DNA of 64,000 nt. Source: Microbacterium oleivorans NBRC 103075 (lineage in GTDB: Bacteria; Actinomycetota; Actinomycetes; Actinomycetales; Microbacteriaceae). Each line of letters begins with the position of its first letter. The first letter of the stretch is position 1. The position numbers and the translations under genes were made by a program. The notes beneath the pieces were generated by a model. It was given only the letters and a program-made list of their open reading frames with translations. It was not told where the DNA came from and searched no databases. The DNA is taken from the NCBI RefSeq assembly GCF_001552475.1, contig NZ_BCRG01000004.1, positions 1 through 64,000 of the forward strand, given 5' to 3'. Below are positions 1-64,000 of the stretch, piece after piece.

Positions 1-388
1 TCTCTGCCGGCAGCGTCATCCCGGCATCCACGATCGCCCGCACATGCTCCCGGACGATCCGCCCCGACTCCCAGGCGGTCACAGCCGCAGGAAACCCTTC
101 GATGATCGTCCGCGCCTCGCCGATCCGGCGTTGCACGGTGCGGTCGGTCGTGCGGAGGACCCCGCCGACCTCGGCTGCGATCGACCGCAGGGCCATGTCG
201 TGGAGCCGCACTTTCGCGTTCTGTTGCACCGCCTGTTCTTCTGCGAGGCGCCCGGCCGCAGCCAGTACGCGCAGCTCGGCGATCTGCGCGGCAGCGACCT
301 GGCGCGCGACGTCCGAGACGTCCGCGACGATGCCCGCCAGAGCGGCGAGATAGTTCTCGCCACCGGGGGTTTCCGTCGCTTCCGTCAT
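1..388 (-). CDS. DUF222/HNH endonuclease-type protein, N-terminal part
   Basis: The reading frame is open to the left edge, so only the first 129 residues are visible. The protein starts MTEATETPGG and contains a long helical stretch with TTDRTVQRRIGEA and EGFPAAVTAWESGRI, which is the look of DUF222, the N-terminal domain of a large actinobacterial family that usually ends in an HNH nuclease domain. The HNH part would lie outside the window, so nuclease activity is only expected from the family. These genes are abundant in Microbacteriaceae and their role is not settled. The ATG lies at the right end of the frame and nothing upstream extends it. Confidence 0.75.
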   Translation of the reverse strand, partial: MTEATETPGGENYLAALAGIVADVSDVARQVAAAQIAELRVLAAAGRLAEEQAVQQNAKVRLHDMALRSIAAEVGGVLRTTDRTVQRRIGEARTIIEGFPAAVTAWESGRIVREHVRAIVDAGMTLPAE

Positions 389-522
389 GCCTCGACTCTC
401 GCACCAACCTCCGACATCGACTCGAGCCGGTCGGGGCGGGCGGGAGCGCACGGCCGGGCGACGGAAGCTCCTGCCTCCGTCCATTCCTCGCGGTACCCGA
501 CGGCGCCCCTTAGGTTGAAGGA

Positions 523-675
523 ATGATCAAGGCCTATATCGTGCTTTTGCTCGTCGGTGGGCTAGCCGTGGTGCTGTCACTGGGCGGCGGGCTGATCGTC
601 GCCGCCGTCGGAACCGCGGGAATTGCGGCGGGGCTCACGCTCATCGGCGTGGAACTCCGCTCTCCCAGTCGCTGA
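523..675 (+). CDS. small hydrophobic membrane protein, 50 aa
   Basis: A short frame starts with ATG after the purine-rich GTTGAAGGA. Residues 5 to 44 are almost continuously hydrophobic and Gly/Ala/Val-rich, enough for one or two membrane helices, and the tail ends ELRSPSR. No family is recognised. It lies just upstream of the DUF1905 gene with a 13-bp gap, so the two may be co-transcribed. The start and ribosome site make it plausible, but no function can be assigned. Confidence 0.5.
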   Translation: MIKAYIVLLLVGGLAVVLSLGGGLIVAAVGTAGIAAGLTLIGVELRSPSR

Positions 676-688
676 CCCGAGAGAACCC

Positions 689-979
689 ATGCCCTCTGAA
701 CCCGTTGCGCTCGACCACACCTTCACCGCCCCGATCGGGGTGGAGGTGAAAGGTGAGACGTGGGCCTGTGTCGAGATGCCCGGTTCGGCGGAGTTCTTCG
801 GAACCGGCCGCTCCGTCCGGGTCGATCTGACCGTCGATGATGTCGAGATGCCGAACGTCGGGCTGATGGTGACGGGGACGGGCGGTCACATGGTCTCTCT
901 GAACGCCGCGATCCGACGCAAGCTCGGGAAGGGCATCGGAGACATGGTCACTGTTCACCTGACCCGCCGCCTCAGGTAG
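689..979 (+). CDS. DUF1905 family protein
   Basis: The 96-residue product begins MPSEPVALDHTFTAPI and is a compact beta-rich protein. The pattern FTAPIGVEVKGETWACVEMP followed by VDDVEMPNVGLMVTGTG, SLNAAIRRKLGKG and GDMVTVHL matches DUF1905, small proteins sometimes fused to YdeI/OmpD-associated domains. The biochemical role of the family is unknown. The ATG at the given start is preferred over an upstream in-frame start because it restores the usual family length and removes an Arg/Ser-rich extension. Confidence 0.75.
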   Translation: MPSEPVALDHTFTAPIGVEVKGETWACVEMPGSAEFFGTGRSVRVDLTVDDVEMPNVGLMVTGTGGHMVSLNAAIRRKLGKGIGDMVTVHLTRRLR

Positions 980-1059
980 GTCAACCCCCGAAGCCTGGGC
1001 GGATGCGCCAGCTAGCGTGGAGCGTCCCGGCTCTGGCTGGGCAGGGCGAGGGGGGACAC

Positions 1060-1848
1060 GTGAGAAGAACGCACGAGGCGACCGTCGATGAGGTGACGGT
1101 CGACGGACGGGTCTTCCGCGTCGTGCGCTCTCATCATCCCTCTGCGACGCGCACTTTCCTCCTCGTGCACGGGATCGGGATGTCGCATCGATATCTGCGT
1201 CGCCTGCACACGGCATTCGCGCGCACGGATTCGGTCGTATCGATTGATCTGCCCGGGTTCGGAGGGACGCCGAAGCCCGGCGCCGACCTCGATGTCTCCG
1301 CCATGGCCGCGGCGATTGCGGGACTGCTCGACCACCTCCGCCTGCAGGACGTCATCGCTGTCGGGCACTCGATGGGGAGCCAGTGGGTGGTCGAACTCGC
1401 GGTCCAGCGACCCGACCTGGTCAGCCGCGTCGTCGCCATGGGGCCCGTGGCGGACGATCGACACCGGACGGCGTTCGCGCAAGCCCGCGCGCTCGCTCTC
1501 GACGTGTTCGGCGAGTCACCGCGCGCGAACTGGCTCGTGCTGACCGACTACGTGCGGTGCGGCGTCCCCTGGTATCTGAGCCAGCTGCGTCACATGGTCG
1601 CGTACCCCGTCGAAAAGCGTGCCCGCATGCTGACGAGGCCGCTACTGGTCCTTCGCGGTGCGCGCGACCCGATCGCGGGGCTGGCCTGGTGTCGGCGACT
1701 CGCTGACGCTGCTTCGGATGCCGCGGTCGTCGAGATCCCCGGCAGCTGCCACGTCGTCCAAGACAGAGCTCCCCGGGCGGTGGTCGGCGCAGTCGAGGCA
1801 TTCCTTGCTACGCGCGCGCGGCCCCGCTCGCGACCGGCGACCCCTTGA
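1060..1848 (+). CDS. alpha/beta-hydrolase fold protein
   Basis: The 262-residue protein has the serine-hydrolase core: an oxyanion HG pair at about residues 37-38 (LLVHGIGMS), the nucleophile elbow GHSMGS with Ser near 104, an Asp in GARDPIAGL and a His in GSCHVVQD. The order is that of esterases and C-C hydrolases, and the substrate cannot be told. The GTG start is chosen because GAGGGGGG lies 5 bases upstream, whereas the in-frame ATG further upstream has no ribosome site. Its stop overlaps the TTG start of the next hydrolase gene, so the two form an operon. Confidence 0.8.
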   Translation: MRRTHEATVDEVTVDGRVFRVVRSHHPSATRTFLLVHGIGMSHRYLRRLHTAFARTDSVVSIDLPGFGGTPKPGADLDVSAMAAAIAGLLDHLRLQDVIAVGHSMGSQWVVELAVQRPDLVSRVVAMGPVADDRHRTAFAQARALALDVFGESPRANWLVLTDYVRCGVPWYLSQLRHMVAYPVEKRARMLTRPLLVLRGARDPIAGLAWCRRLADAASDAAVVEIPGSCHVVQDRAPRAVVGAVEAFLATRARPRSRPATP

Positions 1849-2534
1849 TCGCGCTGCTCAGGAGTGCCGGCTGGTGGGCCCGGGACTATCTTTACGCGGC
1901 GGTGTGGCAGATCCGCGCGACGTTGAACCGGACCGACCCGCGCACCTTCTCCGACGGGGACCGCACGCCCATCGTCATCCTCCCTGGTGTCTACGAAACC
2001 TGGCAGTTCATGTACCCGCTCATCACGGCGATGCATGACCGCGGACATCCCGTTCACGTCGTCCAGGTGCTGCACCGCAATCGCCGTCCGGTCGACGAAG
2101 CGGCCGCCCGCGTCATCGACTACCTCGAGGCGAACGATCTCCACGGCTGCGTGCTGCTCGCGCACAGCAAGGGCGGACTGGTCGGTAAGCGTGCGATGGT
2201 GCTCGACGCGGATGCCGGGAGGGCCGCCCGCATGCTCGCTGTCGCGACACCCTTCGGCGGGTCGCGCTACGGGGGGCTCATGGTGTTGCCGTCGCTGCGG
2301 ATCTTCTCGCCGAGAAGCGCGACGATCCTCGCCCTGGCGAAAGAGCACGAGGTGAACGCTCGGATCGTCTCGATCTACGGGGAGTTCGACCCGCACATCC
2401 CCGAAGGCAGCGAGCTGCCTGGCGCCGCCAAGAACGTGCGGCTCGACACCGGCGGGCACTTCCGTGTCCTCGCTGACCCACGCGTCATCGGCGAGCTGGT
2501 CGCGCTGTCAGAAGAGTCGGGTCAGAATCGCTGA
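1845..2534 (+). CDS. alpha/beta hydrolase, lipase-like
   Basis: The 229-residue protein resembles PGAP1/lipase-class hydrolases. It has an early VILPGVYETW segment in the oxyanion region, the nucleophile motif LLAHSKGGL with Ser near residue 108, an Asp in YGEFDPHIP and a His in DTGGHFRVL. It starts with TTG overlapping the stop codon of the upstream hydrolase (TTGA). The N-terminus LLRSAGWWARDYLYAAVW is amphipathic and could touch the membrane. Substrate unknown. Confidence 0.75.
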   Translation: MIALLRSAGWWARDYLYAAVWQIRATLNRTDPRTFSDGDRTPIVILPGVYETWQFMYPLITAMHDRGHPVHVVQVLHRNRRPVDEAAARVIDYLEANDLHGCVLLAHSKGGLVGKRAMVLDADAGRAARMLAVATPFGGSRYGGLMVLPSLRIFSPRSATILALAKEHEVNARIVSIYGEFDPHIPEGSELPGAAKNVRLDTGGHFRVLADPRVIGELVALSEESGQNR

Positions 2535-2757
2535 ATCTCGCGATGTCAGGCCACGCCCTGCGCGACCAGTACGTCGTCGATGAAGGCGTAGACCGGCTGC
2601 GGGCGGAATCCCGCAAAGAACACGCTCCGGTGCTTCTCGATGCGGACAGAATGACGCTCCTGATGGCCGACGAAGAAGGCCCACGTCAGCCTAGATGTGA
2701 CGACCTCGCGCGTGCGGGGCCGCCGCGCTCGCGAGTGCGTGGTCGCAGTCCGACGAG

Positions 2758-3948
2758 TCAGTCTTCGGCGTCGATGACCTCCCACTCGCCGAAGAGCCGG
2801 AATCCGGCGGCTTTCGCGAGGGCGACGGACGCCGTGTTGTCGAGCTGGCACCGATACTGCGGTTCGTATCCGCGCGCGATCGCTGCGGCGCTCATCGCTC
2901 GCACGGTCGCCCGCGCAAGACCCTGTCCGCGGTAGTCCGGGAGGGTGATGACGCCCAGGTCAGCCAGGCGACTGCCGCTCCACGGGTACATGCTCGCGGC
3001 GGACGCCAGCGTGTCACCCGCGAACGTTCCGAAGACGACCCAGTGGTCGAGTTCGACGAACGCCTCGTCGAGGTCGTCTTCGGGCGCTCGCGCGGTCAGC
3101 TCGGCGAAAGCCGCGGCGTCCGCCGCGGTGAGTTCGCGGGTTTCCGGGCGAGGCGCCTCGCTCCGAAGCGCGTCGCGCTCTGCGGCGGGCAGGTAGAAGA
3201 GATTGTCGGGGTCGTTGAGGGTGACGCCGGCGTCCTTCAGGCGTGCGAAGAGTTCCGGGCGCGAGATGTCGTCGCCGTCGCTCACCGAGAGGTGTTCGGC
3301 TTTCTCAGGCGAGACCGCGAGGATCGCCGGTCCGTCCTGGATGCGCAGAAGTGACACTGACCGATTCTCGGGAAGTCCAGGGTCGACCGCGATGACGACG
3401 TCCGCGCCAACGTGCGAACGGGCGACAGTGGGGATCCAGTGGTGGGAGACGGCTGTGGAGAACACCGGGACGTCCTTTCGGTTGAGGGCGGCACTCCGAA
3501 TCTCTTCCCGCGATCGGCTCGCGGGGTGAAGATGAGCCCGCAGCGCGTCGCGCTCCGCGTCGGAGAGGGGCTCGAGCGGGTAGCGGGTGGCATCCTCGCG
3601 GAATTCGTAGCCGTCGCCCGGCTGACGGGGGATGACGTGGAGGTGCGCATGCGGAGTGCCCTGGTCAGCATCCTCCCCGTTCGACATCACGAGGTTCGTC
3701 CCAGTCGTCGATGCCGCGAACACCGCGCGGACAGCGCGATCCGCGGCCTGCGCCACCAGGGCGAGCTCGGTCACCTCGTCTGCCGTGAGCGATGCGAGGT
3801 CGGGTGCGTGGCGGAGCGGGACGACCAGCACATGTCCGCGATTGATCGGATGCCGGTCGAGGACGGCGAGGACGCGCTCGCCGCGGGCGACGATGTCGAA
3901 GCCGTCCTCGGCGATGTTCTGGCAGAAGCTGCAGACGGCGTCACGCAT
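2758..3948 (-). CDS. HIT-domain hydrolase fused to a GNAT acetyltransferase
   Basis: The 396-residue protein has two clear parts. Residues 1 to about 115 form a HIT domain: CSFCQNI at the start, HPINRGHVLVVP, and the histidine triad H-A-H-L-H-V at residues 100-104. HIT proteins hydrolyse nucleotide phosphoramidates or dinucleotides. Roughly residues 250 to 396 form a GNAT fold with LGVITLPDYRGQGLARATV as the acetyl-CoA loop. The middle is uncharacterised. The ATG is chosen because the family starts at this CSFC segment. It is the second gene of an operon, 10 bp after the EamA exporter, so it may work on whatever that pump handles. Confidence 0.8.
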   Translation of the reverse strand: MRDAVCSFCQNIAEDGFDIVARGERVLAVLDRHPINRGHVLVVPLRHAPDLASLTADEVTELALVAQAADRAVRAVFAASTTGTNLVMSNGEDADQGTPHAHLHVIPRQPGDGYEFREDATRYPLEPLSDAERDALRAHLHPASRSREEIRSAALNRKDVPVFSTAVSHHWIPTVARSHVGADVVIAVDPGLPENRSVSLLRIQDGPAILAVSPEKAEHLSVSDGDDISRPELFARLKDAGVTLNDPDNLFYLPAAERDALRSEAPRPETRELTAADAAAFAELTARAPEDDLDEAFVELDHWVVFGTFAGDTLASAASMYPWSGSRLADLGVITLPDYRGQGLARATVRAMSAAAIARGYEPQYRCQLDNTASVALAKAAGFRLFGEWEVIDAED

Positions 3949-3958
3949 ACCCGTGAGA

Positions 3959-4837
3959 CTACGGCGAGGGCTCGTGCGGTTCGCGGCGCGCACCGTGTCG
4001 CACCGCCCCGCCGATGACGGTCGCGACGGATGCGAACACCAGCGCGACGCCGCCTGTCTGGGCCAGGGTGAGCGTCTCGTGCGCAACGAGACCGCCGATG
4101 GCGAGCGCGACGACCGGGCTCAAGAGTCCGAGGAAAGCGGGCACCCGCGTCGGCAGCGCGGCGATCCCTCGGAACCAGAGGGCGTAGGCGAGCGCGGTCC
4201 CGATGAGGCTGAGGTACGTGTACCCGGCGAGGTTGGTGACGGTGAGGGGCTGCGCGGGAAGCGGCTCGAAGGCGGCGGTGAGGGCGGCGAGGACGATGCC
4301 GCCCGCGACGAGTTGCCAGGCTGTCACCACGAGCGGAGGGTGCTCGCTCGCCCAGGCCTTCGCCAACACGACGCCGAGTGCCATCGACACCGCACCCAGC
4401 AAGGCGGCGGCGACTCCGATCCCATCCAGCCCACCCGCGGCCCGCAGGACGATGAGTGCGACACCGATCACCCCGGCGACTCCTGCAGCGACGACACGCC
4501 TCGTCAGCGTCTCGGCGAGCAGGCGAGAAGCGAGCACTGCCACCAGAAGGGGCTGGACGCCGCCGACCACCGCAGCGACGCCGCCGGGCAACCGGTCGGC
4601 GGCGACGAAGAGGAAGGCGAAGAACCCGGCGATGTTGAGCGCGCCGAGAACGGTCGATTTCCACCACCACGAACCCGCGGGAAGCCGCTGTCCGATGACG
4701 AGGAGCAGGATACCGGCGGGCAGGGCGCGCACGGTGGCGGTCAGAAGCGGGTGATCCGCGATGAGGAGGGCCGACGACGTGATGTACGTCGTGCCCCAGA
4801 GGATCGGAGCGACGGCGGTCACTGCCACCGCCGACAT
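3959..4837 (-). CDS. EamA/DMT-family transporter
   Basis: The 292-residue protein has about ten hydrophobic helices arranged as two repeated EamA halves, as in drug/metabolite exporters such as RhaT and YdcZ relatives. WGTTYITSSALLI opens the first half and TALAYALWFRGIAALPT lies late in the second. The substrate is not predictable. The ATG at MSAVAV is preferred over the upstream GTG because the latter would put a regulator operator inside the coding sequence. The gene is divergent from a MarR regulator and followed by the HIT-GNAT fusion. Confidence 0.85.
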   Translation of the reverse strand: MSAVAVTAVAPILWGTTYITSSALLIADHPLLTATVRALPAGILLLVIGQRLPAGSWWWKSTVLGALNIAGFFAFLFVAADRLPGGVAAVVGGVQPLLVAVLASRLLAETLTRRVVAAGVAGVIGVALIVLRAAGGLDGIGVAAALLGAVSMALGVVLAKAWASEHPPLVVTAWQLVAGGIVLAALTAAFEPLPAQPLTVTNLAGYTYLSLIGTALAYALWFRGIAALPTRVPAFLGLLSPVVALAIGGLVAHETLTLAQTGGVALVFASVATVIGGAVRHGARREPHEPSP

Positions 4838-4843
4838 GTTTTT

Positions 4844-4878
4844 GCTAAGCACTTAGCTAATATAGCTCACTGCTTAGC
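4844..4878. promoter_or_regulatory. paired palindromic operators between EamA and MarR genes
   Basis: Two near-palindromes of 14 bp lie in the divergent gap: GCTAAGCACTTAGC (4844-4857) and GCTCACTGCTTAGC (4865-4878). Their centres are 21 bp apart, two helical turns, so two dimers could bind the same face of the DNA. The sites cover the only space available for both promoters, which fits autoregulation by the adjacent MarR protein. Confidence 0.7.
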
Positions 4879-4892
4879 GATATGGTCGAGGG

Positions 4893-5372
4893 ATGGACCA
4901 CGTCGATCGCATCCTCGCCCAGTGGCGTCGAGCCCGGCCCGGTCTCGATGTGAGTCCGATGGCGGTGATCGGCCGTCTCGGCCGTGCCGCGGCCGTCGTC
5001 GATGCGAGACTCGCCGCGACCTTCGCGTCGCACGGCATCGATGCCGGGACGTTCGACGTGCTCGCGACGCTCGCACGTCAGGGTGAGCCTTTCAGGATCA
5101 CTCCCGCCGAGCTCGCCGCGGACGCCATGATCACCTCGAGCGCCGTCGCCCAGCGACTCAATCGCCTGGACCGGCTGGGCCTTGTGGTCCGCGAGCCGAA
5201 TCCCGACGACGGCCGCGGCAAGTTCGTTCGGCTGACCGACGCAGGGCGAGAGCTCCTCGACGCGGTGCTGCCGGATCATCTGGTGACCGAGCGGGAGATC
5301 CTCGCGCCGCTCTCGGTCGAGGAACGGGACACGCTCGCCGGGCTGCTCTCGAAGCTGGCCGGGGGAGGGTGA
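4893..5372 (+). CDS. MarR-family transcriptional regulator
   Basis: The 159-residue product has the MarR layout: an N-terminal dimerisation helix (PMAVIGRLGRAAAVVDARL), a winged helix-turn-helix (FRITPAELAADAMITSSAVAQ), then the wing with PNPDDGRGKFVRLTDAG, where the DDxR pattern is typical. A C-terminal helix completes the dimer. It is divergent from the EamA exporter and the HIT-GNAT gene, with two operators between them, so it probably represses that operon and itself and responds to the exported compound. Ligand unknown. Confidence 0.9.
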   Translation: MDHVDRILAQWRRARPGLDVSPMAVIGRLGRAAAVVDARLAATFASHGIDAGTFDVLATLARQGEPFRITPAELAADAMITSSAVAQRLNRLDRLGLVVREPNPDDGRGKFVRLTDAGRELLDAVLPDHLVTEREILAPLSVEERDTLAGLLSKLAGGG

Positions 5373-5384
5373 GGGCCGTGCCCG

Positions 5385-6635
5385 TCAGGCCAGCGCGTCG
5401 ACGATCGGGCGGAACTTCACCCGGGTCTCGAGCATCTCGGTCTCGGGATCGCTTCCCGCCACGATCCCGGCGCCGGCGTGCGCGATGAGCGGGATGTCAC
5501 TCCCGACATCCGTGTGCACATCGAACTGCGCACAGCGAAGCGCGATGGCCCACTCGCCGTCGCCCGCGGCGTCGATCCAGCCGACCGGACCGGCGTAGCG
5601 GCCGCGGTCGAACGGCTCGACGCGGCGGATCACCTCGAGCGCGGCCTGCGTCGGGGTGCCGGCCACCGCGGCGGTCGGGTGCAGCACCTCGACGAGGTCG
5701 AGCGACGACGCGCGGCCCGACAGTGTGCCCTCGACATCCGTCGCGAGATGCCAGACGTTCGGCAGTTTCAGCATGAACGGCTCAGGCTCGGCGACCAGTG
5801 CCGACGTGTGCCCCCGCAGCGAGGTGAGCACGCTCTGCACGGCGTACCGGTGTTCGTCGAGGTCCTTCAGGCTCGTCGCAAGGGCCAGGGATGCCGCGGT
5901 GTCGGCGTCGGCGTCAGCGCCGCGGGCGGCGGTTCCCGCCAGTACCCGCGCGGTCACGGTGCCGCCCGACACGGTGACGAGGGTCTCGGGGCTCGCCCCG
6001 ATCAGGCCGTCGACGGCGAAGGTCCACGTGTCGGGGTAGGCCGAGGTGAGGGCGCGCACGAGGCGTCGCAGATCTGAACCTGCCGGCACCGACCCGACCA
6101 GGTCGCGGGCGAGGACCACCTTGGCGACCTCGCCCGACGCGATCGCGTCGAGTCCGGCGCGCACCTCGCCCTGGTAGCCGTCGGGGGTGCAGGCTCCGGG
6201 CCCGACGGTGGCCGACCAGTGCGGACCGAAGGTGATGGATGCCGGTTGGGGCCGCTCGTCCTCGCCGTCGACGAAGACGTGGGTCACCCACGTGGTGTCG
6301 CCGCGACGGCCGATGATCATGCGGGGCACCGTCAGAGCGGCGCTCGCCGAGCTGTTCGCGGGGTCGAACGGGAGGGCCCCGAAGGCGATGAGGCCGGACC
6401 CCGGCATCCGGACCTTGTCGTCGATCTCCGCGGCGGCGGCGACGTCGCGCCACCACTCGGCCGCAGGTGCGCCCGCGGGCAGTTCGGCTGCACGGCCCAC
6501 TCCGATGAAGAGGTCTCCGCGCCGCGACCAGACCATCGGGTCGTCGGGCGACGCGTACGAGAGGGGCTCGTCGAGCTCCTCGATCCGGCGGGTGACGGCG
6601 TGCAGTCGGGGAGCGCCGAGCGCGGTCGAAGTCAC
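5385..6635 (-). CDS. menF: isochorismate synthase
   Basis: The 416-residue protein belongs to the chorismate-binding family. The C-terminal two-thirds hold the active-site segments KVVLARDLVG, GASPETLVTVSGG, AGTAARG, KDLDEHRYAVQSV, HPTAAVAGTP, GRYAGPVGW and AGAGIVAGSDPETE, in the order expected for MenF/EntC isochorismate synthases. It converts chorismate to isochorismate, the first committed step toward menaquinone. The neighbours menG and the polyprenyl diphosphate synthase support a menaquinone rather than a siderophore role. The start is GTG. It is transcribed away from menG with about 78 bp between. Confidence 0.9.
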   Translation of the reverse strand: MTSTALGAPRLHAVTRRIEELDEPLSYASPDDPMVWSRRGDLFIGVGRAAELPAGAPAAEWWRDVAAAAEIDDKVRMPGSGLIAFGALPFDPANSSASAALTVPRMIIGRRGDTTWVTHVFVDGEDERPQPASITFGPHWSATVGPGACTPDGYQGEVRAGLDAIASGEVAKVVLARDLVGSVPAGSDLRRLVRALTSAYPDTWTFAVDGLIGASPETLVTVSGGTVTARVLAGTAARGADADADTAASLALATSLKDLDEHRYAVQSVLTSLRGHTSALVAEPEPFMLKLPNVWHLATDVEGTLSGRASSLDLVEVLHPTAAVAGTPTQAALEVIRRVEPFDRGRYAGPVGWIDAAGDGEWAIALRCAQFDVHTDVGSDIPLIAHAGAGIVAGSDPETEMLETRVKFRPIVDALA

Positions 6636-6713
6636 CTCTTCAGCCTAATCCGGTGCCGGGCTGCGTGGCCCGAGGTCAGCCCGCCGGCATCCCGCCCCGA
6701 TTAGGCTCGACTC

Positions 6714-7460
6714 GTGACCGAACAGCCCTCCCACGTCCCGTCCACGCGCGCGGACCTCGGCAAAGACCCCGCGCGAGTCAGCGGGATGTTCGACGAGGTC
6801 GCACCCGCCTACGACCGCACCAACACGGTGCTCAGCCTCGGCAACGACAAGCTCTGGCGCGTGGCCACGACCCGGGCTGTCGCGCCCCGCCGCGGCCAGC
6901 GGATCCTCGACCTCGCCGCCGGAACCGGCGCGAGCTCGGTCTCGCTCGCCCGCTCGGGTGCGGACGTCGTCGCAGGTGACTTCTCGGCAGGGATGATCGC
7001 GGAGGGCAAGCGCCGGCACGGCGGCATCCCGAACCTGTCGTTCGTCGAAGCCGATGCGACTGTGCTCCCGTTCGCTGACGAGGAGTTCGACACCGTCACG
7101 ATCTCGTTCGGTCTCCGCAACGTCAACGACCCCGAGAAGGCGCTCCGCGAGATGCTCCGCGTCACGAAGCCGGGCGGGACGCTCGTGATCTGCGAGTTCT
7201 CCCACCCGCCGGCAGCTCTCATGCGCGGTCTCTACCGCTTCTACAACGACCGTGTCCTGCCGGTCGTCGCCCGCGCGTTCAGCTCGAACGCGGCAGCCTA
7301 CGACTACCTCAACGAGTCGATCCGCGACTGGCCCGATCAGCGCACTCTCGCCGGACGCATGCGCGAGGCGGGATGGGAGAAGGTCGCCTGGCGCGACCTC
7401 AGCTTCGGGATCGTCGCTCTCCACCGCGCCCGCAAGCCCGCCGCGCCGAACCAGGCGTAG
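6714..7460 (+). CDS. menG: demethylmenaquinone methyltransferase
   Basis: The 248-residue class I methyltransferase has the UbiE/MenG signatures: [18 protein letters not shown] near the N-terminus, the SAM loop LDLAAGTG at residues 65-72, and the later [10 protein letters not shown] segment. It methylates demethylmenaquinone with S-adenosylmethionine, the last step of menaquinone synthesis. The GTG start is placed at VTEQPSHVP. It is followed 23 bp later by the long-chain polyprenyl diphosphate synthase, which supplies the side chain, so the two probably share a transcript. Confidence 0.92.
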
Positions 7461-7483
7461 GGCGCGACGGGTACGCTGGAGCC

Positions 7484-8545
7484 ATGACCCCCCGCCCCGG
7501 TACTCCGGGCTCGCAGATCGCGAGCCGACTCGGCGTCACCGAACGCATTTTCGTGGGCCCGCGCATGCGCAAGCTCCTCACCACGGTGGAAGAAGGCCTC
7601 GACCTCGTCGAAGAGCGTCTCGCCGGTGAGTTGAAGGTCGGCGACTCGCTCGCCGACGTCACGTCCCGCTACCTCTACGAGGCCGGCGGTAAGCGGATGC
7701 GGCCGATGCTGGCGATCCTGACCGCGCAGCTCGGCTCCGGGGTCACCGACGACGTCCTCGCCGGTGCCACCGCACTCGAGATGACCCACCTCGGCTCGCT
7801 GTACCACGACGACGTCATGGACGAAGCGGACCGCCGGCGAGGCGTCCCGAGCGCGCACGCCGTGTGGGGCAACAACGTCGCCATCCTGACCGGCGATCTG
7901 CTGTTCTCCCGCGCGAGCCAGCTCATGGCTCAGGTGGGCGAGCGCGCGATCCGTCTGCAGGCCGACACGTTCGAACGCCTCGTCCTGGGGCAGATGCACG
8001 AGACGGTCGGCGCTCAGCCCGGTGACGACCCGGTCGAGTTCTACCTGCAGGTCCTCAGCGACAAGACGGGTTCGCTCATCGCGGCCGCGGCCGAGACGGG
8101 TGTCGTCTTCTCCGATGCCTCCGACGACTACGCCGCGCCCGTGCGCGAATTCGGCGAGCGGATCGGCGTCGCCTTCCAGCTTCTCGACGACGTCATCGAC
8201 CTCTCGGCCGATCCCGCCGAGACGGGCAAGGTTCCCGGCACCGATCTTCGCGCCGGCGTCCCGACCATGCCTTACCTCCTGCTCGGACGGGCGACCGACC
8301 CGGCGTCGCAGGCGCTGAAGGTCACGATCGACGAGGGCGTCGCGCGCATCTCGGACGGCGCCGACCCGGCGATTCTCGACCAGCCGCTCGCGCAATTGCG
8401 TGTGCACCCGGCGACCGAGGCGACCCGCCAGCTCGCCCACGAGTGGTCCGACCGCGCCGTTGCGGCTCTCGCACCGCTTCCCGACGGACTCGTACGCGAG
8501 GCGCTGACCCGCTTCGCTCAGGTCGTCGTCGACCGCTCCAGCTGA
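7484..8545 (+). CDS. long-chain trans-polyprenyl diphosphate synthase
   Basis: The 353-residue all-helical protein carries both Asp-rich motifs of trans-prenyltransferases: the first in LYHDDVMDEADRRRG (residues 109-113) and the second in FQLLDDVIDLS (235-239), plus EAGGKRMRP and KTGSLI. The enzyme adds isopentenyl units to an allylic diphosphate to build the menaquinone side chain. Placement directly after menG supports that role. Chain length cannot be read with certainty. The ATG at MTPRPGTPGS is chosen over an earlier in-frame start inside menG. Confidence 0.9.
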   Translation: MTPRPGTPGSQIASRLGVTERIFVGPRMRKLLTTVEEGLDLVEERLAGELKVGDSLADVTSRYLYEAGGKRMRPMLAILTAQLGSGVTDDVLAGATALEMTHLGSLYHDDVMDEADRRRGVPSAHAVWGNNVAILTGDLLFSRASQLMAQVGERAIRLQADTFERLVLGQMHETVGAQPGDDPVEFYLQVLSDKTGSLIAAAAETGVVFSDASDDYAAPVREFGERIGVAFQLLDDVIDLSADPAETGKVPGTDLRAGVPTMPYLLLGRATDPASQALKVTIDEGVARISDGADPAILDQPLAQLRVHPATEATRQLAHEWSDRAVAALAPLPDGLVREALTRFAQVVVDRSS

Positions 8546-8607
8546 TCACCCGGCGGACACGCCGCTTCTTCGTCACGCCCGCTCGCGGGCTCTCGGAAAG
8601 GACACCC

Positions 8608-9981
8608 ATGACCAAGCTTCGGCTGGCCATCGTCGGCGCAGGACCCGCCGGCATCTACGCGGCGGACATCCTCCTCAAGGCAGAGCGCAAGTTCGACGTC
8701 TCGATCGACCTGTTCGACCACCTGCCCGCGCCCTACGGGCTCGTCCGCTACGGCGTCGCCCCCGACCACCCGCGCATCAAGGGCATCATCAACGCCCTCC
8801 GCGACGTGCTCGACCGCGGCGACATCCGCATCTTCGGCAACGTCCGCTTCGGCATCGACGTCACCCTCGCCGACCTCAAGAAGCACTACAACGCGGTCAT
8901 CTTCGCGACCGGTGCGATCAAGGATGCCGACCTCGACGTCCCCGGCATCGACGCCGAGGGGTCCTACGGTGCCGCCGACTTCGTGAGCTGGTACGACGGG
9001 CACCCCGACTTCCCGCGCGAATGGCCGCTCGATGCGGCATCCGTCGCCGTTCTCGGCAACGGCAACGTCGCGCTCGACGTCGCGCGCGTCCTCGCCAAGC
9101 ACGCGGACGACCTGCTGTCGACCGAGATCCCCGCGAACGTCTACGAAGGGCTCAAGGCCTCTCCCGTCACGGACGTCCACGTCTTCGGTCGCCGCGGTCC
9201 CGCGCAGGTGAAGTTCACGCCGCTCGAGCTCCGTGAGCTCGGCGAGCTGCGCGACGTCGACATGGTCGTCTACGACGAGGACTTCGACTACGACGAGGCA
9301 TCGAAGGCTGCGATCGCGTCGAACAAGCAGGTCATGGTCATCGACCGCGTGCTGCAGTCGTGGCGCCAGCGCCCCAGCGTCAACAACGCCGGCGGCGAGG
9401 CGAGCCGCCGCCTTCACCTCCACTTCTGGGCGCGTCCCGTCGAGATCAAGAAGGATGCCGACGGCCGGGTCGCCGCGATCGTCACCGAGCGCACGCGCCC
9501 CAACAACTCCGGCGGGGTCGAGGGCACGGGCGAGCTCCGCGAGATCGCCATCGGTCAGGTCTACCGCGCAGTCGGCTACTTCGGTTCGCCGCTTCCCGAC
9601 GTTCCGTTCGACAAGCGCCACGGCGTGATCCCGAACCACGAGGGCCAGGTCGTCGAGAAGGGCTCGAACGAGCGGGTTCCCGGCGTCTACGCGACGGGCT
9701 GGATCAAGCGCGGGCCCGTCGGGCTCATCGGTCACACGAAGTCGGACGCGATGGAGACGATCCGTCACCTCATCAACGATCAGGCATCGTGGTGGACCCC
9801 GGAGGACCCGTCCGACGAGGCGATCATCTCGCTGCTCGCAGAACGCCAGGTCGCCTGGACGGACCTCGACGGATGGCACCGCCTCGACCAGCACGAGGTC
9901 GCCCTCGGCGCCCCGCACGAGCGTGAGCGCGTCAAGGTCGTCGACCGCGACGAGATGGTGCGGGTCTCGCGAGGCGAGTGA
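8608..9981 (+). CDS. fprA: ferredoxin/adrenodoxin-type NADP+ reductase
   Basis: The 457-residue flavoprotein has the length and motifs of mycobacterial FprA: an N-terminal FAD loop VGAGPAGIYAADILL, YGLVRYGVAPDHPRIK, the NADP-binding loop LGNGNVALDVARVL, GRRGPAQVKFT and a C-terminal ATGWIKRGPVGLIGHTKSDA. It passes electrons between NADPH and ferredoxin-type partners. AGAAAGGACACCC before the ATG is a good ribosome site. It follows the prenyl synthase by 62 bp and is closely followed by a hydrolase gene. Confidence 0.9.
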   Translation: MTKLRLAIVGAGPAGIYAADILLKAERKFDVSIDLFDHLPAPYGLVRYGVAPDHPRIKGIINALRDVLDRGDIRIFGNVRFGIDVTLADLKKHYNAVIFATGAIKDADLDVPGIDAEGSYGAADFVSWYDGHPDFPREWPLDAASVAVLGNGNVALDVARVLAKHADDLLSTEIPANVYEGLKASPVTDVHVFGRRGPAQVKFTPLELRELGELRDVDMVVYDEDFDYDEASKAAIASNKQVMVIDRVLQSWRQRPSVNNAGGEASRRLHLHFWARPVEIKKDADGRVAAIVTERTRPNNSGGVEGTGELREIAIGQVYRAVGYFGSPLPDVPFDKRHGVIPNHEGQVVEKGSNERVPGVYATGWIKRGPVGLIGHTKSDAMETIRHLINDQASWWTPEDPSDEAIISLLAERQVAWTDLDGWHRLDQHEVALGAPHERERVKVVDRDEMVRVSRGE

Positions 9982-9988
9982 GGTCACG

Positions 9989-10990
9989 ATGAGCGCCGGG
10001 TGGGAACCGGACGTCCTGGGACGTCCCTTCGAACAGCTCACTCTGCCTCTCGGTCGCGACAACGAAGGCGACGTCGTCGCGACGCTGGTGCGACTCGAAC
10101 CGCCGAAGCTGGCGGGCCTGACCGGGCCGCTCCGCGACGTCGACGTCCTCTACCTCCACGGCTGGTCCGACTACTTCTTCCAGGTCGAACTCGCGCGGTT
10201 CTGGGCGTCGCTGGGCGCTCGGTTCCACGCTCTCGATCTCCGCAAGTACGGCCGGAGTCTCGGCCCCGGTCAGACGCCCGGCTTCGTGACGACGTTCGAC
10301 ACCTACGACGACGACATCGCCGCGGCGCTCGAGGCGATGGGACATGCTCTCGACCGGAAGCCGTCTCACCGCCGCCTCGTGATGATGGCCCACTCCACCG
10401 GAGGTCTCACTGCGACGCTCTGGGCTTCTCGGCACCAGGATCGGCTGGCGGCGCTCGTCCTCAACAGTCCGTGGCTCGAGCTGCAGCTGGGCACGCTCGG
10501 CCGGCAGGCGCTCTCACCGCTCGTGCAGATGCGAGCACGCGTCGATCCGATGGGCGCGCATCCGGTCGTCGACCTCGGCTTCTACACGCGGGCGCAGACC
10601 GAGGTCGGCGCCCTGCCTGTGCGCGGTTATCGGCGCGAATGGCGGCCCGAGCGCGGTTTTCCGACCCATCCCGCATGGCTCGCGGCGGTGGTCGATGCGC
10701 ACCGTCGCGTATCCGCAGGAGTGGATGTCGGGTGCCCGACCCTCGTGCTGCTGTCGACGAAGTCGACCAACCCGTTCGCGTGGAACGCGGAGATGACGGG
10801 CAGCGATTCCGTCCTCGTCGTGGACGACATCGCTCGGGCTGCGGTCCGCATCGGTCGCGACGTCACGATCGCGCGCATCGATGGCGGCATCCATGACCTG
10901 TTCCTCTCGCGGCCGGCGCCGCGGGAGCACGCCTATCGCACGCTCGAGCGATGGCTCACGCAGGGCGCGGTCGGGCGCTCGCGCGGGTAG
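9989..10990 (+). CDS. alpha/beta hydrolase, monoacylglycerol-lipase-like
   Basis: The 333-residue protein has the S33/Hydrolase_4 pattern: VDVLYLHGWSDYFFQ around the oxyanion hole, LRKYGRS, MMAHSTGGLTATLWA with the nucleophilic Ser, a long cap region, and the late segments CPTLVLLSTKSTN and DGGIHDLFLSRP that would supply the remaining catalytic residues. Such enzymes act on lipid esters. The start is only 7 bp after the fprA stop, so they are probably co-transcribed, though no functional link to FprA is evident. Confidence 0.8.
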   Translation: MSAGWEPDVLGRPFEQLTLPLGRDNEGDVVATLVRLEPPKLAGLTGPLRDVDVLYLHGWSDYFFQVELARFWASLGARFHALDLRKYGRSLGPGQTPGFVTTFDTYDDDIAAALEAMGHALDRKPSHRRLVMMAHSTGGLTATLWASRHQDRLAALVLNSPWLELQLGTLGRQALSPLVQMRARVDPMGAHPVVDLGFYTRAQTEVGALPVRGYRREWRPERGFPTHPAWLAAVVDAHRRVSAGVDVGCPTLVLLSTKSTNPFAWNAEMTGSDSVLVVDDIARAAVRIGRDVTIARIDGGIHDLFLSRPAPREHAYRTLERWLTQGAVGRSRG

Positions 10991-10999
10991 GCGGGCGGC

Positions 11000-11599
11000 T
11001 CAGCTCGGCGGCCGCAGCAGGGCGCCGAGCGTCTGCAGCGTGGACTCGAGTCCTACCTCGGGGTCGAGGAGCCATTGGATCTGCAGACCGTCGGATGCGG
11101 CGATGAGAAGAGCGGCCAGATGCTCTGCGGGGACGTCGTCTCTCACGGTGCCCTCGCGCTGTTGAGCGCGCAGGCTCTCGGTGATCGACCGGCGGAGCCC
11201 GTCGAATCGGCCCGTGAAGAACTCGCGTCCGACGCCGTGCTCGGTTTCGAGGGAGGCAGCGAGAAGCGTCGAGTAGAGGGTCACGAGACCGGGGATCTCG
11301 ACGTTGCGCTTGGCCGCGTGGATCATCGTGTCGATGCCGGGCCGGAGGTCGGGCGGATTCTCGTGGGTTTGCTCGGCGTGGGCGTAGACGGCGATGAGGA
11401 GCTGTTCGCGGGAGTCGAAGTAGTGCAGCAGCGCGGCGTGCGAGACCCCGATCGACTCGGCGATCTTCCGGAGCGAGGTGCCGGCAGCGCCGCGCTCGCG
11501 GAACACCTCGATGGCACGATCGAGGATCTCCTGCCGGCGGGCGACGCCCTTCGGTCGCGATCCGCGGCGACCGATCACCGCGTCGTCGTCTGTGCCCAT
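11000..11599 (-). CDS. TetR-family transcriptional regulator
   Basis: The 199-residue regulator has a classical N-terminal TetR helix-turn-helix: RRQEILDRAIEVFRERGAAG then SLRKIAESIGVSHAALLHYF. A variable helical ligand domain follows. It is divergent from a sugar isomerase/dehydrogenase operon, and the gap carries a 7-bp-arm palindrome that is the likely operator. The ATG at MGTDDDAVIG is preferred because the longer frame would run across that operator. The ligand may be a sugar derivative handled by the neighbouring operon, which is inference. Confidence 0.88.
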   Translation of the reverse strand: MGTDDDAVIGRRGSRPKGVARRQEILDRAIEVFRERGAAGTSLRKIAESIGVSHAALLHYFDSREQLLIAVYAHAEQTHENPPDLRPGIDTMIHAAKRNVEIPGLVTLYSTLLAASLETEHGVGREFFTGRFDGLRRSITESLRAQQREGTVRDDVPAEHLAALLIAASDGLQIQWLLDPEVGLESTLQTLGALLRPPS

Positions 11600-11626
11600 G
11601 GGGACAGAGTAGGGCGCGAAAAGTAA

Positions 11627-11644
11627 AACCTCCACCTGGAGGTT
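11627..11644. promoter_or_regulatory. palindromic operator for the divergent TetR regulator
   Basis: AACCTCC and GGAGGTT form perfect 7-bp arms around a 4-bp spacer, flanked by A/T-rich bases. The site sits in the 110-bp gap between the TetR gene and the isomerase gene, close to both starts. Position and symmetry are typical of a TetR-family operator controlling both directions. Confidence 0.7.
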
Positions 11645-11709
11645 AAATCTGATATCGTCGTGGCCACGCCGCCCCGCGGCATCCGACAACGACGTACGAA
11701 GGATGGCCC

Positions 11710-12534
11710 ATGGCTCTGCCACTCGCCTCAGTCCAGCTCTACACACTCGCGAAAGAGTTCAGCGAGGACATGTCCGGATCGCTCGACAAACTGGCCGCAC
11801 TCGGCCTGAAGAACGTCGAGGCGTTCGACTTCGTCCGACGCCCCGACGAGATCCGCGCGGCTCTCGACGCCAGCGGCCTCGCCTCGCCGACGGGACACGC
11901 GCCGCTGCTGTCCGACGAGCTGTGGACGCCGGACGGTTCGATCCCCACCCCCGCCCCCGAGGTCGTCTTCGAGGCCGCCGCGAAGATCGGGATGACGACG
12001 GTCATCGACCCGTTCGTCCCCGCCGAGCGCTGGTTCACCGAAGACGGCGTCGCCGACATCGCCGAGCGTCTCAACCGTCTCGTCGAGACGGCTGCCGGCT
12101 TCGGCATGACCGTCGGTTACCACAACCACGCGCAGGAGTTCGTGAAGTCTTTCGACGGCCAGAGCGCGTACGAGCGCTTCCTGCAGTTGACCGACGACCG
12201 CGTCGAGATCGAGCTCGACCTCTTCTGGGCACAGACCGGTGGGCAGGACGTCCCCGCTCTGGTCGAGAGCCTCGGCGACCGTCTCGTCGCCGTTCACGTC
12301 AAGGACGGTGTCGTGCCGACCGCGAACCCGTGGGCGCCCGGCTCGGAGAGCTTCGGCTCCGACTCGCTCGACCAGCGTCGTGCCGGCACCGGCTCGGTGC
12401 CGCTCGCGGAGTCGCTGAAGGCGGGCCCCGGCATCCGCTTCGCCGTCATCGAGTACGACAAGGCTCCCGGCGACGTGTTCGAGGACATCGCCGCCTCCTA
12501 CGCCTTCCTGCGTGAAGGCGGGTTCGTCGCATGA
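11710..12534 (+). CDS. sugar phosphate isomerase/epimerase-like TIM-barrel protein
   Basis: The 274-residue protein is an AP-endonuclease-2-fold TIM barrel. Metal-ligand segments typical of xylose isomerase-like sugar epimerases are visible: GYHNHAQEF, IELDLFWAQTGG, AVHVKDG and FAVIEYD. It probably isomerises or epimerises a sugar or inositol derivative. The next gene, a Gfo/Idh/MocA oxidoreductase, overlaps it by 4 bp, a pairing seen in many sugar catabolic operons. A palindrome upstream suggests control by the divergent TetR protein. Confidence 0.85.
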   Translation: MALPLASVQLYTLAKEFSEDMSGSLDKLAALGLKNVEAFDFVRRPDEIRAALDASGLASPTGHAPLLSDELWTPDGSIPTPAPEVVFEAAAKIGMTTVIDPFVPAERWFTEDGVADIAERLNRLVETAAGFGMTVGYHNHAQEFVKSFDGQSAYERFLQLTDDRVEIELDLFWAQTGGQDVPALVESLGDRLVAVHVKDGVVPTANPWAPGSESFGSDSLDQRRAGTGSVPLAESLKAGPGIRFAVIEYDKAPGDVFEDIAASYAFLREGGFVA

Positions 12535-13658
12535 CCGGTCCCGTCGGAGTCGGCATCGTCGGTGCCGGTGTCATCAGCCAGACCTACCTCGAGAACCTGA
12601 CGTCATTTCCCGACGTGAAGGTCGTCGCGATCGGCGACATGATCCCCGAACGTGCGAAGGCGAAGGCCGAGGAGCACGGCGTCCCCTCGTGGGGCACGCT
12701 CGAGGATGTCCTCGGCAACCCCGACGTCGAGCTCGTCGTCAACCTCACGATCCCCGAGTCGCACATCGCGGTCTCATCGCAGGCGGTCGCCGCAGGCAAG
12801 CACGTGTGGACCGAGAAGCCGCTGGGGCTCGACCGCGAGGGTGCCCGTCAGTTGTTGCAGGATGCGGATGCCGCCGGTGTCCGCGTCGGCTCGGCTCCGG
12901 ACACGATCCTCGGCCCGGGCTTCCAGAGCGCCAAGCGTGCGATCGCGGAGGGCGTCATCGGTACGCCGCTGTTCGTGCAGACGGCGTTCCAGACGCAGGG
13001 GCCCGATCTCTGGCATCCGGAGCCGGCGTTCCTGTTCGCCCGGGGAGCCGGACCGCTGCTCGACATGGGTCCGTACTACTTCTCCGCTCTCGTGAGCCTG
13101 CTCGGCCCGATCGCGGGAGTCGCCGCACGTGGCTCACGATTCCGCACGGAGCGTCACATCCACACCGGACCCCGCGCCGGCGAGTCTTTCCCCGTCGAGG
13201 TGCCCTCTTCGGTGCAGGTCCTGTCGACCTTCGAGGGTGGTCAGCACGGCACGCACCTGCTGAGCTTCGACTCGGCGCTCGAGCGTCACGGCGTCGTGGA
13301 GATCCACGGCACCGAGGGCTCGATCGTTCTGCCCGACCCCAACCGCTTCGAGGGGCCCACGCGATACGTGAAGCCGCTGGGCGTCTTCCGCGACGGCATG
13401 AAGACCGAGCAGGAGTGGATCGACGTCGAGCAGCAGGGAACGGTCGTCGGCCGCGGCCTTGGTGTGCTCGACATGGTTCGTGCGATCGCTGCCGGCCGGC
13501 CGCACGTCGCGACGGGGGAGCTCGGCTTCCACGTGCTCGACGTGCTGCTGTCGGCGCAGGACTCGGCCGAGACCGGCCAGTACCTGGAGATCGACAGCAC
13601 GGTCGCGCCGGTTCCGCCGGTGCCCGTCGACTTCGACCCGTTCGCCAGCACCCTCTGA
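12531..13658 (+). CDS. Gfo/Idh/MocA-family oxidoreductase
   Basis: The 375-residue protein opens with a Rossmann loop, VGIVGAGVISQTYLENL, followed by the EKPLG motif in WTEKPLGLDREG that supplies the catalytic lysine of this family, and LDMGPYYFSAL in the C-terminal alpha/beta domain. It should oxidise or reduce a sugar or cyclitol with NAD(P). It overlaps the upstream isomerase-like gene by ATGA, so the two are co-translated and likely act on the same pathway. A hairpin follows the stop codon. Confidence 0.88.
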   Translation: MTGPVGVGIVGAGVISQTYLENLTSFPDVKVVAIGDMIPERAKAKAEEHGVPSWGTLEDVLGNPDVELVVNLTIPESHIAVSSQAVAAGKHVWTEKPLGLDREGARQLLQDADAAGVRVGSAPDTILGPGFQSAKRAIAEGVIGTPLFVQTAFQTQGPDLWHPEPAFLFARGAGPLLDMGPYYFSALVSLLGPIAGVAARGSRFRTERHIHTGPRAGESFPVEVPSSVQVLSTFEGGQHGTHLLSFDSALERHGVVEIHGTEGSIVLPDPNRFEGPTRYVKPLGVFRDGMKTEQEWIDVEQQGTVVGRGLGVLDMVRAIAAGRPHVATGELGFHVLDVLLSAQDSAETGQYLEIDSTVAPVPPVPVDFDPFASTL

Positions 13659-13671
13659 CGCACAGATGACG

Positions 13672-13703
13672 ACGGCCCGAATCCCTTGCGGGGTTCGGGC
13701 CGT
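13672..13703. terminator. bidirectional hairpin between convergent genes
   Basis: Arms ACGGCCCGAA and TTCGGGCCGT pair almost perfectly around a short loop in the 55-bp gap between the oxidoreductase stop and the stop of the BLUF gene on the other strand. Position and GC-rich stem fit a shared factor-independent terminator, although the T-run is weak. Confidence 0.65.
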
Positions 13704-13713
13704 TGCTCGTTAG

Positions 13714-14163
13714 TCAGCGCTGTTGCGTCGCTCGGACGCGGAACCAGAGGCTCAGCTCGCGCGCCGCACGCAGCGTGGCGGAGGGGTCGCCGTGGGCTTC
13801 GAGGTCGTCGAACGTGTCGCGGAACCCGTCGGGGGCTTGGGCGTCGGGCATGGCGATCGGCTCGTAGCCCATGGTCCACTCGGCGAAGTTGCGCTCGTCG
13901 ATGAACTCGTCGATGAGAACGCGCAGCCCGTCGTGGCGCGGGTCGCGCTCGATTTTTCCCATTGTTTCGCGGACGGCCTGCTCAGGGCCCTCGAGGATCT
14001 GAATGAAGCGGCCGTTGCGGTACAGCAGCATCCCCGTCACGTCCCGCGCGGCGTTCGACGCGCGACTCTGCTCGAGCAGACCGCGGAGAGCGTCATCGCT
14101 CATCGCCTGGGTCGCATTGCTCGAATACACGACGGAGAAGACGGTCTCGTCGGTGGATGTCAT
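13714..14163 (-). CDS. BLUF-domain blue-light sensor
   Basis: The 149-residue protein is essentially a single BLUF domain. Residues matching the FAD-binding photoactive set are visible: Tyr13 in FSVVYSSNA, Asn37 in ASNAARDVTGM, Gln55 in GRFIQILEG, and Trp96/Met98 in RNFAEWTMGY. BLUF domains bind FAD and shift a Tyr-Gln hydrogen-bond network on blue light. There is no output domain, so it is a short BLUF protein that must signal by protein contact. Its start overlaps the stop of the upstream 80-residue gene by 4 bp, so that gene is a candidate partner. Confidence 0.88.
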   Translation of the reverse strand: MTSTDETVFSVVYSSNATQAMSDDALRGLLEQSRASNAARDVTGMLLYRNGRFIQILEGPEQAVRETMGKIERDPRHDGLRVLIDEFIDERNFAEWTMGYEPIAMPDAQAPDGFRDTFDDLEAHGDPSATLRAARELSLWFRVRATQQR

Positions 14164-14402
14164 CGGTTCTCCCGAATGCTGAGGATGCCGGGCGTCGGTG
14201 CCGGAGCCGAGGAGAGCGTCCGCATCGCGGACACCAGGTCGGAGAACGTCCCGATTGCTGCGGAGCGCATGTCGAACGCGACGTAGCGTCCGTCTTTGCG
14301 CTGCTCGATGTAACCCAGGAAGTTGCCGTCGCGGCTGCCGACATGGAAGCCGTCTTCGACCCGCGCCCAGACGGTACCGGGGGAGTGGCGTTGCTCAGGC
14401 AC
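14160..14402 (-). CDS. small protein co-translated with the BLUF sensor
   Basis: The 80-residue product contains VWARVEDGFHVGSRDGNFLGYIEQRKDGRYVAFDM, a compact beta-rich stretch with several aromatic residues, then a helix SDLVSAMRTLSS. No family is recognised with certainty. The stop overlaps the BLUF start (ATGA), so the two proteins are made together. A role as BLUF partner or output is an inference from this coupling alone. Confidence 0.6.
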   Translation of the reverse strand: MPEQRHSPGTVWARVEDGFHVGSRDGNFLGYIEQRKDGRYVAFDMRSAAIGTFSDLVSAMRTLSSAPAPTPGILSIRENR

Positions 14403-14497
14403 AGGGACCTCACTTACTCGTGGTGCTGAACCGCCACGCTAAGCGAGGGCCCCGACGGTCGCGCGGGCTTGACAACCGTGCGGCGCCCCGTCCGCCG

Positions 14498-14989
14498 TCA
14501 GCGGTAGTTGATGAACTGCAGGTCGACGTCGAGGTCGGCGGCCTTCAGCATCCGCTGCACTTCCTGCAGGTCGTCGCGGGACTTGGACTGCACGCGCAAC
14601 TCGTCGCCCTGAATCTGCGACTTGACCGACTTGGGCCCCTCGTCGCGGATCAGCTTGCCGATCTTCTTCGCGTCCTCCGAAGAGATGCCTTCCTTGAGGG
14701 TTGTGACGAGGCGGAATTCTTTGCCCGACGGCTGCGGGTCCTCGGAGTCCAGGCTCTTCAGCGAGATGCCCCGCTTGATCATCTTCGACTGGAAGACGTC
14801 GAGCACGGCCTTCGCTCGCTCTTCGCTGTTCGCCTTGATGAGGATCGACTCGCCGCTCCACTCGATCGAGGCTCCGGTGCCCTTGAAGTCGTAGCGCTGC
14901 TCCACCTCTTTGCGCGCCTGGTTGAGGGCGTTGTCCGCCTCCTGCCGATCGATCTTGCTGACGATGTCGAATGAACTGTCGCTGGCCAT
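14498..14989 (-). CDS. YajQ-family nucleotide-binding protein
   Basis: The 163-residue protein begins [20 protein letters not shown] and contains [12 protein letters not shown] and [15 protein letters not shown], the conserved core of YajQ proteins. The fold has two ferredoxin-like halves. Some members bind cyclic di-GMP or act as regulators, and in this organism the ligand is not known. The ATG matches the usual family length. The gene stands alone. Confidence 0.92.
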
Positions 14990-15053
14990 GCGTTCGAGGT
15001 TACCGCCGCGACATCGTTGCGCGCCCGTGACCCGGGGCAGATAGCGTCGGGAT

Positions 15054-15899
15054 GTGGAGCGGCGTGAGAAAGTCCTGATCGGAATCGCCGTGGGGGCTGT
15101 GGTGGGGCTCTTGGCCCTCGCCGCACCCGCTGTCATCGGGATGATCCCGACCGATGAGGTGGTGGCGGAGGCCCCGAGCCCGACCCCCTCAGCCTCGCCG
15201 GAGCAGACTGTCACCTCGCCGCCGCCGCGCCCGACTTCCGAGCCGACGCAGCCGGCCCCGGTGGAGACCACCCCGGCGCCTGAGAGCAAATGCCTGGGCG
15301 TCGCGCCCGGTGAAGACCGGGGGTCGATCGCGCCGGGAGCGGAGGGCGTCGTCGAGCGGTCCGACTCCGCCGGGCTCGCCCTGGTGTACCGCGTCGTCTC
15401 CAATGATTCGTACTGGGCGATCGTCGAACGGTTCTGCCTCGACAGTGACGACTTCAACGCCGCGAACGACTTCGACGGGCCGGGAGACATCTATGAGGGT
15501 GACTACCTCGCCATCCTCGCTGAAGGCCAACCCACCGCGATCGCGCTCAACGACGCGAAGAAGGGTGGGTACCGCACTCATCAGGACTGCGACGGCATTG
15601 CACGGATCTCCGTGTCTGAGCCGAATGCGGACGGTCGTATCCGCACCAGCATCGAGGGAACCATCGTCGACAGCGGCACGGGCGAGTACGCAGAAGGGCC
15701 CGTCGAGAAGGTCGGCGGCATCCCGACCGTCTACACGGTGCAGCCGGGTGACACCTACCGGGGCATCGGCGACCGCTTCTGCGTCGACGCGATCACCGTC
15801 CAGGCGCTGAATGACGCCGGTGGCCCGGAGCGCGTCCTGCAGCCCGGCGACCGAGTGCAGCTGCGCCCGACTGCGAAGTGGATCGACGCCAAGGGGTGA
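15054..15899 (+). CDS. membrane-anchored LysM-domain protein
   Basis: The 281-residue protein has an N-terminal membrane anchor ([25 protein letters not shown]), a Pro/Thr/Ser-rich linker to about residue 75, and two LysM-like segments. The C-terminal one is clear ([19 protein letters not shown] to QPGDRVQL), and the earlier one ([19 protein letters not shown]) is degenerate. LysM modules bind peptidoglycan, so this is probably a cell-surface protein. Paired Cys residues in both modules may form disulfides outside the cell. The start is GTG. Confidence 0.8.
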
Positions 15900-15975
15900 G
15901 CGCACCTGGTGCACCTCGCGTTCGCCGACTGGCGCCGACGGAGCCGCGGCATCCGTCGGTTCGTAGACTGGGTTG

Positions 15976-16461
15976 ATGCGGCCGCTGACAGAAGACCAGT
16001 TGCGCAGAGCGCTGGTCAACGCCACGAGGGACGAGCGGGAACGTCTCGAACTGCCCCACGACTTCCCCATCCTCGAGTGGGATCACCTCGATTTCCTCGC
16101 GTGGCGCGACCCGACCACGCGCAGTCGCGGCTACGTGGTCGCCGAGCTCGGCGGGGAGCCGACCGGCATCGTGTTGCGGGCGAGTGGTTCAGTGCAGGGT
16201 GGCTCGGCGATGTGCAACATCTGCCACTCGATGCAGCCCGGCAACCAGGTCGCGATGTTCACCGCACGAAGGACCGGGGATGCCGGTGACCGCGGCGACA
16301 GCGTCGGTACCTATGTGTGCGCCGATCTGACCTGCCACGAGAACGTCCGGATCGCCGGCCCGCTCGCACCGAGCGAGGTCCGCGCCAGCGTGGATCGTCG
16401 GATCGACGGCACGCGACACCGGCTCGAATCGTTCGTCGAACGCGTCGCATCCGCCGCCTGA
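15976..16461 (+). CDS. FBP-domain zinc-finger protein
   Basis: The 161-residue protein matches the FBP C-terminal domain family (treble-clef zinc finger of elongation-factor-like fibronectin-binding proteins). Ligand candidates are the CxxC in MCNICHSMQPG and the pair in VCADLTCHENVRIAG. The body RDPTTRSRGYVVAELGGEPTGIVLR is also typical. These proteins occur widely in actinobacteria and may contact the ribosome, but their role is not established. ATG is preferred over the TTG one codon before it. Confidence 0.8.
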   Translation: MRPLTEDQLRRALVNATRDERERLELPHDFPILEWDHLDFLAWRDPTTRSRGYVVAELGGEPTGIVLRASGSVQGGSAMCNICHSMQPGNQVAMFTARRTGDAGDRGDSVGTYVCADLTCHENVRIAGPLAPSEVRASVDRRIDGTRHRLESFVERVASAA

Positions 16462-16548
16462 CGCCTCGGTTTTCGCCACGCGCTTCGGGAGGGTAGGATG
16501 GGTGATCGCGCCTCCGGTCGACTGTACAAGCTGGGCGGGTGCGCACCT

Positions 16549-16633
16549 GGCGAGTTACCCAAGCGGCCAAAGGGATCTGACTGTAAATCAGACTGCATTG
16601 CATTCGGGGGTTCGAATCCCTCACTCGCCACCA
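16549..16633 (+). tRNA. tRNA-Tyr (anticodon GTA), CCA encoded
   Basis: The sequence folds as a class II tRNA. The acceptor arms are GGCGAGT and ACTCGCC with discriminator A, the anticodon loop ACTGTAAATC has GTA, a long variable arm follows, and the T arm reads GGGGGTTCGAATCCC. The CCA end is encoded in the DNA. The left junction of the large insertion falls at this CCA end, which leaves the tRNA intact but separates it from what looks like its native terminator at 59119. Confidence 0.97.
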
Positions 16634-16636
16634 CGG
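16628..16636 (+). repeat. left junction direct repeat CCACCACGG
   Basis: The 9-mer spans the tRNA-Tyr 3' end (including its CCA) and the first bases after it. An identical copy lies at 59104-59112. It can be read as a target-site duplication or as an attachment core. Confidence 0.65.
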
Positions 16637-16652
16637 GTTGTTCGACCTTCTC
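16635..16652 (+). repeat. left terminal inverted repeat
   Basis: GGGTTGTTCGACCTTCTC matches the complement of 59088-59105 at 17 of 18 positions. A further inverted copy of the core lies inside (TTCGGACAAC, 16663-16672), so the left end may hold more than one protein-binding site. Confidence 0.7.
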
Positions 16653-16681
16653 GCAAAATTTATTCGGACAACTAACAGAGC

Positions 16682-16715
16682 GAAGAGGATCGCGGTGAAA
16701 ACCGTGGTCCTCTTC
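16682..16715. terminator. strong hairpin inside the left end
   Basis: Arms GAAGAGGA and TCCTCTTC plus inner CGGT/ACCG pairs enclose a GAAA loop, followed by CCTCGTTCTC. It can terminate tRNA-Tyr transcription after the insertion displaced the native terminator. The second arm shares the 15-mer AAACCGTGGTCCTCT with 59072-59086 near the right end. Confidence 0.6.
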
Positions 16716-16810
16716 CTCGTTCTCGGGCTCTGAGTGCCGCTCACAGTAAGCCGCGCGCGCGTTCGTAGTGGTGATCGGCGCTTGAGACTGGAGCTCGGGC
16801 ACGGCGAATA

Positions 16811-16836
16811 GCTCTCCAGCCGTGAGGCTGGAGAGC
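16811..16836. terminator. perfect 11-bp hairpin downstream of the transposase gene
   Basis: GCTCTCCAGCC and GGCTGGAGAGC pair without mismatch around a 4-base GTGA loop, 37 bp beyond the stop of the leftward transposase gene. It fits a terminator for the leftward operon. Confidence 0.55.
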
Positions 16837-16872
16837 TGATGTTCAGGTGTTCAGTTCGCGGACGTGGTGCGG

Positions 16873-18717
16873 CTAAATACGCAGTTGGGTCTTCGACTTG
16901 GGTGGGGCATCGCGGTCACCCGAGTTGCGTCGTCGGGTCTGTCGATGCGTCAGGCGAGTGCGTGCGGGAGTCTTGCGCTGGCGCCGGCTGCGTTCGTCGA
17001 TGACAGGAACCTCGTCTTGTCCTTCCAGTGCCTGCTCGGCCTTGTGCTCGAGGAACTGACGAATCTTCGTGAGGTTGGCTGCGGCGACGGCGATGACGAC
17101 GAGTATCGACTTCGCGGTCGCACCGCGCATGCGGAAGCGTCCTGGGTCAGCGAGGCTGTACCCGGAGGCATTTTTCACGAAGCCGTTCACCGACTCGACG
17201 TTGTTGCGGAGGTGGTGGTAGTGATTCGCCCATTCCTCGCTCTGGTACTCGTAGTGCTGTCCGTGGCGGCCGGAGTCCGCGACGTTGAAGGTCGTGGAGT
17301 GCAGGTTCTGGCAGACCGCGGGCATGTGCTTCGGGTCGGGTGCCAGCTGGAGCAGTGCACGCCCGTCTTTGCGTGTGTCGACGACATCGGGTTTGAGTGT
17401 GCACTTGAGGAGCGGGTTGGGACCGGCGGCCCCGCACTTGAAGGGGATGTTGCCATTGGGTTTCATCGCACCCTTCTCGCGGAACCGGTAGGTGCTTCGA
17501 GTTGCGAGGCGGGCTCTCCAGAGGGATTCGAGGTCTCGCTCTCGTTGTTTGCGCTCGTCTTTCGTCAGCGGCAGCTTGTCGAGGTTCTCGATTCCTTCGC
17601 GGTAGTACTTCGTCGCGTGGATGGCGTCCTCTGGCGTGTGCGGGTCGTACCAGGTGCCTTCGATGAGGATCGCGCCGTGCTTGTACCCCTGGATGCCGAG
17701 TTCGTCCTTGGGGTAGTCCATGAGGAGTTTGACACCAGCGCGGCGGAGCGGGATCTGGAGGAGCTCGGCGTCGCCTGCGGGCATGTAAGCGCGGTCGGTG
17801 GCGAGGTGCTCGATGGTGTGACCGCGTTCCCAGAGGTTGTCGACGAGTCGTCGCGCGTTGGCGGCTGGTTCGGCGCTCGGGATATGCATCGTGAAGCCCA
17901 CCACCAAATTCGGGACGTCGCCCGCAGTTGCTTTCCCGCCGTTGCTGCCGGTGACGGCGAACTCTGCCTCCTGGGCGTACTCGATGATGCGGACCTGCTC
18001 CCCCTGCTTCGGGAGGGTTCCCTTCTTGGTGCGCAGGTAGAAGCCAGCGTCGGGCTCGGATGAGACGCGGGCGTGGTCCGGGAGCGCGGCTAGGCGTTCC
18101 TTGCCGATGCCGCGCGCGTGGGTCTTGAGCCTGGTCGCGTCGATGGCGAGGGAGATCTTCTTCGGCCGGTACTTGACCGGCAGCATCTTGTAGGTCGCTT
18201 CGAGAATCGAGTTCTGAAGAATTTCCCGGCGCCGGCGACGCTTCTCGATGATGTCCGCGTTGTCTTCTCGCCATTTCAGTTCGTCGCGGTACTCGGCGAC
18301 GGTGAGGCGGCGGTGCCGGTTCCTAAGGGGCTCGGCATCGACGAGGTCGAAGATGCGGGTGGTTGCGCTCCGTGCCCGGTCGTAGATGGCCTCGGGGCGG
18401 GTGAAGGCGTTCATCTCGTAGCCGAGGATGGCGGCGGTCTTCGGTGTGAGCCGTTCGAGGAGGACCAGTGTGACGCGTGTGCAATGCATCGGCTGCTGTT
18501 CCATCGCGAGGATGAGCCAGACGATGAGAACCGTCCGCATGGAAATGAACGCCTCACGGCCGCCCTTGTAGCTGCGGTCCTGCGACTGCCAGAGGGTCAG
18601 AAGTCGGGGGAGGTCCGACTGGTCGATGATGTGTGCAGCCTTCTTGATGGTCAGAGTGTCGATGGGCGGGCGCTTCGTCTCGTCGTGCAGCGCGAGCGAG
18701 TCTGCTTTGCGGCTCAT
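16873..18717 (-). CDS. DDE transposase (IS4/IS1182-like)
   Basis: The 614-residue protein shows a DDE triad in the right order: Asp193 in ISLAIDATRLKTHARG, Asp308 in LATDRAYMP, and Glu508 in HLRNNVESVNGFVKN, with the wide beta-rich insertion between the second Asp and Glu that IS4-like enzymes have. An Arg/Lys-rich tail follows. It would cut and join the element ends. Its ATG overlaps the stop of the upstream recombinase-fold gene by 4 bp, so the two are co-translated. That coupling of a DDE enzyme to a tyrosine-recombinase-like protein is unusual. It lies 221 bp inside the left terminal repeat. Confidence 0.82.
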   Translation of the reverse strand: MSRKADSLALHDETKRPPIDTLTIKKAAHIIDQSDLPRLLTLWQSQDRSYKGGREAFISMRTVLIVWLILAMEQQPMHCTRVTLVLLERLTPKTAAILGYEMNAFTRPEAIYDRARSATTRIFDLVDAEPLRNRHRRLTVAEYRDELKWREDNADIIEKRRRRREILQNSILEATYKMLPVKYRPKKISLAIDATRLKTHARGIGKERLAALPDHARVSSEPDAGFYLRTKKGTLPKQGEQVRIIEYAQEAEFAVTGSNGGKATAGDVPNLVVGFTMHIPSAEPAANARRLVDNLWERGHTIEHLATDRAYMPAGDAELLQIPLRRAGVKLLMDYPKDELGIQGYKHGAILIEGTWYDPHTPEDAIHATKYYREGIENLDKLPLTKDERKQRERDLESLWRARLATRSTYRFREKGAMKPNGNIPFKCGAAGPNPLLKCTLKPDVVDTRKDGRALLQLAPDPKHMPAVCQNLHSTTFNVADSGRHGQHYEYQSEEWANHYHHLRNNVESVNGFVKNASGYSLADPGRFRMRGATAKSILVVIAVAAANLTKIRQFLEHKAEQALEGQDEVPVIDERSRRQRKTPARTRLTHRQTRRRNSGDRDAPPKSKTQLRI

Positions 18718-19601
18718 GCGGGGTCGCAGACGGCGAGGAGGTCTTTACGGTGGGGGGCGTGCGTCCGGATGATGCGGGCGAGGCTTCTCACGTTCGTGAG
18801 ACCTGACATTCGTATGAGGGCCTGCGGGCTATGACCTTCGTTGATGCGCGCGACCAGCCAGGTGTTCCGGGCGCGTCCTGCTGTGGGACTCGCGCCGTGC
18901 GTGTTGCGAACCGCGTCAAGGACAGCGACGGTGGTGCGAAGGCCACCAGTGGGGGAGACGAGGTAGCCGGGCGTGACCTCGGCAGCTGCCACGAGAAGCT
19001 CTCTCCACTCCGGGTCCGCGTGTACCTGGCGGGCGCGGGTGCCGGGGATGTCGACGATGACCGCGTCGCCGGCGGCGCTGACGTGGTCCTTGTGAACCTG
19101 AGCGACCTCGCTCGCGCTCAAGCCACACCCGAGGGTGAGGCCGGCGAAGCCTTTGGCCGTGATGCCCGAAAGGTGGTTCGGCTGCCAGCTCGCCCACTCG
19201 CGAACCTGCTGGAGGGCCTTCACGTCGTAGACGGGAAACGGGTTCGTCGGGGTGGTGCTGCGCACACCGTTGCCGGGGGTCGCTTTGGGAAGTCCGGCGA
19301 CAGCGCGGAGCAGGTTGCGCTCTTGAATCGCTACTCGGCTCGACACCTCCGTGGCCCGGTAGAGCTCGTATCCGAACACGAGGTCCTCGCGAAGGCTCGC
19401 CCGCGAAATGGGTGCCGCGCCCGTCGAGTACAGCCAGTCAAAGAACCCGGCGAGAGCGATGATGGTTCTACGCGCGACGTTAAGGCTGCGGTACCCGGCG
19501 TATTCGGTCGCGAGGGTACGAACAAGCGTCCCAATGGCATCCCAATGGTCGGCTGGTGTGTCGCCGCGGTAGCTCGTGATGTGGTCCGAAATCTCCGTCA
19601 T
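18714..19601 (-). CDS. tyrosine-recombinase-fold protein B, catalytically degenerate
   Basis: The 295-residue protein has the outline of a tyrosine recombinase: an N-terminal SAM-like helical domain (RRTIIALAGFFDWLYSTG) and a C-terminal catalytic-type domain. Aligned by eye to XerC-type motifs, the box I Arg is Ser (LTLGCGLSASEVAQV), the HxxR box reads GRARNTW and keeps only the Arg, the LLGH His is Leu (MSGLTN), and the nucleophilic Tyr is Ile (LARIIRTH). It is therefore probably a DNA-binding partner and not a recombinase. The ATG at MTEISDHITS is preferred because a longer frame would run into the divergent HTH gene. It overlaps the DDE transposase gene. Confidence 0.72.
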   Translation of the reverse strand: MTEISDHITSYRGDTPADHWDAIGTLVRTLATEYAGYRSLNVARRTIIALAGFFDWLYSTGAAPISRASLREDLVFGYELYRATEVSSRVAIQERNLLRAVAGLPKATPGNGVRSTTPTNPFPVYDVKALQQVREWASWQPNHLSGITAKGFAGLTLGCGLSASEVAQVHKDHVSAAGDAVIVDIPGTRARQVHADPEWRELLVAAAEVTPGYLVSPTGGLRTTVAVLDAVRNTHGASPTAGRARNTWLVARINEGHSPQALIRMSGLTNVRSLARIIRTHAPHRKDLLAVCDPA

Positions 19602-19704
19602 GTGTGGGGCTATGCGCCAGACGGTCAAATGAGCGCCGATTTCGGGCGAATGTTGCGTTTCTCGCAATATGTCGTCGCTGATCGCCGAGAAGGCGCAGAA
19701 TGGG
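19602..19704. promoter_or_regulatory. divergent promoter region with short inverted repeats
   Basis: This 103-bp gap separates recombinase-fold gene B from the HTH gene. It holds TTGCG-TTTCT-CGCAA and the symmetric CCGATTTCGG, which could be operators for the HTH protein. The sites are short and the assignment is tentative. Confidence 0.35.
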
Positions 19705-20154
19705 ATGGTGGGAGTCGCAAAGTACAGCCCGGCAGATCTCTGCGACCAACCAGGTGCCTTCGGCCGCCGCAGCACTACCTGGGCCGTAGCCCACGCGTCG
19801 CCGGCGGCGGAGTCGCGGCGCTCAGCCGCGATGCTGCAGCACCACGTCGCGATGAGTCTGCGCGCATCTCTTCGGGCAAGACGCGTCAGCCAGGAGACTC
19901 TTGCGAGGGAGCTCGGCTGGAGTGCCGGCCGGCTCTCGCGAGCAATGTCGGGCGCGGCGCCGGTGTCCGTGGAAGATCTCCTGTTGTTGTCCACGGTAAG
20001 CGGCGCGAGCTTCTTGGCGGCCGCTACGGCCGCAGGGGTGATCCGGGAGTCCGGCGTGGAGAACCTGCAGTACTTGCAGGGGTATCTCGAGCATCAGCTG
20101 TCACAGGTGCAGGCAAGAATCGCTGATAACGCACGAGCGCATCCATCGACTTGA
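19705..20154 (+). CDS. HTH (XRE-like) protein paired with recombinase-fold protein B
   Basis: The 149-residue protein has a clear helix-turn-helix, SLRASLRARRVSQETLARELGWSAGRLSRAMSG, then a helical tail. The ATG at MVGVAKYSP is chosen because the N-terminal segment YSPADLCDQPGAFG matches the start of the HTH protein at 21086 (FEPRDMFAQPKAFG), which shows that this stretch is translated. It is divergent from recombinase-fold gene B and overlaps the end of recombinase-fold gene A tail to tail by about 130 bp. It probably regulates the recombination genes or helps assemble them on DNA. Confidence 0.72.
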   Translation: MVGVAKYSPADLCDQPGAFGRRSTTWAVAHASPAAESRRSAAMLQHHVAMSLRASLRARRVSQETLARELGWSAGRLSRAMSGAAPVSVEDLLLLSTVSGASFLAAATAAGVIRESGVENLQYLQGYLEHQLSQVQARIADNARAHPST

Positions 20155-20947
20155 GTCCCGCCCAATGCAGAAGATCCTGCATTGGGACTCCGGCGCTGAG
20201 GTTTCGTACCAACCAGGTAGCCCTCATGCGTTGCGTCGTCGGCCCGATTTCCCGAGCGATGCTTCGCTGCACGAATGTGTGCACGACGTTCTTATGGAAT
20301 TCGATGCCGGGTCGAAATAGCGATGCGTCCCAATGCTCGGCGCGATTGGCAACTGCGCGTAGGTCCTCGGTCCATTCGCGCGCGACTCTGACGGTGCGGG
20401 GACTGTCCCCGTTGATCACCGTGAGGTGCGAGCAGTCGCGATTGATATCCGCCGCGCGCACTCGCGAGAGATCCCTCGTTGGTAGACCTGCGCCTATGCC
20501 GAGCGTGATGAGTGCATGAGCTGATCTTCGCGATGCCGGGTCGCGCTGCAATGTTGCCCACGTTCGTAGCTCTTGGATCTGCGCGGCGGAATACGGAGCG
20601 GACGGATCCGCGGCGCGCAATCGCGGCAGTGGCGGATCAGTGTCGATGACTCCTAGCGCCTCGCCAACTCGCAGGAGAATGGATCGGTGTCGAGCCATGG
20701 TCGAGGGTCGCGAGGTGGGGATCATCGACACGGAGTAGGCGATGACGTCTCGCTTGAAGAGCACCTCCGCTCGCAATGGCATGCCCGATACGAGGTGCGC
20801 CCAATGAGCGTGATGCGCTATCGAGTGCGAAATCGCCGCCTCGGGATATCGCACGTGCTCTGCAACCTGTGACACCACGTTCAGCACGAACGGCTTCAGC
20901 TCTCTCCACTCGGTCTCCGCGAATGTCGGCGTGTACTCACGCATCAT
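20024..20947 (-). CDS. tyrosine-recombinase-fold protein A, partly degenerate
   Basis: The 307-residue protein is a diverged paralogue of protein B with the same two-domain plan. The box I Arg is replaced by Pro (LGIGAGLPTRDLSRV), the HxxR box reads QRMRATWLV and keeps the Arg, and the LLGH His is Leu (WAGLKS). The segment MDALVRYQRF keeps a Tyr where the nucleophile belongs. A and B may work together as a heteromer. The ATG given is one of two adjacent ATGs, and a TTG four codons earlier is also in frame. It is divergent from the second HTH gene. Confidence 0.68.
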   Translation of the reverse strand: MMREYTPTFAETEWRELKPFVLNVVSQVAEHVRYPEAAISHSIAHHAHWAHLVSGMPLRAEVLFKRDVIAYSVSMIPTSRPSTMARHRSILLRVGEALGVIDTDPPLPRLRAADPSAPYSAAQIQELRTWATLQRDPASRRSAHALITLGIGAGLPTRDLSRVRAADINRDCSHLTVINGDSPRTVRVAREWTEDLRAVANRAEHWDASLFRPGIEFHKNVVHTFVQRSIAREIGPTTQRMRATWLVRNLSAGVPMQDLLHWAGLKSMDALVRYQRFLPAPVTADARDTPASTAGSPRRTPGSPLRP

Positions 20948-21085
20948 CGCCCGCCACAACGAGGCGATTCAAACGTGCCATTTGCATACAGATGGCGATA
21001 TACGCACACGAGTCGAAATAACGGCAACTGAATTTGAATGCCGTAAACGGAGTGACGCAGTCTGTCCTCAGATGGAGGACTCAAA

Positions 21086-21499
21086 GTGCCGCGCGAGATG
21101 ACCGAGGTGGGATTCGAGCCGCGTGACATGTTCGCGCAGCCGAAGGCTTTCGGCGTGGTGAACGCGACTCCGTCGCCGGCCGATGGAGTGCGTGCCGATG
21201 ATTGGCGGTATCGCGCTGCGGTAGTGCAGCATCGCTTCTCTCGGGCTGTAAACGACGGCCTGAAACTGCGCGGCCGCCACCGGAGAGAATTTCTCGCCCA
21301 GTACGCCGACGTTCGCAGCCTCAGTGTCGGCCGAATGGGCAGAGTGCTTCGAGGCGAGCAGGTCGCGACGATGGCGGACTTGGCGTTTTGGGCCGAGCAT
21401 TTTCCCGAGGTGGTCGAGCGGCTGCGCGAGTATTTCGACTGGTGGGTCCAGGACCAGAAGCGGCTGGCGGACCTCGAACGTGAAAGGCGCCGATCATGA
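21086..21499 (+). CDS. second HTH-like protein paired with recombinase-fold protein A
   Basis: The 137-residue protein shares the N-terminal motif FEPRDMFAQPKAFG with the HTH protein at 19705. Its middle (RHRREFLAQYADVRSLSVGRMGRVLRGEQVATMADLAFWAEHFP) fits a helix-turn-helix of the same type, and it ends in a basic coiled helix. GTG is taken as the start because GGAGG lies 7 bases upstream. With the gene on its left it repeats the arrangement of the first pair: recombinase-fold gene leftward, HTH gene rightward. Confidence 0.65.
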   Translation: MPREMTEVGFEPRDMFAQPKAFGVVNATPSPADGVRADDWRYRAAVVQHRFSRAVNDGLKLRGRHRREFLAQYADVRSLSVGRMGRVLRGEQVATMADLAFWAEHFPEVVERLREYFDWWVQDQKRLADLERERRRS

Positions 21500-21561
21500 C
21501 GCGCACCGCGATCACCGATCACGACGTTTCCCGTTCGGCTTCAGCATGCCACCGGAGCGTA

Positions 21562-21579
21562 ATCCCGGTCTTCCGGGAT
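21562..21579. promoter_or_regulatory. 18-bp palindromic operator upstream of HTH gene
   Basis: ATCCCGG and CCGGGAT flank TCTT, 47 bp before the start of the small HTH gene. A near-identical palindrome with centre TATA lies at 51848-51865, differing at 2 of 18 positions. The neighbouring HTH protein is the obvious candidate to bind both. Confidence 0.65.
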
Positions 21580-21626
21580 AGTCAACCTGCCGCCGCATCC
21601 TCCGGTGCGCAGTCTGAGGAGCTTTG

Positions 21627-21881
21627 ATGGCCTGGGACTCCGATGCCGCGACGCGCCTCGGAAGAGTTCTCCGTGAGCGCCGCCTGGCGATGGGGCTAAC
21701 TCAGCAGACGCTGTCGGATCGAGCAGGCGTCACGAAGAACCAGATCCAGCTGATCGAGGCGGGGCGCGCTGAGGCGGGCGAGGATGCAGCGCCGTCGAAT
21801 CCTCGCGTGGCGACTCTCGCGAAGCTATGCGGGGTGTTCGAACTCTCGGTCGCGGATGTTCTCGCGCGCGCCGAGCTGTAG
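21627..21881 (+). CDS. small XRE-family HTH regulator
   Basis: The 84-residue protein is a single Cro/CI-type domain: LGRVLRERRLAMGLTQQTLSDRAGVTKNQIQLIEAGR, then RVATLAKLCGVFELSVADVLA. TGAGGAGC before the ATG is a good ribosome site. A palindrome just upstream suggests that it represses itself, and a copy of this palindrome before the metallophosphoesterase gene at 51893 suggests a wider regulon in the insertion. It is the first gene right of the recombination genes. Confidence 0.85.
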   Translation: MAWDSDAATRLGRVLRERRLAMGLTQQTLSDRAGVTKNQIQLIEAGRAEAGEDAAPSNPRVATLAKLCGVFELSVADVLARAEL

Positions 21882-21894
21882 CGAACCGGATGCG

Positions 21895-22742
21895 ATGAGA
21901 TGCGGTGCGGCGCTCGGCCGGCAGTCATCCGCCGCGGATGCCGGGGATCTCGTAGTCGGCCTCCGGCCCCTGCTGCGCACGACCGGACACGCTGGCGGCA
22001 AGGGCGGTGGGCTACGGCTTTCTCTCCTGATGTCCTTAATTTGGGTCACCGCCAGGGCCCCGTACACGACGAGCCGCGTGGCCCCTTATTGGGCAGAACT
22101 GCTCGGCAGAGACGACCCCCAGGAAGCCGGCGCACGCGCGATCCGGGACGCCCTGCATGACCTTGCGGATCGCGGGTTCATTCAGCTCCGCAGCGCCGGC
22201 CGCGGCTCGAAATCTCTCTCTGCAACGAGTCGAAGCCCGAGACCGCGGATGGGGCGCCCAACCCGTACGTAGCCCCTTATGGGCTCGAGCAGTACTTTCC
22301 CATTCCGCGGACGTTCTGGACGCGCAACCTCGCCGGCGAGCTGTCGGGAGCGGGTGTCGCCATGTACCTGTGTGCACTCGCTCTGACCACCACCGACGAT
22401 CCTGAGTTCTTCATCGCAGGCAGCTTCTTCGATGACCGGTTTGGCATCTCCCGATCTAGTCGCAAGCGAGGGCGGGCCGAGCTGGTCGAACGCGGTGTGC
22501 TGACTTACACGGTCGAGAGTTACAACGACCTCCTCACCCACAGGAGGGTGCGAAGGAACATCTACCGAGTCGCCAAGAGGTTCCAGCAACCCGAAGCGTG
22601 GGCCGCGCCCGAAGCGGCGGTAGAGGACAAGACCAAGGCGGGGAAAGTAGCCCGACTCCGTTTCAGAGTTCGCCTCGCAGGAGCTCAGCAGCGCGCTGTT
22701 CCACCTTTCGGAACGACTGCTCGACATTCCGGTGGTACGTGA
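21895..22742 (+). pseudogene. frameshifted gene with a winged-helix-like region
   Basis: Good coding sequence continues through this stretch but changes reading frame once, at about 22190-22215. The first part (SRVAPYWAELLGRDDPQEAG, then ALHDLADRGFIQLRS) looks like a winged helix. The second part resumes in another frame (SLCNESKPETADGAPNPYV to TFWTRNLAGELSGAGVAMYL, then SRSSRKRGRAELVERGVLTY, another helix-turn-helix-like segment). No family is recognised; replication-initiator or regulator-like DNA binding is possible. The shift may be a real mutation or a sequencing error. The 3' end overlaps the convergent gene by about 80 bp. Confidence 0.55.
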
Positions 22743-23214
22743 GGGCATCCTTCATCACATCGCCCTCCCACATGCCGCCGCGGGTGCGTTTCCCTTCATC
22801 GAGGAGCGCCACCATCGCGTCGCTGCCGGCCATAGATTCCTGAGCCGCGGCTATCCGTTCCAGCAGGGTGTCGTCGCCAACGATGAGACGCAATTCGCCT
22901 GCAGCTCTCGCGACAGTGAGAGCGTGCTCACGGATGGCTTTACCGCTGTCGGTATTCGGCCACTCAAGCCAGAAGGCGTCATCGCCGCCTGCAGCTTTGT
23001 AGTAGGCCGGGACTACCGCGCTGTTCATCTGAGCCCATTGAGTGCCAGCCTCGACGAACGCAGCCAGCAGGCCGCGAGCATCGCGACGTCGATCCTCGCG
23101 GCGAGCAGCGTCGGCCTGAGCCCGCGAGTAGCGATGTGTCAGAACCACACCGACGATGCCGGATGCGAGCGTGAACGCTCCCGTCAATAGAGCAACCCAG
23201 ACGGTTTCCGACAT
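22663..23214 (-). CDS. hypothetical single-pass membrane protein
   Basis: The 183-residue protein starts with one membrane helix (VWVALLTGAFTLASGIVGVVLTH) followed by a basic stretch (RREDRRRDARG) and a long helical cytoplasmic part without known motifs. Small phage and plasmid proteins often have this plan. No function can be assigned. It converges on the frameshifted gene to its left and is separated from the HEPN-type gene by a short gap. Confidence 0.6.
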   Translation of the reverse strand: MSETVWVALLTGAFTLASGIVGVVLTHRYSRAQADAARREDRRRDARGLLAAFVEAGTQWAQMNSAVVPAYYKAAGGDDAFWLEWPNTDSGKAIREHALTVARAAGELRLIVGDDTLLERIAAAQESMAGSDAMVALLDEGKRTRGGMWEGDVMKDALTYHRNVEQSFRKVEQRAAELLRGEL

Positions 23215-23288
23215 GTCGCGAGGCTAGCTGCAACCGGCGTCCAGGACTCTCAAGAACGCGACGCGTGAGACGGCGATCCGTTGCGGAA

Positions 23289-23981
23289 TCAAACGCCTCG
23301 ATCTAGTCGGCATTCGTCGACCCATCGCGCGAGCATGCTCATTGCTGCCAATTGTTCGACTGCCACTTGTCGGGGCATCTCGGCGGTTTCGTGGGTCGCA
23401 GGGTTTCGGATGGCCAACGAGACACCCTGCGAGAAGTTCAAAAGGCCGCTGGCCATCGAGGTGCTTGTCTGGTGATTGCCCTGACCGTTCCAGCGCAATC
23501 GAGGTTTGTCGTCCGTCGCCGGGTCCGGTGAAAAGACCTGTGTCATGAGGCCCTTATCCGACAGGTCCGTTCGGGTCGACTTGTCCTGGATGTGAGCATT
23601 CAAGAACGTTGCCGCGCGAGCAACCGCGGCGCGATACTGCTCGATCTTCCATAGCTCCGCGGCGTTGGTCCACACCACGGGGTGAAGATTGTCCACCGGC
23701 ATCGTCGGCCCAGAGGGGCCGAGGTAGGCCAGGATTTGGCGTCTGTTCTCTAGAACACCCAGAGCCCTCGATATCGCCGTGGTTGTGAAGTACTCCCAGG
23801 CGTCGTTGTTCAGAGGATCAATGTCGAACGACTCCCCAGGGAGAACTCTCTCCACGATGCGCCGAGTCACTTCGAGGCCTTCCACCTTCGCGCCGTAGTG
23901 CTCCCACCCCTGCTGGTCTAGAACCTCACGGTGGTTCTTGAGGTGCTCGATCATCCATTCGGTGGCGGAATCGTCAGTCAT
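23289..23981 (-). CDS. TIGR02391/Ymh-type protein with HEPN motif
   Basis: The 230-residue protein has the C-terminal features of the TIGR02391 (Ymh) family: VVWTNAAELWKIEQYRAAVARAA, then ASGLLNFSQGVSLAIRNPATHE and a closing helix. The segment RNPATH fits the Rx4H motif of HEPN domains, many of which are RNases in toxin or abortive-infection systems. The N-terminal half (EWMIEHLKNHREVLDQ onward) is not assigned. The ATG at MTDDSATEW is preferred because the longer frame is antisense to the divergent gene. Pairing with that divergent membrane protein suggests a two-gene defence or stress unit, which is inference. Confidence 0.72.
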   Translation of the reverse strand: MTDDSATEWMIEHLKNHREVLDQQGWEHYGAKVEGLEVTRRIVERVLPGESFDIDPLNNDAWEYFTTTAISRALGVLENRRQILAYLGPSGPTMPVDNLHPVVWTNAAELWKIEQYRAAVARAATFLNAHIQDKSTRTDLSDKGLMTQVFSPDPATDDKPRLRWNGQGNHQTSTSMASGLLNFSQGVSLAIRNPATHETAEMPRQVAVEQLAAMSMLARWVDECRLDRGV

Positions 23982-24096
23982 TCGACCAGCCTGGCATGCA
24001 GCGCGACCGCTCAATCCGACCGAGCGAGGTTTAGGCGAACGGATTCGATTCGGTTCGTCGGAGGGCGTGTCGCACCCTGTCGCTAGCCTTTCTGTC

Positions 24097-24582
24097 GTGA
24101 CGGACCCCTTCGCGCTTCCCGCTTTCATAGTCGGCCTCACCGGTCTCGCTATCGCGATCGTCGGAGCAATCACTGGCATCGTGAGCCTCTGGTGGCAGAT
24201 TCGCACTCGGCGCCGAGGAGCACACAACGTGCGCGTCACGGTGACAGCCGCACTCCCGATTCCGCCTTTTGGCGACGCGGATTGGCAAGTCTGTGTCTCG
24301 CCCGCCAACATCGGGGCCACGCCCGTTGCGATCACCGGCTGGGGGCTAGAGATGCCGAAGAAGCGCGGCACTCTGGTGCAAACTGAGTTTTCGCCGTTCA
24401 GCGACAACCTCCCGCACATGCTGCAGCCGGGGACCAGTATCAATCTGTTTTGGCCGCAAGACCACGTGCGGCTCGCAATCCAGACCCATGCGTCAGATCT
24501 GACCGCGTCTCAGCTCCGCGCCTTCGTTCGGCTTGGTACTGGTGAAACGGTGTACGCGAAGGGCACGGGAGTCCCTGTCTGA
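24097..24582 (+). CDS. small membrane protein divergent from the HEPN-type gene
   Basis: The 161-residue protein has one N-terminal membrane helix (FIVGLTGLAIAIVGAITGIVSLWW), a basic stop-transfer (RTRRRGAHN), then a mostly beta domain (VRVTVTAALPIPPF to RLGTGETVYAKGTG). It starts with GTG. The fold resembles many small actinobacterial membrane-anchored hypotheticals. Its position, divergent from the HEPN-motif gene with 115 bp between, makes it a possible partner. The next feature downstream is the first cassette spacer. Confidence 0.6.
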   Translation: MTDPFALPAFIVGLTGLAIAIVGAITGIVSLWWQIRTRRRGAHNVRVTVTAALPIPPFGDADWQVCVSPANIGATPVAITGWGLEMPKKRGTLVQTEFSPFSDNLPHMLQPGTSINLFWPQDHVRLAIQTHASDLTASQLRAFVRLGTGETVYAKGTGVPV

Positions 24583-24627
24583 GCAGGTCCGCTTAGTTGG
24601 CCCCTGAGTCATGGTCGCTGGCATACG

Positions 24628-24720
24628 CCGAAAACGATCGTTGCGGCCCGCTACGCGCGGAGGGGAAGGATGGGCTCCCAGAAAGGTTGGCCGGAACTGA
24701 GTTCTGGCGGACGTTTCCGG
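24628..24720 (+). repeat. cassette spacer S1
   Basis: This 93-bp copy starts CCGAAAACGATCGTT and ends GCGGACGTTTCCGG. Internal similarity to the other copies includes the CCGGAACTGAG segment (compare CCGAAACTCAG in S5). It lies between the 3' ends of two convergent genes, so it is not a promoter for either. Confidence 0.75.
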
Positions 24721-24764
24721 TGCGCCATGGACGAGGGAAGAGCCCCAACCCGGAAGCTATCTGG

Positions 24765-25271
24765 TTAGCGGCGCCGATGGAGCGGTGTCGCCCTCAGCTG
24801 TCGTCGGTGACTGCGCAATCGTGGTCGCTGACCAGAGTCGGGACGGGTCTCGACGGGAGTCGCGACCGCCCGGATACGGCGCCAGACATCGTCGCTGGTG
24901 ACCGTCCAGACACCTCCGAGAACATCAGCGAAATCCCGACGTGCGTGAGCGATCGCCTCGATCCGTTCGATCACAAGTTCTCCATGGCAGCGGATGATGT
25001 CCTCGGTCAGTCCCGCAGCGAGGATGCCGGTGTGCTGGCCAAGACCTCCACTCAGGTCGTCGCGAATCAGGTCGAGGATTCGAATCACGACGTCGAGCGC
25101 GCGATGCGGATCGGAGTTCGCCAACCCGCCGTCAATGACCGCGTCCAGCGGCTCGTCCATCTCGTCATCGAAGTCGACTGAGCCGGACTGGAAGGCGACC
25201 CAGTGGCGTGCATAGGCGTCAACCGACTCAGGTAGCAGTGAGAACCACAACGTCTCTGACACGTCCCCCAT
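24765..25271 (-). CDS. single-gene cassette, DUF6869-like protein
   Basis: The 168-residue acidic helical protein contains ARHWVAFQSGSVDFDDEMDE, then HRALDVVIRILDLIRDD, GELVIERIEAIAHARRDFADVLGGVW. This resembles DUF6869, a small family of unknown role, and the assignment is from memory of the pattern. The ATG at MGDVSETLWF is preferred. It is the only gene between spacers S1 and S2, so it forms a cassette of about 0.7 kb. Confidence 0.55.
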   Translation of the reverse strand: MGDVSETLWFSLLPESVDAYARHWVAFQSGSVDFDDEMDEPLDAVIDGGLANSDPHRALDVVIRILDLIRDDLSGGLGQHTGILAAGLTEDIIRCHGELVIERIEAIAHARRDFADVLGGVWTVTSDDVWRRIRAVATPVETRPDSGQRPRLRSHRRQLRATPLHRRR

Positions 25272-25611
25272 TCTGTGCCAGACGTTGCCCCCGCGGCTCC
25301 TCAAGTCTCTTCAGTGGGATTGATCGCAACGGCTACTGGCCCCGCCGAAAACGATCATTTTCGGCTGCGTCTCGTGGAGGCTGCTGGGGTGCTTGCTGTG
25401 GGCAGCTTCGCTCCGTGTCGTCGGAATCGCTTCCTTCGGTGTCGGGACGTCGCGGGTGCGCGAGACGGCCCGCGTGACTTGGGGTTCGGGTGCATAATGG
25501 TGGTGTCTTCGGACCCGGTAGTGGGGCTTGCCGGACCCAACCTCGACAGTTGTCGACAACAGTCCCTATCTCAGCTGGTCGCGCTTCTGCGCGCCTGAGG
25601 TAGGGAGTGTC
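25272..25611. other. 340-bp gene-free stretch holding spacer S2
   Basis: The left third contains spacer S2. The remainder up to the universal stress gene has a possible -10 element (CATAAT near 25493) and the symmetric CGACAGTTGTCG just downstream. No coding sequence is convincing. The conserved fluoride-riboswitch elements were looked for and not found. Confidence 0.5.
25344..25448 (+). repeat. cassette spacer S2
   Basis: It begins with a 22-bp near-palindrome whose arms are GCCGAAAACGA and TCATTTTCGGC. The right part (CGTGTCGTCGGAATC then CTTCGG and CGGGACG) aligns with S3 (CGTAGTCCGAATC then TTTCGG and CGGGCG). The right boundary is approximate. It marks the change from the single-gene cassette to the fluoride module. 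Confidence 0.65.
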
Positions 25612-26118
25612 ATGACAGCACCAATCGGTTCCGGACCGGTCGTCGTCGGCGTCCTGCCCGGCCTCGCTCCGGGGGTCATCGAGGTTGCGTCGTCTATCGC
25701 GCGGCGCTTCGGTACGACGCTGGTGTGCGTCAGCGTGGATGCATCGCTCTTCGATGCCGGTACGCGCTCGGACGGGTCGGTGATGGTGGAACCGATCGAC
25801 CCTGACACCGCTGACACGACACCGCAGGGCTTGTCGGACAGTGACAAGGCGGCAGTACGTGCTGCCGCAACGACCTACGGCGTCGACGTCACGTTCGTCC
25901 CGGGTGTCGGGGATCCGAGCCGGGCACTGTCGCAGGTGGCCGAAGACCGCGACGCGGCGATGCTGGTCGTCGGGGCCAGGACGGGAGCGGGTCGAATCGC
26001 GGAGTTCTTCACGGGGTCGGTCGCGGTACGGCTGACCCATCAGCAGCACCGTTCAGTGCTCGTAGTGCCCGTTGATCCGGTCGGGTTCGATGCCCCACTG
26101 CCGTGGGACACCCCGTGA
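25612..26118 (+). CDS. universal stress protein (UspA family)
   Basis: The 168-residue protein has one Usp domain. VVVGVLPGLAPGVIEVASSIARRFG opens it, and the C-terminal part has AAMLVVGARTGAGRIAEFFTGSVAVRLTHQQHRSVLVV, close to the ATP-binding G-x2-G-x9-G pattern. Usp proteins bind ATP and help cells survive stress. It is the first gene of the fluoride module and overlaps the start of the phosphoglycerate mutase remnant (GTGA). Confidence 0.85.
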   Translation: MTAPIGSGPVVVGVLPGLAPGVIEVASSIARRFGTTLVCVSVDASLFDAGTRSDGSVMVEPIDPDTADTTPQGLSDSDKAAVRAAATTYGVDVTFVPGVGDPSRALSQVAEDRDAAMLVVGARTGAGRIAEFFTGSVAVRLTHQQHRSVLVVPVDPVGFDAPLPWDTP

Positions 26119-26857
26119 CCGGCCAGCTTGTTCTGCTCCGCCACGGACAGAGCACTGCGAACGCTGCCGGTACCTTCACCGGCTTGCGAGACGTCGCGCT
26201 GACCGAACAGGGCAGCGCCGAAGCGAATCGGGCTGGGTTGCTACTTCTGCATGCCGGCATCCGACCGGACCTCGTGCTCACGTCGACGCTCGAGCGGGCG
26301 CTCCACACGGCGGAGCTCGTCACCGACGTCCTCGGACGTGATGCGCCGATCGAGTCGACGTGGCGGTTGAACGAGCGGAACTACGGCGCCCTCACCGGCA
26401 TGTCCAAGCAGAATGCGCAAGCGGCGTTGGGGGCGGAGCAGTTCTTCGCTGTTCGTCGGACCCGCACGGGACGCCACCACGCATGTCGATCCGCGCGTGG
26501 CTGGCGCTCCGGCGGACGCCGGCGCTTCGTGGACTGCCGTGGGCGGCACTTCGTCGAACCGAAACACTCTCCGACGTCATCCGCCGGGTCCAACCCGTCC
26601 TGTCGCACAGCATCACCCCGGCACTCCGCGACGGGCAGACAGTGCTCGTCGTCGCGCACGGCAACTCACTGCGGGCACTGTGTGCCTGCATGGACGGCCT
26701 AACTGACGGTGAGCTCGCGGACCTGAACCTCCCCACGGGCGAACCCCTGATCTACCGGTTCGACGGCGACGGTGGGTTCTGTCCGCGGGGTGGGGAGTAC
26801 CTGCATCCGGCAGCACGAGCAGCAGCGGCAGCGGTCGCTGCGGAAGGTGGAACATGA
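26115..26857 (+). pseudogene. phosphoglycerate mutase gene with two frameshifts
   Basis: The N-terminal part is a clear histidine-phosphatase-type mutase: QLVLLRHGQSTANAAGTFTG, LTSTLERALHTAEL, NERNYGALTGMSKQ. The frame then breaks at about 26455 and again at about 26525, with the missing middle (THVDPRVAGAPADA) in a second frame and the C-terminus (ETLSDVIRRVQPVL, VVAHGNSLRALC, LPTGEPLIYRFD) in a third. An intact version would be a 2,3-bisphosphoglycerate-dependent mutase, the step before enolase. Either the spare glycolytic copy is decaying or the assembly has two indels here. GTG overlaps the universal stress gene stop. Confidence 0.78.
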
Positions 26858-27357
26858 CCTCCCGAACGGACACGCACCTGCCCGATGGGCAGCTCCCGCC
26901 CGACCCAGACATCGACGCCAACGACCCGGAACGTATCGACCGGCCAGTGCATCTGCGGTGGCGGTACCTCGGTGTCGTCGCACTCGGCGGCGCCATCGGT
27001 ACCGCCGCACGCGACGGACTCAGCACCGCGTTCCCCGCTCAGCAGGAGGTGTCCTGGGCGATCTTCTGGATCAACATCGCCGGCGCGCTCCTACTGGGTG
27101 TGCTGCTGGAACACCTCGCGCATCGCGGACCTGACGAGGGTCGCCGCCGGACACTGCGCCTGCTTCTGGGAACCGGTGTCCTCGGCGGGTTCACCACCTA
27201 CAGCACCCTCGCGACCAGCACCGCGGTGTTGTTCCTCGCTGGCCGCGGGTTGGCCGGCACCGGGTACGCGCTCCTGACGGTCCTCGCCGGCGCGATCGCC
27301 ACCGGTAGCGGCCTCGCGATCGCGGGTTTGGTCCGACCGAACGGGGCCACATCATGA
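26854..27357 (+). CDS. crcB: CrcB/Fluc fluoride channel, first subunit
   Basis: The 167-residue protein has four membrane helices after a hydrophilic N-terminus of about 40 residues. The family motif is [20 protein letters not shown], preceded by [13 protein letters not shown]. Fluc proteins are dual-topology dimers that let fluoride leave the cell. Two adjacent different copies, as here, usually form a heterodimer. It overlaps the mutase remnant and the next crcB gene by 4 bp each. Confidence 0.9.
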
Positions 27358-27725
27358 GCGCCCTGGCCTTCCTCAGCGTCGCGGTCGCTGGCGGTGTCGG
27401 CGCGGCCGCACGGTTCTTCGTGGATGGTGCGATCAACCGGGGTCGGCAGTTCCGGCTCCCGGTCGGGACGCTGACGATCAACATCACCGGCTCGTTCCTG
27501 CTGGGCTTGATCACCGGCGCCGCCGGTCACCTCGGCGCCACCCCCGTCGCGGTGCTCGGAACAGGGCTCATGGGTGGCTACACCACGTTCAGCACCGCCA
27601 GCTTCGAGACCGTCCGCCTCGCACGCACTGGCCGCACCACCGCGGCTGCCGTGAACGGGCTCGGAATGCTCGTCGTCTCCGTCGCCGCAGCCGCCGGGGG
27701 CGTCACCCTCGGCACCCTCACTTGA
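27354..27725 (+). CDS. crcB: CrcB/Fluc fluoride channel, second subunit
   Basis: The 123-residue protein is the compact four-helix Fluc subunit, with [15 protein letters not shown] for the pore Asn region and [18 protein letters not shown] for the conserved Phe/Thr track. It begins at an ATG overlapping the stop of the first crcB. The two probably insert in opposite orientations and assemble as one channel. Confidence 0.9.
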
Positions 27726-27751
27726 CCATCCGACTGGGAGACGAACAGCTC

Positions 27752-28237
27752 ATGCACTTCGACATCACGATCGAGATCCCCCGCGGCAGCGGCAACAAGT
27801 ACGAGGTCGACCACGCCACCGGACGGATCCGCCTGGACCGGGCGGTGTTCACCAGCATGGTGTTCCCGCAGGACTACGGCTCGATCGACGACACTCTCGG
27901 CGATGACGGCGACCCCCTCGACGCGCTCGTGCTGCTGCCCCGGCCCACGTTCCCCGGCGTCGTCATCGACGTCCGCCCGGTCGGGATGCTCCGCATGGTC
28001 GACGAGAACGGCGGCGATGACAAGATCCTCACCGTCCCCGCCGGAGACGTCCGCTTCGACCACGTCCAGGACATCTCCGACGTCGCCGAGCCGGTCCTGG
28101 CGGAGATCGAGCACTTCTTCGCCCACTACAAGGAGATCGAGCACGGCAAGCACGTCACCACCAACGGGTGGGCGAACCGTGTCGACGCCGAAGCCATCAT
28201 CCGCGCCGCACAGGAACGGTTCACCCCGCACCCCTGA
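27752..28237 (+). CDS. ppa: family I inorganic pyrophosphatase
   Basis: The 161-residue enzyme starts [21 protein letters not shown], the canonical family N-terminus. Metal-site motifs follow: [24 protein letters not shown] and [13 protein letters not shown]. It hydrolyses pyrophosphate. Fluoride is a classical inhibitor of this enzyme, so an extra copy beside two fluoride channels makes sense as a target backup. The ATG is chosen over a TTG ten codons upstream because it follows GGGAG and fits the family start. Confidence 0.92.
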
Positions 28238-28382
28238 CCGGCACCCGCGCACCCGACACCATCCAGTGCGCGCCCTGAACCGCCGTGGGGAGGCAACTGG
28301 CGCCCAGTGATCGCCAGGAGGTCGTCCCTCCGCCTCCCCGCGGCCCACACCCGCACGACCAACCCGAAAGGCGACAACCGCC

Positions 28383-29717
28383 GTGAACGACTACATCAGC
28401 AACGTCCACCACACCACCCACCATCAGGGCGAGTACGTGACCCACACCAGCCGCCCCGTCACCATCAGCAGCCTGCACGGCTCCCGGATCCTCGACTCCC
28501 GCGGCTACCCGACGATCCAGGTGCGTCTCGAGCTCGAGGACGGCACCGTCGTCACCGGTGACGCCCCCGCAGGCGCATCCACTGGCGCGCATGAGGCTGT
28601 CGAGCTTCGCGACGGCGGCAGCAGCTACGGCGGCCGCGACGTGAGCCAGGCACTGCACCTCATCACGACGGACGTCGCACCGATGATCACCGGCCAGTCG
28701 TGGACCTCGATCGGGCAGGCCGACGCCGCCCTCGCTGCCCTCGACGGCACCCCGAACCACCGCCGGCTCGGCGCGAACAGTGTCGTCGCGACCTCGATCG
28801 CGATGGCACGCGCTCTCGCCGCCGCAGCGGAGCTGCCGCTCTGGCGTTGGATCGCAGACGTCACCGGCAGCACGCCCCGCCTGCCCGTCCCGCACTTCAA
28901 CGTGCTCAACGGCGGAGCGCACGCAGCGAACGCGCTCGACTTCCAGGAGTTCATGATCGCCCCGGTGAACGCCGAGACCATGACCGACGCGGTTCGGATC
29001 GGATCGGACGTCTACCACGCGCTGGCGGCACTGGTCCGGGAACGGTTCGGCAGTCTCGGTCTCGGGGACGAAGGCGGCTTCGCCCCGTCGATCGCCGCGC
29101 CCGAGGAGGCCCTCGACCTCCTCGTCGCCGCGATCAGTGCCGCCGGTTACGAGCCCGGCGTGGACACCGTCGCGATCGCACTCGACCCGGCGGCGAACGA
29201 GTTCGCGCTCGGTGACGGTAGATACCGGGTCGTGGACCGCCGGCTCGACCGCGCAGGCATGGTCGACTACTACCGCGACCTCATCAGCCGGTATCCGATC
29301 CGGAGCATCGAAGACGGCTTCTCCGAAGATGACCACGGCGGCTGGAAGGCGATGTCGTTCGCGCTCGGCGACATGCTCCAGATCGTCGGCGATGATCTCT
29401 ACGTCACCGATCCGCAGCGCATCCGCGACGGTGGGAAGGACGGGCTCTCGAACGCGGCGCTCATCAAGCCGAACCAGATCGGCACCGTCTCCCAGACCCT
29501 CGACGCGATCGGCGTCGCACGCTCGCTCGGGATGCGGAGCATGGTGTCGCACCGGTCCGGCGAGACCACCGACACGTTCATCGCGGACCTCGTCGTCGGC
29601 ACCGGAACCGGACAGATCAAGTCCGGCGCACCCGCCCGCGGAGAACGCGTCGCCAAGTACAACCGGCTCACCGAGATCGCGGAGAACAATCCGGAGCTGC
29701 CCTACGGGCTGCGCTGA
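28383..29717 (+). CDS. eno: enolase
   Basis: The 444-residue protein shows the enolase active site: SRGYPTIQVRLEL, GASTGAHEAVELRD, HFNVLNGGAHAANALDFQEFM, GLGDEGGFAP, ALIKPNQIGT with the catalytic Lys, and SHRSGETTDTFIADL. It converts 2-phosphoglycerate to phosphoenolpyruvate. Fluoride with phosphate blocks enolase, so this is probably a spare or tolerant copy. An extended N-terminus of about 25 residues precedes the usual start, and GTG is the apparent start after AAAGG. It converges on the LysR gene with a short overlap. Confidence 0.9.
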   Translation: MNDYISNVHHTTHHQGEYVTHTSRPVTISSLHGSRILDSRGYPTIQVRLELEDGTVVTGDAPAGASTGAHEAVELRDGGSSYGGRDVSQALHLITTDVAPMITGQSWTSIGQADAALAALDGTPNHRRLGANSVVATSIAMARALAAAAELPLWRWIADVTGSTPRLPVPHFNVLNGGAHAANALDFQEFMIAPVNAETMTDAVRIGSDVYHALAALVRERFGSLGLGDEGGFAPSIAAPEEALDLLVAAISAAGYEPGVDTVAIALDPAANEFALGDGRYRVVDRRLDRAGMVDYYRDLISRYPIRSIEDGFSEDDHGGWKAMSFALGDMLQIVGDDLYVTDPQRIRDGGKDGLSNAALIKPNQIGTVSQTLDAIGVARSLGMRSMVSHRSGETTDTFIADLVVGTGTGQIKSGAPARGERVAKYNRLTEIAENNPELPYGLR

Positions 29718-30634
29718 CCCCGACCGGTCACCTCGTGGGCGACGCGCAGGAAAGCAGAACCAGCTGGCTGAGGCTCTCCCGACCAGATCGCCCGCAACGG
29801 CCGGGCAAGTGGCGGCCCAGCGAGCGGGACCCGCACCAGCGACCCGTCGTTGATGTCGGCGGCGACCGTGCGAAGGCTCATCACCGCCGGTGCAATTCCA
29901 GCCTGCGCGTTCGCCCGGATGATGCTCGTGGTCTCCAGCACCGCGGCCGGAACCGACATGCTCAAACCGGCCTCCCTGAGCCATGCGGCGAGGGTCGCGC
30001 GAGTTCCGGAACCTTCTTCCCGCAGGAGCAGAGCCGTCGCCGCCAGGACCTCCGCAGTGATCCCGGTCGACCGAGCCCAGGGATGTTCCGGCGCAACGAC
30101 GACCGCGAGCTCATCGTCCGCGATCACCTGCGCGGACACACCTGCCGCCGTCACCGGGGTCTCCGTGAACCCGAGGTTCGCGCCACCCGACTGCACGAGG
30201 TCCGTCACCGCGGCGGAGTTGCCCGCGATCAGGCGCACCCGCACGTCGGGTTCGCGGCGGCGGAATTCGAGCAGCCAGCCCGGCAGCAGCAGCTCCGCGA
30301 TCGTCTGTGACGCTGCGACGACGAGCGAACCCGTGGGAGTCCGCAGCGCAGCCACTCCTGCTTCGAGGTGGCGAGACGCGTCGAGGACCGGTCCGGCCAG
30401 CCCGACGACGAGCCTGCCGGTCTCGGTCAGCACCGACCCCGTGGTCGAGCGGTGCACCAACAAGTGACCGACCATGCGCTCGGCGACCCGGATCCGAGCA
30501 GACACTGCCTGTTGCGTGACGTCGAGCGCTCCAGCGGCAGCGGAGAGGGAGCCGGTCTCGGCGACGCGTGCGAGCACGTCGAGTGTGTCGAGGTCGAGGG
30601 TTCGGTCCGTGAGTCGCCGTAGTGCCACAATCAT
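29702..30634 (-). CDS. LysR-family transcriptional regulator
   Basis: The 310-residue protein has the LysR helix-turn-helix (LDTLDVLARVAETGSLSAAAGALDVTQQAVSARI) and a periplasmic-binding-like effector domain (ASQTIAELLLPGWLLEFRRREPDV). It is divergent from the TDT carrier, so it likely controls that gene and itself. A palindromic ACAATCATTGATTGT covers its start codon. The ATG at MIVALRRL is preferred over a longer frame that crosses the promoter gap. The co-inducer is unknown. Confidence 0.87.
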   Translation of the reverse strand: MIVALRRLTDRTLDLDTLDVLARVAETGSLSAAAGALDVTQQAVSARIRVAERMVGHLLVHRSTTGSVLTETGRLVVGLAGPVLDASRHLEAGVAALRTPTGSLVVAASQTIAELLLPGWLLEFRRREPDVRVRLIAGNSAAVTDLVQSGGANLGFTETPVTAAGVSAQVIADDELAVVVAPEHPWARSTGITAEVLAATALLLREEGSGTRATLAAWLREAGLSMSVPAAVLETTSIIRANAQAGIAPAVMSLRTVAADINDGSLVRVPLAGPPLARPLRAIWSGEPQPAGSAFLRVAHEVTGRGQRSP

Positions 30635-30697
30635 TGATTGTGCCCTGCCAAGAGGTTCCGGGTACCGCCAGAGGCAGGATTCGCGCAGGCTTGGCCC

Positions 30698-31864
30698 ATG
30701 ACAACGCTCCGCACGGACCCTGCACCCGCGAACGGTAGCCAGCTGCCCCAACGGCCGCAGACGGCGTTGTTCCGTGACCTGGAGCGGCCAGGCCTGATCG
30801 TGTCGAATCTCACACCGAACTGGTTCGCGTCGATCATGGGCACGGGGATCGTCGCTGTCGCAGCTGCGTCACTGCCGCTGCAGTTCCCCGGGCTGCGCCT
30901 CGCGGCGACGGTCGTGTGGGCGATCGCCGCGGTGCTCCTCGTCGCCCTCACGACCGCGACGGTGCTGCACTGGATCCGCTACCGGAGCACTGCAGCCGGG
31001 CACCAGCTCAACCCGGTGATCTCGCACTTCTACGGCGCACCACCGATGGCGTTCCTCACCGTCGGCGCCGGGACACTCCTGCTCGGCAAGGACTGGGTCG
31101 GCCTGCCCGCCGCCGTCACCATCGACTGGGTCCTGTGGACCATCGGCACCATCGGAGGACTGCTCACGGCAGTGCTCGTGCCGTACCTGGCGTTCACCCG
31201 CCACGAGAACAAGCCCGACTCCGCGTTCGGCGGCTGGCTGATGCCGATCGTCCCGCCGATGGTGTCCGCCTCCACCGGTGCGCTCCTGCTGCCGTACGCC
31301 CCCGCCGGGCAGGCGCGGGAGACGCTGCTGTGGTCCTGCTACGGCTTCTTCGGCCTCAGCCTCATCACGTCGCTGGTCGTGATCACGCTGATCTGGAACC
31401 GTCTCGCGCAGCACAAGGTCGGGGCCGCCGGCATGGTCCCGACTCTGTGGATCGTCCTCGGGCCGGTCGGACAGTCGATCACCGCGGTGAACCTCCTCGC
31501 ATCGAACGCCCCCACCGTTGTCGATGCGAGTACCGCGCATGCCCTGCTGGTCGTGGCGCTGGTGTACGGGTTCGCGATGCTCGGCTTCGCGCTGCTGTGG
31601 ACCGTCATCGCCCTCGCGATCACCATCCGCACTGCCCGCGAACACTTGCCGTTCAGCCTGACTTGGTGGTCCTTCACGTTCCCCGTCGGGACCTGCGTCA
31701 CCGGCCTGAACGGGCTCGCCCTGCACTCAGGCCTGACCGTCGTTGCCGTCCTCGCCGTCATCTACTACGCCGGCCTCGTCGCCGCATGGATCACCGTTGC
31801 CCTTCGCACCTTTCACGGATCCGTCATCCGTGGCACCCTGCTGGCACCGCCACAGCCGGCATGA
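30698..31864 (+). CDS. TDT-family (TehA/SLAC1-like) membrane carrier
   Basis: The 388-residue protein has about ten membrane helices and starts the family region with LTPNWFASIMGTGIVAVAAASL, as in tellurite/C4-dicarboxylate (TDT) carriers and SLAC1 anion channels. NPVISHFYGAPPMAFL and a C-terminal WWSFTFPVGTCVTGLNGLAL are also typical. It may move an organic or inorganic anion. In this module a link to fluoride or acid stress is inference. It is followed by a glycosylase-like gene with an ATGA overlap. Confidence 0.85.
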   Translation: MTTLRTDPAPANGSQLPQRPQTALFRDLERPGLIVSNLTPNWFASIMGTGIVAVAAASLPLQFPGLRLAATVVWAIAAVLLVALTTATVLHWIRYRSTAAGHQLNPVISHFYGAPPMAFLTVGAGTLLLGKDWVGLPAAVTIDWVLWTIGTIGGLLTAVLVPYLAFTRHENKPDSAFGGWLMPIVPPMVSASTGALLLPYAPAGQARETLLWSCYGFFGLSLITSLVVITLIWNRLAQHKVGAAGMVPTLWIVLGPVGQSITAVNLLASNAPTVVDASTAHALLVVALVYGFAMLGFALLWTVIALAITIRTAREHLPFSLTWWSFTFPVGTCVTGLNGLALHSGLTVVAVLAVIYYAGLVAAWITVALRTFHGSVIRGTLLAPPQPA

Positions 31865-32433
31865 GTACCCCCGAGGAACTCGCTGACGTTCGATCGCTGA
31901 ACGGTCTCGCGGAGACGTGGCGGACCGCGCCCGACGGCAGCCGACGGTTCGTCCCGAGCTTCGACCCACGATCCGGCGGCAGATTCAGCCGTGTCCTGGT
32001 CCTGATGCAGTCGCCTGGCCCCCAGACCATCGCCGCAGCGCACGCAGCGATCTGCAGCGAGGACAACCCGGGCCCGACCGCGGCCGCGTTCCGAGCAGCC
32101 CGTATCGAGTCCGGACTCGCACGCGGCGAGTACGTCCGCTGGAACCTTGTCCCATGGGAACTGCCCGACCGCGTGCGACTCGAGGACATCGACGAGGGGC
32201 GGCATGCCCTCGCCACACTGCTCGCGGCCCTCCCCGCTCTCACTGCGATCGTCACGTACGGGGCCGTTGCCCTCGACGGCGTCATGCGACACTTCACCCT
32301 GGACGAGCACCCCCGACTCCTTCCGGTCATCGCAGCACCACATCCGTCTCCCGCCAACGGCCGCCACCGATCGGAACAACACCTCCGTTCCGTGCAAGCA
32401 CTCCGGCTCGCCGCGCGAGCGCGGCAGACGTAA
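31861..32433 (+). CDS. uracil-DNA glycosylase-superfamily protein
   Basis: The 190-residue protein has the layout of the uracil-DNA-glycosylase superfamily: VLVLMQSPGPQT near residue 43, VRWNLVPWELPD in the middle, AIVTYGAVALDG, and a late PHPSPANGRHRS where the family has its HPSP-type motif. Substrate specificity cannot be read. It is co-translated with the TDT carrier. Its stop codon touches spacer S3, so it is the last gene of the fluoride module. Confidence 0.75.
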   Translation: MSTPEELADVRSLNGLAETWRTAPDGSRRFVPSFDPRSGGRFSRVLVLMQSPGPQTIAAAHAAICSEDNPGPTAAAFRAARIESGLARGEYVRWNLVPWELPDRVRLEDIDEGRHALATLLAALPALTAIVTYGAVALDGVMRHFTLDEHPRLLPVIAAPHPSPANGRHRSEQHLRSVQALRLAARARQT

Positions 32434-32526
32434 CAAATACGAACGTTTTCGGGTCTATCGCGCCGAGGCGCACTAGGTGTGCACCGGAAACGTAGTCCGA
32501 ATCCTGGTTTCGGCGGGCGTTTTCGG
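32433..32526 (+). repeat. cassette spacer S3
   Basis: This 94-bp copy begins with a diverged left motif (ACAAATACGAACGTTTTCGG) and ends GGCGTTTTCGG. Its right half aligns closely with S4: GAAACGT, a CCG, GGTTTCGG and GGCGT-TTCGG in the same spacing. It separates the fluoride and copper modules. Confidence 0.78.
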
Positions 32527-32560
32527 TTGGCTCCGCGGAAGCATGTTGGAGCCTGGACGA

Positions 32561-32581
32561 CCATACCCCAGGGGGGTATGG
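32561..32581. promoter_or_regulatory. CsoR-like copper operator
   Basis: Arms CCATACCCC and GGGGTATGG are perfect 9-bp inverted repeats around a 3-bp centre. TACCCC-N-GGGGTA palindromes are the usual CsoR targets in front of copper efflux genes. The site lies about 60 bp before copZ. No csoR gene is seen in the window, so control by a chromosomal CsoR is inferred. Confidence 0.75.
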
Positions 32582-32643
32582 TATCTCTGGTATCGGCATC
32601 CAGTCGGCCGCCCGAACAGGGGCCGTGTTGAGGGGAGATTCAG

Positions 32644-32967
32644 ATGGTGGACCGTATTGAGCTGGGCCTGACGGATAAGAACTCAGGGTGCGCGTGCTGT
32701 TCGACAGCTTCGAGCGCTGAGCCCGCGGTCGCCGCGAGCAGCGCGATCGCGCAGGACGTGTTGGTGTCGGGGATGACGTGTTCTCACTGCGTGTCGAGCG
32801 TCACGGAGGAACTGTCGGCCGTCGAGAGTGTGGACAGTGTCTCGGTGGATCTGGTTGCGGGCGGCGCGTCGCGCGTCACGATCCACAGTGCAACTCCGGT
32901 CGATTCCGAGATGGTGAAGGCAGCTATCGAAGAGGTCGGTTACACCGTCGTAAGCACGCCCGCCTGA
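32644..32967 (+). CDS. copZ: CopZ-type copper chaperone (HMA domain)
   Basis: The 107-residue protein has a heavy-metal-associated domain from about residue 38, with the metal site MTCSHC at 44-49. A Cys-containing N-terminal extension (SGCACCS, residues 14-20) could add metal ligands. It should carry Cu(I) to the P-type ATPase encoded next. A CsoR-like operator precedes it, and copB follows after 28 bp. Confidence 0.88.
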   Translation: MVDRIELGLTDKNSGCACCSTASSAEPAVAASSAIAQDVLVSGMTCSHCVSSVTEELSAVESVDSVSVDLVAGGASRVTIHSATPVDSEMVKAAIEEVGYTVVSTPA

Positions 32968-32995
32968 CCCGCCGGTTCTTTCGAGGGGAGCTCTC

Positions 32996-35134
<2,139 letters not shown>

Positions 35135-35190
35135 CAGCCGCCAACAAAGAGGCGGACTACGTTGGACGGTAGGGAAGGAAGGAGGGGAGC

Positions 35191-35628
35191 ATGTCGCTAA
35201 TCACGCTCGCGGATGCCATGGGACGCACGCGCACGCTCACCCGCACCTTCCTCGTGATGATCGCGATCACTGTAGGGATCGTCGCGGGGCTGCTTGCGAT
35301 GCACTCCCTGAACAGCCACGCCACCAGCACCGGTCACCTCGACACCGTTACGACTGCCCCTGCCGCCTCGCACCACGCTCAGGACGCCACTCCGGTCGGG
35401 GAACCGGCGGCGGGGGAGTGCGATGACTGTGCCGGTGGGCACGACACCATGATGTGGTTGGCGTGCGTGCTCGGCCTGCTCGTGACCGTGCTGATCCTCG
35501 CCCGCATCACCGGAACCTGGCGGACCACCGACCCCGAACGCGGACCCCTGACCGTCTCGTCGTGGCCGGGTTGCCTCGCACCGGTGCCTCCACCCTCATT
35601 GATCGTTCTCTGCATCAGTCGCACCTGA
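35191..35628 (+). CDS. DUF6153-type small membrane protein
   Basis: The 145-residue protein has two membrane helices (LVMIAITVGIVAGLLAMHSL and MMWLACVLGLLVTVLILARI) joined by a loop with HH and the CDDC motif of ECDDCAGGH, which looks like a metal-binding loop outside the cell. Actinobacterial copper clusters often carry this family (DUF6153). GGAAGGAGGGG precedes the ATG. Function unknown, but the setting points to copper handling. Confidence 0.7.
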   Translation: MSLITLADAMGRTRTLTRTFLVMIAITVGIVAGLLAMHSLNSHATSTGHLDTVTTAPAASHHAQDATPVGEPAAGECDDCAGGHDTMMWLACVLGLLVTVLILARITGTWRTTDPERGPLTVSSWPGCLAPVPPPSLIVLCISRT

Positions 35629-35711
35629 GGATGCCGCTGCCTGCCCCCGCGTAGGCACGGCTCCCCCTGCCCACTGGGCAGGAACCTCATTGACGACTTT
35701 TGGAGAACCTC

Positions 35712-36329
35712 ATGAAGATCCGTACTGCGGCGACTGCCGCGCTCGCCCTGACCACCGCCCTTATCCTCGCCGGGTGCTCCGACACCGGGAACGCCGGGGG
35801 TGGCATGTCTGGGATGGACCACGGCGGCTCCAGCAGCAGCGCCGCCCCTACCGCTGACGCATCTGCGAACGCGAACGACGCGGACATCATGTTCGCGACG
35901 ATGATGATCCCGCACCACCAGCAGGCCATCGAGATGTCCGACGTGTTGCTGAGCAAGGACGACATCGACCCACGGGTTGTTGACCTCGCCGATGGCATCA
36001 AAGCCGCCCAGCAGCCCGAAATCGACACGCTCAACGGCTGGCTGCAGGAGTGGGGCGCCGACACCTCCGGCACGGACATGGATGGCATGGATCACGGCGG
36101 AGGGATGATGAGCGAAGAGGACATGCAAGCCCTCGACGCGGCGACCGGCACCGAGGCGGCCAAGCTGTTCCTGGAGCAGATGATCGAGCACCACAACGGT
36201 GCAATCGAGATGGCTCAGGAAGAAGTCAACAACGGGCAGAACCCGAACGCGACCGCCCTCGCGCAGAAGATCGTCGACGACCAGACCGCCGAGATCGCTG
36301 CGATGGAGGACATCCTCGCCAGCCTGTGA
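35712..36329 (+). CDS. DUF305 lipoprotein
   Basis: The 205-residue secreted protein has a lipobox LILAGC and two DUF305 repeats marked by MMIPHHQQAIEMSDVLL and QMIEHHNGAIEMAQEE. Met/His-rich linkers (GMSGMDHGG, DMDGMDHGGGMM) fit copper or silver binding. The family is common in copper-resistance clusters of actinobacteria. It is anchored to the outer face of the membrane. A strong hairpin follows. Confidence 0.9.
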   Translation: MKIRTAATAALALTTALILAGCSDTGNAGGGMSGMDHGGSSSSAAPTADASANANDADIMFATMMIPHHQQAIEMSDVLLSKDDIDPRVVDLADGIKAAQQPEIDTLNGWLQEWGADTSGTDMDGMDHGGGMMSEEDMQALDAATGTEAAKLFLEQMIEHHNGAIEMAQEEVNNGQNPNATALAQKIVDDQTAEIAAMEDILASL

Positions 36330-36334
36330 CCGGC

Positions 36335-36368
36335 AGGAGTGGGACGGCGCCCGCGCCGTCCCACTCCT
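36335..36368. terminator. perfect 16-bp hairpin after the DUF305 gene
   Basis: AGGAGTGGGACGGCGC and its exact complement are separated by only two bases. The stem lies between the DUF305 stop and the next lipoprotein gene and would at least reduce read-through. No long T-run follows. Confidence 0.65.
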
Positions 36369-36395
36369 CGATTCCCGCTGCGCAAGGCCAACACC

Positions 36396-37295
36396 ATGAC
36401 ACACCTCCCTCTTCACTCCGCCCTGCCCTCATCCCGCACGCTCACCCGTTGCCGTTCCCTCGCCGCCGTCACCGCGATTGCGGTCGGAGCTCTCACCCTC
36501 GCCGGATGCGCCTCATCCGAACCGGAAGTGACATCACCACAGCCTGTAGCCACCACCCACGTGCACAGCATCGTGCCTGCCCCGGACGGAAACGGGTTCC
36601 TCATCGGCACCCACGAAGGCATCTACACCGCCACCGAGGACGGCCAGCTCGGTGACCCGGTCGCCGGCCCCGTGTTCGATGCGATGGGTCTGACCTCGAT
36701 CGACGGCACCCTGATCGCCTCCGGTCACCCCGGGCCCGACACTCCTCCCGAACTCGGCGCCCCGCACCTGGGCATCATCCGCAGCACCGACACCGCGCAG
36801 TCCTGGCAACCCGTCGCCTACACCGGCGAGAAGGACTTCCACGTCCTCGCCGCCGGCCCTAGCGGCACCCTGTACGGCATCACGACCGACAACCCCGATA
36901 TCCTCACCAGCACCGACCAGGGCCAGACATGGGCACCCACCGGCAGCGCCCTGCCGGCGTTCAACCTGACCGTCGACGCAGATGAACGCCTCATCGCATC
37001 CACTCCCGACGGACTACAGGTGAGCCTCGACGGCGGGGGCCGCTTCGTCCCGTGGGACGGTGCCCCACTCATCGCACTTCTCAACACGTCCCCCGACCGG
37101 CAACGCATTGTCGGGATTGGCAGCGGCAACACCCTCTGGGTCGCGCAGGCAGGATCACAGGCGTGGGAGCAAGTGGGCGTTGCCCCAGCCACCCCGCAGG
37201 CCGTTGCGATTACCGACACTGGCGACATCCTTATCGCCGGGGAATCGGGGCTCACCGCGCTACCCGTCTCCAAGCAGTTGACTTCACCGAACTGA
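36396..37295 (+). CDS. F510_1955-family beta-propeller lipoprotein
   Basis: The 299-residue protein has a lipobox (LTLAGCAS) and repeated beta-propeller strands with sialidase-like blades: VHSIVPAPDGNGFLIGTHEGIYT, IIRSTDTAQSWQPV, LTSTDQGQTWAPTG. This matches the F510_1955 glycosylhydrolase-like family that accompanies copper genes in actinobacteria. Enzyme activity is not shown by the motifs. It is probably surface-exposed. Confidence 0.8.
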   Translation: MTHLPLHSALPSSRTLTRCRSLAAVTAIAVGALTLAGCASSEPEVTSPQPVATTHVHSIVPAPDGNGFLIGTHEGIYTATEDGQLGDPVAGPVFDAMGLTSIDGTLIASGHPGPDTPPELGAPHLGIIRSTDTAQSWQPVAYTGEKDFHVLAAGPSGTLYGITTDNPDILTSTDQGQTWAPTGSALPAFNLTVDADERLIASTPDGLQVSLDGGGRFVPWDGAPLIALLNTSPDRQRIVGIGSGNTLWVAQAGSQAWEQVGVAPATPQAVAITDTGDILIAGESGLTALPVSKQLTSPN

Positions 37296-37301
37296 CCGAC
37301 C

Positions 37302-38717
37302 ATGACGGACATCCAGAGCGTCACTGACGACGTCCCATGCGGTTGCGGTCCCACTGCGGAAGAGGCCCGCACGCTACGTGGGGGAATCACTCGGAGGCGC
37401 GCGCTCAGCGCCGGCGCGATCGGGGTCTTCCTCGCCGCGACCGGAGCCAGCCTCGCTCCGTCAGCATTCGCCGCGGAATACCCCACCTGGGATGACGTCG
37501 AAAAGGCTCGGAACAACGAGGCCGCGAAGGGCGCCGAAGTCACCCGAATTCAAGGGCTGATCCGATCACTCGAGCAGGACGTGGACACGAAGCAAGCCGA
37601 AGCCGACCGGCTCGGCCAAGAACATGTCCTCGCTCTGGAGGCCTACGAGGACGCCGTCGCGCGCGCCGAGTCCCTCCAGCAACAGGCCGACGCCGAGTCG
37701 GCCCGGGCCGACGCTGCCGCGGCCAAGCTTGGTGCCCTCGCGGCTGAGCAATACCGCTCAGGGAACACCGATCCGACCCTGGACCTGTTCTTTTCCGGCT
37801 CCGCCGGTTCCGCAGAGGATCTGCTGTCCCGGTTGGGGACGATGGACCGTCTCGTCGACGCGAACCGGGAGGTCTACGCCGACGCTGCTGGCGCCCGCGA
37901 CAGCGCACGCCACCTCAGCGATCAAGCTCAGGTAGCTCGCGACGAACGTAACCGCCGGGAGGCGGAAGCCGAACAAAAGATGCAGACGGCGCAAGCAGCG
38001 GCGCAGGCAGCCCTGGCCGCGCTAGCTAGTCAGAACGAGTACCGTGACGTGCTCGACGCTCAACTCGCAGCCCTTCAAGACACAACATCCCGCACAATCA
38101 GCCAGTACCAGGCCGGTGTGGAAGTTCGACGCAGGGAGCGCGAGGCGCGCATCCGCCGAGCGCGGGAAGCAGCGGCTGCCCGCGCTCGCGAAGAAGAACG
38201 ACGCCGCCGCGAGGAAGAACGGCGCCGACAAGCCCCAAACAACGTCGGAGCCGGAGGCGAAAGCTCCAGTAGCGGGGGCGGCGGGGGGAAGGTCCAGTCC
38301 TCCGGGTGGGTTCGACCGGCGCACGGATGGATCAGCTCGTGGTTCGGAACCCGCGGCAGCATCTGCCGTAACGGCTACTGCACCCGCGCCGGCCACCGGG
38401 GGATTGACTTCGCGAGCAGCTGCGGATCCCCGATCTACGCCGCCTACCCCGGCACCGTCATCTTTGCTGGATACAGCGGCGCATGGGGCAACTACATCAA
38501 GATCCAGCACGCAGACGGCACGGTCACTGGGTACGCGCACATCATGAACGGTGGCTACAACGTCAACTACGGGCAACGAGTGCGCGCCGGTCAAGTTATT
38601 GCGTACATCGGCAGCACCGGCGCCTCCAGCGGCTGCCACCTCCACTTCGAGGTATACGTCGGCGGCGTCCGGGTTGACCCTGCCCCCTTCCTCCGAGCAC
38701 GAGGGGTCGCAGTTTGA
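37302..38717 (+). CDS. secreted coiled-coil M23 peptidase
   Basis: The 471-residue protein has a twin-arginine-like leader (ITRRRALSAGAIGVFLAATG), about 250 residues of coiled coil (PcsB/EnvC-like), an Arg/Glu-rich hinge, and a C-terminal LytM domain with the zinc motifs HRGIDF and HLHFEV. It should cut peptidoglycan cross-bridges. A Cys-rich N-terminus before the leader (DVPCGCGP) is odd. It lies in the copper module 6 bp after the propeller gene. Why a wall hydrolase travels with copper genes is unclear. Confidence 0.85.
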   Translation: MTDIQSVTDDVPCGCGPTAEEARTLRGGITRRRALSAGAIGVFLAATGASLAPSAFAAEYPTWDDVEKARNNEAAKGAEVTRIQGLIRSLEQDVDTKQAEADRLGQEHVLALEAYEDAVARAESLQQQADAESARADAAAAKLGALAAEQYRSGNTDPTLDLFFSGSAGSAEDLLSRLGTMDRLVDANREVYADAAGARDSARHLSDQAQVARDERNRREAEAEQKMQTAQAAAQAALAALASQNEYRDVLDAQLAALQDTTSRTISQYQAGVEVRRREREARIRRAREAAAARAREEERRRREEERRRQAPNNVGAGGESSSSGGGGGKVQSSGWVRPAHGWISSWFGTRGSICRNGYCTRAGHRGIDFASSCGSPIYAAYPGTVIFAGYSGAWGNYIKIQHADGTVTGYAHIMNGGYNVNYGQRVRAGQVIAYIGSTGASSGCHLHFEVYVGGVRVDPAPFLRARGVAV

Positions 38718-39181
38718 ACCACCCCACGCCCGGACCGCCCGCGGGCACAACCGTCCGCCGCTCGGAGGCAGCACCTGGCGAAGAGCGAACATCTGCCCTG
38801 GAGCATGCGTTGAAACTGCGTGCCTTCGATGGCCGGATGACCGTTCCGGAGAGGGCAGCCCATATTGCTGTGTACCTTGAGCTGGCGCGAGAGCTTGATA
38901 CACGCGACGCGCAGTCCGAGGGTGTATCGCCTGACCTGTGCGCGTGGGACTCTACGGTCATTCAGGCCGCCGACGCCTGCCGGGAAGTTGCGGTGACGCT
39001 CGGCCAGGCCACCGTCGAGCTGGCCGCGGTACGGAATGCGGCGCGGCGGTGCCTGTCCGCGATCTCGTCGTGTGGCGACATCTGCGGACCACACAAGGAG
39101 GCAACTGCTTCCTGCGCACGGCGAGTGGACATCGCCAGACGAGGGGCGAAGGCTTGCGCGGACCTCATTTCATCCATCTGA
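38714..39181 (+). CDS. Cys-rich helical protein, possible copper-storage protein
   Basis: The 155-residue protein is predicted all-helical after a Pro-rich start. Seven Cys are spread along the helices (DLCAW, DACREVAV, RRCLSAISSCGDICGPH, ASCARR, KACADL). Four-helix Csp proteins hold many Cu(I) ions with such inward-facing Cys, so a copper-storage role is a reasonable guess in this module, though the exact family is not recognised. It starts with TTG overlapping the M23 gene stop and is the last gene before spacer S4. Confidence 0.55.
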   Translation: MNHPTPGPPAGTTVRRSEAAPGEERTSALEHALKLRAFDGRMTVPERAAHIAVYLELARELDTRDAQSEGVSPDLCAWDSTVIQAADACREVAVTLGQATVELAAVRNAARRCLSAISSCGDICGPHKEATASCARRVDIARRGAKACADLISSI

Positions 39182-39203
39182 GCAGCCTTCTGCTGCGGTC
39201 GCA

Positions 39204-39297
39204 CCGATAACGATCGTTTGCGGCGCGGTGAGTGAAGGCACACCAGATCGAATGCCAGAAACGTGCGCCGTAAGCGGGTTTCGGTAGGCGTATTCGG
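39204..39297 (+). repeat. cassette spacer S4
   Basis: This 94-bp copy starts CCGATAACGATCGTTTGCGG and ends GGCGTATTCGG. The right half (GAAACGTGCGCCG, GGGTTTCGG) matches S3. It divides the copper module from the cadmium module. Confidence 0.8.
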
Positions 39298-39376
39298 TGG
39301 GGTGTGAGCCGGATGTACTTACACCCAGGCCCCAGAGATGTCGCCTGGGGTGAAGCCGTTCCAATAGGTCATCAAT

Positions 39377-39393
39377 CACTGTATAGTTCAGTG
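39377..39393. promoter_or_regulatory. CmtR operator overlapping the cmtR promoter
   Basis: CACTG and CAGTG are inverted around TATAGTT, which also contains a -10-like TATAGT. The site ends a few bases before the GTG start of cmtR. A metal-free CmtR dimer bound here would block transcription of cmtR-cadA-cadD-lspA. Confidence 0.65.
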
Positions 39394-39394
39394 T

Positions 39395-39754
39395 GTGCTG
39401 ACTATTTCCTCACGCCTCGATGTCATGAACCGGCTCGGCCGGGCCATGGCCGATCCCACGCGTTCCCGAATCCTAATGTCTCTGCTCGGTGGACCGAGCT
39501 ACCCGGCTGTGCTCTCTCGTGAGCTGGAGCTGACGCGTTCGAACGTGTCGAACCATCTCACCTGCCTGCGTGACTGCGGGATTGTCGTTGCCGAGCCGGA
39601 GGGTCGCCAGACTCGTTACGAGATCGCCGACCCGCATCTTACGGCTGCGCTCGTCGCGCTCGTGGACGTGACGCTGGCGGTCGATGAGCACGCGCCGTGC
39701 GTGGACTCTGCGTGCACGGTGGCTGGCTGCTGTGGGACGGGGGCGGACGCGTGA
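39395..39754 (+). CDS. cmtR: CmtR-type cadmium/lead-sensing ArsR-family repressor
   Basis: The 119-residue winged-helix repressor has LTRSNVSNHLTCLRDCGIV as recognition region. Cys57, Cys61 and Cys102 fall at exactly the positions of the metal ligands of Mycobacterium tuberculosis CmtR, which senses Cd(II)/Pb(II). Extra Cys in the tail (SACTVAGCCG) may add affinity. Its stop overlaps the GTG of cadA. It should release an upstream palindrome when metal binds. Confidence 0.92.
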   Translation: MLTISSRLDVMNRLGRAMADPTRSRILMSLLGGPSYPAVLSRELELTRSNVSNHLTCLRDCGIVVAEPEGRQTRYEIADPHLTAALVALVDVTLAVDEHAPCVDSACTVAGCCGTGADA

Positions 39755-41676
39755 GCGCGGCGTGTGGCTGCGAGCACGAGCCTGCCCAGCCTGCCACTGC
39801 GGCGGAGGATGAGACCGAAGAGGTTGTGCGGCCCTGGTGGAGGGACCGTGGGATCATGGTGCCGGTCTTCTCCGGTGTCGCATTCCTGGCCGGTCTGATC
39901 CTTGAATGGTCCGGCCTCGAGATCCCGGCGCTGGTGTTGTTCTGGGCCGGTCTGCTCCTCGGTGCGTCGACGTTCACGCCCGGCGCGATCCGGAAACTGT
40001 TCAAGGGCAAGCTCGGTATCGGGCTGCTGATGACGATCAGCGCGATCGGCGCGGTCATCCTCGGCTACGTGGAGGAGGCTGCGGCTCTGGCGTTCTTGTA
40101 CTCGATTGCTGAGGCGCTCGAGGACAAGGCGATGGACCGTGCCCGGGGCGGGCTGAGGGCGCTGCTGAAGCTCGTGCCGGAGACAGCGACCGTGCTGCAG
40201 AACGGCGTCTCTGCGCAGGTGCCCGCGAGAGAGCTGACGGTCGGCCAGGTCATGGTGGTCCGTCCCGGCGAGCGGATCGCAACCGACGGGATCGTCCGTT
40301 CTGGCCGCTCCAGCCTGGACACCTCGGCGATCACCGGGGAGTCGATCCCCGTCGAGGTCGAGCCCGGCGATGCGGTGTCGGCTGGTGCGATCAACAGCGC
40401 CGGCGCGCTGGAGGTCGAAACGACCGCTGCGGGCACCGACAACTCGCTCACCACGATCGTGGAGCTGGTCGAGAAGGCGCAGACCGAGAAGGGCGAGCGT
40501 GCACGTCTCGCGGACAGGATCGCCCGCCCGCTCGTACCCGGCGTTCTGATCCTCGCAGCGCTCGTCGCGATCATCGGGTCGCTGCTGGGCGATCCAGAGG
40601 TGTGGATCACCCGCGCGCTTGTCGTGCTGGTCGCCGCTTCTCCGTGTGCGCTGGCGATCTCGGTGCCGCTGACGGTCGTCGCCGCGATCGGCGCAGCAAG
40701 CAAGTTCGGCGTGATCATCAAGTCCGGCGCCGTCTTCGAGCGCTTCGGCACGGTCCGCCACGTCGCGGTCGACAAGACCGGCACCCTCACCCGCAACGAA
40801 CCTGCGGTCACCGCGGTGCTCACTGCGAACGGCGTGACCGAGACACAGGCGCTGGCCTGGGCGGCCGCACTGGAGCAGCACAGCACGCATCCCCTTGCCT
40901 CTGCGATCACCGCCGCGGCCCCGGGCACACCGGCAGCTGCAGATGTGACCGAGCAGGCCGGGCACGGCATCGACGGCACTGTCGGCGGATCGAGAATCAC
41001 CGTCGGCAGTCCTCGCTGGCTGGACGCGGGCGACCTCGGGAAGCAGGTCGCGGAGTTGGAGGAGCAGGGCATGACCGTCGTGATCGTCCACCGCGACGGA
41101 ACCCCCGTCGCCGCGATCGGCGTCCGCGACGAACTGCGCCCTGAAGTCCCCGAGGTAGTCCGGACGCTCACCAACCAAGGCGTCGGCGTGACGATGCTCA
41201 CCGGAGACAACGCCCGCACCGCTCGTGCACTGGCCGCGCAGGCCGGGATCAGCAACGTGCGCGCGGAACTGCGTCCCGAGGATAAGGCAACCGCGATCGG
41301 CGAGCTGTCAAAGGCGGGGCCGGTCGCGATGATCGGCGACGGAATCAACGACGCACCGGCCCTCGCTGGCGCAGACATCGGTATCGCGATGGGCGCCACC
41401 GGCTCCGACGCGGCAATCGAATCCGCCGACGTGGCCTTCACCGGCCATGATCTGCGCCTCATCCCGCGAGCGTTCGATCACGCCCGCCGCGGTCGACGGA
41501 TCATCAACCAGAACATCATCCTGTCGCTGCTGATCATCACTGCACTGCTCCCGCTCGCGCTCTTCGGCGTCCTGGGGCTCGCGGCCGTCGTCCTGGTCCA
41601 CGAGGTCGCGGAGGTCATCGTGATCCTCAACGGTCTGCGCGCCGCACGCACCCGCACGCCACGACTGGAAAGCTGA
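39751..41676 (+). CDS. cadA: CadA-type Cd/Zn/Pb-exporting P-type ATPase
   Basis: The 641-residue pump has the SPC membrane motif (Ser297-Pro-Cys in AASPCALAIS) typical of Zn/Cd/Pb exporters, Asp341 in DKTGTLTRNE as phosphorylation site, ITGESIPVEV and GDGINDAPALAGADIGIAMG. The N-terminus has only a short Cys motif (CGCEHE) and no full HMA domain. It exports Cd(II) and related ions. GTG overlaps the cmtR stop, and its own stop overlaps cadD. Confidence 0.92.
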   Translation: MSAACGCEHEPAQPATAAEDETEEVVRPWWRDRGIMVPVFSGVAFLAGLILEWSGLEIPALVLFWAGLLLGASTFTPGAIRKLFKGKLGIGLLMTISAIGAVILGYVEEAAALAFLYSIAEALEDKAMDRARGGLRALLKLVPETATVLQNGVSAQVPARELTVGQVMVVRPGERIATDGIVRSGRSSLDTSAITGESIPVEVEPGDAVSAGAINSAGALEVETTAAGTDNSLTTIVELVEKAQTEKGERARLADRIARPLVPGVLILAALVAIIGSLLGDPEVWITRALVVLVAASPCALAISVPLTVVAAIGAASKFGVIIKSGAVFERFGTVRHVAVDKTGTLTRNEPAVTAVLTANGVTETQALAWAAALEQHSTHPLASAITAAAPGTPAAADVTEQAGHGIDGTVGGSRITVGSPRWLDAGDLGKQVAELEEQGMTVVIVHRDGTPVAAIGVRDELRPEVPEVVRTLTNQGVGVTMLTGDNARTARALAAQAGISNVRAELRPEDKATAIGELSKAGPVAMIGDGINDAPALAGADIGIAMGATGSDAAIESADVAFTGHDLRLIPRAFDHARRGRRIINQNIILSLLIITALLPLALFGVLGLAAVVLVHEVAEVIVILNGLRAARTRTPRLES

Positions 41677-42284
41677 TGCTCGCAACTATCGGTTCAGCGA
41701 TCGGCCTGTTCGCGGCAACCAACATCGACGACATTGTCGTGCTCACCGTGCTGTTCCTGGCTTCCAGTCGAGGGAAGCCCCGGCCGTGGCAGATCGTCGC
41801 GGGCCAGTATCTCGGGTTCATCACCCTCGTCGTGATCAGCGTGATCGCCGCTCTCGGTCTCACCATCGTTCCGGACGAATGGGTCGGTTTCCTGGGTCTG
41901 ATCCCGCTCGGCATCGGCATCTGGACGCTCATTCGCGGCCTGCGCCGTAACAGCGATGACGATGATGACGACTCCAAGATCACCGCGGTCGGACTATGGG
42001 GCGTCGCAGGGATCACGATCGCCAACGGGGCCGACAACATCTCCCTCTACACGCCGATCTTCCGCACCAGCGCCCCCAGCGACGTCGCGATCATGATCGT
42101 CGTATTCCTGATCCTCGTCGCGGTCTGGTGCGCGGCCGGCCGGCTGATCGGCACCAACAAGGCTGTTACCGAGGGGCTGGAGCGCGTCGAGCACTGGCTC
42201 GTACCGGCCGTGTTCATCGGCCTGGGCCTGTTCATCCTGATCGAATCTGGGGTCATCGTCCGTCTGATCGAGGTGCTCGCATGA
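41676..42284 (+). CDS. cadD: CadD-family cadmium resistance transporter
   Basis: The 202-residue membrane protein has about five to six helices and the family signatures FAATNIDDIVVLTVLF and ITIANGADNISLYTPIF, separated by an Asp-rich cytoplasmic loop (DDDDDDSK) that may bind metal. CadD proteins give cadmium resistance. It overlaps cadA by one base and lspA by four. Confidence 0.9.
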   Translation: MLATIGSAIGLFAATNIDDIVVLTVLFLASSRGKPRPWQIVAGQYLGFITLVVISVIAALGLTIVPDEWVGFLGLIPLGIGIWTLIRGLRRNSDDDDDDSKITAVGLWGVAGITIANGADNISLYTPIFRTSAPSDVAIMIVVFLILVAVWCAAGRLIGTNKAVTEGLERVEHWLVPAVFIGLGLFILIESGVIVRLIEVLA

Positions 42285-42814
42285 CCTCCTCCCAGTCAGA
42301 GGCTCATCCGCCCGCTGCACGCAAGCTGTCGTCGACCCGGCGGCGGCAGCTCACTGGTGGAGCGCTCTTGATCGCCGTGGTCGTCGTGCTGATCGATCAG
42401 GGAACCAAGGTGTGGGCCGAAGCGACCCTCACCGACCGTGAGCGCATCCCGCTGATCGGTGACCTGCTGGGTTTGCAGCTCGCCTATAACCCCGGAGCGG
42501 CATTCTCCTTCGGGGAAGGCTTCACCTGGGTGTTCGCGCTGCTCGCTGTCGCCGCCACGGTCACAGCGATCGTGTTCGCGTTCCGAGTGCAACGCGTGAG
42601 ATGGGCGATCGTCATCGGCGCGCTCGGCGGCGCTTCCGCCTCACACGCAGGCGACCGCCTTTTCCGGGACCCCGGATTCGCCCGTGGTCACGTCGTGGAC
42701 TTCCTCGCCTACGGAAACTGGTTCATCGGCAACATCGCCGACATCGTAATCTTCGCCGCAGCGATCACCGGAGCAGTTTTCATGATCCGCGCCGGGGATG
42801 AGAGCACCGAGTGA
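42281..42814 (+). CDS. lspA: signal peptidase II homologue of the metal operon
   Basis: The 177-residue four-helix protein has LspA motifs: IDQGTKVWAE, YNPGAAFSFGEG, HAGDRLFRDPGFARGHVVDFL and IGNIADIVI, with both catalytic Asp. Housekeeping LspA trims lipoproteins. Extra copies are regularly found in lead/cadmium operons next to CadA-like pumps, where their role is debated. The GNxxDR motif is altered to HAGDR. Translation is coupled to cadD. Confidence 0.85.
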   Translation: MTSSQSEAHPPAARKLSSTRRRQLTGGALLIAVVVVLIDQGTKVWAEATLTDRERIPLIGDLLGLQLAYNPGAAFSFGEGFTWVFALLAVAATVTAIVFAFRVQRVRWAIVIGALGGASASHAGDRLFRDPGFARGHVVDFLAYGNWFIGNIADIVIFAAAITGAVFMIRAGDESTE

Positions 42815-42888
42815 GATCCGTTGTGCGGTGGTGGGACACCCATCAACTCGCCCTCTACATCGGCGCGATCGCCGTGGGCAGCCGTTGA
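42811..42888 (+). pseudogene. N-terminal fragment resembling an arsenite/bile-acid-type permease
   Basis: A GTG right at the end of lspA opens 25 codons, reading WWDTHQLALYIGAIAVG, then stops. This resembles the first residues and first helix of BASS/arsenic-resistance permeases. Nothing that continues the protein follows, so it looks like a gene cut off by a rearrangement between the cadmium genes and the small genes to the right. The identification rests on a short stretch. Confidence 0.4.
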
Positions 42889-42900
42889 GTGAGTTCACGC

Positions 42901-43053
42901 TTAGGCAGGCGGGCGGTCGCGATGTAGGCGCAGAGCCACCCACCAGCCGCATCGTCGACAGATGAAAGCGCGATCGTCTCCGAGTGCGTGCAGCTTCTTG
43001 CGTGGCAGATGTCGCCCGCAGCACGTGCACGCAACGTCCTCGTCAGTCGCCAT
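42901..43053 (-). CDS. 50-residue zinc-ribbon protein
   Basis: The product begins MATDEDVACTCCGRHLPRKK and ends FICRRCGWWVALRLHRDR. Two CxxC pairs separated by about 20 residues form a typical zinc ribbon or rubredoxin-like knuckle. It overlaps the end of the upstream thioredoxin-like gene by 11 bp, so both are in one operon. Role unknown. Confidence 0.6.
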   Translation of the reverse strand: MATDEDVACTCCGRHLPRKKLHALGDDRAFICRRCGWWVALRLHRDRPPA

Positions 43054-43354
43054 GAGCGGAGAGCGCCTCTCGAATCTGTTCAACCGTTGGCATCCCGGCC
43101 AGCCCAGCAGGGGTGCTGTAAATACGGCAGGCGAGGTCATTGCTTCGCCCCGACCCCGGAAAGAGATCGTTGCCATCCAGGGTGATCGTGGGGGAGCCCG
43201 CGAACGAGACTGCGCCCGCGTCCTCCTCCGTCCGGATGAGTCGGTAGTGAACCTCCGATTCGTCGTGGCCTGTTTCTCGTAGCGCCTCAGAAACACGACG
43301 GCCAGCCTCAACCCAGCTGGGGCAACCGGCGATATAAAGCAGCTCAATCTCCAC
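43043..43354 (-). CDS. thioredoxin-fold protein with CxxW motif
   Basis: The 103-residue protein starts MEIELLYIAGCPSWVEAG, with the single active-site Cys in GCPSW where thioredoxins have CxxC, and includes AGSPTITLDGNDLFPG for the cis-Pro region. Small proteins of this type often sit near mercury and arsenic genes in actinobacteria. A redox or metal-transfer role is likely but unproven. It is followed by the zinc-ribbon gene. Confidence 0.7.
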   Translation of the reverse strand: MEIELLYIAGCPSWVEAGRRVSEALRETGHDESEVHYRLIRTEEDAGAVSFAGSPTITLDGNDLFPGSGRSNDLACRIYSTPAGLAGMPTVEQIREALSAHGD

Positions 43355-43402
43355 GACTCAATCATCCTCGACTTCGCTGTTGATGTCGTGCCCGGGCTAC
43401 CA

Positions 43403-43514
43403 CCGAAAACGATCGTTTCTGGGACGGTCGATTCGTGCGCCGCGGAAGCCCGCCGAAACTCAGGGCCGTATCGAAACCCGGTTTCGGGACAAACGGTTTC
43501 GGCAGGGGGTTTTG
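43403..43514 (+). repeat. cassette spacer S5
   Basis: This 112-bp copy starts CCGAAAACGATCGTTTCTGG and carries two CCGAAAC/GTTTCGG inverted pairs before ending near GGGGGTTTTGACG. Its first 40 bases resemble S6 (both GGGACGG). It separates the cadmium and arsenic modules and lies between two leftward genes. Confidence 0.78.
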
Positions 43515-43521
43515 ACGTGCC

Positions 43522-44025
43522 TCAGGGGCGGCGGCGCTCGATGAGTATCGTGTCGCGCCAGTTGCCAGCCCAGGGGCCGTAGGTCATGTACGCGATGCGT
43601 TCGCGGTGGCCGATGCGGCGGAAGCCGGCACGCTCGTGAAGGGCCAGGCTGGCGGTGTTCTCGGGGAAGATGCTTGCTTGCACCGTCCAGATGTCAGCGG
43701 CGTCAGCTGCGCGCAGGAAGGAGGTGAGAAGTGCCGTGCCGACGCCGCGCCCGTGGGCTCGATCGGCAACATAGACGGAGTGTTCTACGACTCCGCGGTA
43801 GACCTCGCGTGCAGAGACGCGGGATGCGGCAACCCAGCCGAGGACTGAGCCGGCGGGATCGGTGGCGACGAGTCGGCCAACCTGGAGCTTTCCTTGGTCG
43901 AAGCCGGCCCAGGATGGGGGCTCGCTTTCGAACGTCGCGTTTCCGGCGGCGATGCCTTCGCGGTAGATCGTTTCCACCTCGAGCCAGTCCCTCTCGGTCA
44001 GGGCCCGTACCGCGATGTCGCTCAT
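43522..44025 (-). CDS. arsN1: ArsN1-like GNAT N-acetyltransferase
   Basis: The 167-residue protein is close to phosphinothricin acetyltransferases: AVRALTERDWLEVETIYREGIAAGNATFE, HSVYVADRAHGRGVGTALL for acetyl-CoA, and a C-terminal WRDTILIERR. In arsenic operons such enzymes (ArsN1) acetylate arsinothricin. The neighbouring arsR makes that assignment likely, though phosphinothricin or methionine sulfoximine remain possible substrates. Its start overlaps the arsR stop (ATGA). Confidence 0.78.
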   Translation of the reverse strand: MSDIAVRALTERDWLEVETIYREGIAAGNATFESEPPSWAGFDQGKLQVGRLVATDPAGSVLGWVAASRVSAREVYRGVVEHSVYVADRAHGRGVGTALLTSFLRAADAADIWTVQASIFPENTASLALHERAGFRRIGHRERIAYMTYGPWAGNWRDTILIERRRP

Positions 44026-44372
44026 GCGCGGAGGGCGCGGGATGCGGCGTCGAGAGCGTCGGTGATGACGCGGTAGTAGGCCCATCGGCCGCGCTGCTCG
44101 CGGGTAACGAGACCGGCGTCGACGAGCTGCTTCATGTGGTGTGACACGGTCGGCTGCGATAGGCCGACGGGCTCGGTGAGATCGCAGACGCACGCCTCCC
44201 CGTCAGCGGATGCGGCGATCAAGGACAGCAGGCGTACGCGGGTAGGGTCGCCGAGTGCTTTGAATGTTCGAGCGGTGCGCTCAGCGTCTTCAAGCGAGAT
44301 CACCGCCCCGGCCACCGGAGCGCAGCACGATTCGCTTCCCGCGGGGGCAAGGAGCGGGAACTGTGCAGTCAT
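44022..44372 (-). CDS. arsR: ArsR-family arsenic-responsive repressor
   Basis: The 116-residue repressor has a winged helix, CDLTEPVGLSQPTVSHHMKQLVDAG. Likely As(III) ligands are Cys in GEACVCDL and the pair SESCC near the N-terminus. It is divergent from the flavoprotein gene and upstream of the ArsN1-like gene. The gap between the divergent genes carries inverted ATTGAC/GTCAAT and several ATCGATG elements that may be its operator. Confidence 0.9.
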   Translation of the reverse strand: MTAQFPLLAPAGSESCCAPVAGAVISLEDAERTARTFKALGDPTRVRLLSLIAASADGEACVCDLTEPVGLSQPTVSHHMKQLVDAGLVTREQRGRWAYYRVITDALDAASRALRA

Positions 44373-44393
44373 ACTGCGATCCTCTCACGTCGT

Positions 44394-44445
44394 ATTGACA
44401 GTCGTCGATGTATCGATGATGCTCTACCCATCGATGTTCGTCAAT
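44394..44445. promoter_or_regulatory. arsR/flavoprotein divergent promoter and operator
   Basis: ATTGAC and GTCAAT form the outer arms, and inside lie ATCGATGATG and CCATCGATG. TTGACA within the left arm can serve as a -35 element for the rightward gene. The symmetric repeats suit ArsR dimers. Confidence 0.5.
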
Positions 44446-44447
44446 GG

Positions 44448-45776
44448 ATGAGTGAGGTTGCTGTGGAAGACGTCTTGCCGGTGGCTGTAATCGGCGCGGG
44501 TCCTCAGGGTCTTGCCGCGGCCGCGCATTTGGTCGAGCGAAGTGTGCCCGTTGTGGTGCTTGAGGCTGGCAGTTCTCCCGCGGCTGCGGTTGCGGAATGG
44601 GGGCACGTGCGGCTGTTCTCCGAGTGGCCTGAGCTGATCGACGCGGCGGGCGCTCGTCTCCTGGACGGCTTGGGGTGGCAAGCTCCGACGACGGGGTACC
44701 CCACTGGGGCGCAGTGGATCGAGAAATACCTCGCGCCCCTGGCTGCTGCCCTGGGTGATCGCGTCCGCTTCGGTGCCCGGGTGACGGGAGTTTCGCGGCT
44801 CGGCCGGGACCGCCTTGTCGATGCTGGCCGCGGGGATCAGCCGTTTACCGTTCACGTATCGCCTGCTCAAGGGGAGGAGTATCGGCTGCAAGCCCGAGCT
44901 GTGATTGACGCATCCGGCACCTGGTCGACCCCCAACCCGGCGGGAGCTGACGGGCTCCCCGCCATCGGTGAGGCGGCGTCCGCGGACCTGCTCTCGTACC
45001 GCATCCCCGACTTTCGTGACCGTGCTGGTTTCGCAGGCAAGCACACCGTTGTTATCGGTTCGGGGCACTCGGCCGTGACGGCCGTGCTGGCCCTTGCCCG
45101 CATGGCTCGCCGGGACCCGTCGACGACGGTGACTTGGGCGCTGCGCCGAGCGGCCGTCGGGAACACCTTTGGTGGGGGCGACGCTGACGAGCTGCCCGCA
45201 CGCGGCGCGCTGGGGATCAAAGCGAAAGAGCACGTCGATGCCGGCCTGGTATCCCTCGTCACCGGGTTCCGGGTCGAGCGCGTGACCCGTGACGGTGAGC
45301 GCCCCGTCCTAGTCGCGGAGGACGGTCGCACTCTCATGGCCGACCGGGTGGTGGTGCTCACTGGCTTCCGCCCCGACCTGTCGTTCCTCTCCGAGCTGCG
45401 GTTGGAGCTGGACCCGACGTTGCAGGCGCCGGTTCGGATCGCCGCGGAGGTGGATCCGAACGTCCACTCCTGCGGGTCCGTCGCCGCGACCGGCGCCGCC
45501 GACCTCGCCCAGCCCGAACCTGACTTCTACCTCGTCGGGGCGAAGTCTTACGGCCGTGCGCCGACATTCCTCGCGCTCACCGGGTACGAGCAAGTCCGCA
45601 GCGTTGCAGCTGAAATGGCGGGCGACCGCGAAGCCGCCCGCCGCGTCGAGCTCGTCCTCCCGGACACTGGTGTTTGCGGCGGCGCAGGGCTGTTTGATGC
45701 ATCCGGGGCGTCGCTAGGCGGGGCGTGCTGCGCGCCTCCGGTATTGCAGATCGGACGGGCGTCGGCGCCCGGCTAA
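44448..45776 (+). CDS. ars-operon FAD/NAD(P)-dependent oxidoreductase
   Basis: The 442-residue flavoprotein has an N-terminal FAD loop (VIGAGPQGLAAAAHLV), an ARAVIDASGTW segment and a second nucleotide loop (VVIGSGHSAVTAVLAL), as in flavin monooxygenase-like ArsO proteins. The C-terminus ends with Cys-rich segments, TGVCGGAGLF and GGACCAPP, which could bind arsenic. It is divergent from arsR. Its reaction is unknown, and oxidation of an arsenical is a guess. Confidence 0.78.
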   Translation: MSEVAVEDVLPVAVIGAGPQGLAAAAHLVERSVPVVVLEAGSSPAAAVAEWGHVRLFSEWPELIDAAGARLLDGLGWQAPTTGYPTGAQWIEKYLAPLAAALGDRVRFGARVTGVSRLGRDRLVDAGRGDQPFTVHVSPAQGEEYRLQARAVIDASGTWSTPNPAGADGLPAIGEAASADLLSYRIPDFRDRAGFAGKHTVVIGSGHSAVTAVLALARMARRDPSTTVTWALRRAAVGNTFGGGDADELPARGALGIKAKEHVDAGLVSLVTGFRVERVTRDGERPVLVAEDGRTLMADRVVVLTGFRPDLSFLSELRLELDPTLQAPVRIAAEVDPNVHSCGSVAATGAADLAQPEPDFYLVGAKSYGRAPTFLALTGYEQVRSVAAEMAGDREAARRVELVLPDTGVCGGAGLFDASGASLGGACCAPPVLQIGRASAPG

Positions 45777-45780
45777 AAAC

Positions 45781-45815
45781 GATGAGGGGCCAGGCCGGCG
45801 GCCTGTCCCCTCATC
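45781..45815. terminator. bidirectional hairpin between flavoprotein and arsC
   Basis: GATGAGGGG and CCCCTCATC pair, with a second inner stem CAGGCC/GGCCTG. It lies between two convergent genes and follows an A-run (CTAAAAAC), so it can serve both directions. Confidence 0.75.
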
Positions 45816-45821
45816 ACCAGA

Positions 45822-46211
45822 TCAACGGGTGAGAAGAGTCGCCTGGATCTTGTTGGACACTGCTTCGCGCAGCGGGCGGACAGCGTCGGCATCCCAGGAC
45901 TCAGGGTTGGGGAAGGACCATTCCAGAACCTCCCCGCGCGGAGCGCTGGGCAGCGCCAACCCGGGCTTCATGAGAACCACGACATCGGCAGCCTCCAAGT
46001 CAGCAGGCGTCACCGCGCGGGGCACGCGCCCCGTGATGTCCATTCCCAGCTCGGCAACGGTCGCGGCGATGGCAGGGTTCACCGTCTCGGCCGGGGCGAG
46101 ACCGGCGGACGCTGCGGTGAAGCGCTCCCCTGCGAAGTGCTCGAGGAGAGCGGCGCCGAGCTGAGAGCGGCCGGCGTTGTGCTGACAGATGAACAGGACG
46201 GTCGGTTTCAT
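45822..46211 (-). CDS. arsC: LMW-phosphatase-type arsenate reductase
   Basis: The 129-residue protein has the P-loop [11 protein letters not shown] with catalytic Cys9 and Arg, and the typical early layout of LMW-PTP ArsC. Later Cys residues used by thioredoxin-coupled enzymes are absent, so it may use mycothiol and mycoredoxin. It reduces arsenate to arsenite. It is divergent from trxB, and the gap should contain their shared promoter. Confidence 0.85.
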
Positions 46212-46285
46212 GCGGCTCTCCTCGGTACGTTGCGGTGTCGATGATCAGGATTGCGTCCTGCATAGGCACCTGTCAATATAGATAC

Positions 46286-47248
46286 ATGTCGATTCAAGAG
46301 GTTGAGCTGGTCATCGTCGGGTCGGGCCCCTCGGGCTACACGGCGGCGGTGTACGCGGCGCGGGCCGGGCTCGCCCCCGTCGTCATCGCGGGTTCTGTCA
46401 CCGCGGGCGGTGCGCTTATGACGACTACGGAGGTGGAGAACTTCCCCGGGTTCGTCGATGGCATCCAGGGCCCAGAGCTGATGGACACGATGCGCCGGCA
46501 GGCCGAACGCTTCGGCGCCCGCATCCTCCTCGACGACGCGATCCGCGTCGATCTCGAATCCGACACGAAAGTCATCGAGACGGGCGCCGGGGAGACGTTC
46601 CACGCCCGCGCGGTGATCCTCACCATGGGGTCGGCGTACCGGAAGCTCGGGCTTCCCGACGAGGAGCGCCTGTCGGGTCATGGCGTGTCGTGGTGTGCGA
46701 CGTGCGATGGGTTTTTCTTCCGGGGCCAGGACATCGTCGTGGTCGGTGGCGGTGATTCGGCCATGGAGGAGGCACTGTTCTTGACCCGGTTCGCTCGGAA
46801 TGTGACCGTTGTTCACCGCCGCAGCTCGTTCCGGGCGTCGAAGATCATGGCGCAGCGGGTGCTGGAGCACCCGAAGATCGACGTCGCGTGGAACAGCGAG
46901 ATCGCGGCGTTGCAGGGGGAAGAGAAGGTGCACGGAGTTCGCCTGCGGGACACCGTCTCCGGTGCTGAGCGTGACCTCCCCGTGTCGGGCGTGTTCGTTG
47001 CTATCGGTCACGACCCTCGCTCCGAACTCGTCACCGGCCAGGTCGCCACCGATGCCGATGGTTACGTGCTGGTGGAGCACCCGTCCACGCGCACCTCGCT
47101 CACCGGGGTGTTCGCCGCCGGCGACCTCGTCGACCACACCTACCGGCAGGCGATCACCGCTGCCGGGACCGGATGCGCGGCAGCACAGGACGCGCAGCAC
47201 TACCTCGCCGCGCTCGATGTTCCCGCCCTGGCGGAGGCTTTCGCGTGA
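46286..47248 (+). CDS. trxB: thioredoxin reductase of the ars operon
   Basis: The 320-residue flavoprotein has [17 protein letters not shown] for FAD, the redox-active pair CATC in [23 protein letters not shown] for NADPH, and a C-terminal [15 protein letters not shown]. It reduces thioredoxin, which supports arsenate reduction and repair. Extra trxB copies are common in actinobacterial ars operons. The ATG at MSIQEVELV is preferred to a longer frame through the promoter. It overlaps acr3 (GTGA). Confidence 0.92.
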
Positions 47249-48339
47249 GCAACGCAGCACCCGCTACTCGCCGCCTCTCGACCCTCGACCGGTGGCTACC
47301 GCTGTGGATCGGCTTGGCGATGGGCAGCGGCATCCTCCTGGGCCGGTTCATCCCGGGGCTGTCCGAACTGCTGTCACACCTTGAGGTCGGTGGGATCTCG
47401 ATTCCGATCGCGCTCGGGTTGCTGGTCATGATGTACCCGGTGCTCGCGAAGGTCCGATACGACAAGGTCGCCGCCGTGACCGGCGACAAGAAGCTCCTCG
47501 TTTCGTCGCTGGCGCTGAACTGGATCGCGGGCCCTGCATTGATGTTCGCCCTGGCGTGGGTGTTCCTGCCGGACCTGCCCGAGTACCGGACGGGACTGAT
47601 CATCGTCGGCCTCGCACGCTGCATCGCCATGGTCGTGATCTGGAACGACCTCGCTTGCGGTGACCGGGAAGCTGCGGCCGTGCTTGTTGCGATCAACTCG
47701 GTGTTCCAGGTCATCGCGTTCTCGATCCTCGGCTGGTTCTACCTCACCGTCCTCCCCGGCTGGCTCGGCCTCGACAGCCAAGGCCTGGACGTGTCCGTGT
47801 GGCAGATCGCGCTCAACGTGCTCATCTTCCTCGGCGTGCCACTGGTCGCCGGGTTCGCGTCCCGTCTCATCGGGGAACGTCGCAAGGGCCGCGCCTGGTA
47901 CGAGGGCTCATTCCTGCCCAAGATCGGACCGTGGGCGCTGTACGGGCTGCTGTTCACGATCGTGCTGCTGTTCGCCCTCCAGGGGGAACAGGTCACCTCG
48001 CGGCCGCTCGACGTCGTGCGGATCGCGGTCCCGCTGCTGGTGTACTTTGCCGTCATGTGGTTCGCCGGCCTCATCACCGGTAAGACTCTCGGCCTGGGCT
48101 ACGCCCGCTCATCGACGCTCGCGTTCACCGCGGCGGGCAACAACTTCGAACTCGCCATCGCCGTCGCGATCGGCACGTTCGGCGCCACGTCCGGGCAAGC
48201 CCTCGCAGGTGTTGTCGGGCCACTGATCGAGGTCCCCGTGCTCGTCGGCCTGGTCTACGTCTCACTGTGGGCCGCGCGGGCATGGTTCCACACCGACCCC
48301 TACGCGATTCCCGAACCTGCCCTGGAAAGGACTCGATGA
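47245..48339 (+). CDS. acr3: Acr3-family arsenite efflux permease
   Basis: The 364-residue protein has ten membrane helices. [18 protein letters not shown] contains the essential Cys of Acr3 in helix 4, and [21 protein letters not shown] carries the conserved Glu region of helix 9. It exports arsenite using the proton gradient. GTG overlaps the trxB stop, and the next gene overlaps its own stop. Confidence 0.94.
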
Positions 48340-49328
48340 TGAGCGCCACGATCACCACCGCAGAAGATACTTGCGCCCCGTCCCCAACGCACGCGATCGG
48401 GGACGACGCGGCCGCCGCGATCGCCACCACGCTGAAGGCGCTATCCGATCCGCTGCGGCTGCGGATGCTTTCCGCGATCGCCACCGACGCGCGCGGTGAA
48501 TCGTGCGTGTGCGACCTCGCGGAACTGGCCGAGGTGTCCCAGCCCACCGTGTCGCACCACCTGAAGGTGCTCCGCGACACCGGCGTGCTTACCTCCGAGC
48601 GGCGTGGCACGTGGGTCTGGTACCGGATCGCCCCGGCCCTTCGCCCGGCCGTGACGACGCTGCTGGACTCGTTCGCGCCCGCGGCCGTCGCCCCCGTCCG
48701 CGCTGAGCATGCGGGGCTCGAGAACGTCGACGACGCTCTCACCCACCTCGCAGAAGCGCTCAGTCAGGACTACCCGCAGCTCGACGGCAGCCTGGTGGCG
48801 ACGATCGTCCGCGAGTCGTACACGGCCTTGGCCAAAAGCGCTCGGGTGAAGAACCACCTGCTGTCGCTCACCGAACGTTTCGCGCGCCAACGACTCACCG
48901 ACATCACCCGTGACCGCACGCAGGGACAGCCGCAGGTGCTGTTTGTCTGTGTCGCGAACGCAGGTAGATCGCAGCTCGCCGCGGCGCTGGTGAATCAGCG
49001 CTCGGGCGGCGCCGTTGTGGCGCGCTCTGCTGGATCGACCCCGGCCGCTGAGATCCACCCCCATGTGCAGCCCCTCATCGACGAGCTGACCCCCGGCGAC
49101 GACGAACCGCGGTTCCCGAAACCGCTGACCGATGACGCAGTCCGCGCAGCTGACGTCGTCATCACCATGGGTTGCGGTGATGTCTGCCCGATCATCCCCG
49201 GCGTCCGCTACGAGGACTGGACCGTCGGTGACCCCGCCCTCGCCTCCGCAGAAGGCGTCGCAGCGATCCGCGACGACATCGCCCGCCGCGTCGACGATCT
49301 TCTTGCCACACTCACTACCACCCGCTGA
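48336..49328 (+). CDS. ArsR-ArsC fusion protein
   Basis: The 330-residue protein joins three parts. Residues 1 to about 110 form an ArsR winged helix (LKALSDPLRLRMLSAIA, ESCVCDLAELAEVSQPTVSHHL), then comes a helical linker domain (ALTHLAEALSQDYPQLDGSLV, as found before ArsC in actinobacterial fusions), and from about 190 an arsenate reductase with LFVCVANAGRSQ and TMGCGDVCPIIPG. It may sense arsenite while reducing arsenate. Translation is coupled to acr3. Confidence 0.9.
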   Translation: MMSATITTAEDTCAPSPTHAIGDDAAAAIATTLKALSDPLRLRMLSAIATDARGESCVCDLAELAEVSQPTVSHHLKVLRDTGVLTSERRGTWVWYRIAPALRPAVTTLLDSFAPAAVAPVRAEHAGLENVDDALTHLAEALSQDYPQLDGSLVATIVRESYTALAKSARVKNHLLSLTERFARQRLTDITRDRTQGQPQVLFVCVANAGRSQLAAALVNQRSGGAVVARSAGSTPAAEIHPHVQPLIDELTPGDDEPRFPKPLTDDAVRAADVVITMGCGDVCPIIPGVRYEDWTVGDPALASAEGVAAIRDDIARRVDDLLATLTTTR

Positions 49329-49339
49329 CCGGAGCCACC

Positions 49340-49741
49340 ATGACTGACACCAAGCCCTCCGTCCTGTTCGTCTGCGTCCACAACGCCGGCCGCTCCCAGA
49401 TGGCCGCGGGATTCCTTCGCGACATCGCCGGCGACCGCATCGAGGTCCGCTCCGCGGGGTCGATGCCCGCCGACCAGATCAACCCCACCGCTGTTCAGGC
49501 GATGGCCGAGCTGGGCATCGACATCACCGCCGAGCAGCCAAAGGTCCTCACTACCGAAGCCGTGCAGGCCTCGGACGTCGTCATCACGATGGGATGCGGC
49601 GACGCGTGCCCCTTCTTCCCTGGCAAGCGTTACGAGGACTGGAAGCTCGATGACCCGGCCGGGCAGGGCATCGACGCCGTGCGTCCGATCCGTGACGACA
49701 TCCGCACGCGTATCGAGCAGCTCGTGAGCGAGCTCGTCTGA
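49340..49741 (+). CDS. arsC: arsenate reductase (ArsC, actinobacterial type)
   Basis: The 133-residue enzyme has the P-loop LFVCVHNAGRSQ with Cys12 and the downstream TMGCGDACPFFPGKRYEDWKL seen in mycothiol-linked ArsC1/2 enzymes. It follows the ArsR-ArsC fusion by 11 bp and ends the acr3 operon. It is the third arsenate-reductase domain in this module. Confidence 0.92.
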   Translation: MTDTKPSVLFVCVHNAGRSQMAAGFLRDIAGDRIEVRSAGSMPADQINPTAVQAMAELGIDITAEQPKVLTTEAVQASDVVITMGCGDACPFFPGKRYEDWKLDDPAGQGIDAVRPIRDDIRTRIEQLVSELV

Positions 49742-49805
49742 GGTGGCGGCACCCCACGCATGTCGGAGGCCCGCACGCCTGAGCGTGCGGGCCTCCGAGC
49801 GGGGA

Positions 49806-50012
49806 TCAGACGCGCTGGCTGATCGTTCCATCCGGGTTGCGCTTGGCGGTCGACTCGGTCACGAACCGGCCGGACGAGGCCGAACGGTGCACCGTGGTCG
49901 AGTTGCTGGTGCCGGAGCCCACACGCTCGGTGGTGGTCTTACCGGGCCAGCGGGCGGTGGTTGCCTTCGACACGAAACGGCCGGTCTTGGCGGAGCGGTG
50001 AACGGTTCCCAT
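49806..50012 (-). CDS. 68-residue repeat protein
   Basis: The product is almost entirely two repeats: TVHRSAKTGRFVSKATTAR and TVHRSASSGRFVTESTAKR. Small basic proteins with HRS..GRFV repeats are frequent in actinobacteria, and their function is unknown. AAGGAG precedes the ATG. It lies just after the arsenic operon on the opposite strand. Confidence 0.65.
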   Translation of the reverse strand: MGTVHRSAKTGRFVSKATTARWPGKTTTERVGSGTSNSTTVHRSASSGRFVTESTAKRNPDGTISQRV

Positions 50013-50196
50013 GAGAACTCCTTCTTTCGGTGTCAGGTGCCGTGAGGAGGAGTGCCGCTGGTTCGCGGCTGCTGACTCCGGTACAGTCAGTGCTCTGGAT
50101 GAGACCTGACTTCTCAGGGCTTGTGAGCCGTCCTGTTGCAGCGGGGCGGCTCTTTTCAGTTGTGGTCCCGACATCTCGGTATATATCCGTCGGAGC

Positions 50197-50358
50197 TCAC
50201 TTCCCCCCGCCGGATTCGAACTTTCCTGCGGTTGATCCCTTCATGGACCGGGAGACCAGCGACTGAGCCTTGGTTGATGGCACCGATCGCCGGGCGGCTT
50301 TGGCGCTCTGCGTCCCAAACGAGGAACGTTCGATCTTGCCTCTGAACTGATCGCTCAT
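50197..50358 (-). CDS. 53-residue basic protein coupled to a sigma-like gene
   Basis: The product starts MSDQFRGKIERSSFGTQSA and ends FESGGGK. It is rich in Ser, Lys and Arg and has no known family. Its ATG overlaps the stop of the sigma-like gene (ATGA), so it is co-translated and could be a partner or regulator of that factor. Confidence 0.55.
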   Translation of the reverse strand: MSDQFRGKIERSSFGTQSAKAARRSVPSTKAQSLVSRSMKGSTAGKFESGGGK

Positions 50359-51164
50359 GCTGACTCCTTGCTCTCTCGTAGTTGCTGACGAGCCCGCGCC
50401 ATCGCAGACTCCACCGCCTTCGCGGTCATGCTCAACTTCTCACCGATCTCAGCGTGGGTGTACCCATGCACAGCGTGAAGGTAGAACGCCGATCGAACGC
50501 GGCCGTCGGTGATCTTCCCGAAAGCTCTCCGCAGCTCATCCTTGACCTGTGCTGCTTCCCCCGCATCCGGCATCGTTGGTGTCGAGGGGCCGTCTTCGAA
50601 ATCGTCTACCCAGTCCAACGTGGCGGGTGGTGCTTCGGGCTCAACGTAGGACCGGATCTCTTCGCGCAGCCACCGCTTGTAGACGTTGCTGAACTGGAAC
50701 AGGCACTGCCCCACGAAAAACGTTCGCAGGGAGGCCCCCTTAGCTGGATCCCATCTGCCGGGGATGAGTACCTTGTCGCGGAACGCGATGAGCGCTCGTA
50801 CGACTGTCTCGTCCGCGAGGCTTTCGGCGTCCTCGATCATCGCGCCCGGGCGAGGCTCCGGGTCGAGGGCGCCGAATCCCTTTCGCTCTACCTCGCCGCG
50901 GATCTGACCCTTGTAGATCCAGCCGCGGATGACCGCCCACCCGTACTTTGCGATCTCGTTCGCGAACAGGTCGTAGTTGCGGCCGCGGAACCCGCTGGAT
51001 CGAAGGGCAGCCGCCAACTCGCGGTCACCAGCGAGTCGATCGAACTTCTCCTCCGCTCGCCCGCGCTCTTCATCGGCGGAAGAGGCTAGGTTGGTCGCCC
51101 ACTCGCTGAGAGTGGGAACGCCATCGGGAGACGAATGCTCATCGGGCTCGTCGTTACCGGTCAT
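50355..51164 (-). CDS. sigma-70-family (ECF-like) factor
   Basis: The 269-residue protein has a region-4 helix-turn-helix at the end (VRSAFYLHAVHGYTHAEIGEKLSMTAKAVESAMARARQQL), typical of ECF sigma factors. The centre (NEIAKYGWAVIRGWI and SLRTFFVGQCLFQFSNVYKRWL) fits a divergent region 2. An acidic N-terminal extension of about 55 residues is unusual. It is followed by the 53-residue gene and is the last gene before spacer S6. Target promoters are unknown. Confidence 0.75.
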   Translation of the reverse strand: MTGNDEPDEHSSPDGVPTLSEWATNLASSADEERGRAEEKFDRLAGDRELAAALRSSGFRGRNYDLFANEIAKYGWAVIRGWIYKGQIRGEVERKGFGALDPEPRPGAMIEDAESLADETVVRALIAFRDKVLIPGRWDPAKGASLRTFFVGQCLFQFSNVYKRWLREEIRSYVEPEAPPATLDWVDDFEDGPSTPTMPDAGEAAQVKDELRRAFGKITDGRVRSAFYLHAVHGYTHAEIGEKLSMTAKAVESAMARARQQLRESKESA

Positions 51165-51311
51165 GGCGTCCTCGCGATCCTGGTCAGTTCATAGTCACCA
51201 CGATCCCTCATATGTCCGACATCGGCGGCTTCCCCTCGCGGTCGGCGGAGAAGTCCGGGCGACTTCGGAGCTTCACGATCGCGTTTCGTTTTTGGAGGTT
51301 TCCTCAACCGA

Positions 51312-51428
51312 CCGAAACTGATCGATTCCGGGACGGCCGTCGCCGGCACGGAGTCGACATCGACACGCCGTGCCGAAACTGTGTGCCGAAACCCATCTAT
51401 GCCGAAATATCCTGTGGACCGTTTTCGG
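51312..51428 (+). repeat. cassette spacer S6
   Basis: This 117-bp copy starts CCGAAACTGATCGATTCCGG and contains three further CCGAAA segments before ending GGACCGTTTTCGG. It shares the GGGACGG block with S5. It closes the arsenic module. Confidence 0.72.
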
Positions 51429-51847
51429 GATGAAGCTGATTCCTCGACATCATTGTCACCGCAACGCTAGGCCGAACTGTCTGCTGCTCCAGGTGAGCAT
51501 CAAGATCAGCCGACGCGGTCAGCCCCGGTTTCGTCAGCTCGAGCAGGCAGAGAGTGCTCGCCGAACGGACAGCACCTCGCACAGGGTCTAGCGCGATACT
51601 CAGCACCTCGTTGCGCGTGGCTCAACCGAGCCAGGCCAAAGTCTCACTGCACCTCAGCATTCTGTGTGGTGAACGGCAGGTCGGCTTTTCGCGAACGGCT
51701 GATGCATAGCTGCGCGAGCCAGGTCGTTCGCGGCGGTGTAGGCGTGCCCCTGGCCCGCGATCTTCGACCGCCTTCACATCTGTATGGCTCACAGCATTGC
51801 CATTCGCCCACGTTCAGGCGTTGCGCCGTGCCGATTGCTCAGGCAGA

Positions 51848-51865
51848 ATCCCGGTATACCGGGAT
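51848..51865. promoter_or_regulatory. 18-bp perfect palindrome upstream of the phosphoesterase
   Basis: ATCCCGGTATACCGGGAT is fully symmetric and lies 27 bp before the start of the next gene. It is the sister of the site at 21562-21579, the likely target of the small HTH protein there. Confidence 0.65.
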
Positions 51866-51892
51866 CGAAGTCTGGGTTGACTGGAGGTCAGG

Positions 51893-52690
51893 GTGAAGAC
51901 GTACGCGACGGCAGACGTGTGGGAGCTCGGGGTGCCCCGGGTCGCTGTGGCTGGTGACTTCCATGGGTCGGTGTCGTGGCTGCGGAACGTCATGCGAACA
52001 GTCCGGTCCGAGGCGCCAGACGTGACGACGATCCTCCAGCTCGGGGACTGGTGGATGGACCTGGATGCATCGGACGAGCTCGCGTCCGAGTTCGGCATCA
52101 AGAGTGTGGGGGTGGTTCCGGGCAATCACGACCCATATCCCGCGTTCCAGCCTCTGCTCGACGCGAACCCGGGGCAGGCCGTTCAGGTGAGCGAGTCCAC
52201 GTGGATATTTCCCAGACCGTTCCGCATGCGGGGCTTGGGGAGGGAAATTCTTGCATTCGGGGGCGCGACGTCGGTGGACCGGTACTGGCGGACGCCGGCC
52301 GAGTGGTTCCCCGAGGAGACCATCACTGACGAGCAGGTGGCGGCGGCGATCGCTGGCGGCCCAGCCGACATCATGTTGACGCACGAGAGTCCCGCTGGCT
52401 CCCCGGTGAAAGTGGTCCGACAAATTCTCCGCACGAACCCGCATGGGTTCCCTCGAGAGTCGATCATCGAGTCAGCCGCGTCACGCGTTCGACTCGGCAA
52501 AGTCTGGGACGCCGTGCGCCCCGACCTGCTCTGCAACGGGCATATGCACGCCGCGGGCGCTGGTCAGGCCGAGGACGGGCGTCGGGTGATCTCGTTCGGA
52601 TGCAATGAGCAGGAGGGTAGCCTCGGCATCCTTGACCTGAGGGACCTCTCCGTTGAGTTCCCATCCCTCAAGACCATCCGTGGCTGGTGA
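51893..52690 (+). CDS. calcineurin-like metallophosphoesterase
   Basis: The 265-residue enzyme has the full set of metal-binding motifs: AGDFHGS at residues 20-26, LQLGDWWMD, VPGNHDPY, LTHESPAG and CNGHMHAAG. Two metal ions would hydrolyse a phosphoester, and the substrate is unknown. GTG is the start after GGAGG. A palindromic operator lies before it. It heads a rightward run with a HAD-like paralogue pair, so nucleic-acid or nucleotide repair is conceivable, as inference only. Confidence 0.85.
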   Translation: MKTYATADVWELGVPRVAVAGDFHGSVSWLRNVMRTVRSEAPDVTTILQLGDWWMDLDASDELASEFGIKSVGVVPGNHDPYPAFQPLLDANPGQAVQVSESTWIFPRPFRMRGLGREILAFGGATSVDRYWRTPAEWFPEETITDEQVAAAIAGGPADIMLTHESPAGSPVKVVRQILRTNPHGFPRESIIESAASRVRLGKVWDAVRPDLLCNGHMHAAGAGQAEDGRRVISFGCNEQEGSLGILDLRDLSVEFPSLKTIRGW

Positions 52691-52700
52691 GGCGTCGACG

Positions 52701-53651
52701 ATGGTGAGTGGCTCCCGGTATCGGCCGGTCGTGGCGATCGAGGTGTCCGGACTGCTGACTTCACATGCCAACGGACCCGATGGCAACCCGCTGTTCCCGA
52801 ACAACGTCGTTGCTGAGGTGGAGTTCTCCGAACAGAGGTGGCCTCGAACACTCGTTGAACCGGAGTGGGATGAGCGCGGCCGGAGCATCAAGGCGTATTG
52901 CTTCAATCGGCCGGGCGTTGAGTGGGTGAAGGCGATGGTCGCCCGGGGCTACGAGGTGGTCTGGAGCTCGGTCTGGCTGGAGCATGTCGACACGTATTTC
53001 GGTGCGCGCCTCGGCCTCCCACGCTTCGAGAACGTCTACGACCCTTCCATGGCCGCGATGACCTCTGACGCGGATGCTCATATCGCGCCCCTCGCGAGAC
53101 GGTACCCGGGAAGGCCCATCCTGCTCACCTTGGACGACCCGGCTCCTGAAGGTGGAGGCGCGCTTGGACTGGCTCGTCATCCTCGCGATCGGTCAATCTC
53201 TATGGTCACCGCGTTCCCATGGTTTGCCACCGCGATGCCCGAGGACCTCGCCGAGATGACGCAGTGGCTTGAGATGACGACGACTTTGGAGGGCCAGAGG
53301 GAGCTCGCCCGCCTCCGCCAGCACCACAAACGGCGCGGCAGGGATCACATGAGAGCGATGCGCGCGCGAGTACTCCACGGTGAAGAACACCCTTGGATGG
53401 ACGTCGGCCGGCGCCCGACCGAAGAGGACCGTCTCGCCGCGAGCAGCGGCCTCAGTGCCGATCAGATCGTGACGTACAACGTGATCACCGAAGTCCTCCG
53501 GCAGGGACTCGGAGGCCGTATCGACGAATGGTTCGTGATCGACCTGCTTCGGAACCGTGACATCATCGGAGCCGTCAAGCGGAGCGTCGACCGCGCCAAG
53601 AAGTCTGCGGTTGAACGCAGCGACGATGACCAGCAGAGCAGCGATGACTGA
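52701..53651 (+). CDS. HAD-like protein with lost nucleophile
   Basis: The 316-residue protein is a paralogue of the protein at 54259: SRYRPVVAIEVSGLL aligns with QRFRPVVAIDLDGVL. The catalytic DxD of HAD enzymes has become E-V-S here, so phosphatase activity is unlikely. Motif II is preserved in part (VVWSSVWLEHVDTYFGARLGLP). The C-terminal half is helical and basic (LRQHHKRRGRDHMRAMRARV). It may be a regulatory partner of the active paralogue. It overlaps the next gene by 8 bp. Confidence 0.65.
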   Translation: MVSGSRYRPVVAIEVSGLLTSHANGPDGNPLFPNNVVAEVEFSEQRWPRTLVEPEWDERGRSIKAYCFNRPGVEWVKAMVARGYEVVWSSVWLEHVDTYFGARLGLPRFENVYDPSMAAMTSDADAHIAPLARRYPGRPILLTLDDPAPEGGGALGLARHPRDRSISMVTAFPWFATAMPEDLAEMTQWLEMTTTLEGQRELARLRQHHKRRGRDHMRAMRARVLHGEEHPWMDVGRRPTEEDRLAASSGLSADQIVTYNVITEVLRQGLGGRIDEWFVIDLLRNRDIIGAVKRSVDRAKKSAVERSDDDQQSSDD

Positions 53652-54033
53652 ACCGTCGGGCGCGAACCCGTGGGCGAAGGTCGTCGGCCCGTGTTACATA
53701 GCCGAGTCGCTGCAACGGGAGCTTGGCATGACGCCGTCGGAGCTCGCGGCTGCCGTGCGCGAACTGCGGGTTCTCCGTCTCAGCACCTCGGACGGTGTCG
53801 ATCTGTACCCGGCCTTCCAGACTCGAGCGGGCCATGTTGTCCCGGGCCTTGAAGCAGTCCTACAGGAGCTCGCGAACGGTCCTCAGGCTCCGTGGATGTG
53901 GGCGCAATGGCTCAACGCGCCGATCATGCGACCGGGCGGAGTGTCTCGCCGGCGCATCGAAGAGCTCGCCGCCGGGAACGCTGCAGCAATAGTCCGAGAA
54001 GCACGCAACACGGCGGCGGCCTGGTCGTCATGA
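53644..54033 (+). CDS. small DNA-binding-like protein, possible antitoxin type
   Basis: The 129-residue protein has an N-terminal helix-turn-helix-like segment (SLQRELGMTPSELAAAVRELRVL) and a C-terminal WAQWLNAPIMRPGGVSRRRIEELAAGNAAAIVREA, which recalls the toxin-binding end of Xre/MbcA/ParS antitoxins. No toxin of that system is recognised next to it. It lies between the two HAD-like genes and overlaps the first. The family assignment is tentative. Confidence 0.5.
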   Translation: MTEPSGANPWAKVVGPCYIAESLQRELGMTPSELAAAVRELRVLRLSTSDGVDLYPAFQTRAGHVVPGLEAVLQELANGPQAPWMWAQWLNAPIMRPGGVSRRRIEELAAGNAAAIVREARNTAAAWSS

Positions 54034-54200
54034 CGCACAGCCGTGGACCACGCGAAGGCGTTCGCCGGAGCGACCCTCGCAACATCGAGCCAGGCGCGCC
54101 CGCGTCCACGCGGCTAGCCCCGGTCACGACTCCCACAGTAGGACAGCACGCTCGCGGGAGACAGCCCGCGAGGACGATGACGCGCGGAGGGGCGAAATGA
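54030..54200 (+). CDS. possible 56-residue basic protein
   Basis: An ATG overlapping the preceding stop opens a 56-codon frame rich in Arg, Thr and Pro (THSRGPREGVRRSDPRNIEP). It has no known family and no good ribosome site. Translational coupling is the only support, so it may not be a real gene. Confidence 0.25.
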   Translation: MTHSRGPREGVRRSDPRNIEPGAPASTRLAPVTTPTVGQHARGRQPARTMTRGGAK

Positions 54201-54258
54201 CAAAAATGAAATACGGTTCGGAGTCCTGCCGCGCGGCTGGCGAAGGCGGCACCCGACT

Positions 54259-55131
54259 GTGAACGTCCAGAGGTTCCGGCCGGTGGTTGCGATCGACCTC
54301 GACGGCGTGCTCCGGATACCTCCGACTCGCGAAGGAAGTCCCGTGCGCGAGGGCATCATCTCAGCGCAGATCACATTCCGACGCGACGCCTACCCCACCC
54401 TGCATCACTCTCAGCCACACTGGGACGAATGCGGCGAGTTCACCGACGAGGACGGGGAAGAGTTCTCGGGCGTAGGAGTGGCCTGGGTCCACGACCTCAT
54501 CCGCCGCAGCGTCGAGGTGGTGTGGGCCACGACGTGGCAAGACCACGCCAACACCTACTTCAGTCCCATCCTCGGGTTCCCAAAACTGCCCGTCGCGATC
54601 GTCGACAACGGTTCTTCCTTCCGCGACCCGTCGGAATGGAAAATCGCGCAACTCGGCGAGGATCCGCGCTGGGCAGGACGCCCGCTGGCATGGGTGGACG
54701 ACGATATCCCGCCCGGCTGGGACCTAGAACGCACCCGCTGCCCCAGGGACAAGGCCATCACGCTGTCGCACCGCGTCGCGTCATCCTGGCGCGGACTCGT
54801 ACAGCGGGACGTCGACCACCTCGACGCTTGGCTCGCCCTTGCGTCTACGCCCGACGGGCAGGCGGAGCTCCGCCGCCGTCGCAGGGCAGAGCTACAGCTC
54901 GCTGCCACTCGCCGGAGACGCCAACGTCAACGTGCCGACAGAGCGGAACGCTGCGAAGCCGCACTCAACCTCCTCCTCCCGGAGCACCCCGAGCTCGCGA
55001 GGGTGCTCGCGAGGTTCGCCGGCAGACCATCGGCAGAGACGATCACGAGGATCACTGCCAAACACGACCTCGACGAGTTAGCCGTCCGCAGCATCATGGT
55101 GATCCTGACTTCCTTCGAGACGATCGAATGA
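54259..55131 (+). CDS. HAD-like phosphatase
   Basis: The 290-residue protein has an intact HAD motif I (VVAIDLDGVLRIP, residues 10-21), motif II in VVWATTWQDHANTYFSP, and acidic motif DDDIPPGW for the last step. A basic helical tail (RRRRRAELQLAATRRRRQRQRADRAER) could bind nucleic acid. It is the likely active paralogue of the protein at 52701. GTG is the start. The substrate is unknown. Confidence 0.75.
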   Translation: MNVQRFRPVVAIDLDGVLRIPPTREGSPVREGIISAQITFRRDAYPTLHHSQPHWDECGEFTDEDGEEFSGVGVAWVHDLIRRSVEVVWATTWQDHANTYFSPILGFPKLPVAIVDNGSSFRDPSEWKIAQLGEDPRWAGRPLAWVDDDIPPGWDLERTRCPRDKAITLSHRVASSWRGLVQRDVDHLDAWLALASTPDGQAELRRRRRAELQLAATRRRRQRQRADRAERCEAALNLLLPEHPELARVLARFAGRPSAETITRITAKHDLDELAVRSIMVILTSFETIE

Positions 55132-55208
55132 CTGGCAAACCAAAAGGCGGGCCGCACGAGGCCGAGCCTCTTGGCGATACGGGTGGGCCCCTGCTGAAGG
55201 GAGCGTGA
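55128..55208 (+). CDS. possible 26-residue peptide
   Basis: ATG overlaps the stop of the HAD gene and opens MTGKPKGGPHEAEPLGDTGG, ending LLKGA. The length and composition give no family. The overlap suggests coupled translation, but the frame may be chance. Confidence 0.25.
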   Translation: MTGKPKGGPHEAEPLGDTGGPLLKGA

Positions 55209-55274
55209 TCTGGTCGGGCAGGTCACGCGGTCGGCGGCTCCGCAGGGAGAACGTCAGGGCACCTTCTTGTCAGA

Positions 55275-55835
55275 CTACGTTTCGACATCGGCCCGGGCTT
55301 TCGGAGCGTTTGGCGGTTTGAGAGCGCCATACTCGGCGAGCTGAGAGGCAAGGAGTTGTTTTGCTCGGCTGTAGCGGGTTCGGGCGGTCGAGGGGTTCAA
55401 TTTCAAAAGCGTGGCGGCATCGCTAACGGTAAATCCGTCCCAGTGCACCAAGACCACCAGCTCGCGATCGGCAGGGCGCAGAGCGCGCAGAGCCTGATGG
55501 ACTCGCCTTACTCGTTCACTCAGTTCCACCGAGTGCTCAGGATCGGCCGAAGCGGTGTCCGTGCCGTCAATCTCGAGACGGATCGCCTCAAGAAGGCGCT
55601 TTTGCTGGGTCAGGCGCCGCCGATGCTGCCGCAGGACATTTCGGGCCACTCCGAACGACCACATCCTTGCCTCCACCGGATTCGCCGGAACCGCGCTGCG
55701 ACGCTCCCAGATGATCGAGAGTGTTTCGTTCAGCAACTCTGCCCGCTCGGTCGCGGAGCGCCTTGAGATGTAACGCAAGAGATCAGCGCCGTTGCTCTCG
55801 ACGACGGTGGTGGCCCAATCTTCAGGATTGCTCAC
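55275..55835 (-). CDS. ECF-type sigma factor
   Basis: The 186-residue protein has region 2 (DLLRYISRRSATERAELLNETLSIIWERR, then MWSFGVARNVLRQHRRR) and region 4 (LRALRPADRELVVLVHWDGFTVSDAATLLKLNPSTARTRYSRAKQLL). GTG overlapping the upstream stop (GTGA) is taken as the start. The gene before it encodes a membrane protein, probably its anti-sigma factor. It would direct a small regulon in response to a signal at the membrane. Confidence 0.82.
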   Translation of the reverse strand: MSNPEDWATTVVESNGADLLRYISRRSATERAELLNETLSIIWERRSAVPANPVEARMWSFGVARNVLRQHRRRLTQQKRLLEAIRLEIDGTDTASADPEHSVELSERVRRVHQALRALRPADRELVVLVHWDGFTVSDAATLLKLNPSTARTRYSRAKQLLASQLAEYGALKPPNAPKARADVET

Positions 55836-56437
55836 CGAAAAGGTCCTGAGCACGTGTCGGTGCTGCGCCACTGCTCAGCGACTCCTTGGAGATCAGCGGG
55901 CAGCCGGCGCTCGACTATTGGAACGATCGCTAGTTGGAATGACATGATGTCGCGGGCGCGTTGAGAACGGTCTTCCCAAGTCTCGCCCGCGCGAGGCTCG
56001 CGAGGGTTCGCCATGGCGTAATCGTAGATCTCTTGGCCGATACCGTCCCATATGGTCGAGGCGAGTGCGTCCGCAACCCGCACTACCGATCCGGAGCGCT
56101 CGGCTGGCCCAACGTAGAGGCTGTACGTGCATTCCACGAGTTCCCCTGACAACGTTTCGTAGACGATCGGGATCTGTGCGTCGGGTTGGACGGAGGTTCG
56201 TTCCTCTCCGAGGCCCAGGAAGAACGGGGTCGCGGCCGCTGCGCCGGTGGTGGCGATCGCGACGGCAATGCCCACCGGCAAGAGGATCCGGCGCCGAGCT
56301 CGTCGAGGACGCCGAACACCAGAATTGGATCGTTCCTGCGCTCTCTCCCACATAGCTCGGGCCACTGGAGTGAGTGTCGTAGTGTCGAGGCCGCGCGCCG
56401 GGTCGGCTGCTTTCAGCGTTTCGTCAAAGTTCTCCAC
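55832..56437 (-). CDS. membrane protein coupled to the ECF sigma factor, putative anti-sigma
   Basis: The 201-residue protein has a cytoplasmic N-terminal segment (MENFDETLKAADPARGLD), a basic stretch and one membrane helix (RILLPVGIAVAIATTGAAAATPFFLGL), followed by an external domain with two Cys (VECTYSLYVG, STDTCSGPF). This is the plan of transmembrane anti-sigma factors, although no ZAS zinc motif is seen. Unlike most pairs, it precedes the sigma gene. Confidence 0.65.
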   Translation of the reverse strand: MENFDETLKAADPARGLDTTTLTPVARAMWERAQERSNSGVRRPRRARRRILLPVGIAVAIATTGAAAATPFFLGLGEERTSVQPDAQIPIVYETLSGELVECTYSLYVGPAERSGSVVRVADALASTIWDGIGQEIYDYAMANPREPRAGETWEDRSQRARDIMSFQLAIVPIVERRLPADLQGVAEQWRSTDTCSGPFR

Positions 56438-56590
56438 GATACGGTCCTCTCAAAATGCCGCGTTCGCACGCTCCTACCCCTTACATGCCGTCTGGCTACG
56501 AAGTGTCCCAAATTCGTTGGTTCAAGGCGGACATCCCGCACCCGTCGATGCGACGCTCGCGCATGAGTTGGCAGTGGATTGGAGGCTGGA
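56438..56590. other. gap upstream of the solenoid gene
   Basis: This divergent gap should hold promoters for the anti-sigma/sigma pair on the left and the long gene on the right. No clear operator is seen. TTGGAGGC just before position 56591 is a good ribosome site for the GTG start of the interrupted frame. Confidence 0.35.
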
Positions 56591-58984
56591 GTGTCAGACG
56601 AACTCGAGATCAGCGGCTGAACTCGAGACGGCATTTCGGCTACCAGCGCATTCTTCTACCTCGGGCAGGACCGTTTCAGCTTCGCGCTGGGGAACGCAGA
56701 AGCACGCGAGCTCCGTTCCGCTCTCGCGAACAACCAGTCTGCTGTCCTTGCCGATCTCGCCGACGCGGCCCACTCAGCCGGCGCCGAGGCAGTCGCGTTG
56801 TTCCGAGAGCTTTTGATATCGGTCCTACGTGAACTCGAAGACCCCGAGATCGCAAACGCCGCATCGGCCGTTATCCAGGCCGCACCATCCACTAAGGCAC
56901 TTCAGGACCAGGATGTCGCCCGCGCGGTGGCTGCCGCCGCTAACCGACGGCCCGAGGCTGTTGCTGATGTCGCTGGTGCCCTCGTGCTTGCCGAGTCCGC
57001 TGTTGCGGAGGATTCGAGGATCCTGGCCCGACTCGTCTTGGAAGTCTCCGAGCGCGACGACGAGGCAATTCTGTGGGCCGCTCGTGCGCAGATCCGCGCC
57101 GTGCTCGGCGACGAGGCATTCTCATCCTGGGCGCAAGGGCGAATCGCGCAGGTGGAATCTTGGAGCGACATCGACCGCTGGACCCGGGCTGATCTAGGTG
57201 ATGCCTTTGCCGTAGGCCTTCTCGGACGCGCCGTTGAGCTGGCTGCAAACCCAGGTGAGACCGCTGTGGCGAACGAAGACGACTTCGCGAATGTGTTTGC
57301 GATCACTTCCCAGGTGTCGGAACCGGTCCCGGTGCCCGACATGAAGGCACTCCGCGCTGCGATTGAAGTAGGGGCGGACACTCTCGAATCGGCGATCGCG
57401 CTTGAATGTGCTCGCGCATACACGTTCACGGATGAGCAGCTCGCTGACCTCCTGCAATCGGCAACCACTGCTCAGAAGTCACTCGATGACGATGCGGAGC
57501 CCGCACGCGAGATGCAGGACGGCCTCGCGGCGGTCACGATCCGGATGGCCTCCCAGAATCCGAAGTTCGGATATTGGAAGGGTACCTCCACCCCTCATTC
57601 TGCTGCCAGCGTCGGATCGTCTTTGATTGCTGGGTGGGTGGATTCCGACGCGTATCCAGCATCTCTAGCTCTTCCGGTCCTCACCGCAATGGTCACCCGA
57701 GGGGCGAAGGCCCATAGCTCCCTCGCCAAAGCCCTCATCGACGATTGGATTCGGCACCCTGGCGGCAACGATACGGAGGACGTCCCCCGCGGGGAGACGG
57801 TTCGCAGTATGTCCGCGCTTCTTCCACAGATGGAAGACTCTGCGTCCATCGCTGTTGTATCGTCCTGGGTTGCTGCGCTTGGAGACCAGGACACGCGAGC
57901 GTTCGTCGCAGGTCTCGCCCCGCATATCTTGACGGCGGGGGCGCCAACTGACTGGGGCGACAAGGCGATGGCGGAGCTTGTACCGCTGTTCCAACGCTCC
58001 ATCGATTACAGCGCCGACGCTACAGAAGCGGCAGCCCTCCTTATGGCGACCGGGCGCGTCTCCCTCGACTGCGAGCGTGAGTTGCTTAACGCGCTCGGAG
58101 CGATCCTTCCTTACGGCGGGGCGCACCGGGTGCGAGCACTGACCTCACTTTCCCAGCTGCCGTGGTCGAAAGAATTGTCACCCGCGGTAGTCACGACGGT
58201 CACGCCATACGTTGAGGAGGCGCCCGAAGCGGTCTACTGGGCGTTGTTCGACCTCTTCGACAGCCGCGGACTCGTGGATTCAAACCTCACCGCGCACGTT
58301 GACGTCCTCCTTGAGGATGCTGAGCCGACGGAAGCAATGAAGACACGCGCCAACCCGTTGTCCCGCGTGCTTTCGCTCGAAAATGCGATGGAGCTCGCGC
58401 TATCCGCCGAATCGGAAGACGCGATGACCGCTGTCGCTACCCGTACGCTCGACCTAAGCGAAGCGGACCCGGCTGTCGCTGGATTGCTGCACAAGATTGC
58501 TGTCTTGCAACCGCCAGTTCCGGCGCGATCGTCGTTCGCCTATGCGCTCGCGGCGGCCGACTACGACGTCTACGCGAGCGCCGTTCGTCTCCTGCTTGCC
58601 GACACTCTCGACGTCGGAGGGGCGGGCGATCAGCATTTGTGGGCGTTCATCACGATTCCGCTCCGGGCGGCCGAACGTGCGGAGGTTTGGGCGGAGGTCG
58701 AGTCGAGGCTGACTTCCTCCGCACAGGAAGCGTCAGCCGCAGCCATCGTTCTTGCAGCGACGGGTGCCGATGACGAGCTCGACCAAATCGTGGCGAAGAA
58801 CATCGGGAAGGTGATGCTCTACTGGATCTCCGATGAGCCCGCTGCAGAAGTCGCTGCGGCCTTGGCGGCTTCTGTGCGCGGAGGAAAGAGGTCGCGCTCT
58901 GCGGCGCGCAGCCCGGCTGCCCGAAACTGGCGGGTTAGTGAGAAGAAGGCCGCGGCAGCGGCCGCCCTGAAAGCTTTGCGCTGA
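56591..58984 (+). pseudogene. long alpha-solenoid gene with interrupted 5' end
   Basis: From 56621 to the stop one frame runs through, with the first in-frame start at TTG 56798 (728 codons). It is Ala/Leu-rich and made of helical pairs, like a HEAT-type scaffold, with no catalytic motif. Coding character extends upstream (SAFFYLGQDRFSFALGNAEA) to a GTG with a good ribosome site at 56591, but an in-frame TGA at 56618 interrupts it. Two compensating indels around 56611-56650 would also explain the pattern (AAELETAFRLPA reads well in another frame). The gene may be damaged, or the protein may start at 56798. It is the last gene before the right end. Confidence 0.5.
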
Positions 58985-59087
58985 GCAGAGCCGCGGTAGG
59001 AACCGCTATGCCAGAGGATTATCTCCTCGGCCTCGGAGGATTGAGATCCGCTGCACGCGAAACTCCCGCGGAAACCGTGGTCCTCTG

Positions 59088-59105
59088 GAGAAGTTCGAAC
59101 AACCC
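59088..59105 (-). repeat. right terminal inverted repeat
   Basis: Read on the minus strand this is GGGTTGTTCGAACTTCTC, matching the left end at 17 of 18 positions in inverted orientation. It directly abuts the CCACCACGG direct repeat. Confidence 0.7.
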
Positions 59106-59112
59106 ACCACGG
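59104..59112 (+). repeat. right junction direct repeat CCACCACGG
   Basis: This is the same 9-mer as at the tRNA-Tyr end (16628-16636). After it the sequence continues into a terminator, as expected for the original tRNA-Tyr locus. Confidence 0.65.
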
Positions 59113-59118
59113 ACGAAA

Positions 59119-59157
59119 AAAGGCCCGGACGTTGACAAGATCAACATCCGGGCCTTT
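59119..59157 (+). terminator. terminator probably belonging originally to tRNA-Tyr
   Basis: An A-run leads into stem GGCCCGGA/TCCGGGCC with an inner GTTGA/TCAAC stem, followed by TTTCGC. It starts only a few bases after the right junction. Joined to position 16636 it would give a normal tRNA-Tyr followed directly by a terminator. Confidence 0.75.
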
Positions 59158-59206
59158 CGCTGTCTGCTGACATTGTTCGTAGCCCGCCAGCGCGGTCGCC
59201 GCAATT

Positions 59207-59222
59207 ATGAGAACGCTCTCAT
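59207..59222. promoter_or_regulatory. inverted repeat before the sunset-domain gene
   Basis: ATGAGA and TCTCAT flank ACGC about 30 bp before the start of the next gene, in an A/T-rich stretch (CATATTTGAT) that may hold the -10 region. It could be an operator. Confidence 0.4.
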
Positions 59223-59252
59223 ATTTGATCGGAACGACGCTATGTTCTTCCT

Positions 59253-60191
59253 ATGCGCGGCTTCCTCTCGATGCGCCAGACCGTTCTGGCGGCCCTCCTC
59301 ATCTCGGTCCTCACAGTGTCAGGAGGCATGTCTGACGCAAGCCCGGCGGAGGCGGCGAACAACCGCGTCACGATCGGGAAGATCGCTACGAAGACGGCGC
59401 CCTATGGCGGCAAGGTCAAGATCGTCCCCCACGTGACACAGCTGGGGCAGACCGAGGTGTCGAAGAAGACGCTCACCGTGCGCCAGGGCAAGCGAACGCT
59501 CGTGAGTGGGAAGAGCTCAGCATCGCTGAACCCGGGCAAGTACCAGGTCACCCAGTCGGTCACGTATCGGACCTACACGGTCAAGAAGACCACCGCCGAC
59601 GTTCGGAAGGTCGTCGTCGGGGCCCCGGCATTTCGGGACGTGAATGTCCGTTGCAAGGCGGCGCGGGTCACTCCCGACGATCAAGGCGACGTAAAGCTGT
59701 CCTTCGGTCTGAGCATCATTGCTACGTGTAAGTCATCGGCGTTTGATGGATCTCACTCCTTCGCCGGGTGGCTCATGAACGATAACGGTGACGGCTCGCT
59801 GTGGTCAGGGTTCAATGATTCGAACCTCGATGAACTCACGGTGCGGGGCACGCCGGTCGTCGGGCGGGAGTTCGCTGCTGTCCTGGTTCCCGAGGGCGAT
59901 CTGCCGAAGACGACCTATGTGAAGAAGACGACGTCGAAAAAGGTCTACTCGGCCCACAAGACCGTCACGTCGAAGGCGCAGACCCTCACGATCAAACAGG
60001 GGAAGAAGCCTGCTTGGGTCTGGGGAAACGGCGGTTACGACTGCCCTAAGGGATTCCCGATCAAGGGGAACGCCGACAGCGGCATCTATCACGTTCGCGG
60101 TGGCGCGTACTACAGCCGGACGATCCCCGAGCAGTGCTTCGCGACGGATTCCGCCGCGCGCGCCCAGGGCTATCGCAAGTCAAAGCGTTAG
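59253..60191 (+). CDS. secreted sunset-domain protein
   Basis: The 312-residue protein has a signal peptide (VLAALLISVLTVSGGMSDASPAEAA), beta-rich repeats with KKTT/YTVKKTT segments, and a C-terminal sunset domain (GYDCPKGFPIKGN, GIYHVRGGAYYSRTIPEQCF, AARAQGYRKS). Sunset domains are small extracellular modules of unknown role with a conserved Cys pair. It is the first chromosomal gene after the insertion. Confidence 0.8.
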   Translation: MRGFLSMRQTVLAALLISVLTVSGGMSDASPAEAANNRVTIGKIATKTAPYGGKVKIVPHVTQLGQTEVSKKTLTVRQGKRTLVSGKSSASLNPGKYQVTQSVTYRTYTVKKTTADVRKVVVGAPAFRDVNVRCKAARVTPDDQGDVKLSFGLSIIATCKSSAFDGSHSFAGWLMNDNGDGSLWSGFNDSNLDELTVRGTPVVGREFAAVLVPEGDLPKTTYVKKTTSKKVYSAHKTVTSKAQTLTIKQGKKPAWVWGNGGYDCPKGFPIKGNADSGIYHVRGGAYYSRTIPEQCFATDSAARAQGYRKSKR

Positions 60192-60343
60192 GAGCGTGGG
60201 GAACCGGCGGCGCACTGACCGTCGGTTCCGTTCACTTCGCCGCTCCTCCCGCAACCCCTGTGGACTTTCCCGCCCAGGGCGGGGCGGTCTGACAGGATGG
60301 GTGCCGAGGGCGGGGGGAAGCCCCCGCCGAAGGGATGCCGAAA

Positions 60344-61312
60344 ATGAGCGAACCGACCACCGCCCCGAGTACGAACAAGATCTTCCGAGCCGCCATCTGG
60401 GTCGCGATCGGCGCGCTGATCGCCGCCGCGATCGTCTGCGTCGTGTGGGTGCTGATCGGCGACTCGAACGGCATCGTGGGTCGTGCGTTCCTGACGATCC
60501 TGCTCCTCGCCGCTTTCGCCGGGGTCTCGATCCTCGAGGCATCCCTCGCTGATCGCCGCCCGGCGTGGTTCGCACTGGCGAGCATCGTCTCGTGGGTCAT
60601 CGCCCTCATCGTGGGCGTCTTCATGGTGTGGATGCCCGAAGAAGCAGGTCAGTACGGAGTCGGCGCCGAGCGCTTCTTCAAATACATCGTCATCCTGCTC
60701 GTCCTGCAGGGGGCGCTCCTCCACATCCGTCTGTACGCGAAGTCGTTCTCGCGTCACCAGACGACGTTCACGAGCATCGTCGCCTACGTCACGATGGGTC
60801 TCGTCGTCATCCTCGCGTTCATGCTGATCATCCCGCTCATGCTGAGCGAGTTCATCGAGTTCCGCGACATCTACTGGAAGGTCGTCGTGTCGGTGACGAT
60901 CCTCGCGGCCGTCGGTACCGCCCTCGTCCCCCTCTTCAACGCGCTGTTCGCGCCGAAGAAGGAACGTCCGCAGGTCTCCTCGTACGGTGCGCAGTCGTAC
61001 GGCGCCTATCCGCAGGTGGATGCCGCACCCGCGGCCCCCGTCCAGGCCTGGCCGACCTTCGTCGACGGCCGGACGCCCCTGCCCGTCATGCCCGACGGCA
61101 GCCCGGACTGGAACGCGTACTACACGGGCCAGCCGAGCTACCCGCAGCAGCCGTTCGGAGCCACCGCACCTGAGGCCCCGTCGGCCCCGGGTGACGCCCC
61201 CGTGCCGTCGGCACCGCCGGTCCCGGGTGACGCCGTGCAGCCCGATCAGCCTGTGCCGCCGGTTCCGCCCCTCCCGGGCACCCCCGACGTCCCGCCGCCG
61301 CCGCGCTACTGA
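60344..61312 (+). CDS. membrane protein with proline-rich tail
   Basis: The 322-residue protein has about five membrane helices in its first 200 residues (IWVAIGALIAAAIVCVVWVLI, FLTILLLAAFAGVSIL, FALASIVSWVIALIVGVFMVW, YIVILLVLQGALLHI, VVILAFMLIIPLML), then a cytoplasmic tail rich in Pro, Ala and Tyr ending PPPPRY. It has no known catalytic motif. The second ATG is preferred because AAGGG lies 9 bases upstream of it. Confidence 0.7.
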   Translation: MSEPTTAPSTNKIFRAAIWVAIGALIAAAIVCVVWVLIGDSNGIVGRAFLTILLLAAFAGVSILEASLADRRPAWFALASIVSWVIALIVGVFMVWMPEEAGQYGVGAERFFKYIVILLVLQGALLHIRLYAKSFSRHQTTFTSIVAYVTMGLVVILAFMLIIPLMLSEFIEFRDIYWKVVVSVTILAAVGTALVPLFNALFAPKKERPQVSSYGAQSYGAYPQVDAAPAAPVQAWPTFVDGRTPLPVMPDGSPDWNAYYTGQPSYPQQPFGATAPEAPSAPGDAPVPSAPPVPGDAVQPDQPVPPVPPLPGTPDVPPPPRY

Positions 61313-61324
61313 CGCTCGGGCGGG

Positions 61325-62890
61325 TCAGGCGGAGAGGATCTCCAGCGCCGCCATCGCGGCGTTGTGACCACCGATCCCGCTGACCGCTCCGCCGCGTCGG
61401 GCGCTCGATCCGCACAGCAGCACACCCTCGACACCGCTCGAGACTCCCCACCGTTCGGCGGGGGTCTCGAGCGGTTCGTCGTTCGTCGCCCAAGGCCACG
61501 ACAGGTCGCCGTGGAAGATGTCGCCGCCGACCATACCCAGATCGCGCTCGAGGTCGCCCGTCGTGCGGGCCTCGATGCACGGCGACCCATCCGGTGCGCG
61601 GAGGACGACGTCTGCGATCGGCTCGGCCAGCACCGAGTTCACCGACCGTTCCGCCGCGTCCCACAGCGCCGCCCGGTCGGCGGTTCCGTTCGCCACCAGT
61701 CGATGCGGCACGTGCAGTCCGAACAGCGTCAGCGTCTGCGCTCCCGAATCGCGCAGCTCGGGTCCGAGGATCGACGGGTCCGTGAGCGAGTGGCAGTAGA
61801 TCTCAGCCGGCAACGGATCCGGGATGGCGCCGCCCGCCGCGCGGTCGTAGGCGGCATCCAACTGGGACAGCGTTTCGTTGATGTGGAACGTGCCCGCGAA
61901 GGCCGCCCAAGGGTCGACCTCCGTGTCGCGGAGGCGCGGCAGTCGGGAGAGCAGCATGTTGACCTTGATCTGCGCTCCCTCCGGCTGCGGCACGTCCGCG
62001 CCCACCGCGCCGCCGGCACGCAGGAGTCGGTTGAGCACGGCCGCACCGACGCCGCTCATCACGACGCGGGCGCCGAGCCGCTCGCCGCCAGCGATCTCGA
62101 CCTCGCCGTCGGGAGTCATCGCGACCACCTCCGCATCGGTACGGATCTCGGCGCCGGCGGCGCGCGCCGCACGCTCGAGTTCGCCGCTGACCGCACCCAT
62201 CCCCCCGACGGGGACATCCCAGTCCCCGGTCCCGCCACCGATCACGTGATACAGGAAACAGCGGTTCTGGCGGAGGGAGGTGTCGTCCGACCGTGCGAAG
62301 GTGCCGATCAGCCCATCGGTGAAGGCAATGCCGCGGGCGACATCGGTGTCGAAGGAGTCGCGCATGAGCGATCCGAGCGGCTGCCGCGTCACGGCATCCC
62401 ACAGGGCGTCGTCACCGGTCGCTGAGCGGACCTCGGCCTCGCGCCGCAGTGGCGCCGTCACCGTCGGGAACAGGGTCGCGCCGAGCGGAGCCAGCCGCTC
62501 GTAGAACTCCGCGAACCGCGCCGCCTCGCGGTCGTCGCCGGTCGCTCGGGCGAAGCTCGCGGCGGTGGCGGCGGCATCCGCGTTGTCGATCAGGATGCCG
62601 CGGTCCGGGGCATCCGGCAGGGGCGTGTACGACGAGTAACGGCGGCGCTCGAGGCGGATCCGCAGGCCGAGGTCGTCGATCACGGTGCGCGGCAGAAGGC
62701 TCACGAGATAGGAGTACCGCGACAGCCGCGCGTCGACTCCTGGCCACGGCCGTTCTGACACCGCGGCGCCGCCGACGTGTGCCCGGCGTTCGAGCACCGT
62801 GACGGTGCGCCCCGCGCGAGCGAGGTAGGCGGCGGCGACGAGGGCGTTATGCCCTCCGCCCACGATGACGACGTCGCGGATGGCGCTCAT
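61325..62890 (-). CDS. PYROXD2/phytoene-dehydrogenase-like FAD oxidoreductase
   Basis: The 521-residue flavoprotein starts with VVIVGGGHNALVAAAYLARAGRTVTVLE, the FAD-binding loop, and ends with LLCGSSARRGGAVSGIGGHNAA. The segments between (GGTGDWDVPVGGMGAVSGELER, FHGDLSWPWA) match the PYROXD2-type branch of phytoene-desaturase-like enzymes. The substrate is not known, and no carotenoid gene is near. It is divergent from the inositol monophosphatase gene with about 30 bp between starts. Confidence 0.85.
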   Translation of the reverse strand: MSAIRDVVIVGGGHNALVAAAYLARAGRTVTVLERRAHVGGAAVSERPWPGVDARLSRYSYLVSLLPRTVIDDLGLRIRLERRRYSSYTPLPDAPDRGILIDNADAAATAASFARATGDDREAARFAEFYERLAPLGATLFPTVTAPLRREAEVRSATGDDALWDAVTRQPLGSLMRDSFDTDVARGIAFTDGLIGTFARSDDTSLRQNRCFLYHVIGGGTGDWDVPVGGMGAVSGELERAARAAGAEIRTDAEVVAMTPDGEVEIAGGERLGARVVMSGVGAAVLNRLLRAGGAVGADVPQPEGAQIKVNMLLSRLPRLRDTEVDPWAAFAGTFHINETLSQLDAAYDRAAGGAIPDPLPAEIYCHSLTDPSILGPELRDSGAQTLTLFGLHVPHRLVANGTADRAALWDAAERSVNSVLAEPIADVVLRAPDGSPCIEARTTGDLERDLGMVGGDIFHGDLSWPWATNDEPLETPAERWGVSSGVEGVLLCGSSARRGGAVSGIGGHNAAMAALEILSA

Positions 62891-62921
62891 GGTGCTCAAC
62901 CTAGCGGCGTACCGTGGAGGG

Positions 62922-63710
62922 ATGGATGCCGCTGCGCTCGCCGACCTCGCCCTCGACATCGCCCGTGAAGCCGGTGAGCTCGCGCTTCGACGCAGGCAGG
63001 AGGGTGTCTCGATCGCCGCTACGAAGTCCGTGATCGCCGACATCGTCACCGAAGCCGACCGTGAGGTCGAGGAACTCATCCGTGGGCGGCTGAGTTCCGA
63101 GCGACCCGATGACGGCTTCCTCGGCGAGGAGTCCGGCGCCGAGCGGGGCACCTCCGAGATCACATGGGTCGTCGATCCCATCGACGGCACGGTGAACTAC
63201 TCGTACGGGATGCCGCACTACGCCGTCAGCATCGCGGCCGTCACCGGCGAGCCCACCCCGCCGACGTGGACCGCGCTCGCCGGTGTCGTCCACAACCCGG
63301 CTGTCGGTGAGACCTTCCACGCGATCCGCGACGGCGGGGCGTGGATGGGGGAGCACCGGCTCACGGTCTCGAGCGTCGGCGAGGCCGGAGGGCTCGTGGC
63401 GACCGGGTTCGGCTACGACCCGAAGCACCACGAGGAGGACCTTGCACGCGTCGCCGCCGTCATGCCGCTGCTCCGCGACCTGCGCCGTGCGGGAGCAGCC
63501 TCGCTCGACCTCGCGTACGTCGCGGCGGGCAGGCTCGACGGCTACTTCGAACGCGGTCTGCACCCGTGGGATCACGCCGCGGGAGCGCTGCTCGTGACCG
63601 AAGCGGGCGGTCTCATCACAGGCTCACCCGACGGGTTCCCGGGGCGGGACATGACGATCGCCGCCGGTCCGGACCTGTTCGCCCGGCTGACCGCGACGAT
63701 CGGATTGTGA
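62922..63710 (+). CDS. inositol-monophosphatase-family enzyme
   Basis: The 262-residue enzyme has the metal-site motifs of the family: GFLGEESG, VVDPIDGTVNYSYGMP and HPWDHAAGALLVTEAGG. It dephosphorylates inositol phosphate or a related compound such as histidinol phosphate. Inositol is a mycothiol precursor in actinobacteria, which gives a plausible use. The ATG at MDAAALADLAL follows GGAGG. Confidence 0.88.
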   Translation: MDAAALADLALDIAREAGELALRRRQEGVSIAATKSVIADIVTEADREVEELIRGRLSSERPDDGFLGEESGAERGTSEITWVVDPIDGTVNYSYGMPHYAVSIAAVTGEPTPPTWTALAGVVHNPAVGETFHAIRDGGAWMGEHRLTVSSVGEAGGLVATGFGYDPKHHEEDLARVAAVMPLLRDLRRAGAASLDLAYVAAGRLDGYFERGLHPWDHAAGALLVTEAGGLITGSPDGFPGRDMTIAAGPDLFARLTATIGL

Positions 63711-63792
63711 ACGGACATCCCATTCCCAGCCCCGTTCGTGTAGCGTGGTTATCTGATCGTTACCTTCGCTGCCCGAGCGGAGGATTTTCCTG

Positions 63793-64000
63793 ATGAGTCC
63801 GCGGCCCCGCCGCTCTACCCGAGAGCCCGCACGTTTGACTTTCGAGATCCCCCCGACTGACGCGCCCGCAGCGCGCCGCGATCGGCGACCCGCCACGTCC
63901 GGCACCACGCCGTTGACCCGTGCGGAGCTCCGACGCCGAGCCGCTCACACCGCGGCCACGAGCGACGTCGAGACCGCCGCTGTGCAGGCCGTCGCCGCCA
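63793..64000 (+). CDS. truncated gene at the window edge
   Basis: An ATG after GCGGAGGA opens a frame that runs off the right edge with 69 complete codons. The visible part is a basic, disordered N-terminus (SPRPRRSTREPARLTFEIPP, then LTRAELRRRAAHTAA). Such starts are common before the membrane anchor of secreted actinobacterial wall enzymes, but nothing visible proves that. Confidence 0.5.
   Translation, partial: MSPRPRRSTREPARLTFEIPPTDAPAARRDRRPATSGTTPLTRAELRRRAAHTAATSDVETAAVQAVAA

Follow-up and report, generated by a model that had tools for sequence, protein, structure and literature searches.

The window, by which we mean the whole 64,000-nt stretch analysed here, carries a row of short spacers that part its cargo into cassettes (Table 1). 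The functions on either side of each spacer, as predicted from protein families, are separate ones, namely a DUF6869 protein, fluoride (CrcB, enolase), copper, cadmium-family and arsenic (ACR3, ArsR-ArsC-type), which bears out the preliminary description on this point. Its count of six homologous spacers stands in part: S1, S3, S4, S5 and S6 are confirmed in place and share one orientation, while S2 is mostly core (22 bits), S5 is atypical and S6 belongs to a separate class. Sites were scored with two profiles, R1 for the class termed type A (22 training sequences including S3 and S4, excluding S1 and S5) and R2 for type B (S6 outside the training set).

Table 1. Spacer sites and cassettes along the window.
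Feature	Position	Strand	Description	Evidence
S1	24628..24720	+	type A site, core 1 base short	R1 47.3 bits; alignment
Cassette 1 (S1-S2)	gene 24765..25304	-	DUF6869 protein gene	PF21746
S2	25345..25396	+	core palindrome (1 mismatch), accessory part eroded	R1 22.1 bits, model positions 1-52
Cassette 2 (S2-S3)	25355..32442	.	universal stress protein, CrcB fluoride channel, enolase, TDT transporter	family matches
S3	32433..32526	+	type A site	R1 63.1 bits
Cassette 3 (S3-S4)	32443..39213	.	copper-type P-type ATPase 32996-35134; M23 peptidase 37302-38717	family matches
S4	39204..39297	+	type A site	R1 61.7 bits
Cassette 4 (S4-S5), cluster K1	39214..43412	.	ArsR 39395-39754; cadmium-family P-type ATPase 39697-41676; signal-peptidase-II-like 41996-42814	family matches
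S5	43403..43502	+	atypical type A-like, 100 bp	weak in both models: R1 32.9, R2 21.6 bits
Cassette 5 (S5-S6)	43413..51321	.	GNAT 43522-44193; flavin monooxygenase-like 44448-45776; ACR3 47173-48339; ArsR-ArsC-type 48267-49328; sigma-70 region 4 protein 50355-51164	family matches
S6	51312..51428	+	type B (res-like) site, array's last	R2 46.1 bits, E 3.5e-13

Common to the spacers is a core formed by the 20-bp palindrome CCGAAAACGATCGTTTTCGG; beyond it they fall into two classes, type A of 94 bp (S1, S3 and S4, with S5 atypical and S2 down to the core) and type B of about 117-130 bp (S6). Type A, whose length is nearly fixed at 94 bp, has an inverted accessory block, and type B is laid out like the res site of a resolvase. 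Mean column identity among sites is 71%. Position-wise counts over full-length type A sites place an outer half-site, CCGNNAACG, near positions 51-53 in 65/77 and an end half-site in 60/77; they were used instead of a narrower half-site motif, found 0.58 times per type A site vs 0.05 in shuffled sequence, which proved too narrow. The left half-core of S3 deviates from the consensus (ACAAATACGAACGTTTTCGG). Allowing up to 3 mismatches, CCGAAAACGATCGTT occurs 13 times in the window, part of these being both strands of one palindrome, vs 1.91 expected, and 13 was reached in 0 of 100 shuffles. The suggestion of attC-like hairpins was abandoned: seven type A sites gave no consistent single-strand hairpin (z -1.47, 0.25, -0.97, -0.57, -2.68, -1.91 and -0.08, with differing structures), although one of two type B sites (z -4.45 and -1.69) counts the other way.

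Comparison with other genomes shows the same flanks in new company. The 150 bp right of the S3 core are 99% identical to a site of M. oleivorans P10 (L045:5065) whose left flank is unrelated (29%), and those right of the S4 core are at least 99% identical at sites of six other genomes, again with unrelated left flanks. The flank left of S5 leads, in five other genomes, into type B sites. Cassette 4 is present in 5 other genomes, and part of cassette 2 (25397-32411) shares 93.7% identity with Clavibacter phaseoli plasmid pCP, where the flanks are different. The same genome holds a second array on contig C5 (50645-54728), made up of two type A sites, a bare core and a type B site.

Pairs of sites sharing only one flank locate the point of exchange. 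Throughout the locus comparisons a site had to reach 24 bits and to match at least 60 model positions, and four duplicate loci (L001-L004) were left out; the pair mapping also passed over sites whose match started after position 12 or whose flank was shorter than 150 bp. Among 51 left-sharing pairs (left 150 bp at least 90% identical, right not), core differences number 0 at positions 1-11 and 62 at positions 12-20; among 61 right-sharing pairs, 60 of 63 differences fall at positions 1-8 and the other three at 11, 12 and 17, leaving 9-10 without any. These pairs are non-independent: the left-sharing ones form 11 shared-flank groups (21 genomes or loci) and the right-sharing ones 15 (26 genomes or loci). 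Since the two sets differ on opposite sides of the central GAT (positions 9-11), the crossover is placed there. Sixteen left-sharing pairs link a type A site in one genome with a type B site in another. A test that needs no site alignment, based on alignments between different genomes of at least 400 bp and at least 95% identity, puts 46 of 119 unique internal alignment ends within 25 nt of the core centre, against 0.99 expected and a maximum of 4 in 200 randomisations. Cassette junctions thus fall inside the spacers, as the preliminary description had anticipated, and by both approaches at the centre of the core.

The arrays also follow a grammar. Rows were built from sites no more than 12 kb apart, in loci which, like those of the flank comparisons above, were chosen around listed R1 or resolvase matches rather than at random, and cassettes were clustered at 85% identity or more over at least 70% of the longer one. 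Neighbouring sites point one way in 93 of 98 pairs (12 kb or less apart), rows hold up to six same-way sites, and their order is A-A-...-B, with B last in 36/37 same-strand arrays (38/39 before removal of L040, which repeats L073, and of the L028 row, an A-69 bp-B overlapping double call). Related cassettes recur in up to seven genomes with differing neighbours, so the expectation that copies flank different cargo holds. Cassettes K0 and K6 stand in that order in L061 and in the reverse order in L079, and L063 lacks two cassettes (762 and 771 bp) that L060 and L077 both have, an instance of the precise gain or loss between copies that had been predicted. Judged by the letters that travel together, the left end of each cassette bears its type A accessory block, and the right end is just a half-core.

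R1 matches 97/295 genus genomes at E<=1e-3 and R2 92/295 at E<=1e-5, while at E<=1e-5 R1 matches 9/249 family genomes and 4/246 class genomes (all four of genus g1, the window genome among them), these searches having used stricter filters that lose weak matches. The exact 20-mer occurs further afield, in Clostridia, Selenomonadaceae, Pectobacterium, Saprospiraceae and a few others, with no A or B site of at least 28 bits there; the palindrome alone is therefore not diagnostic.

Type B sites repeatedly lie beside a gene for a PF00239 protein of about 180-200 aa, which matches Gin invertase and the gamma-delta, Tn3 and Sin resolvases (1gdt, 5cy1, 2r0q, 4m6f) and has the catalytic Ser motif in 119/120 homologues. 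Across 40 loci of this family (most, not all, of the listed matches with roughly 67% identity or better), 15 have B abutting the start codon (21 nt away at most; two without the core), another 11 have it on the same strand 1.0-1.6 kb upstream, and in the other 14 no B was seen. At 82% identity or more B abuts in 11/11 loci, with the core part missing in two (L100, L105); L014 and L026 (M. oleivorans P10) likewise have it abutting the resolvase. In four contigs of acetic-acid bacteria whose flanks are similar (L022, L032, L041, L043), the exact 20-mer precedes a 28-29% identical resolvase by 93 nt. On plasmids L138, L140 and L141 a related resolvase is preceded by a B-like block in which no core can be recognised. 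Genomes with close resolvases (best E <= 1e-50) coincide moderately with A (19/79 R1-positive genomes, Fisher p 0.008) and with B in 30/92 (p 1.8e-8), kinship being ignored and the shared core blurring R1 vs R2 in these counts. In the 110 of 120 homologues where the motif was found, the position of gamma-delta Arg71, an active-site residue, is never Arg (108 have Gly, 2 have Ser), so the catalytic competence of the resolvase is not self-evident.

Many arrays lack such a gene. A resolvase lies within 2 kb in 12 of the 34 arrays that end in B, while 19 have none in the visible sequence of at least 800 bp and 3 cannot be judged; about 10 kb more beyond B, inspected for many of these arrays, yielded no resolvase match above 30% identity save fragments in L159 and L160. 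The window genome has 0 matches to this resolvase family and a single weak PF00239 fragment, and no resolvase match lies within 4 kb right of S6; the idea of a recombinase gene of this kind beside the window array was rejected accordingly. The window array and the C5 array would therefore need an enzyme from elsewhere in order to move, as integron CALIN arrays do.

Taken together, the spacers very probably serve as site-specific recombination sites that bound swappable cassettes, exchange taking place at the centre of the shared palindrome through an enzyme whose own res site would be type B (S6 here). That enzyme is likely a small serine resolvase, to judge from the res-type layout. The palindrome would be the crossover site (subsite I), with an accessory region to its right that is short in cassette sites (A) and longer in res sites (B). 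Resolvase dimers would bind the core and the accessory half-sites and pair two sites, both of which would be cut at the central AT, rotated and rejoined. If both sites lay on one molecule, the cassette between them would be released, and recombination of the resulting circle with B would place a new cassette directly left of B, making B a platform comparable to attI and A a cassette site comparable to attC. Integration of cassettes is inferred from the reordering and from the exchange between A and B sites. Known resolvases strongly prefer deletion within one molecule. A restored SGI1 resolvase forms cointegrates in vivo (PMC12217951).

Cassette capture, the central proposal of the preliminary description, is supported, and the contrary outcomes that could be checked (a randomly dispersed repeat, junctions outside the spacers) did not hold. 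Sites that are palindromic and mostly intergenic could be expected of a non-mobile REP/MITE-like repeat or a regulatory operator, but one-sided homology ending at the core in 112 pairs, the constant orientation and the terminal B site leave that reading next to no probability. Nor is transposition needed as the mover, because the borders coincide with the core centre. Homologous recombination between similar 94-bp repeats would draw on the likeness of the sites noted above; its breakpoints, however, should scatter across the site and were observed at the central three bases, and the accessory blocks of A and B differ, so that we rejected this highly improbable explanation on the precision of the breakpoints.

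A tyrosine recombinase acting at the palindrome, XerC/XerD as in Acinetobacter dif modules, would suit the window genome, which has no resolvase and two PF00589 genes that are strong, full-length and of Xer size; a 6-8 bp spacer around CGATCG, flanked by inverted arms, would also be compatible with it. We nevertheless deem it very unlikely, given accessory blocks of 70-110 bp, type B sites that abut resolvase genes, and flank-linked core differences at position 8 (4 pairs, one underlying change) and position 12 (1 pair) that fit a 2-bp overlap better than one of 6-8 bp. The remaining alternative shares its crossover and enzyme with the cassette explanation and departs from it over the arrival of cassettes, so that the two partly overlap: A and B would be res sites belonging to plasmids or transposons, with the arrays a record of resolvase-driven fusion and deletion of larger elements, without free cassettes. 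B-type blocks with related resolvases do occur on plasmids, beside toxin-antitoxin genes, and Tn402-like modules share the niche. On the other hand, type A is a distinct class of nearly constant length with as many as six same-way sites per row, single cassettes are gained and lost, and their order is reversed between two genomes; we hold this alternative to be rather unlikely.

With cassette exchange at the core centre as the preferred explanation, the system is integron-like in its working and is not an integron. To our knowledge, the known cassette systems, integrons and dif modules, all use tyrosine recombinases. A literature search, judged on titles and abstract openings and with preprints and most subscription journals outside its scope, did not turn up a cassette system that relies on a small serine resolvase. 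It seems reasonably probable that we are dealing with a serine-resolvase counterpart of the integron, a Microbacteriaceae cassette system that has a platform site (B/res) and a cassette site (A) of its own and is served by a small serine resolvase dedicated to it. Such a system would carry entire resistance operons from species to species, and arrays that lack the resolvase, like that of the window, would be left behind by it. If so, the same solution was invented independently on the basis of a small serine resolvase, and the mixing of metal, fluoride and other operons in environmental actinobacteria would be accounted for. The question would then be how a resolvase, normally a strict deletion machine, adds cassettes. 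The two site models let annotators find cassettes now read as plain islands.

Acinetobacter pdif sites are short XerC/XerD sites of alternating orientation. The pdif modules resemble the present arrays in that resistance and toxin-antitoxin modules lie between site-specific recombination sites and are shuffled among plasmids (PMC13141974), but they rely on host recombinases, whereas here 94/130-bp sites share one orientation and a resolvase lies beside one site class. With integrons, as these and CALIN arrays are defined in PMC8618304, our arrays have in common tandem same-way cassettes, one platform-type site at one end (B last in 36/37 rows), cassette sites that travel with their cassettes, and arrays without an enzyme gene. 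They differ in the enzyme, presumably a serine recombinase here and the tyrosine recombinase IntI there; in res-like double-strand sites, type A lacking a consistent hairpin; in cassettes that are often whole operons of several kb in either direction; and in an A block that sits at the cassette end away from B. No IntI gene accompanies the array: PF00589 genes of the window genome are on C11, C2, C7 and C3 only, none on C4 or C5, and elsewhere it is a resolvase, not an integrase, that abuts the platform-type site, in keeping with the initial remark that no integron integrase is visible.

Type B resembles the res sites of Tn3, gamma-delta and Sin (subsites I-III), with a crossover palindrome around a central AT, accessory half-sites and the resolvase start codon at the site end; a multi-part res with a palindromic subsite I next to a resolvase gene was found abutting in 15/40 loci, two of which lack the core, and comparative mapping puts the crossover at the central dinucleotide (positions 9-11). 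Canonical res sites resolve cointegrates or multimers, whereas here a second class (A) stands in arrays between unrelated cargo, and unlike in gamma-delta Arg71 is not kept. Module exchange by resolvases is reportedly the subject of a 2001 paper by Kholodii, to go by its title, 'The shuffling function of resolvases'. The Tn5053/Tn402 res-site hunters transpose into res and do not explain a crossover at the core centre, but they are found inside type B sites here: in genomes G410 and G517 a TniB-TniA-TniR insert, of a transposon family described as inserting into res sites (PMC7765201), splits the B site, and the two inserts probably go back to one event.

The six spacers claimed in the preliminary description are present in the window, at a frequency far above chance expectation, and share a core, the 20-bp palindrome CCGAAAACGATCGTTTTCGG with AT at its centre. 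An exact-palindrome scan of public genomes returned 36 stretches, many of them from Microbacterium, and alignment of the actinobacterial ones separated two site classes. Type A (94 bp) consists of the core, ~30 variable bases and GCCGNAAACG...CCGNAAC...TTTCGGCAGNCGTTTTCGG, and aligns nearly without gaps; in type B (~117-130 bp) the core and a variable stretch of ~30 bases are followed by GCGACACGCCG, three direct repeats of CCGAAACC and a terminal CGTTTTCGG. Of the claim that the spacers form one homologous set, the common core stands but the single set does not, S1, S3 and S4 falling into type A and S6 into type B under profile models of the two classes. The central AT (core positions 10-11) is kept in at least 99% of 97 distinct type A sites and in 100% (rounded) of 47 distinct type B sites. 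The accessory part of S5 contains an extra insertion, and this spacer may be an A/B hybrid. The cargo of a second array, on another contig of the window's genome (C5), is non-metal: HIT-type, aldo/keto-reductase-type and other single-gene cassettes, as judged by eye from their translations.

Coordinates of sites, arrays and associated genes (L, fetched loci)
Feature	Location	Remarks
S1, S3, S4	window, from 24628, 32433, 39204	type A (profile models)
S2	window, from 25344/25345	core with eroded accessory part (profile models)
S5	window 43403-43502	atypical; low scores, 32.9 bits (type A model) and 21.6 bits (type B model)
S6	window, from 51312	type B (profile models)
Second array	C5 50645-54728 (L005 10646-14730)	window's genome
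Resolvase gene	L026 4640-4080 (-)	M. oleivorans P10; 187 aa
TniB-TniA-TniR transposon in type B site	L142 1343-6607; L143 1429-6697	two genomes; between model positions ~64 and 70
Fluoride cassette region	L137 3212-11019	Clavibacter phaseoli plasmid pCP
Related palindrome	L141 6203-6220	Cutibacterium acnes plasmid pTZC1
B-like stretch	L141 10809-10850	pTZC1; weak, 14.3 bits

When the flanks of 178 sites were compared pairwise, both flanks agreed in 25 pairs, only the left in 51 and only the right in 61. Core differences lie solely at positions 12-20 in the left-sharing pairs; in the right-sharing ones they lie at 1-8, apart from single differences at 11, 12 and 17. The pattern is the same under a stricter filter (other flank <50% identical; 47 and 60 pairs). 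This partition places the exchange within G9-A10-T11, so that the junctions expected in the spacers map to the core centre. Alignment ends between genomes, obtained with no site alignment, fall within 25 nt of a core centre in 46 of 119 cases against one expected; for 69, neither partner has a core within 25 nt, and many of those listed lie in plasmid stretches or just past an accessory block. S3 and L045:5065 match on the right but have unrelated left sides, and the left flank of S5 leads into type B sites in five fetched loci (L068, L070, L074, L076, L094). L057:4647 (genome G415) and L044:5221 (M. oleivorans CD11_3) have the first 150 bp of one cassette in common, whereas their left flanks are unrelated.

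Neighbouring sites up to 12 kb apart in the fetched loci have the same orientation in 93 of 98 cases (two-sided binomial p 4.5e-22, assuming free and independent orientations). Type B takes the final position in 36 of 37 rows containing it, L068 (B-A-A-B) being the exception; the raw tally, 38/39, included one duplicate and one double call, which were dropped. Measured from core to core, the 103 cassettes span 2.4 kb at the median, with extremes of 69 bp (a double call) and 11,819 bp. At the level of sequence, the comparison demonstrates the two site classes, this array grammar and exchange at the core centre, as well as movement of the type A accessory block with the cassette to its right and A-to-B exchange at a single left flank (16 pairs).

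Twelve cassette clusters are common to more than one source and ten are real shares, K7 and K8 being excluded as common only to 11MF and its own duplicate record. The prediction that copies flank different cargo is borne out by cluster K0, found in seven genomes, and by K1, the window's S4-S5 cassette, found in six, both with differing neighbours. Precise gain or loss, also predicted, is seen between clusters K3 and K4, where two cassettes (762 and 771 bp) are present in genomes G266 and G327 and absent from G408. Deletion alone from one ancestral order is insufficient, since K0 precedes K6 in L061 and follows it in L079.

Type B is probably the res site of a resolvase. It runs up to the first codon of a gene for a small serine recombinase in M. 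oleivorans P10 and in L014; the protein matches Gin (4m6f, 1.6e-30), gamma-delta (2gm4, 1gdt), Tn3 (5cy1) and Sin (2r0q). Among 40 loci fetched around relatives of the P10 resolvase, type B adjoins the resolvase start codon in 15, although L100 and L105 lack the core. In 11 others it is found on the resolvase strand 1.0-1.6 kb upstream, and in the remaining 14 no type B site was detected. Related resolvases on three named plasmids come after genes annotated VbhA/Fic or AbiEii, and the B-like block there has no recognisable core. Of 120 homologues, 110 showed the corresponding motif; at the position of gamma-delta Arg71 these have Gly (108) or Ser (two), never Arg. In four acetic-acid-bacterium contigs with similar flanks (L022, L032, L041, L043), a distantly related resolvase (28-29% identity) begins 93 nt after the identical palindrome, which ties this palindrome to resolvases outside the genus and possibly represents a second lineage of the same site.

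The type A model matches 97/295 genomes in the window's genus, 9/249 across the family and 4/246 across the class; the type B model matches 92/295 in the genus. By genome, close resolvases are clearly associated with type B (30/92, p 1.8e-8) and modestly with type A (19/79, p 0.008).

The enzyme would be the small serine resolvase having type B as its res, probably cutting at the central AT before subunit rotation, both established for this family. Cassettes between like-oriented sites would be excised and their circles inserted at type B; insertion is the weakest step, because Tn3-type synapses steer recombination toward intramolecular resolution (PMC9943657). A restored resolvase is reported to form cointegrates in vivo (PMC12217951). 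The arrays of the window's genome would now need a resolvase supplied from outside.

The array resembles integrons in how it works, hence the name serine-resolvase cassette system. Integron identity itself was rejected: as the preliminary description had noted, no integron integrase is linked to the array, folding, the check it proposed for attC-like hairpins, gave no consistent hairpin in type A sites, and the sites differ. Judged by site layout, the array is probably not a dif module either. A small-serine-resolvase cassette system was not found in the literature covered by our search; the enzyme family, the res layout and the idea of module shuffling by resolvases are already known.

In genomes G410 and G517 the type B site is interrupted by an insert that is bounded by a short direct repeat and codes for TniB, TniA and a TniR-like recombinase; Tn5053-family "res-site hunters" are described as targeting res sites for insertion (PMC7765201). 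On pTZC1 a related palindrome, CAAAAACGATCGTTTTTG, lies beside a Tni module, and the B-like stretch is upstream of the plasmid's resolvase. On plasmid pCP the window's fluoride cassette (93.7%) has as neighbours another recombinase gene and a long palindromic sequence (GCGAGACGTCTCGC...) that may be the site of a different resolvase.
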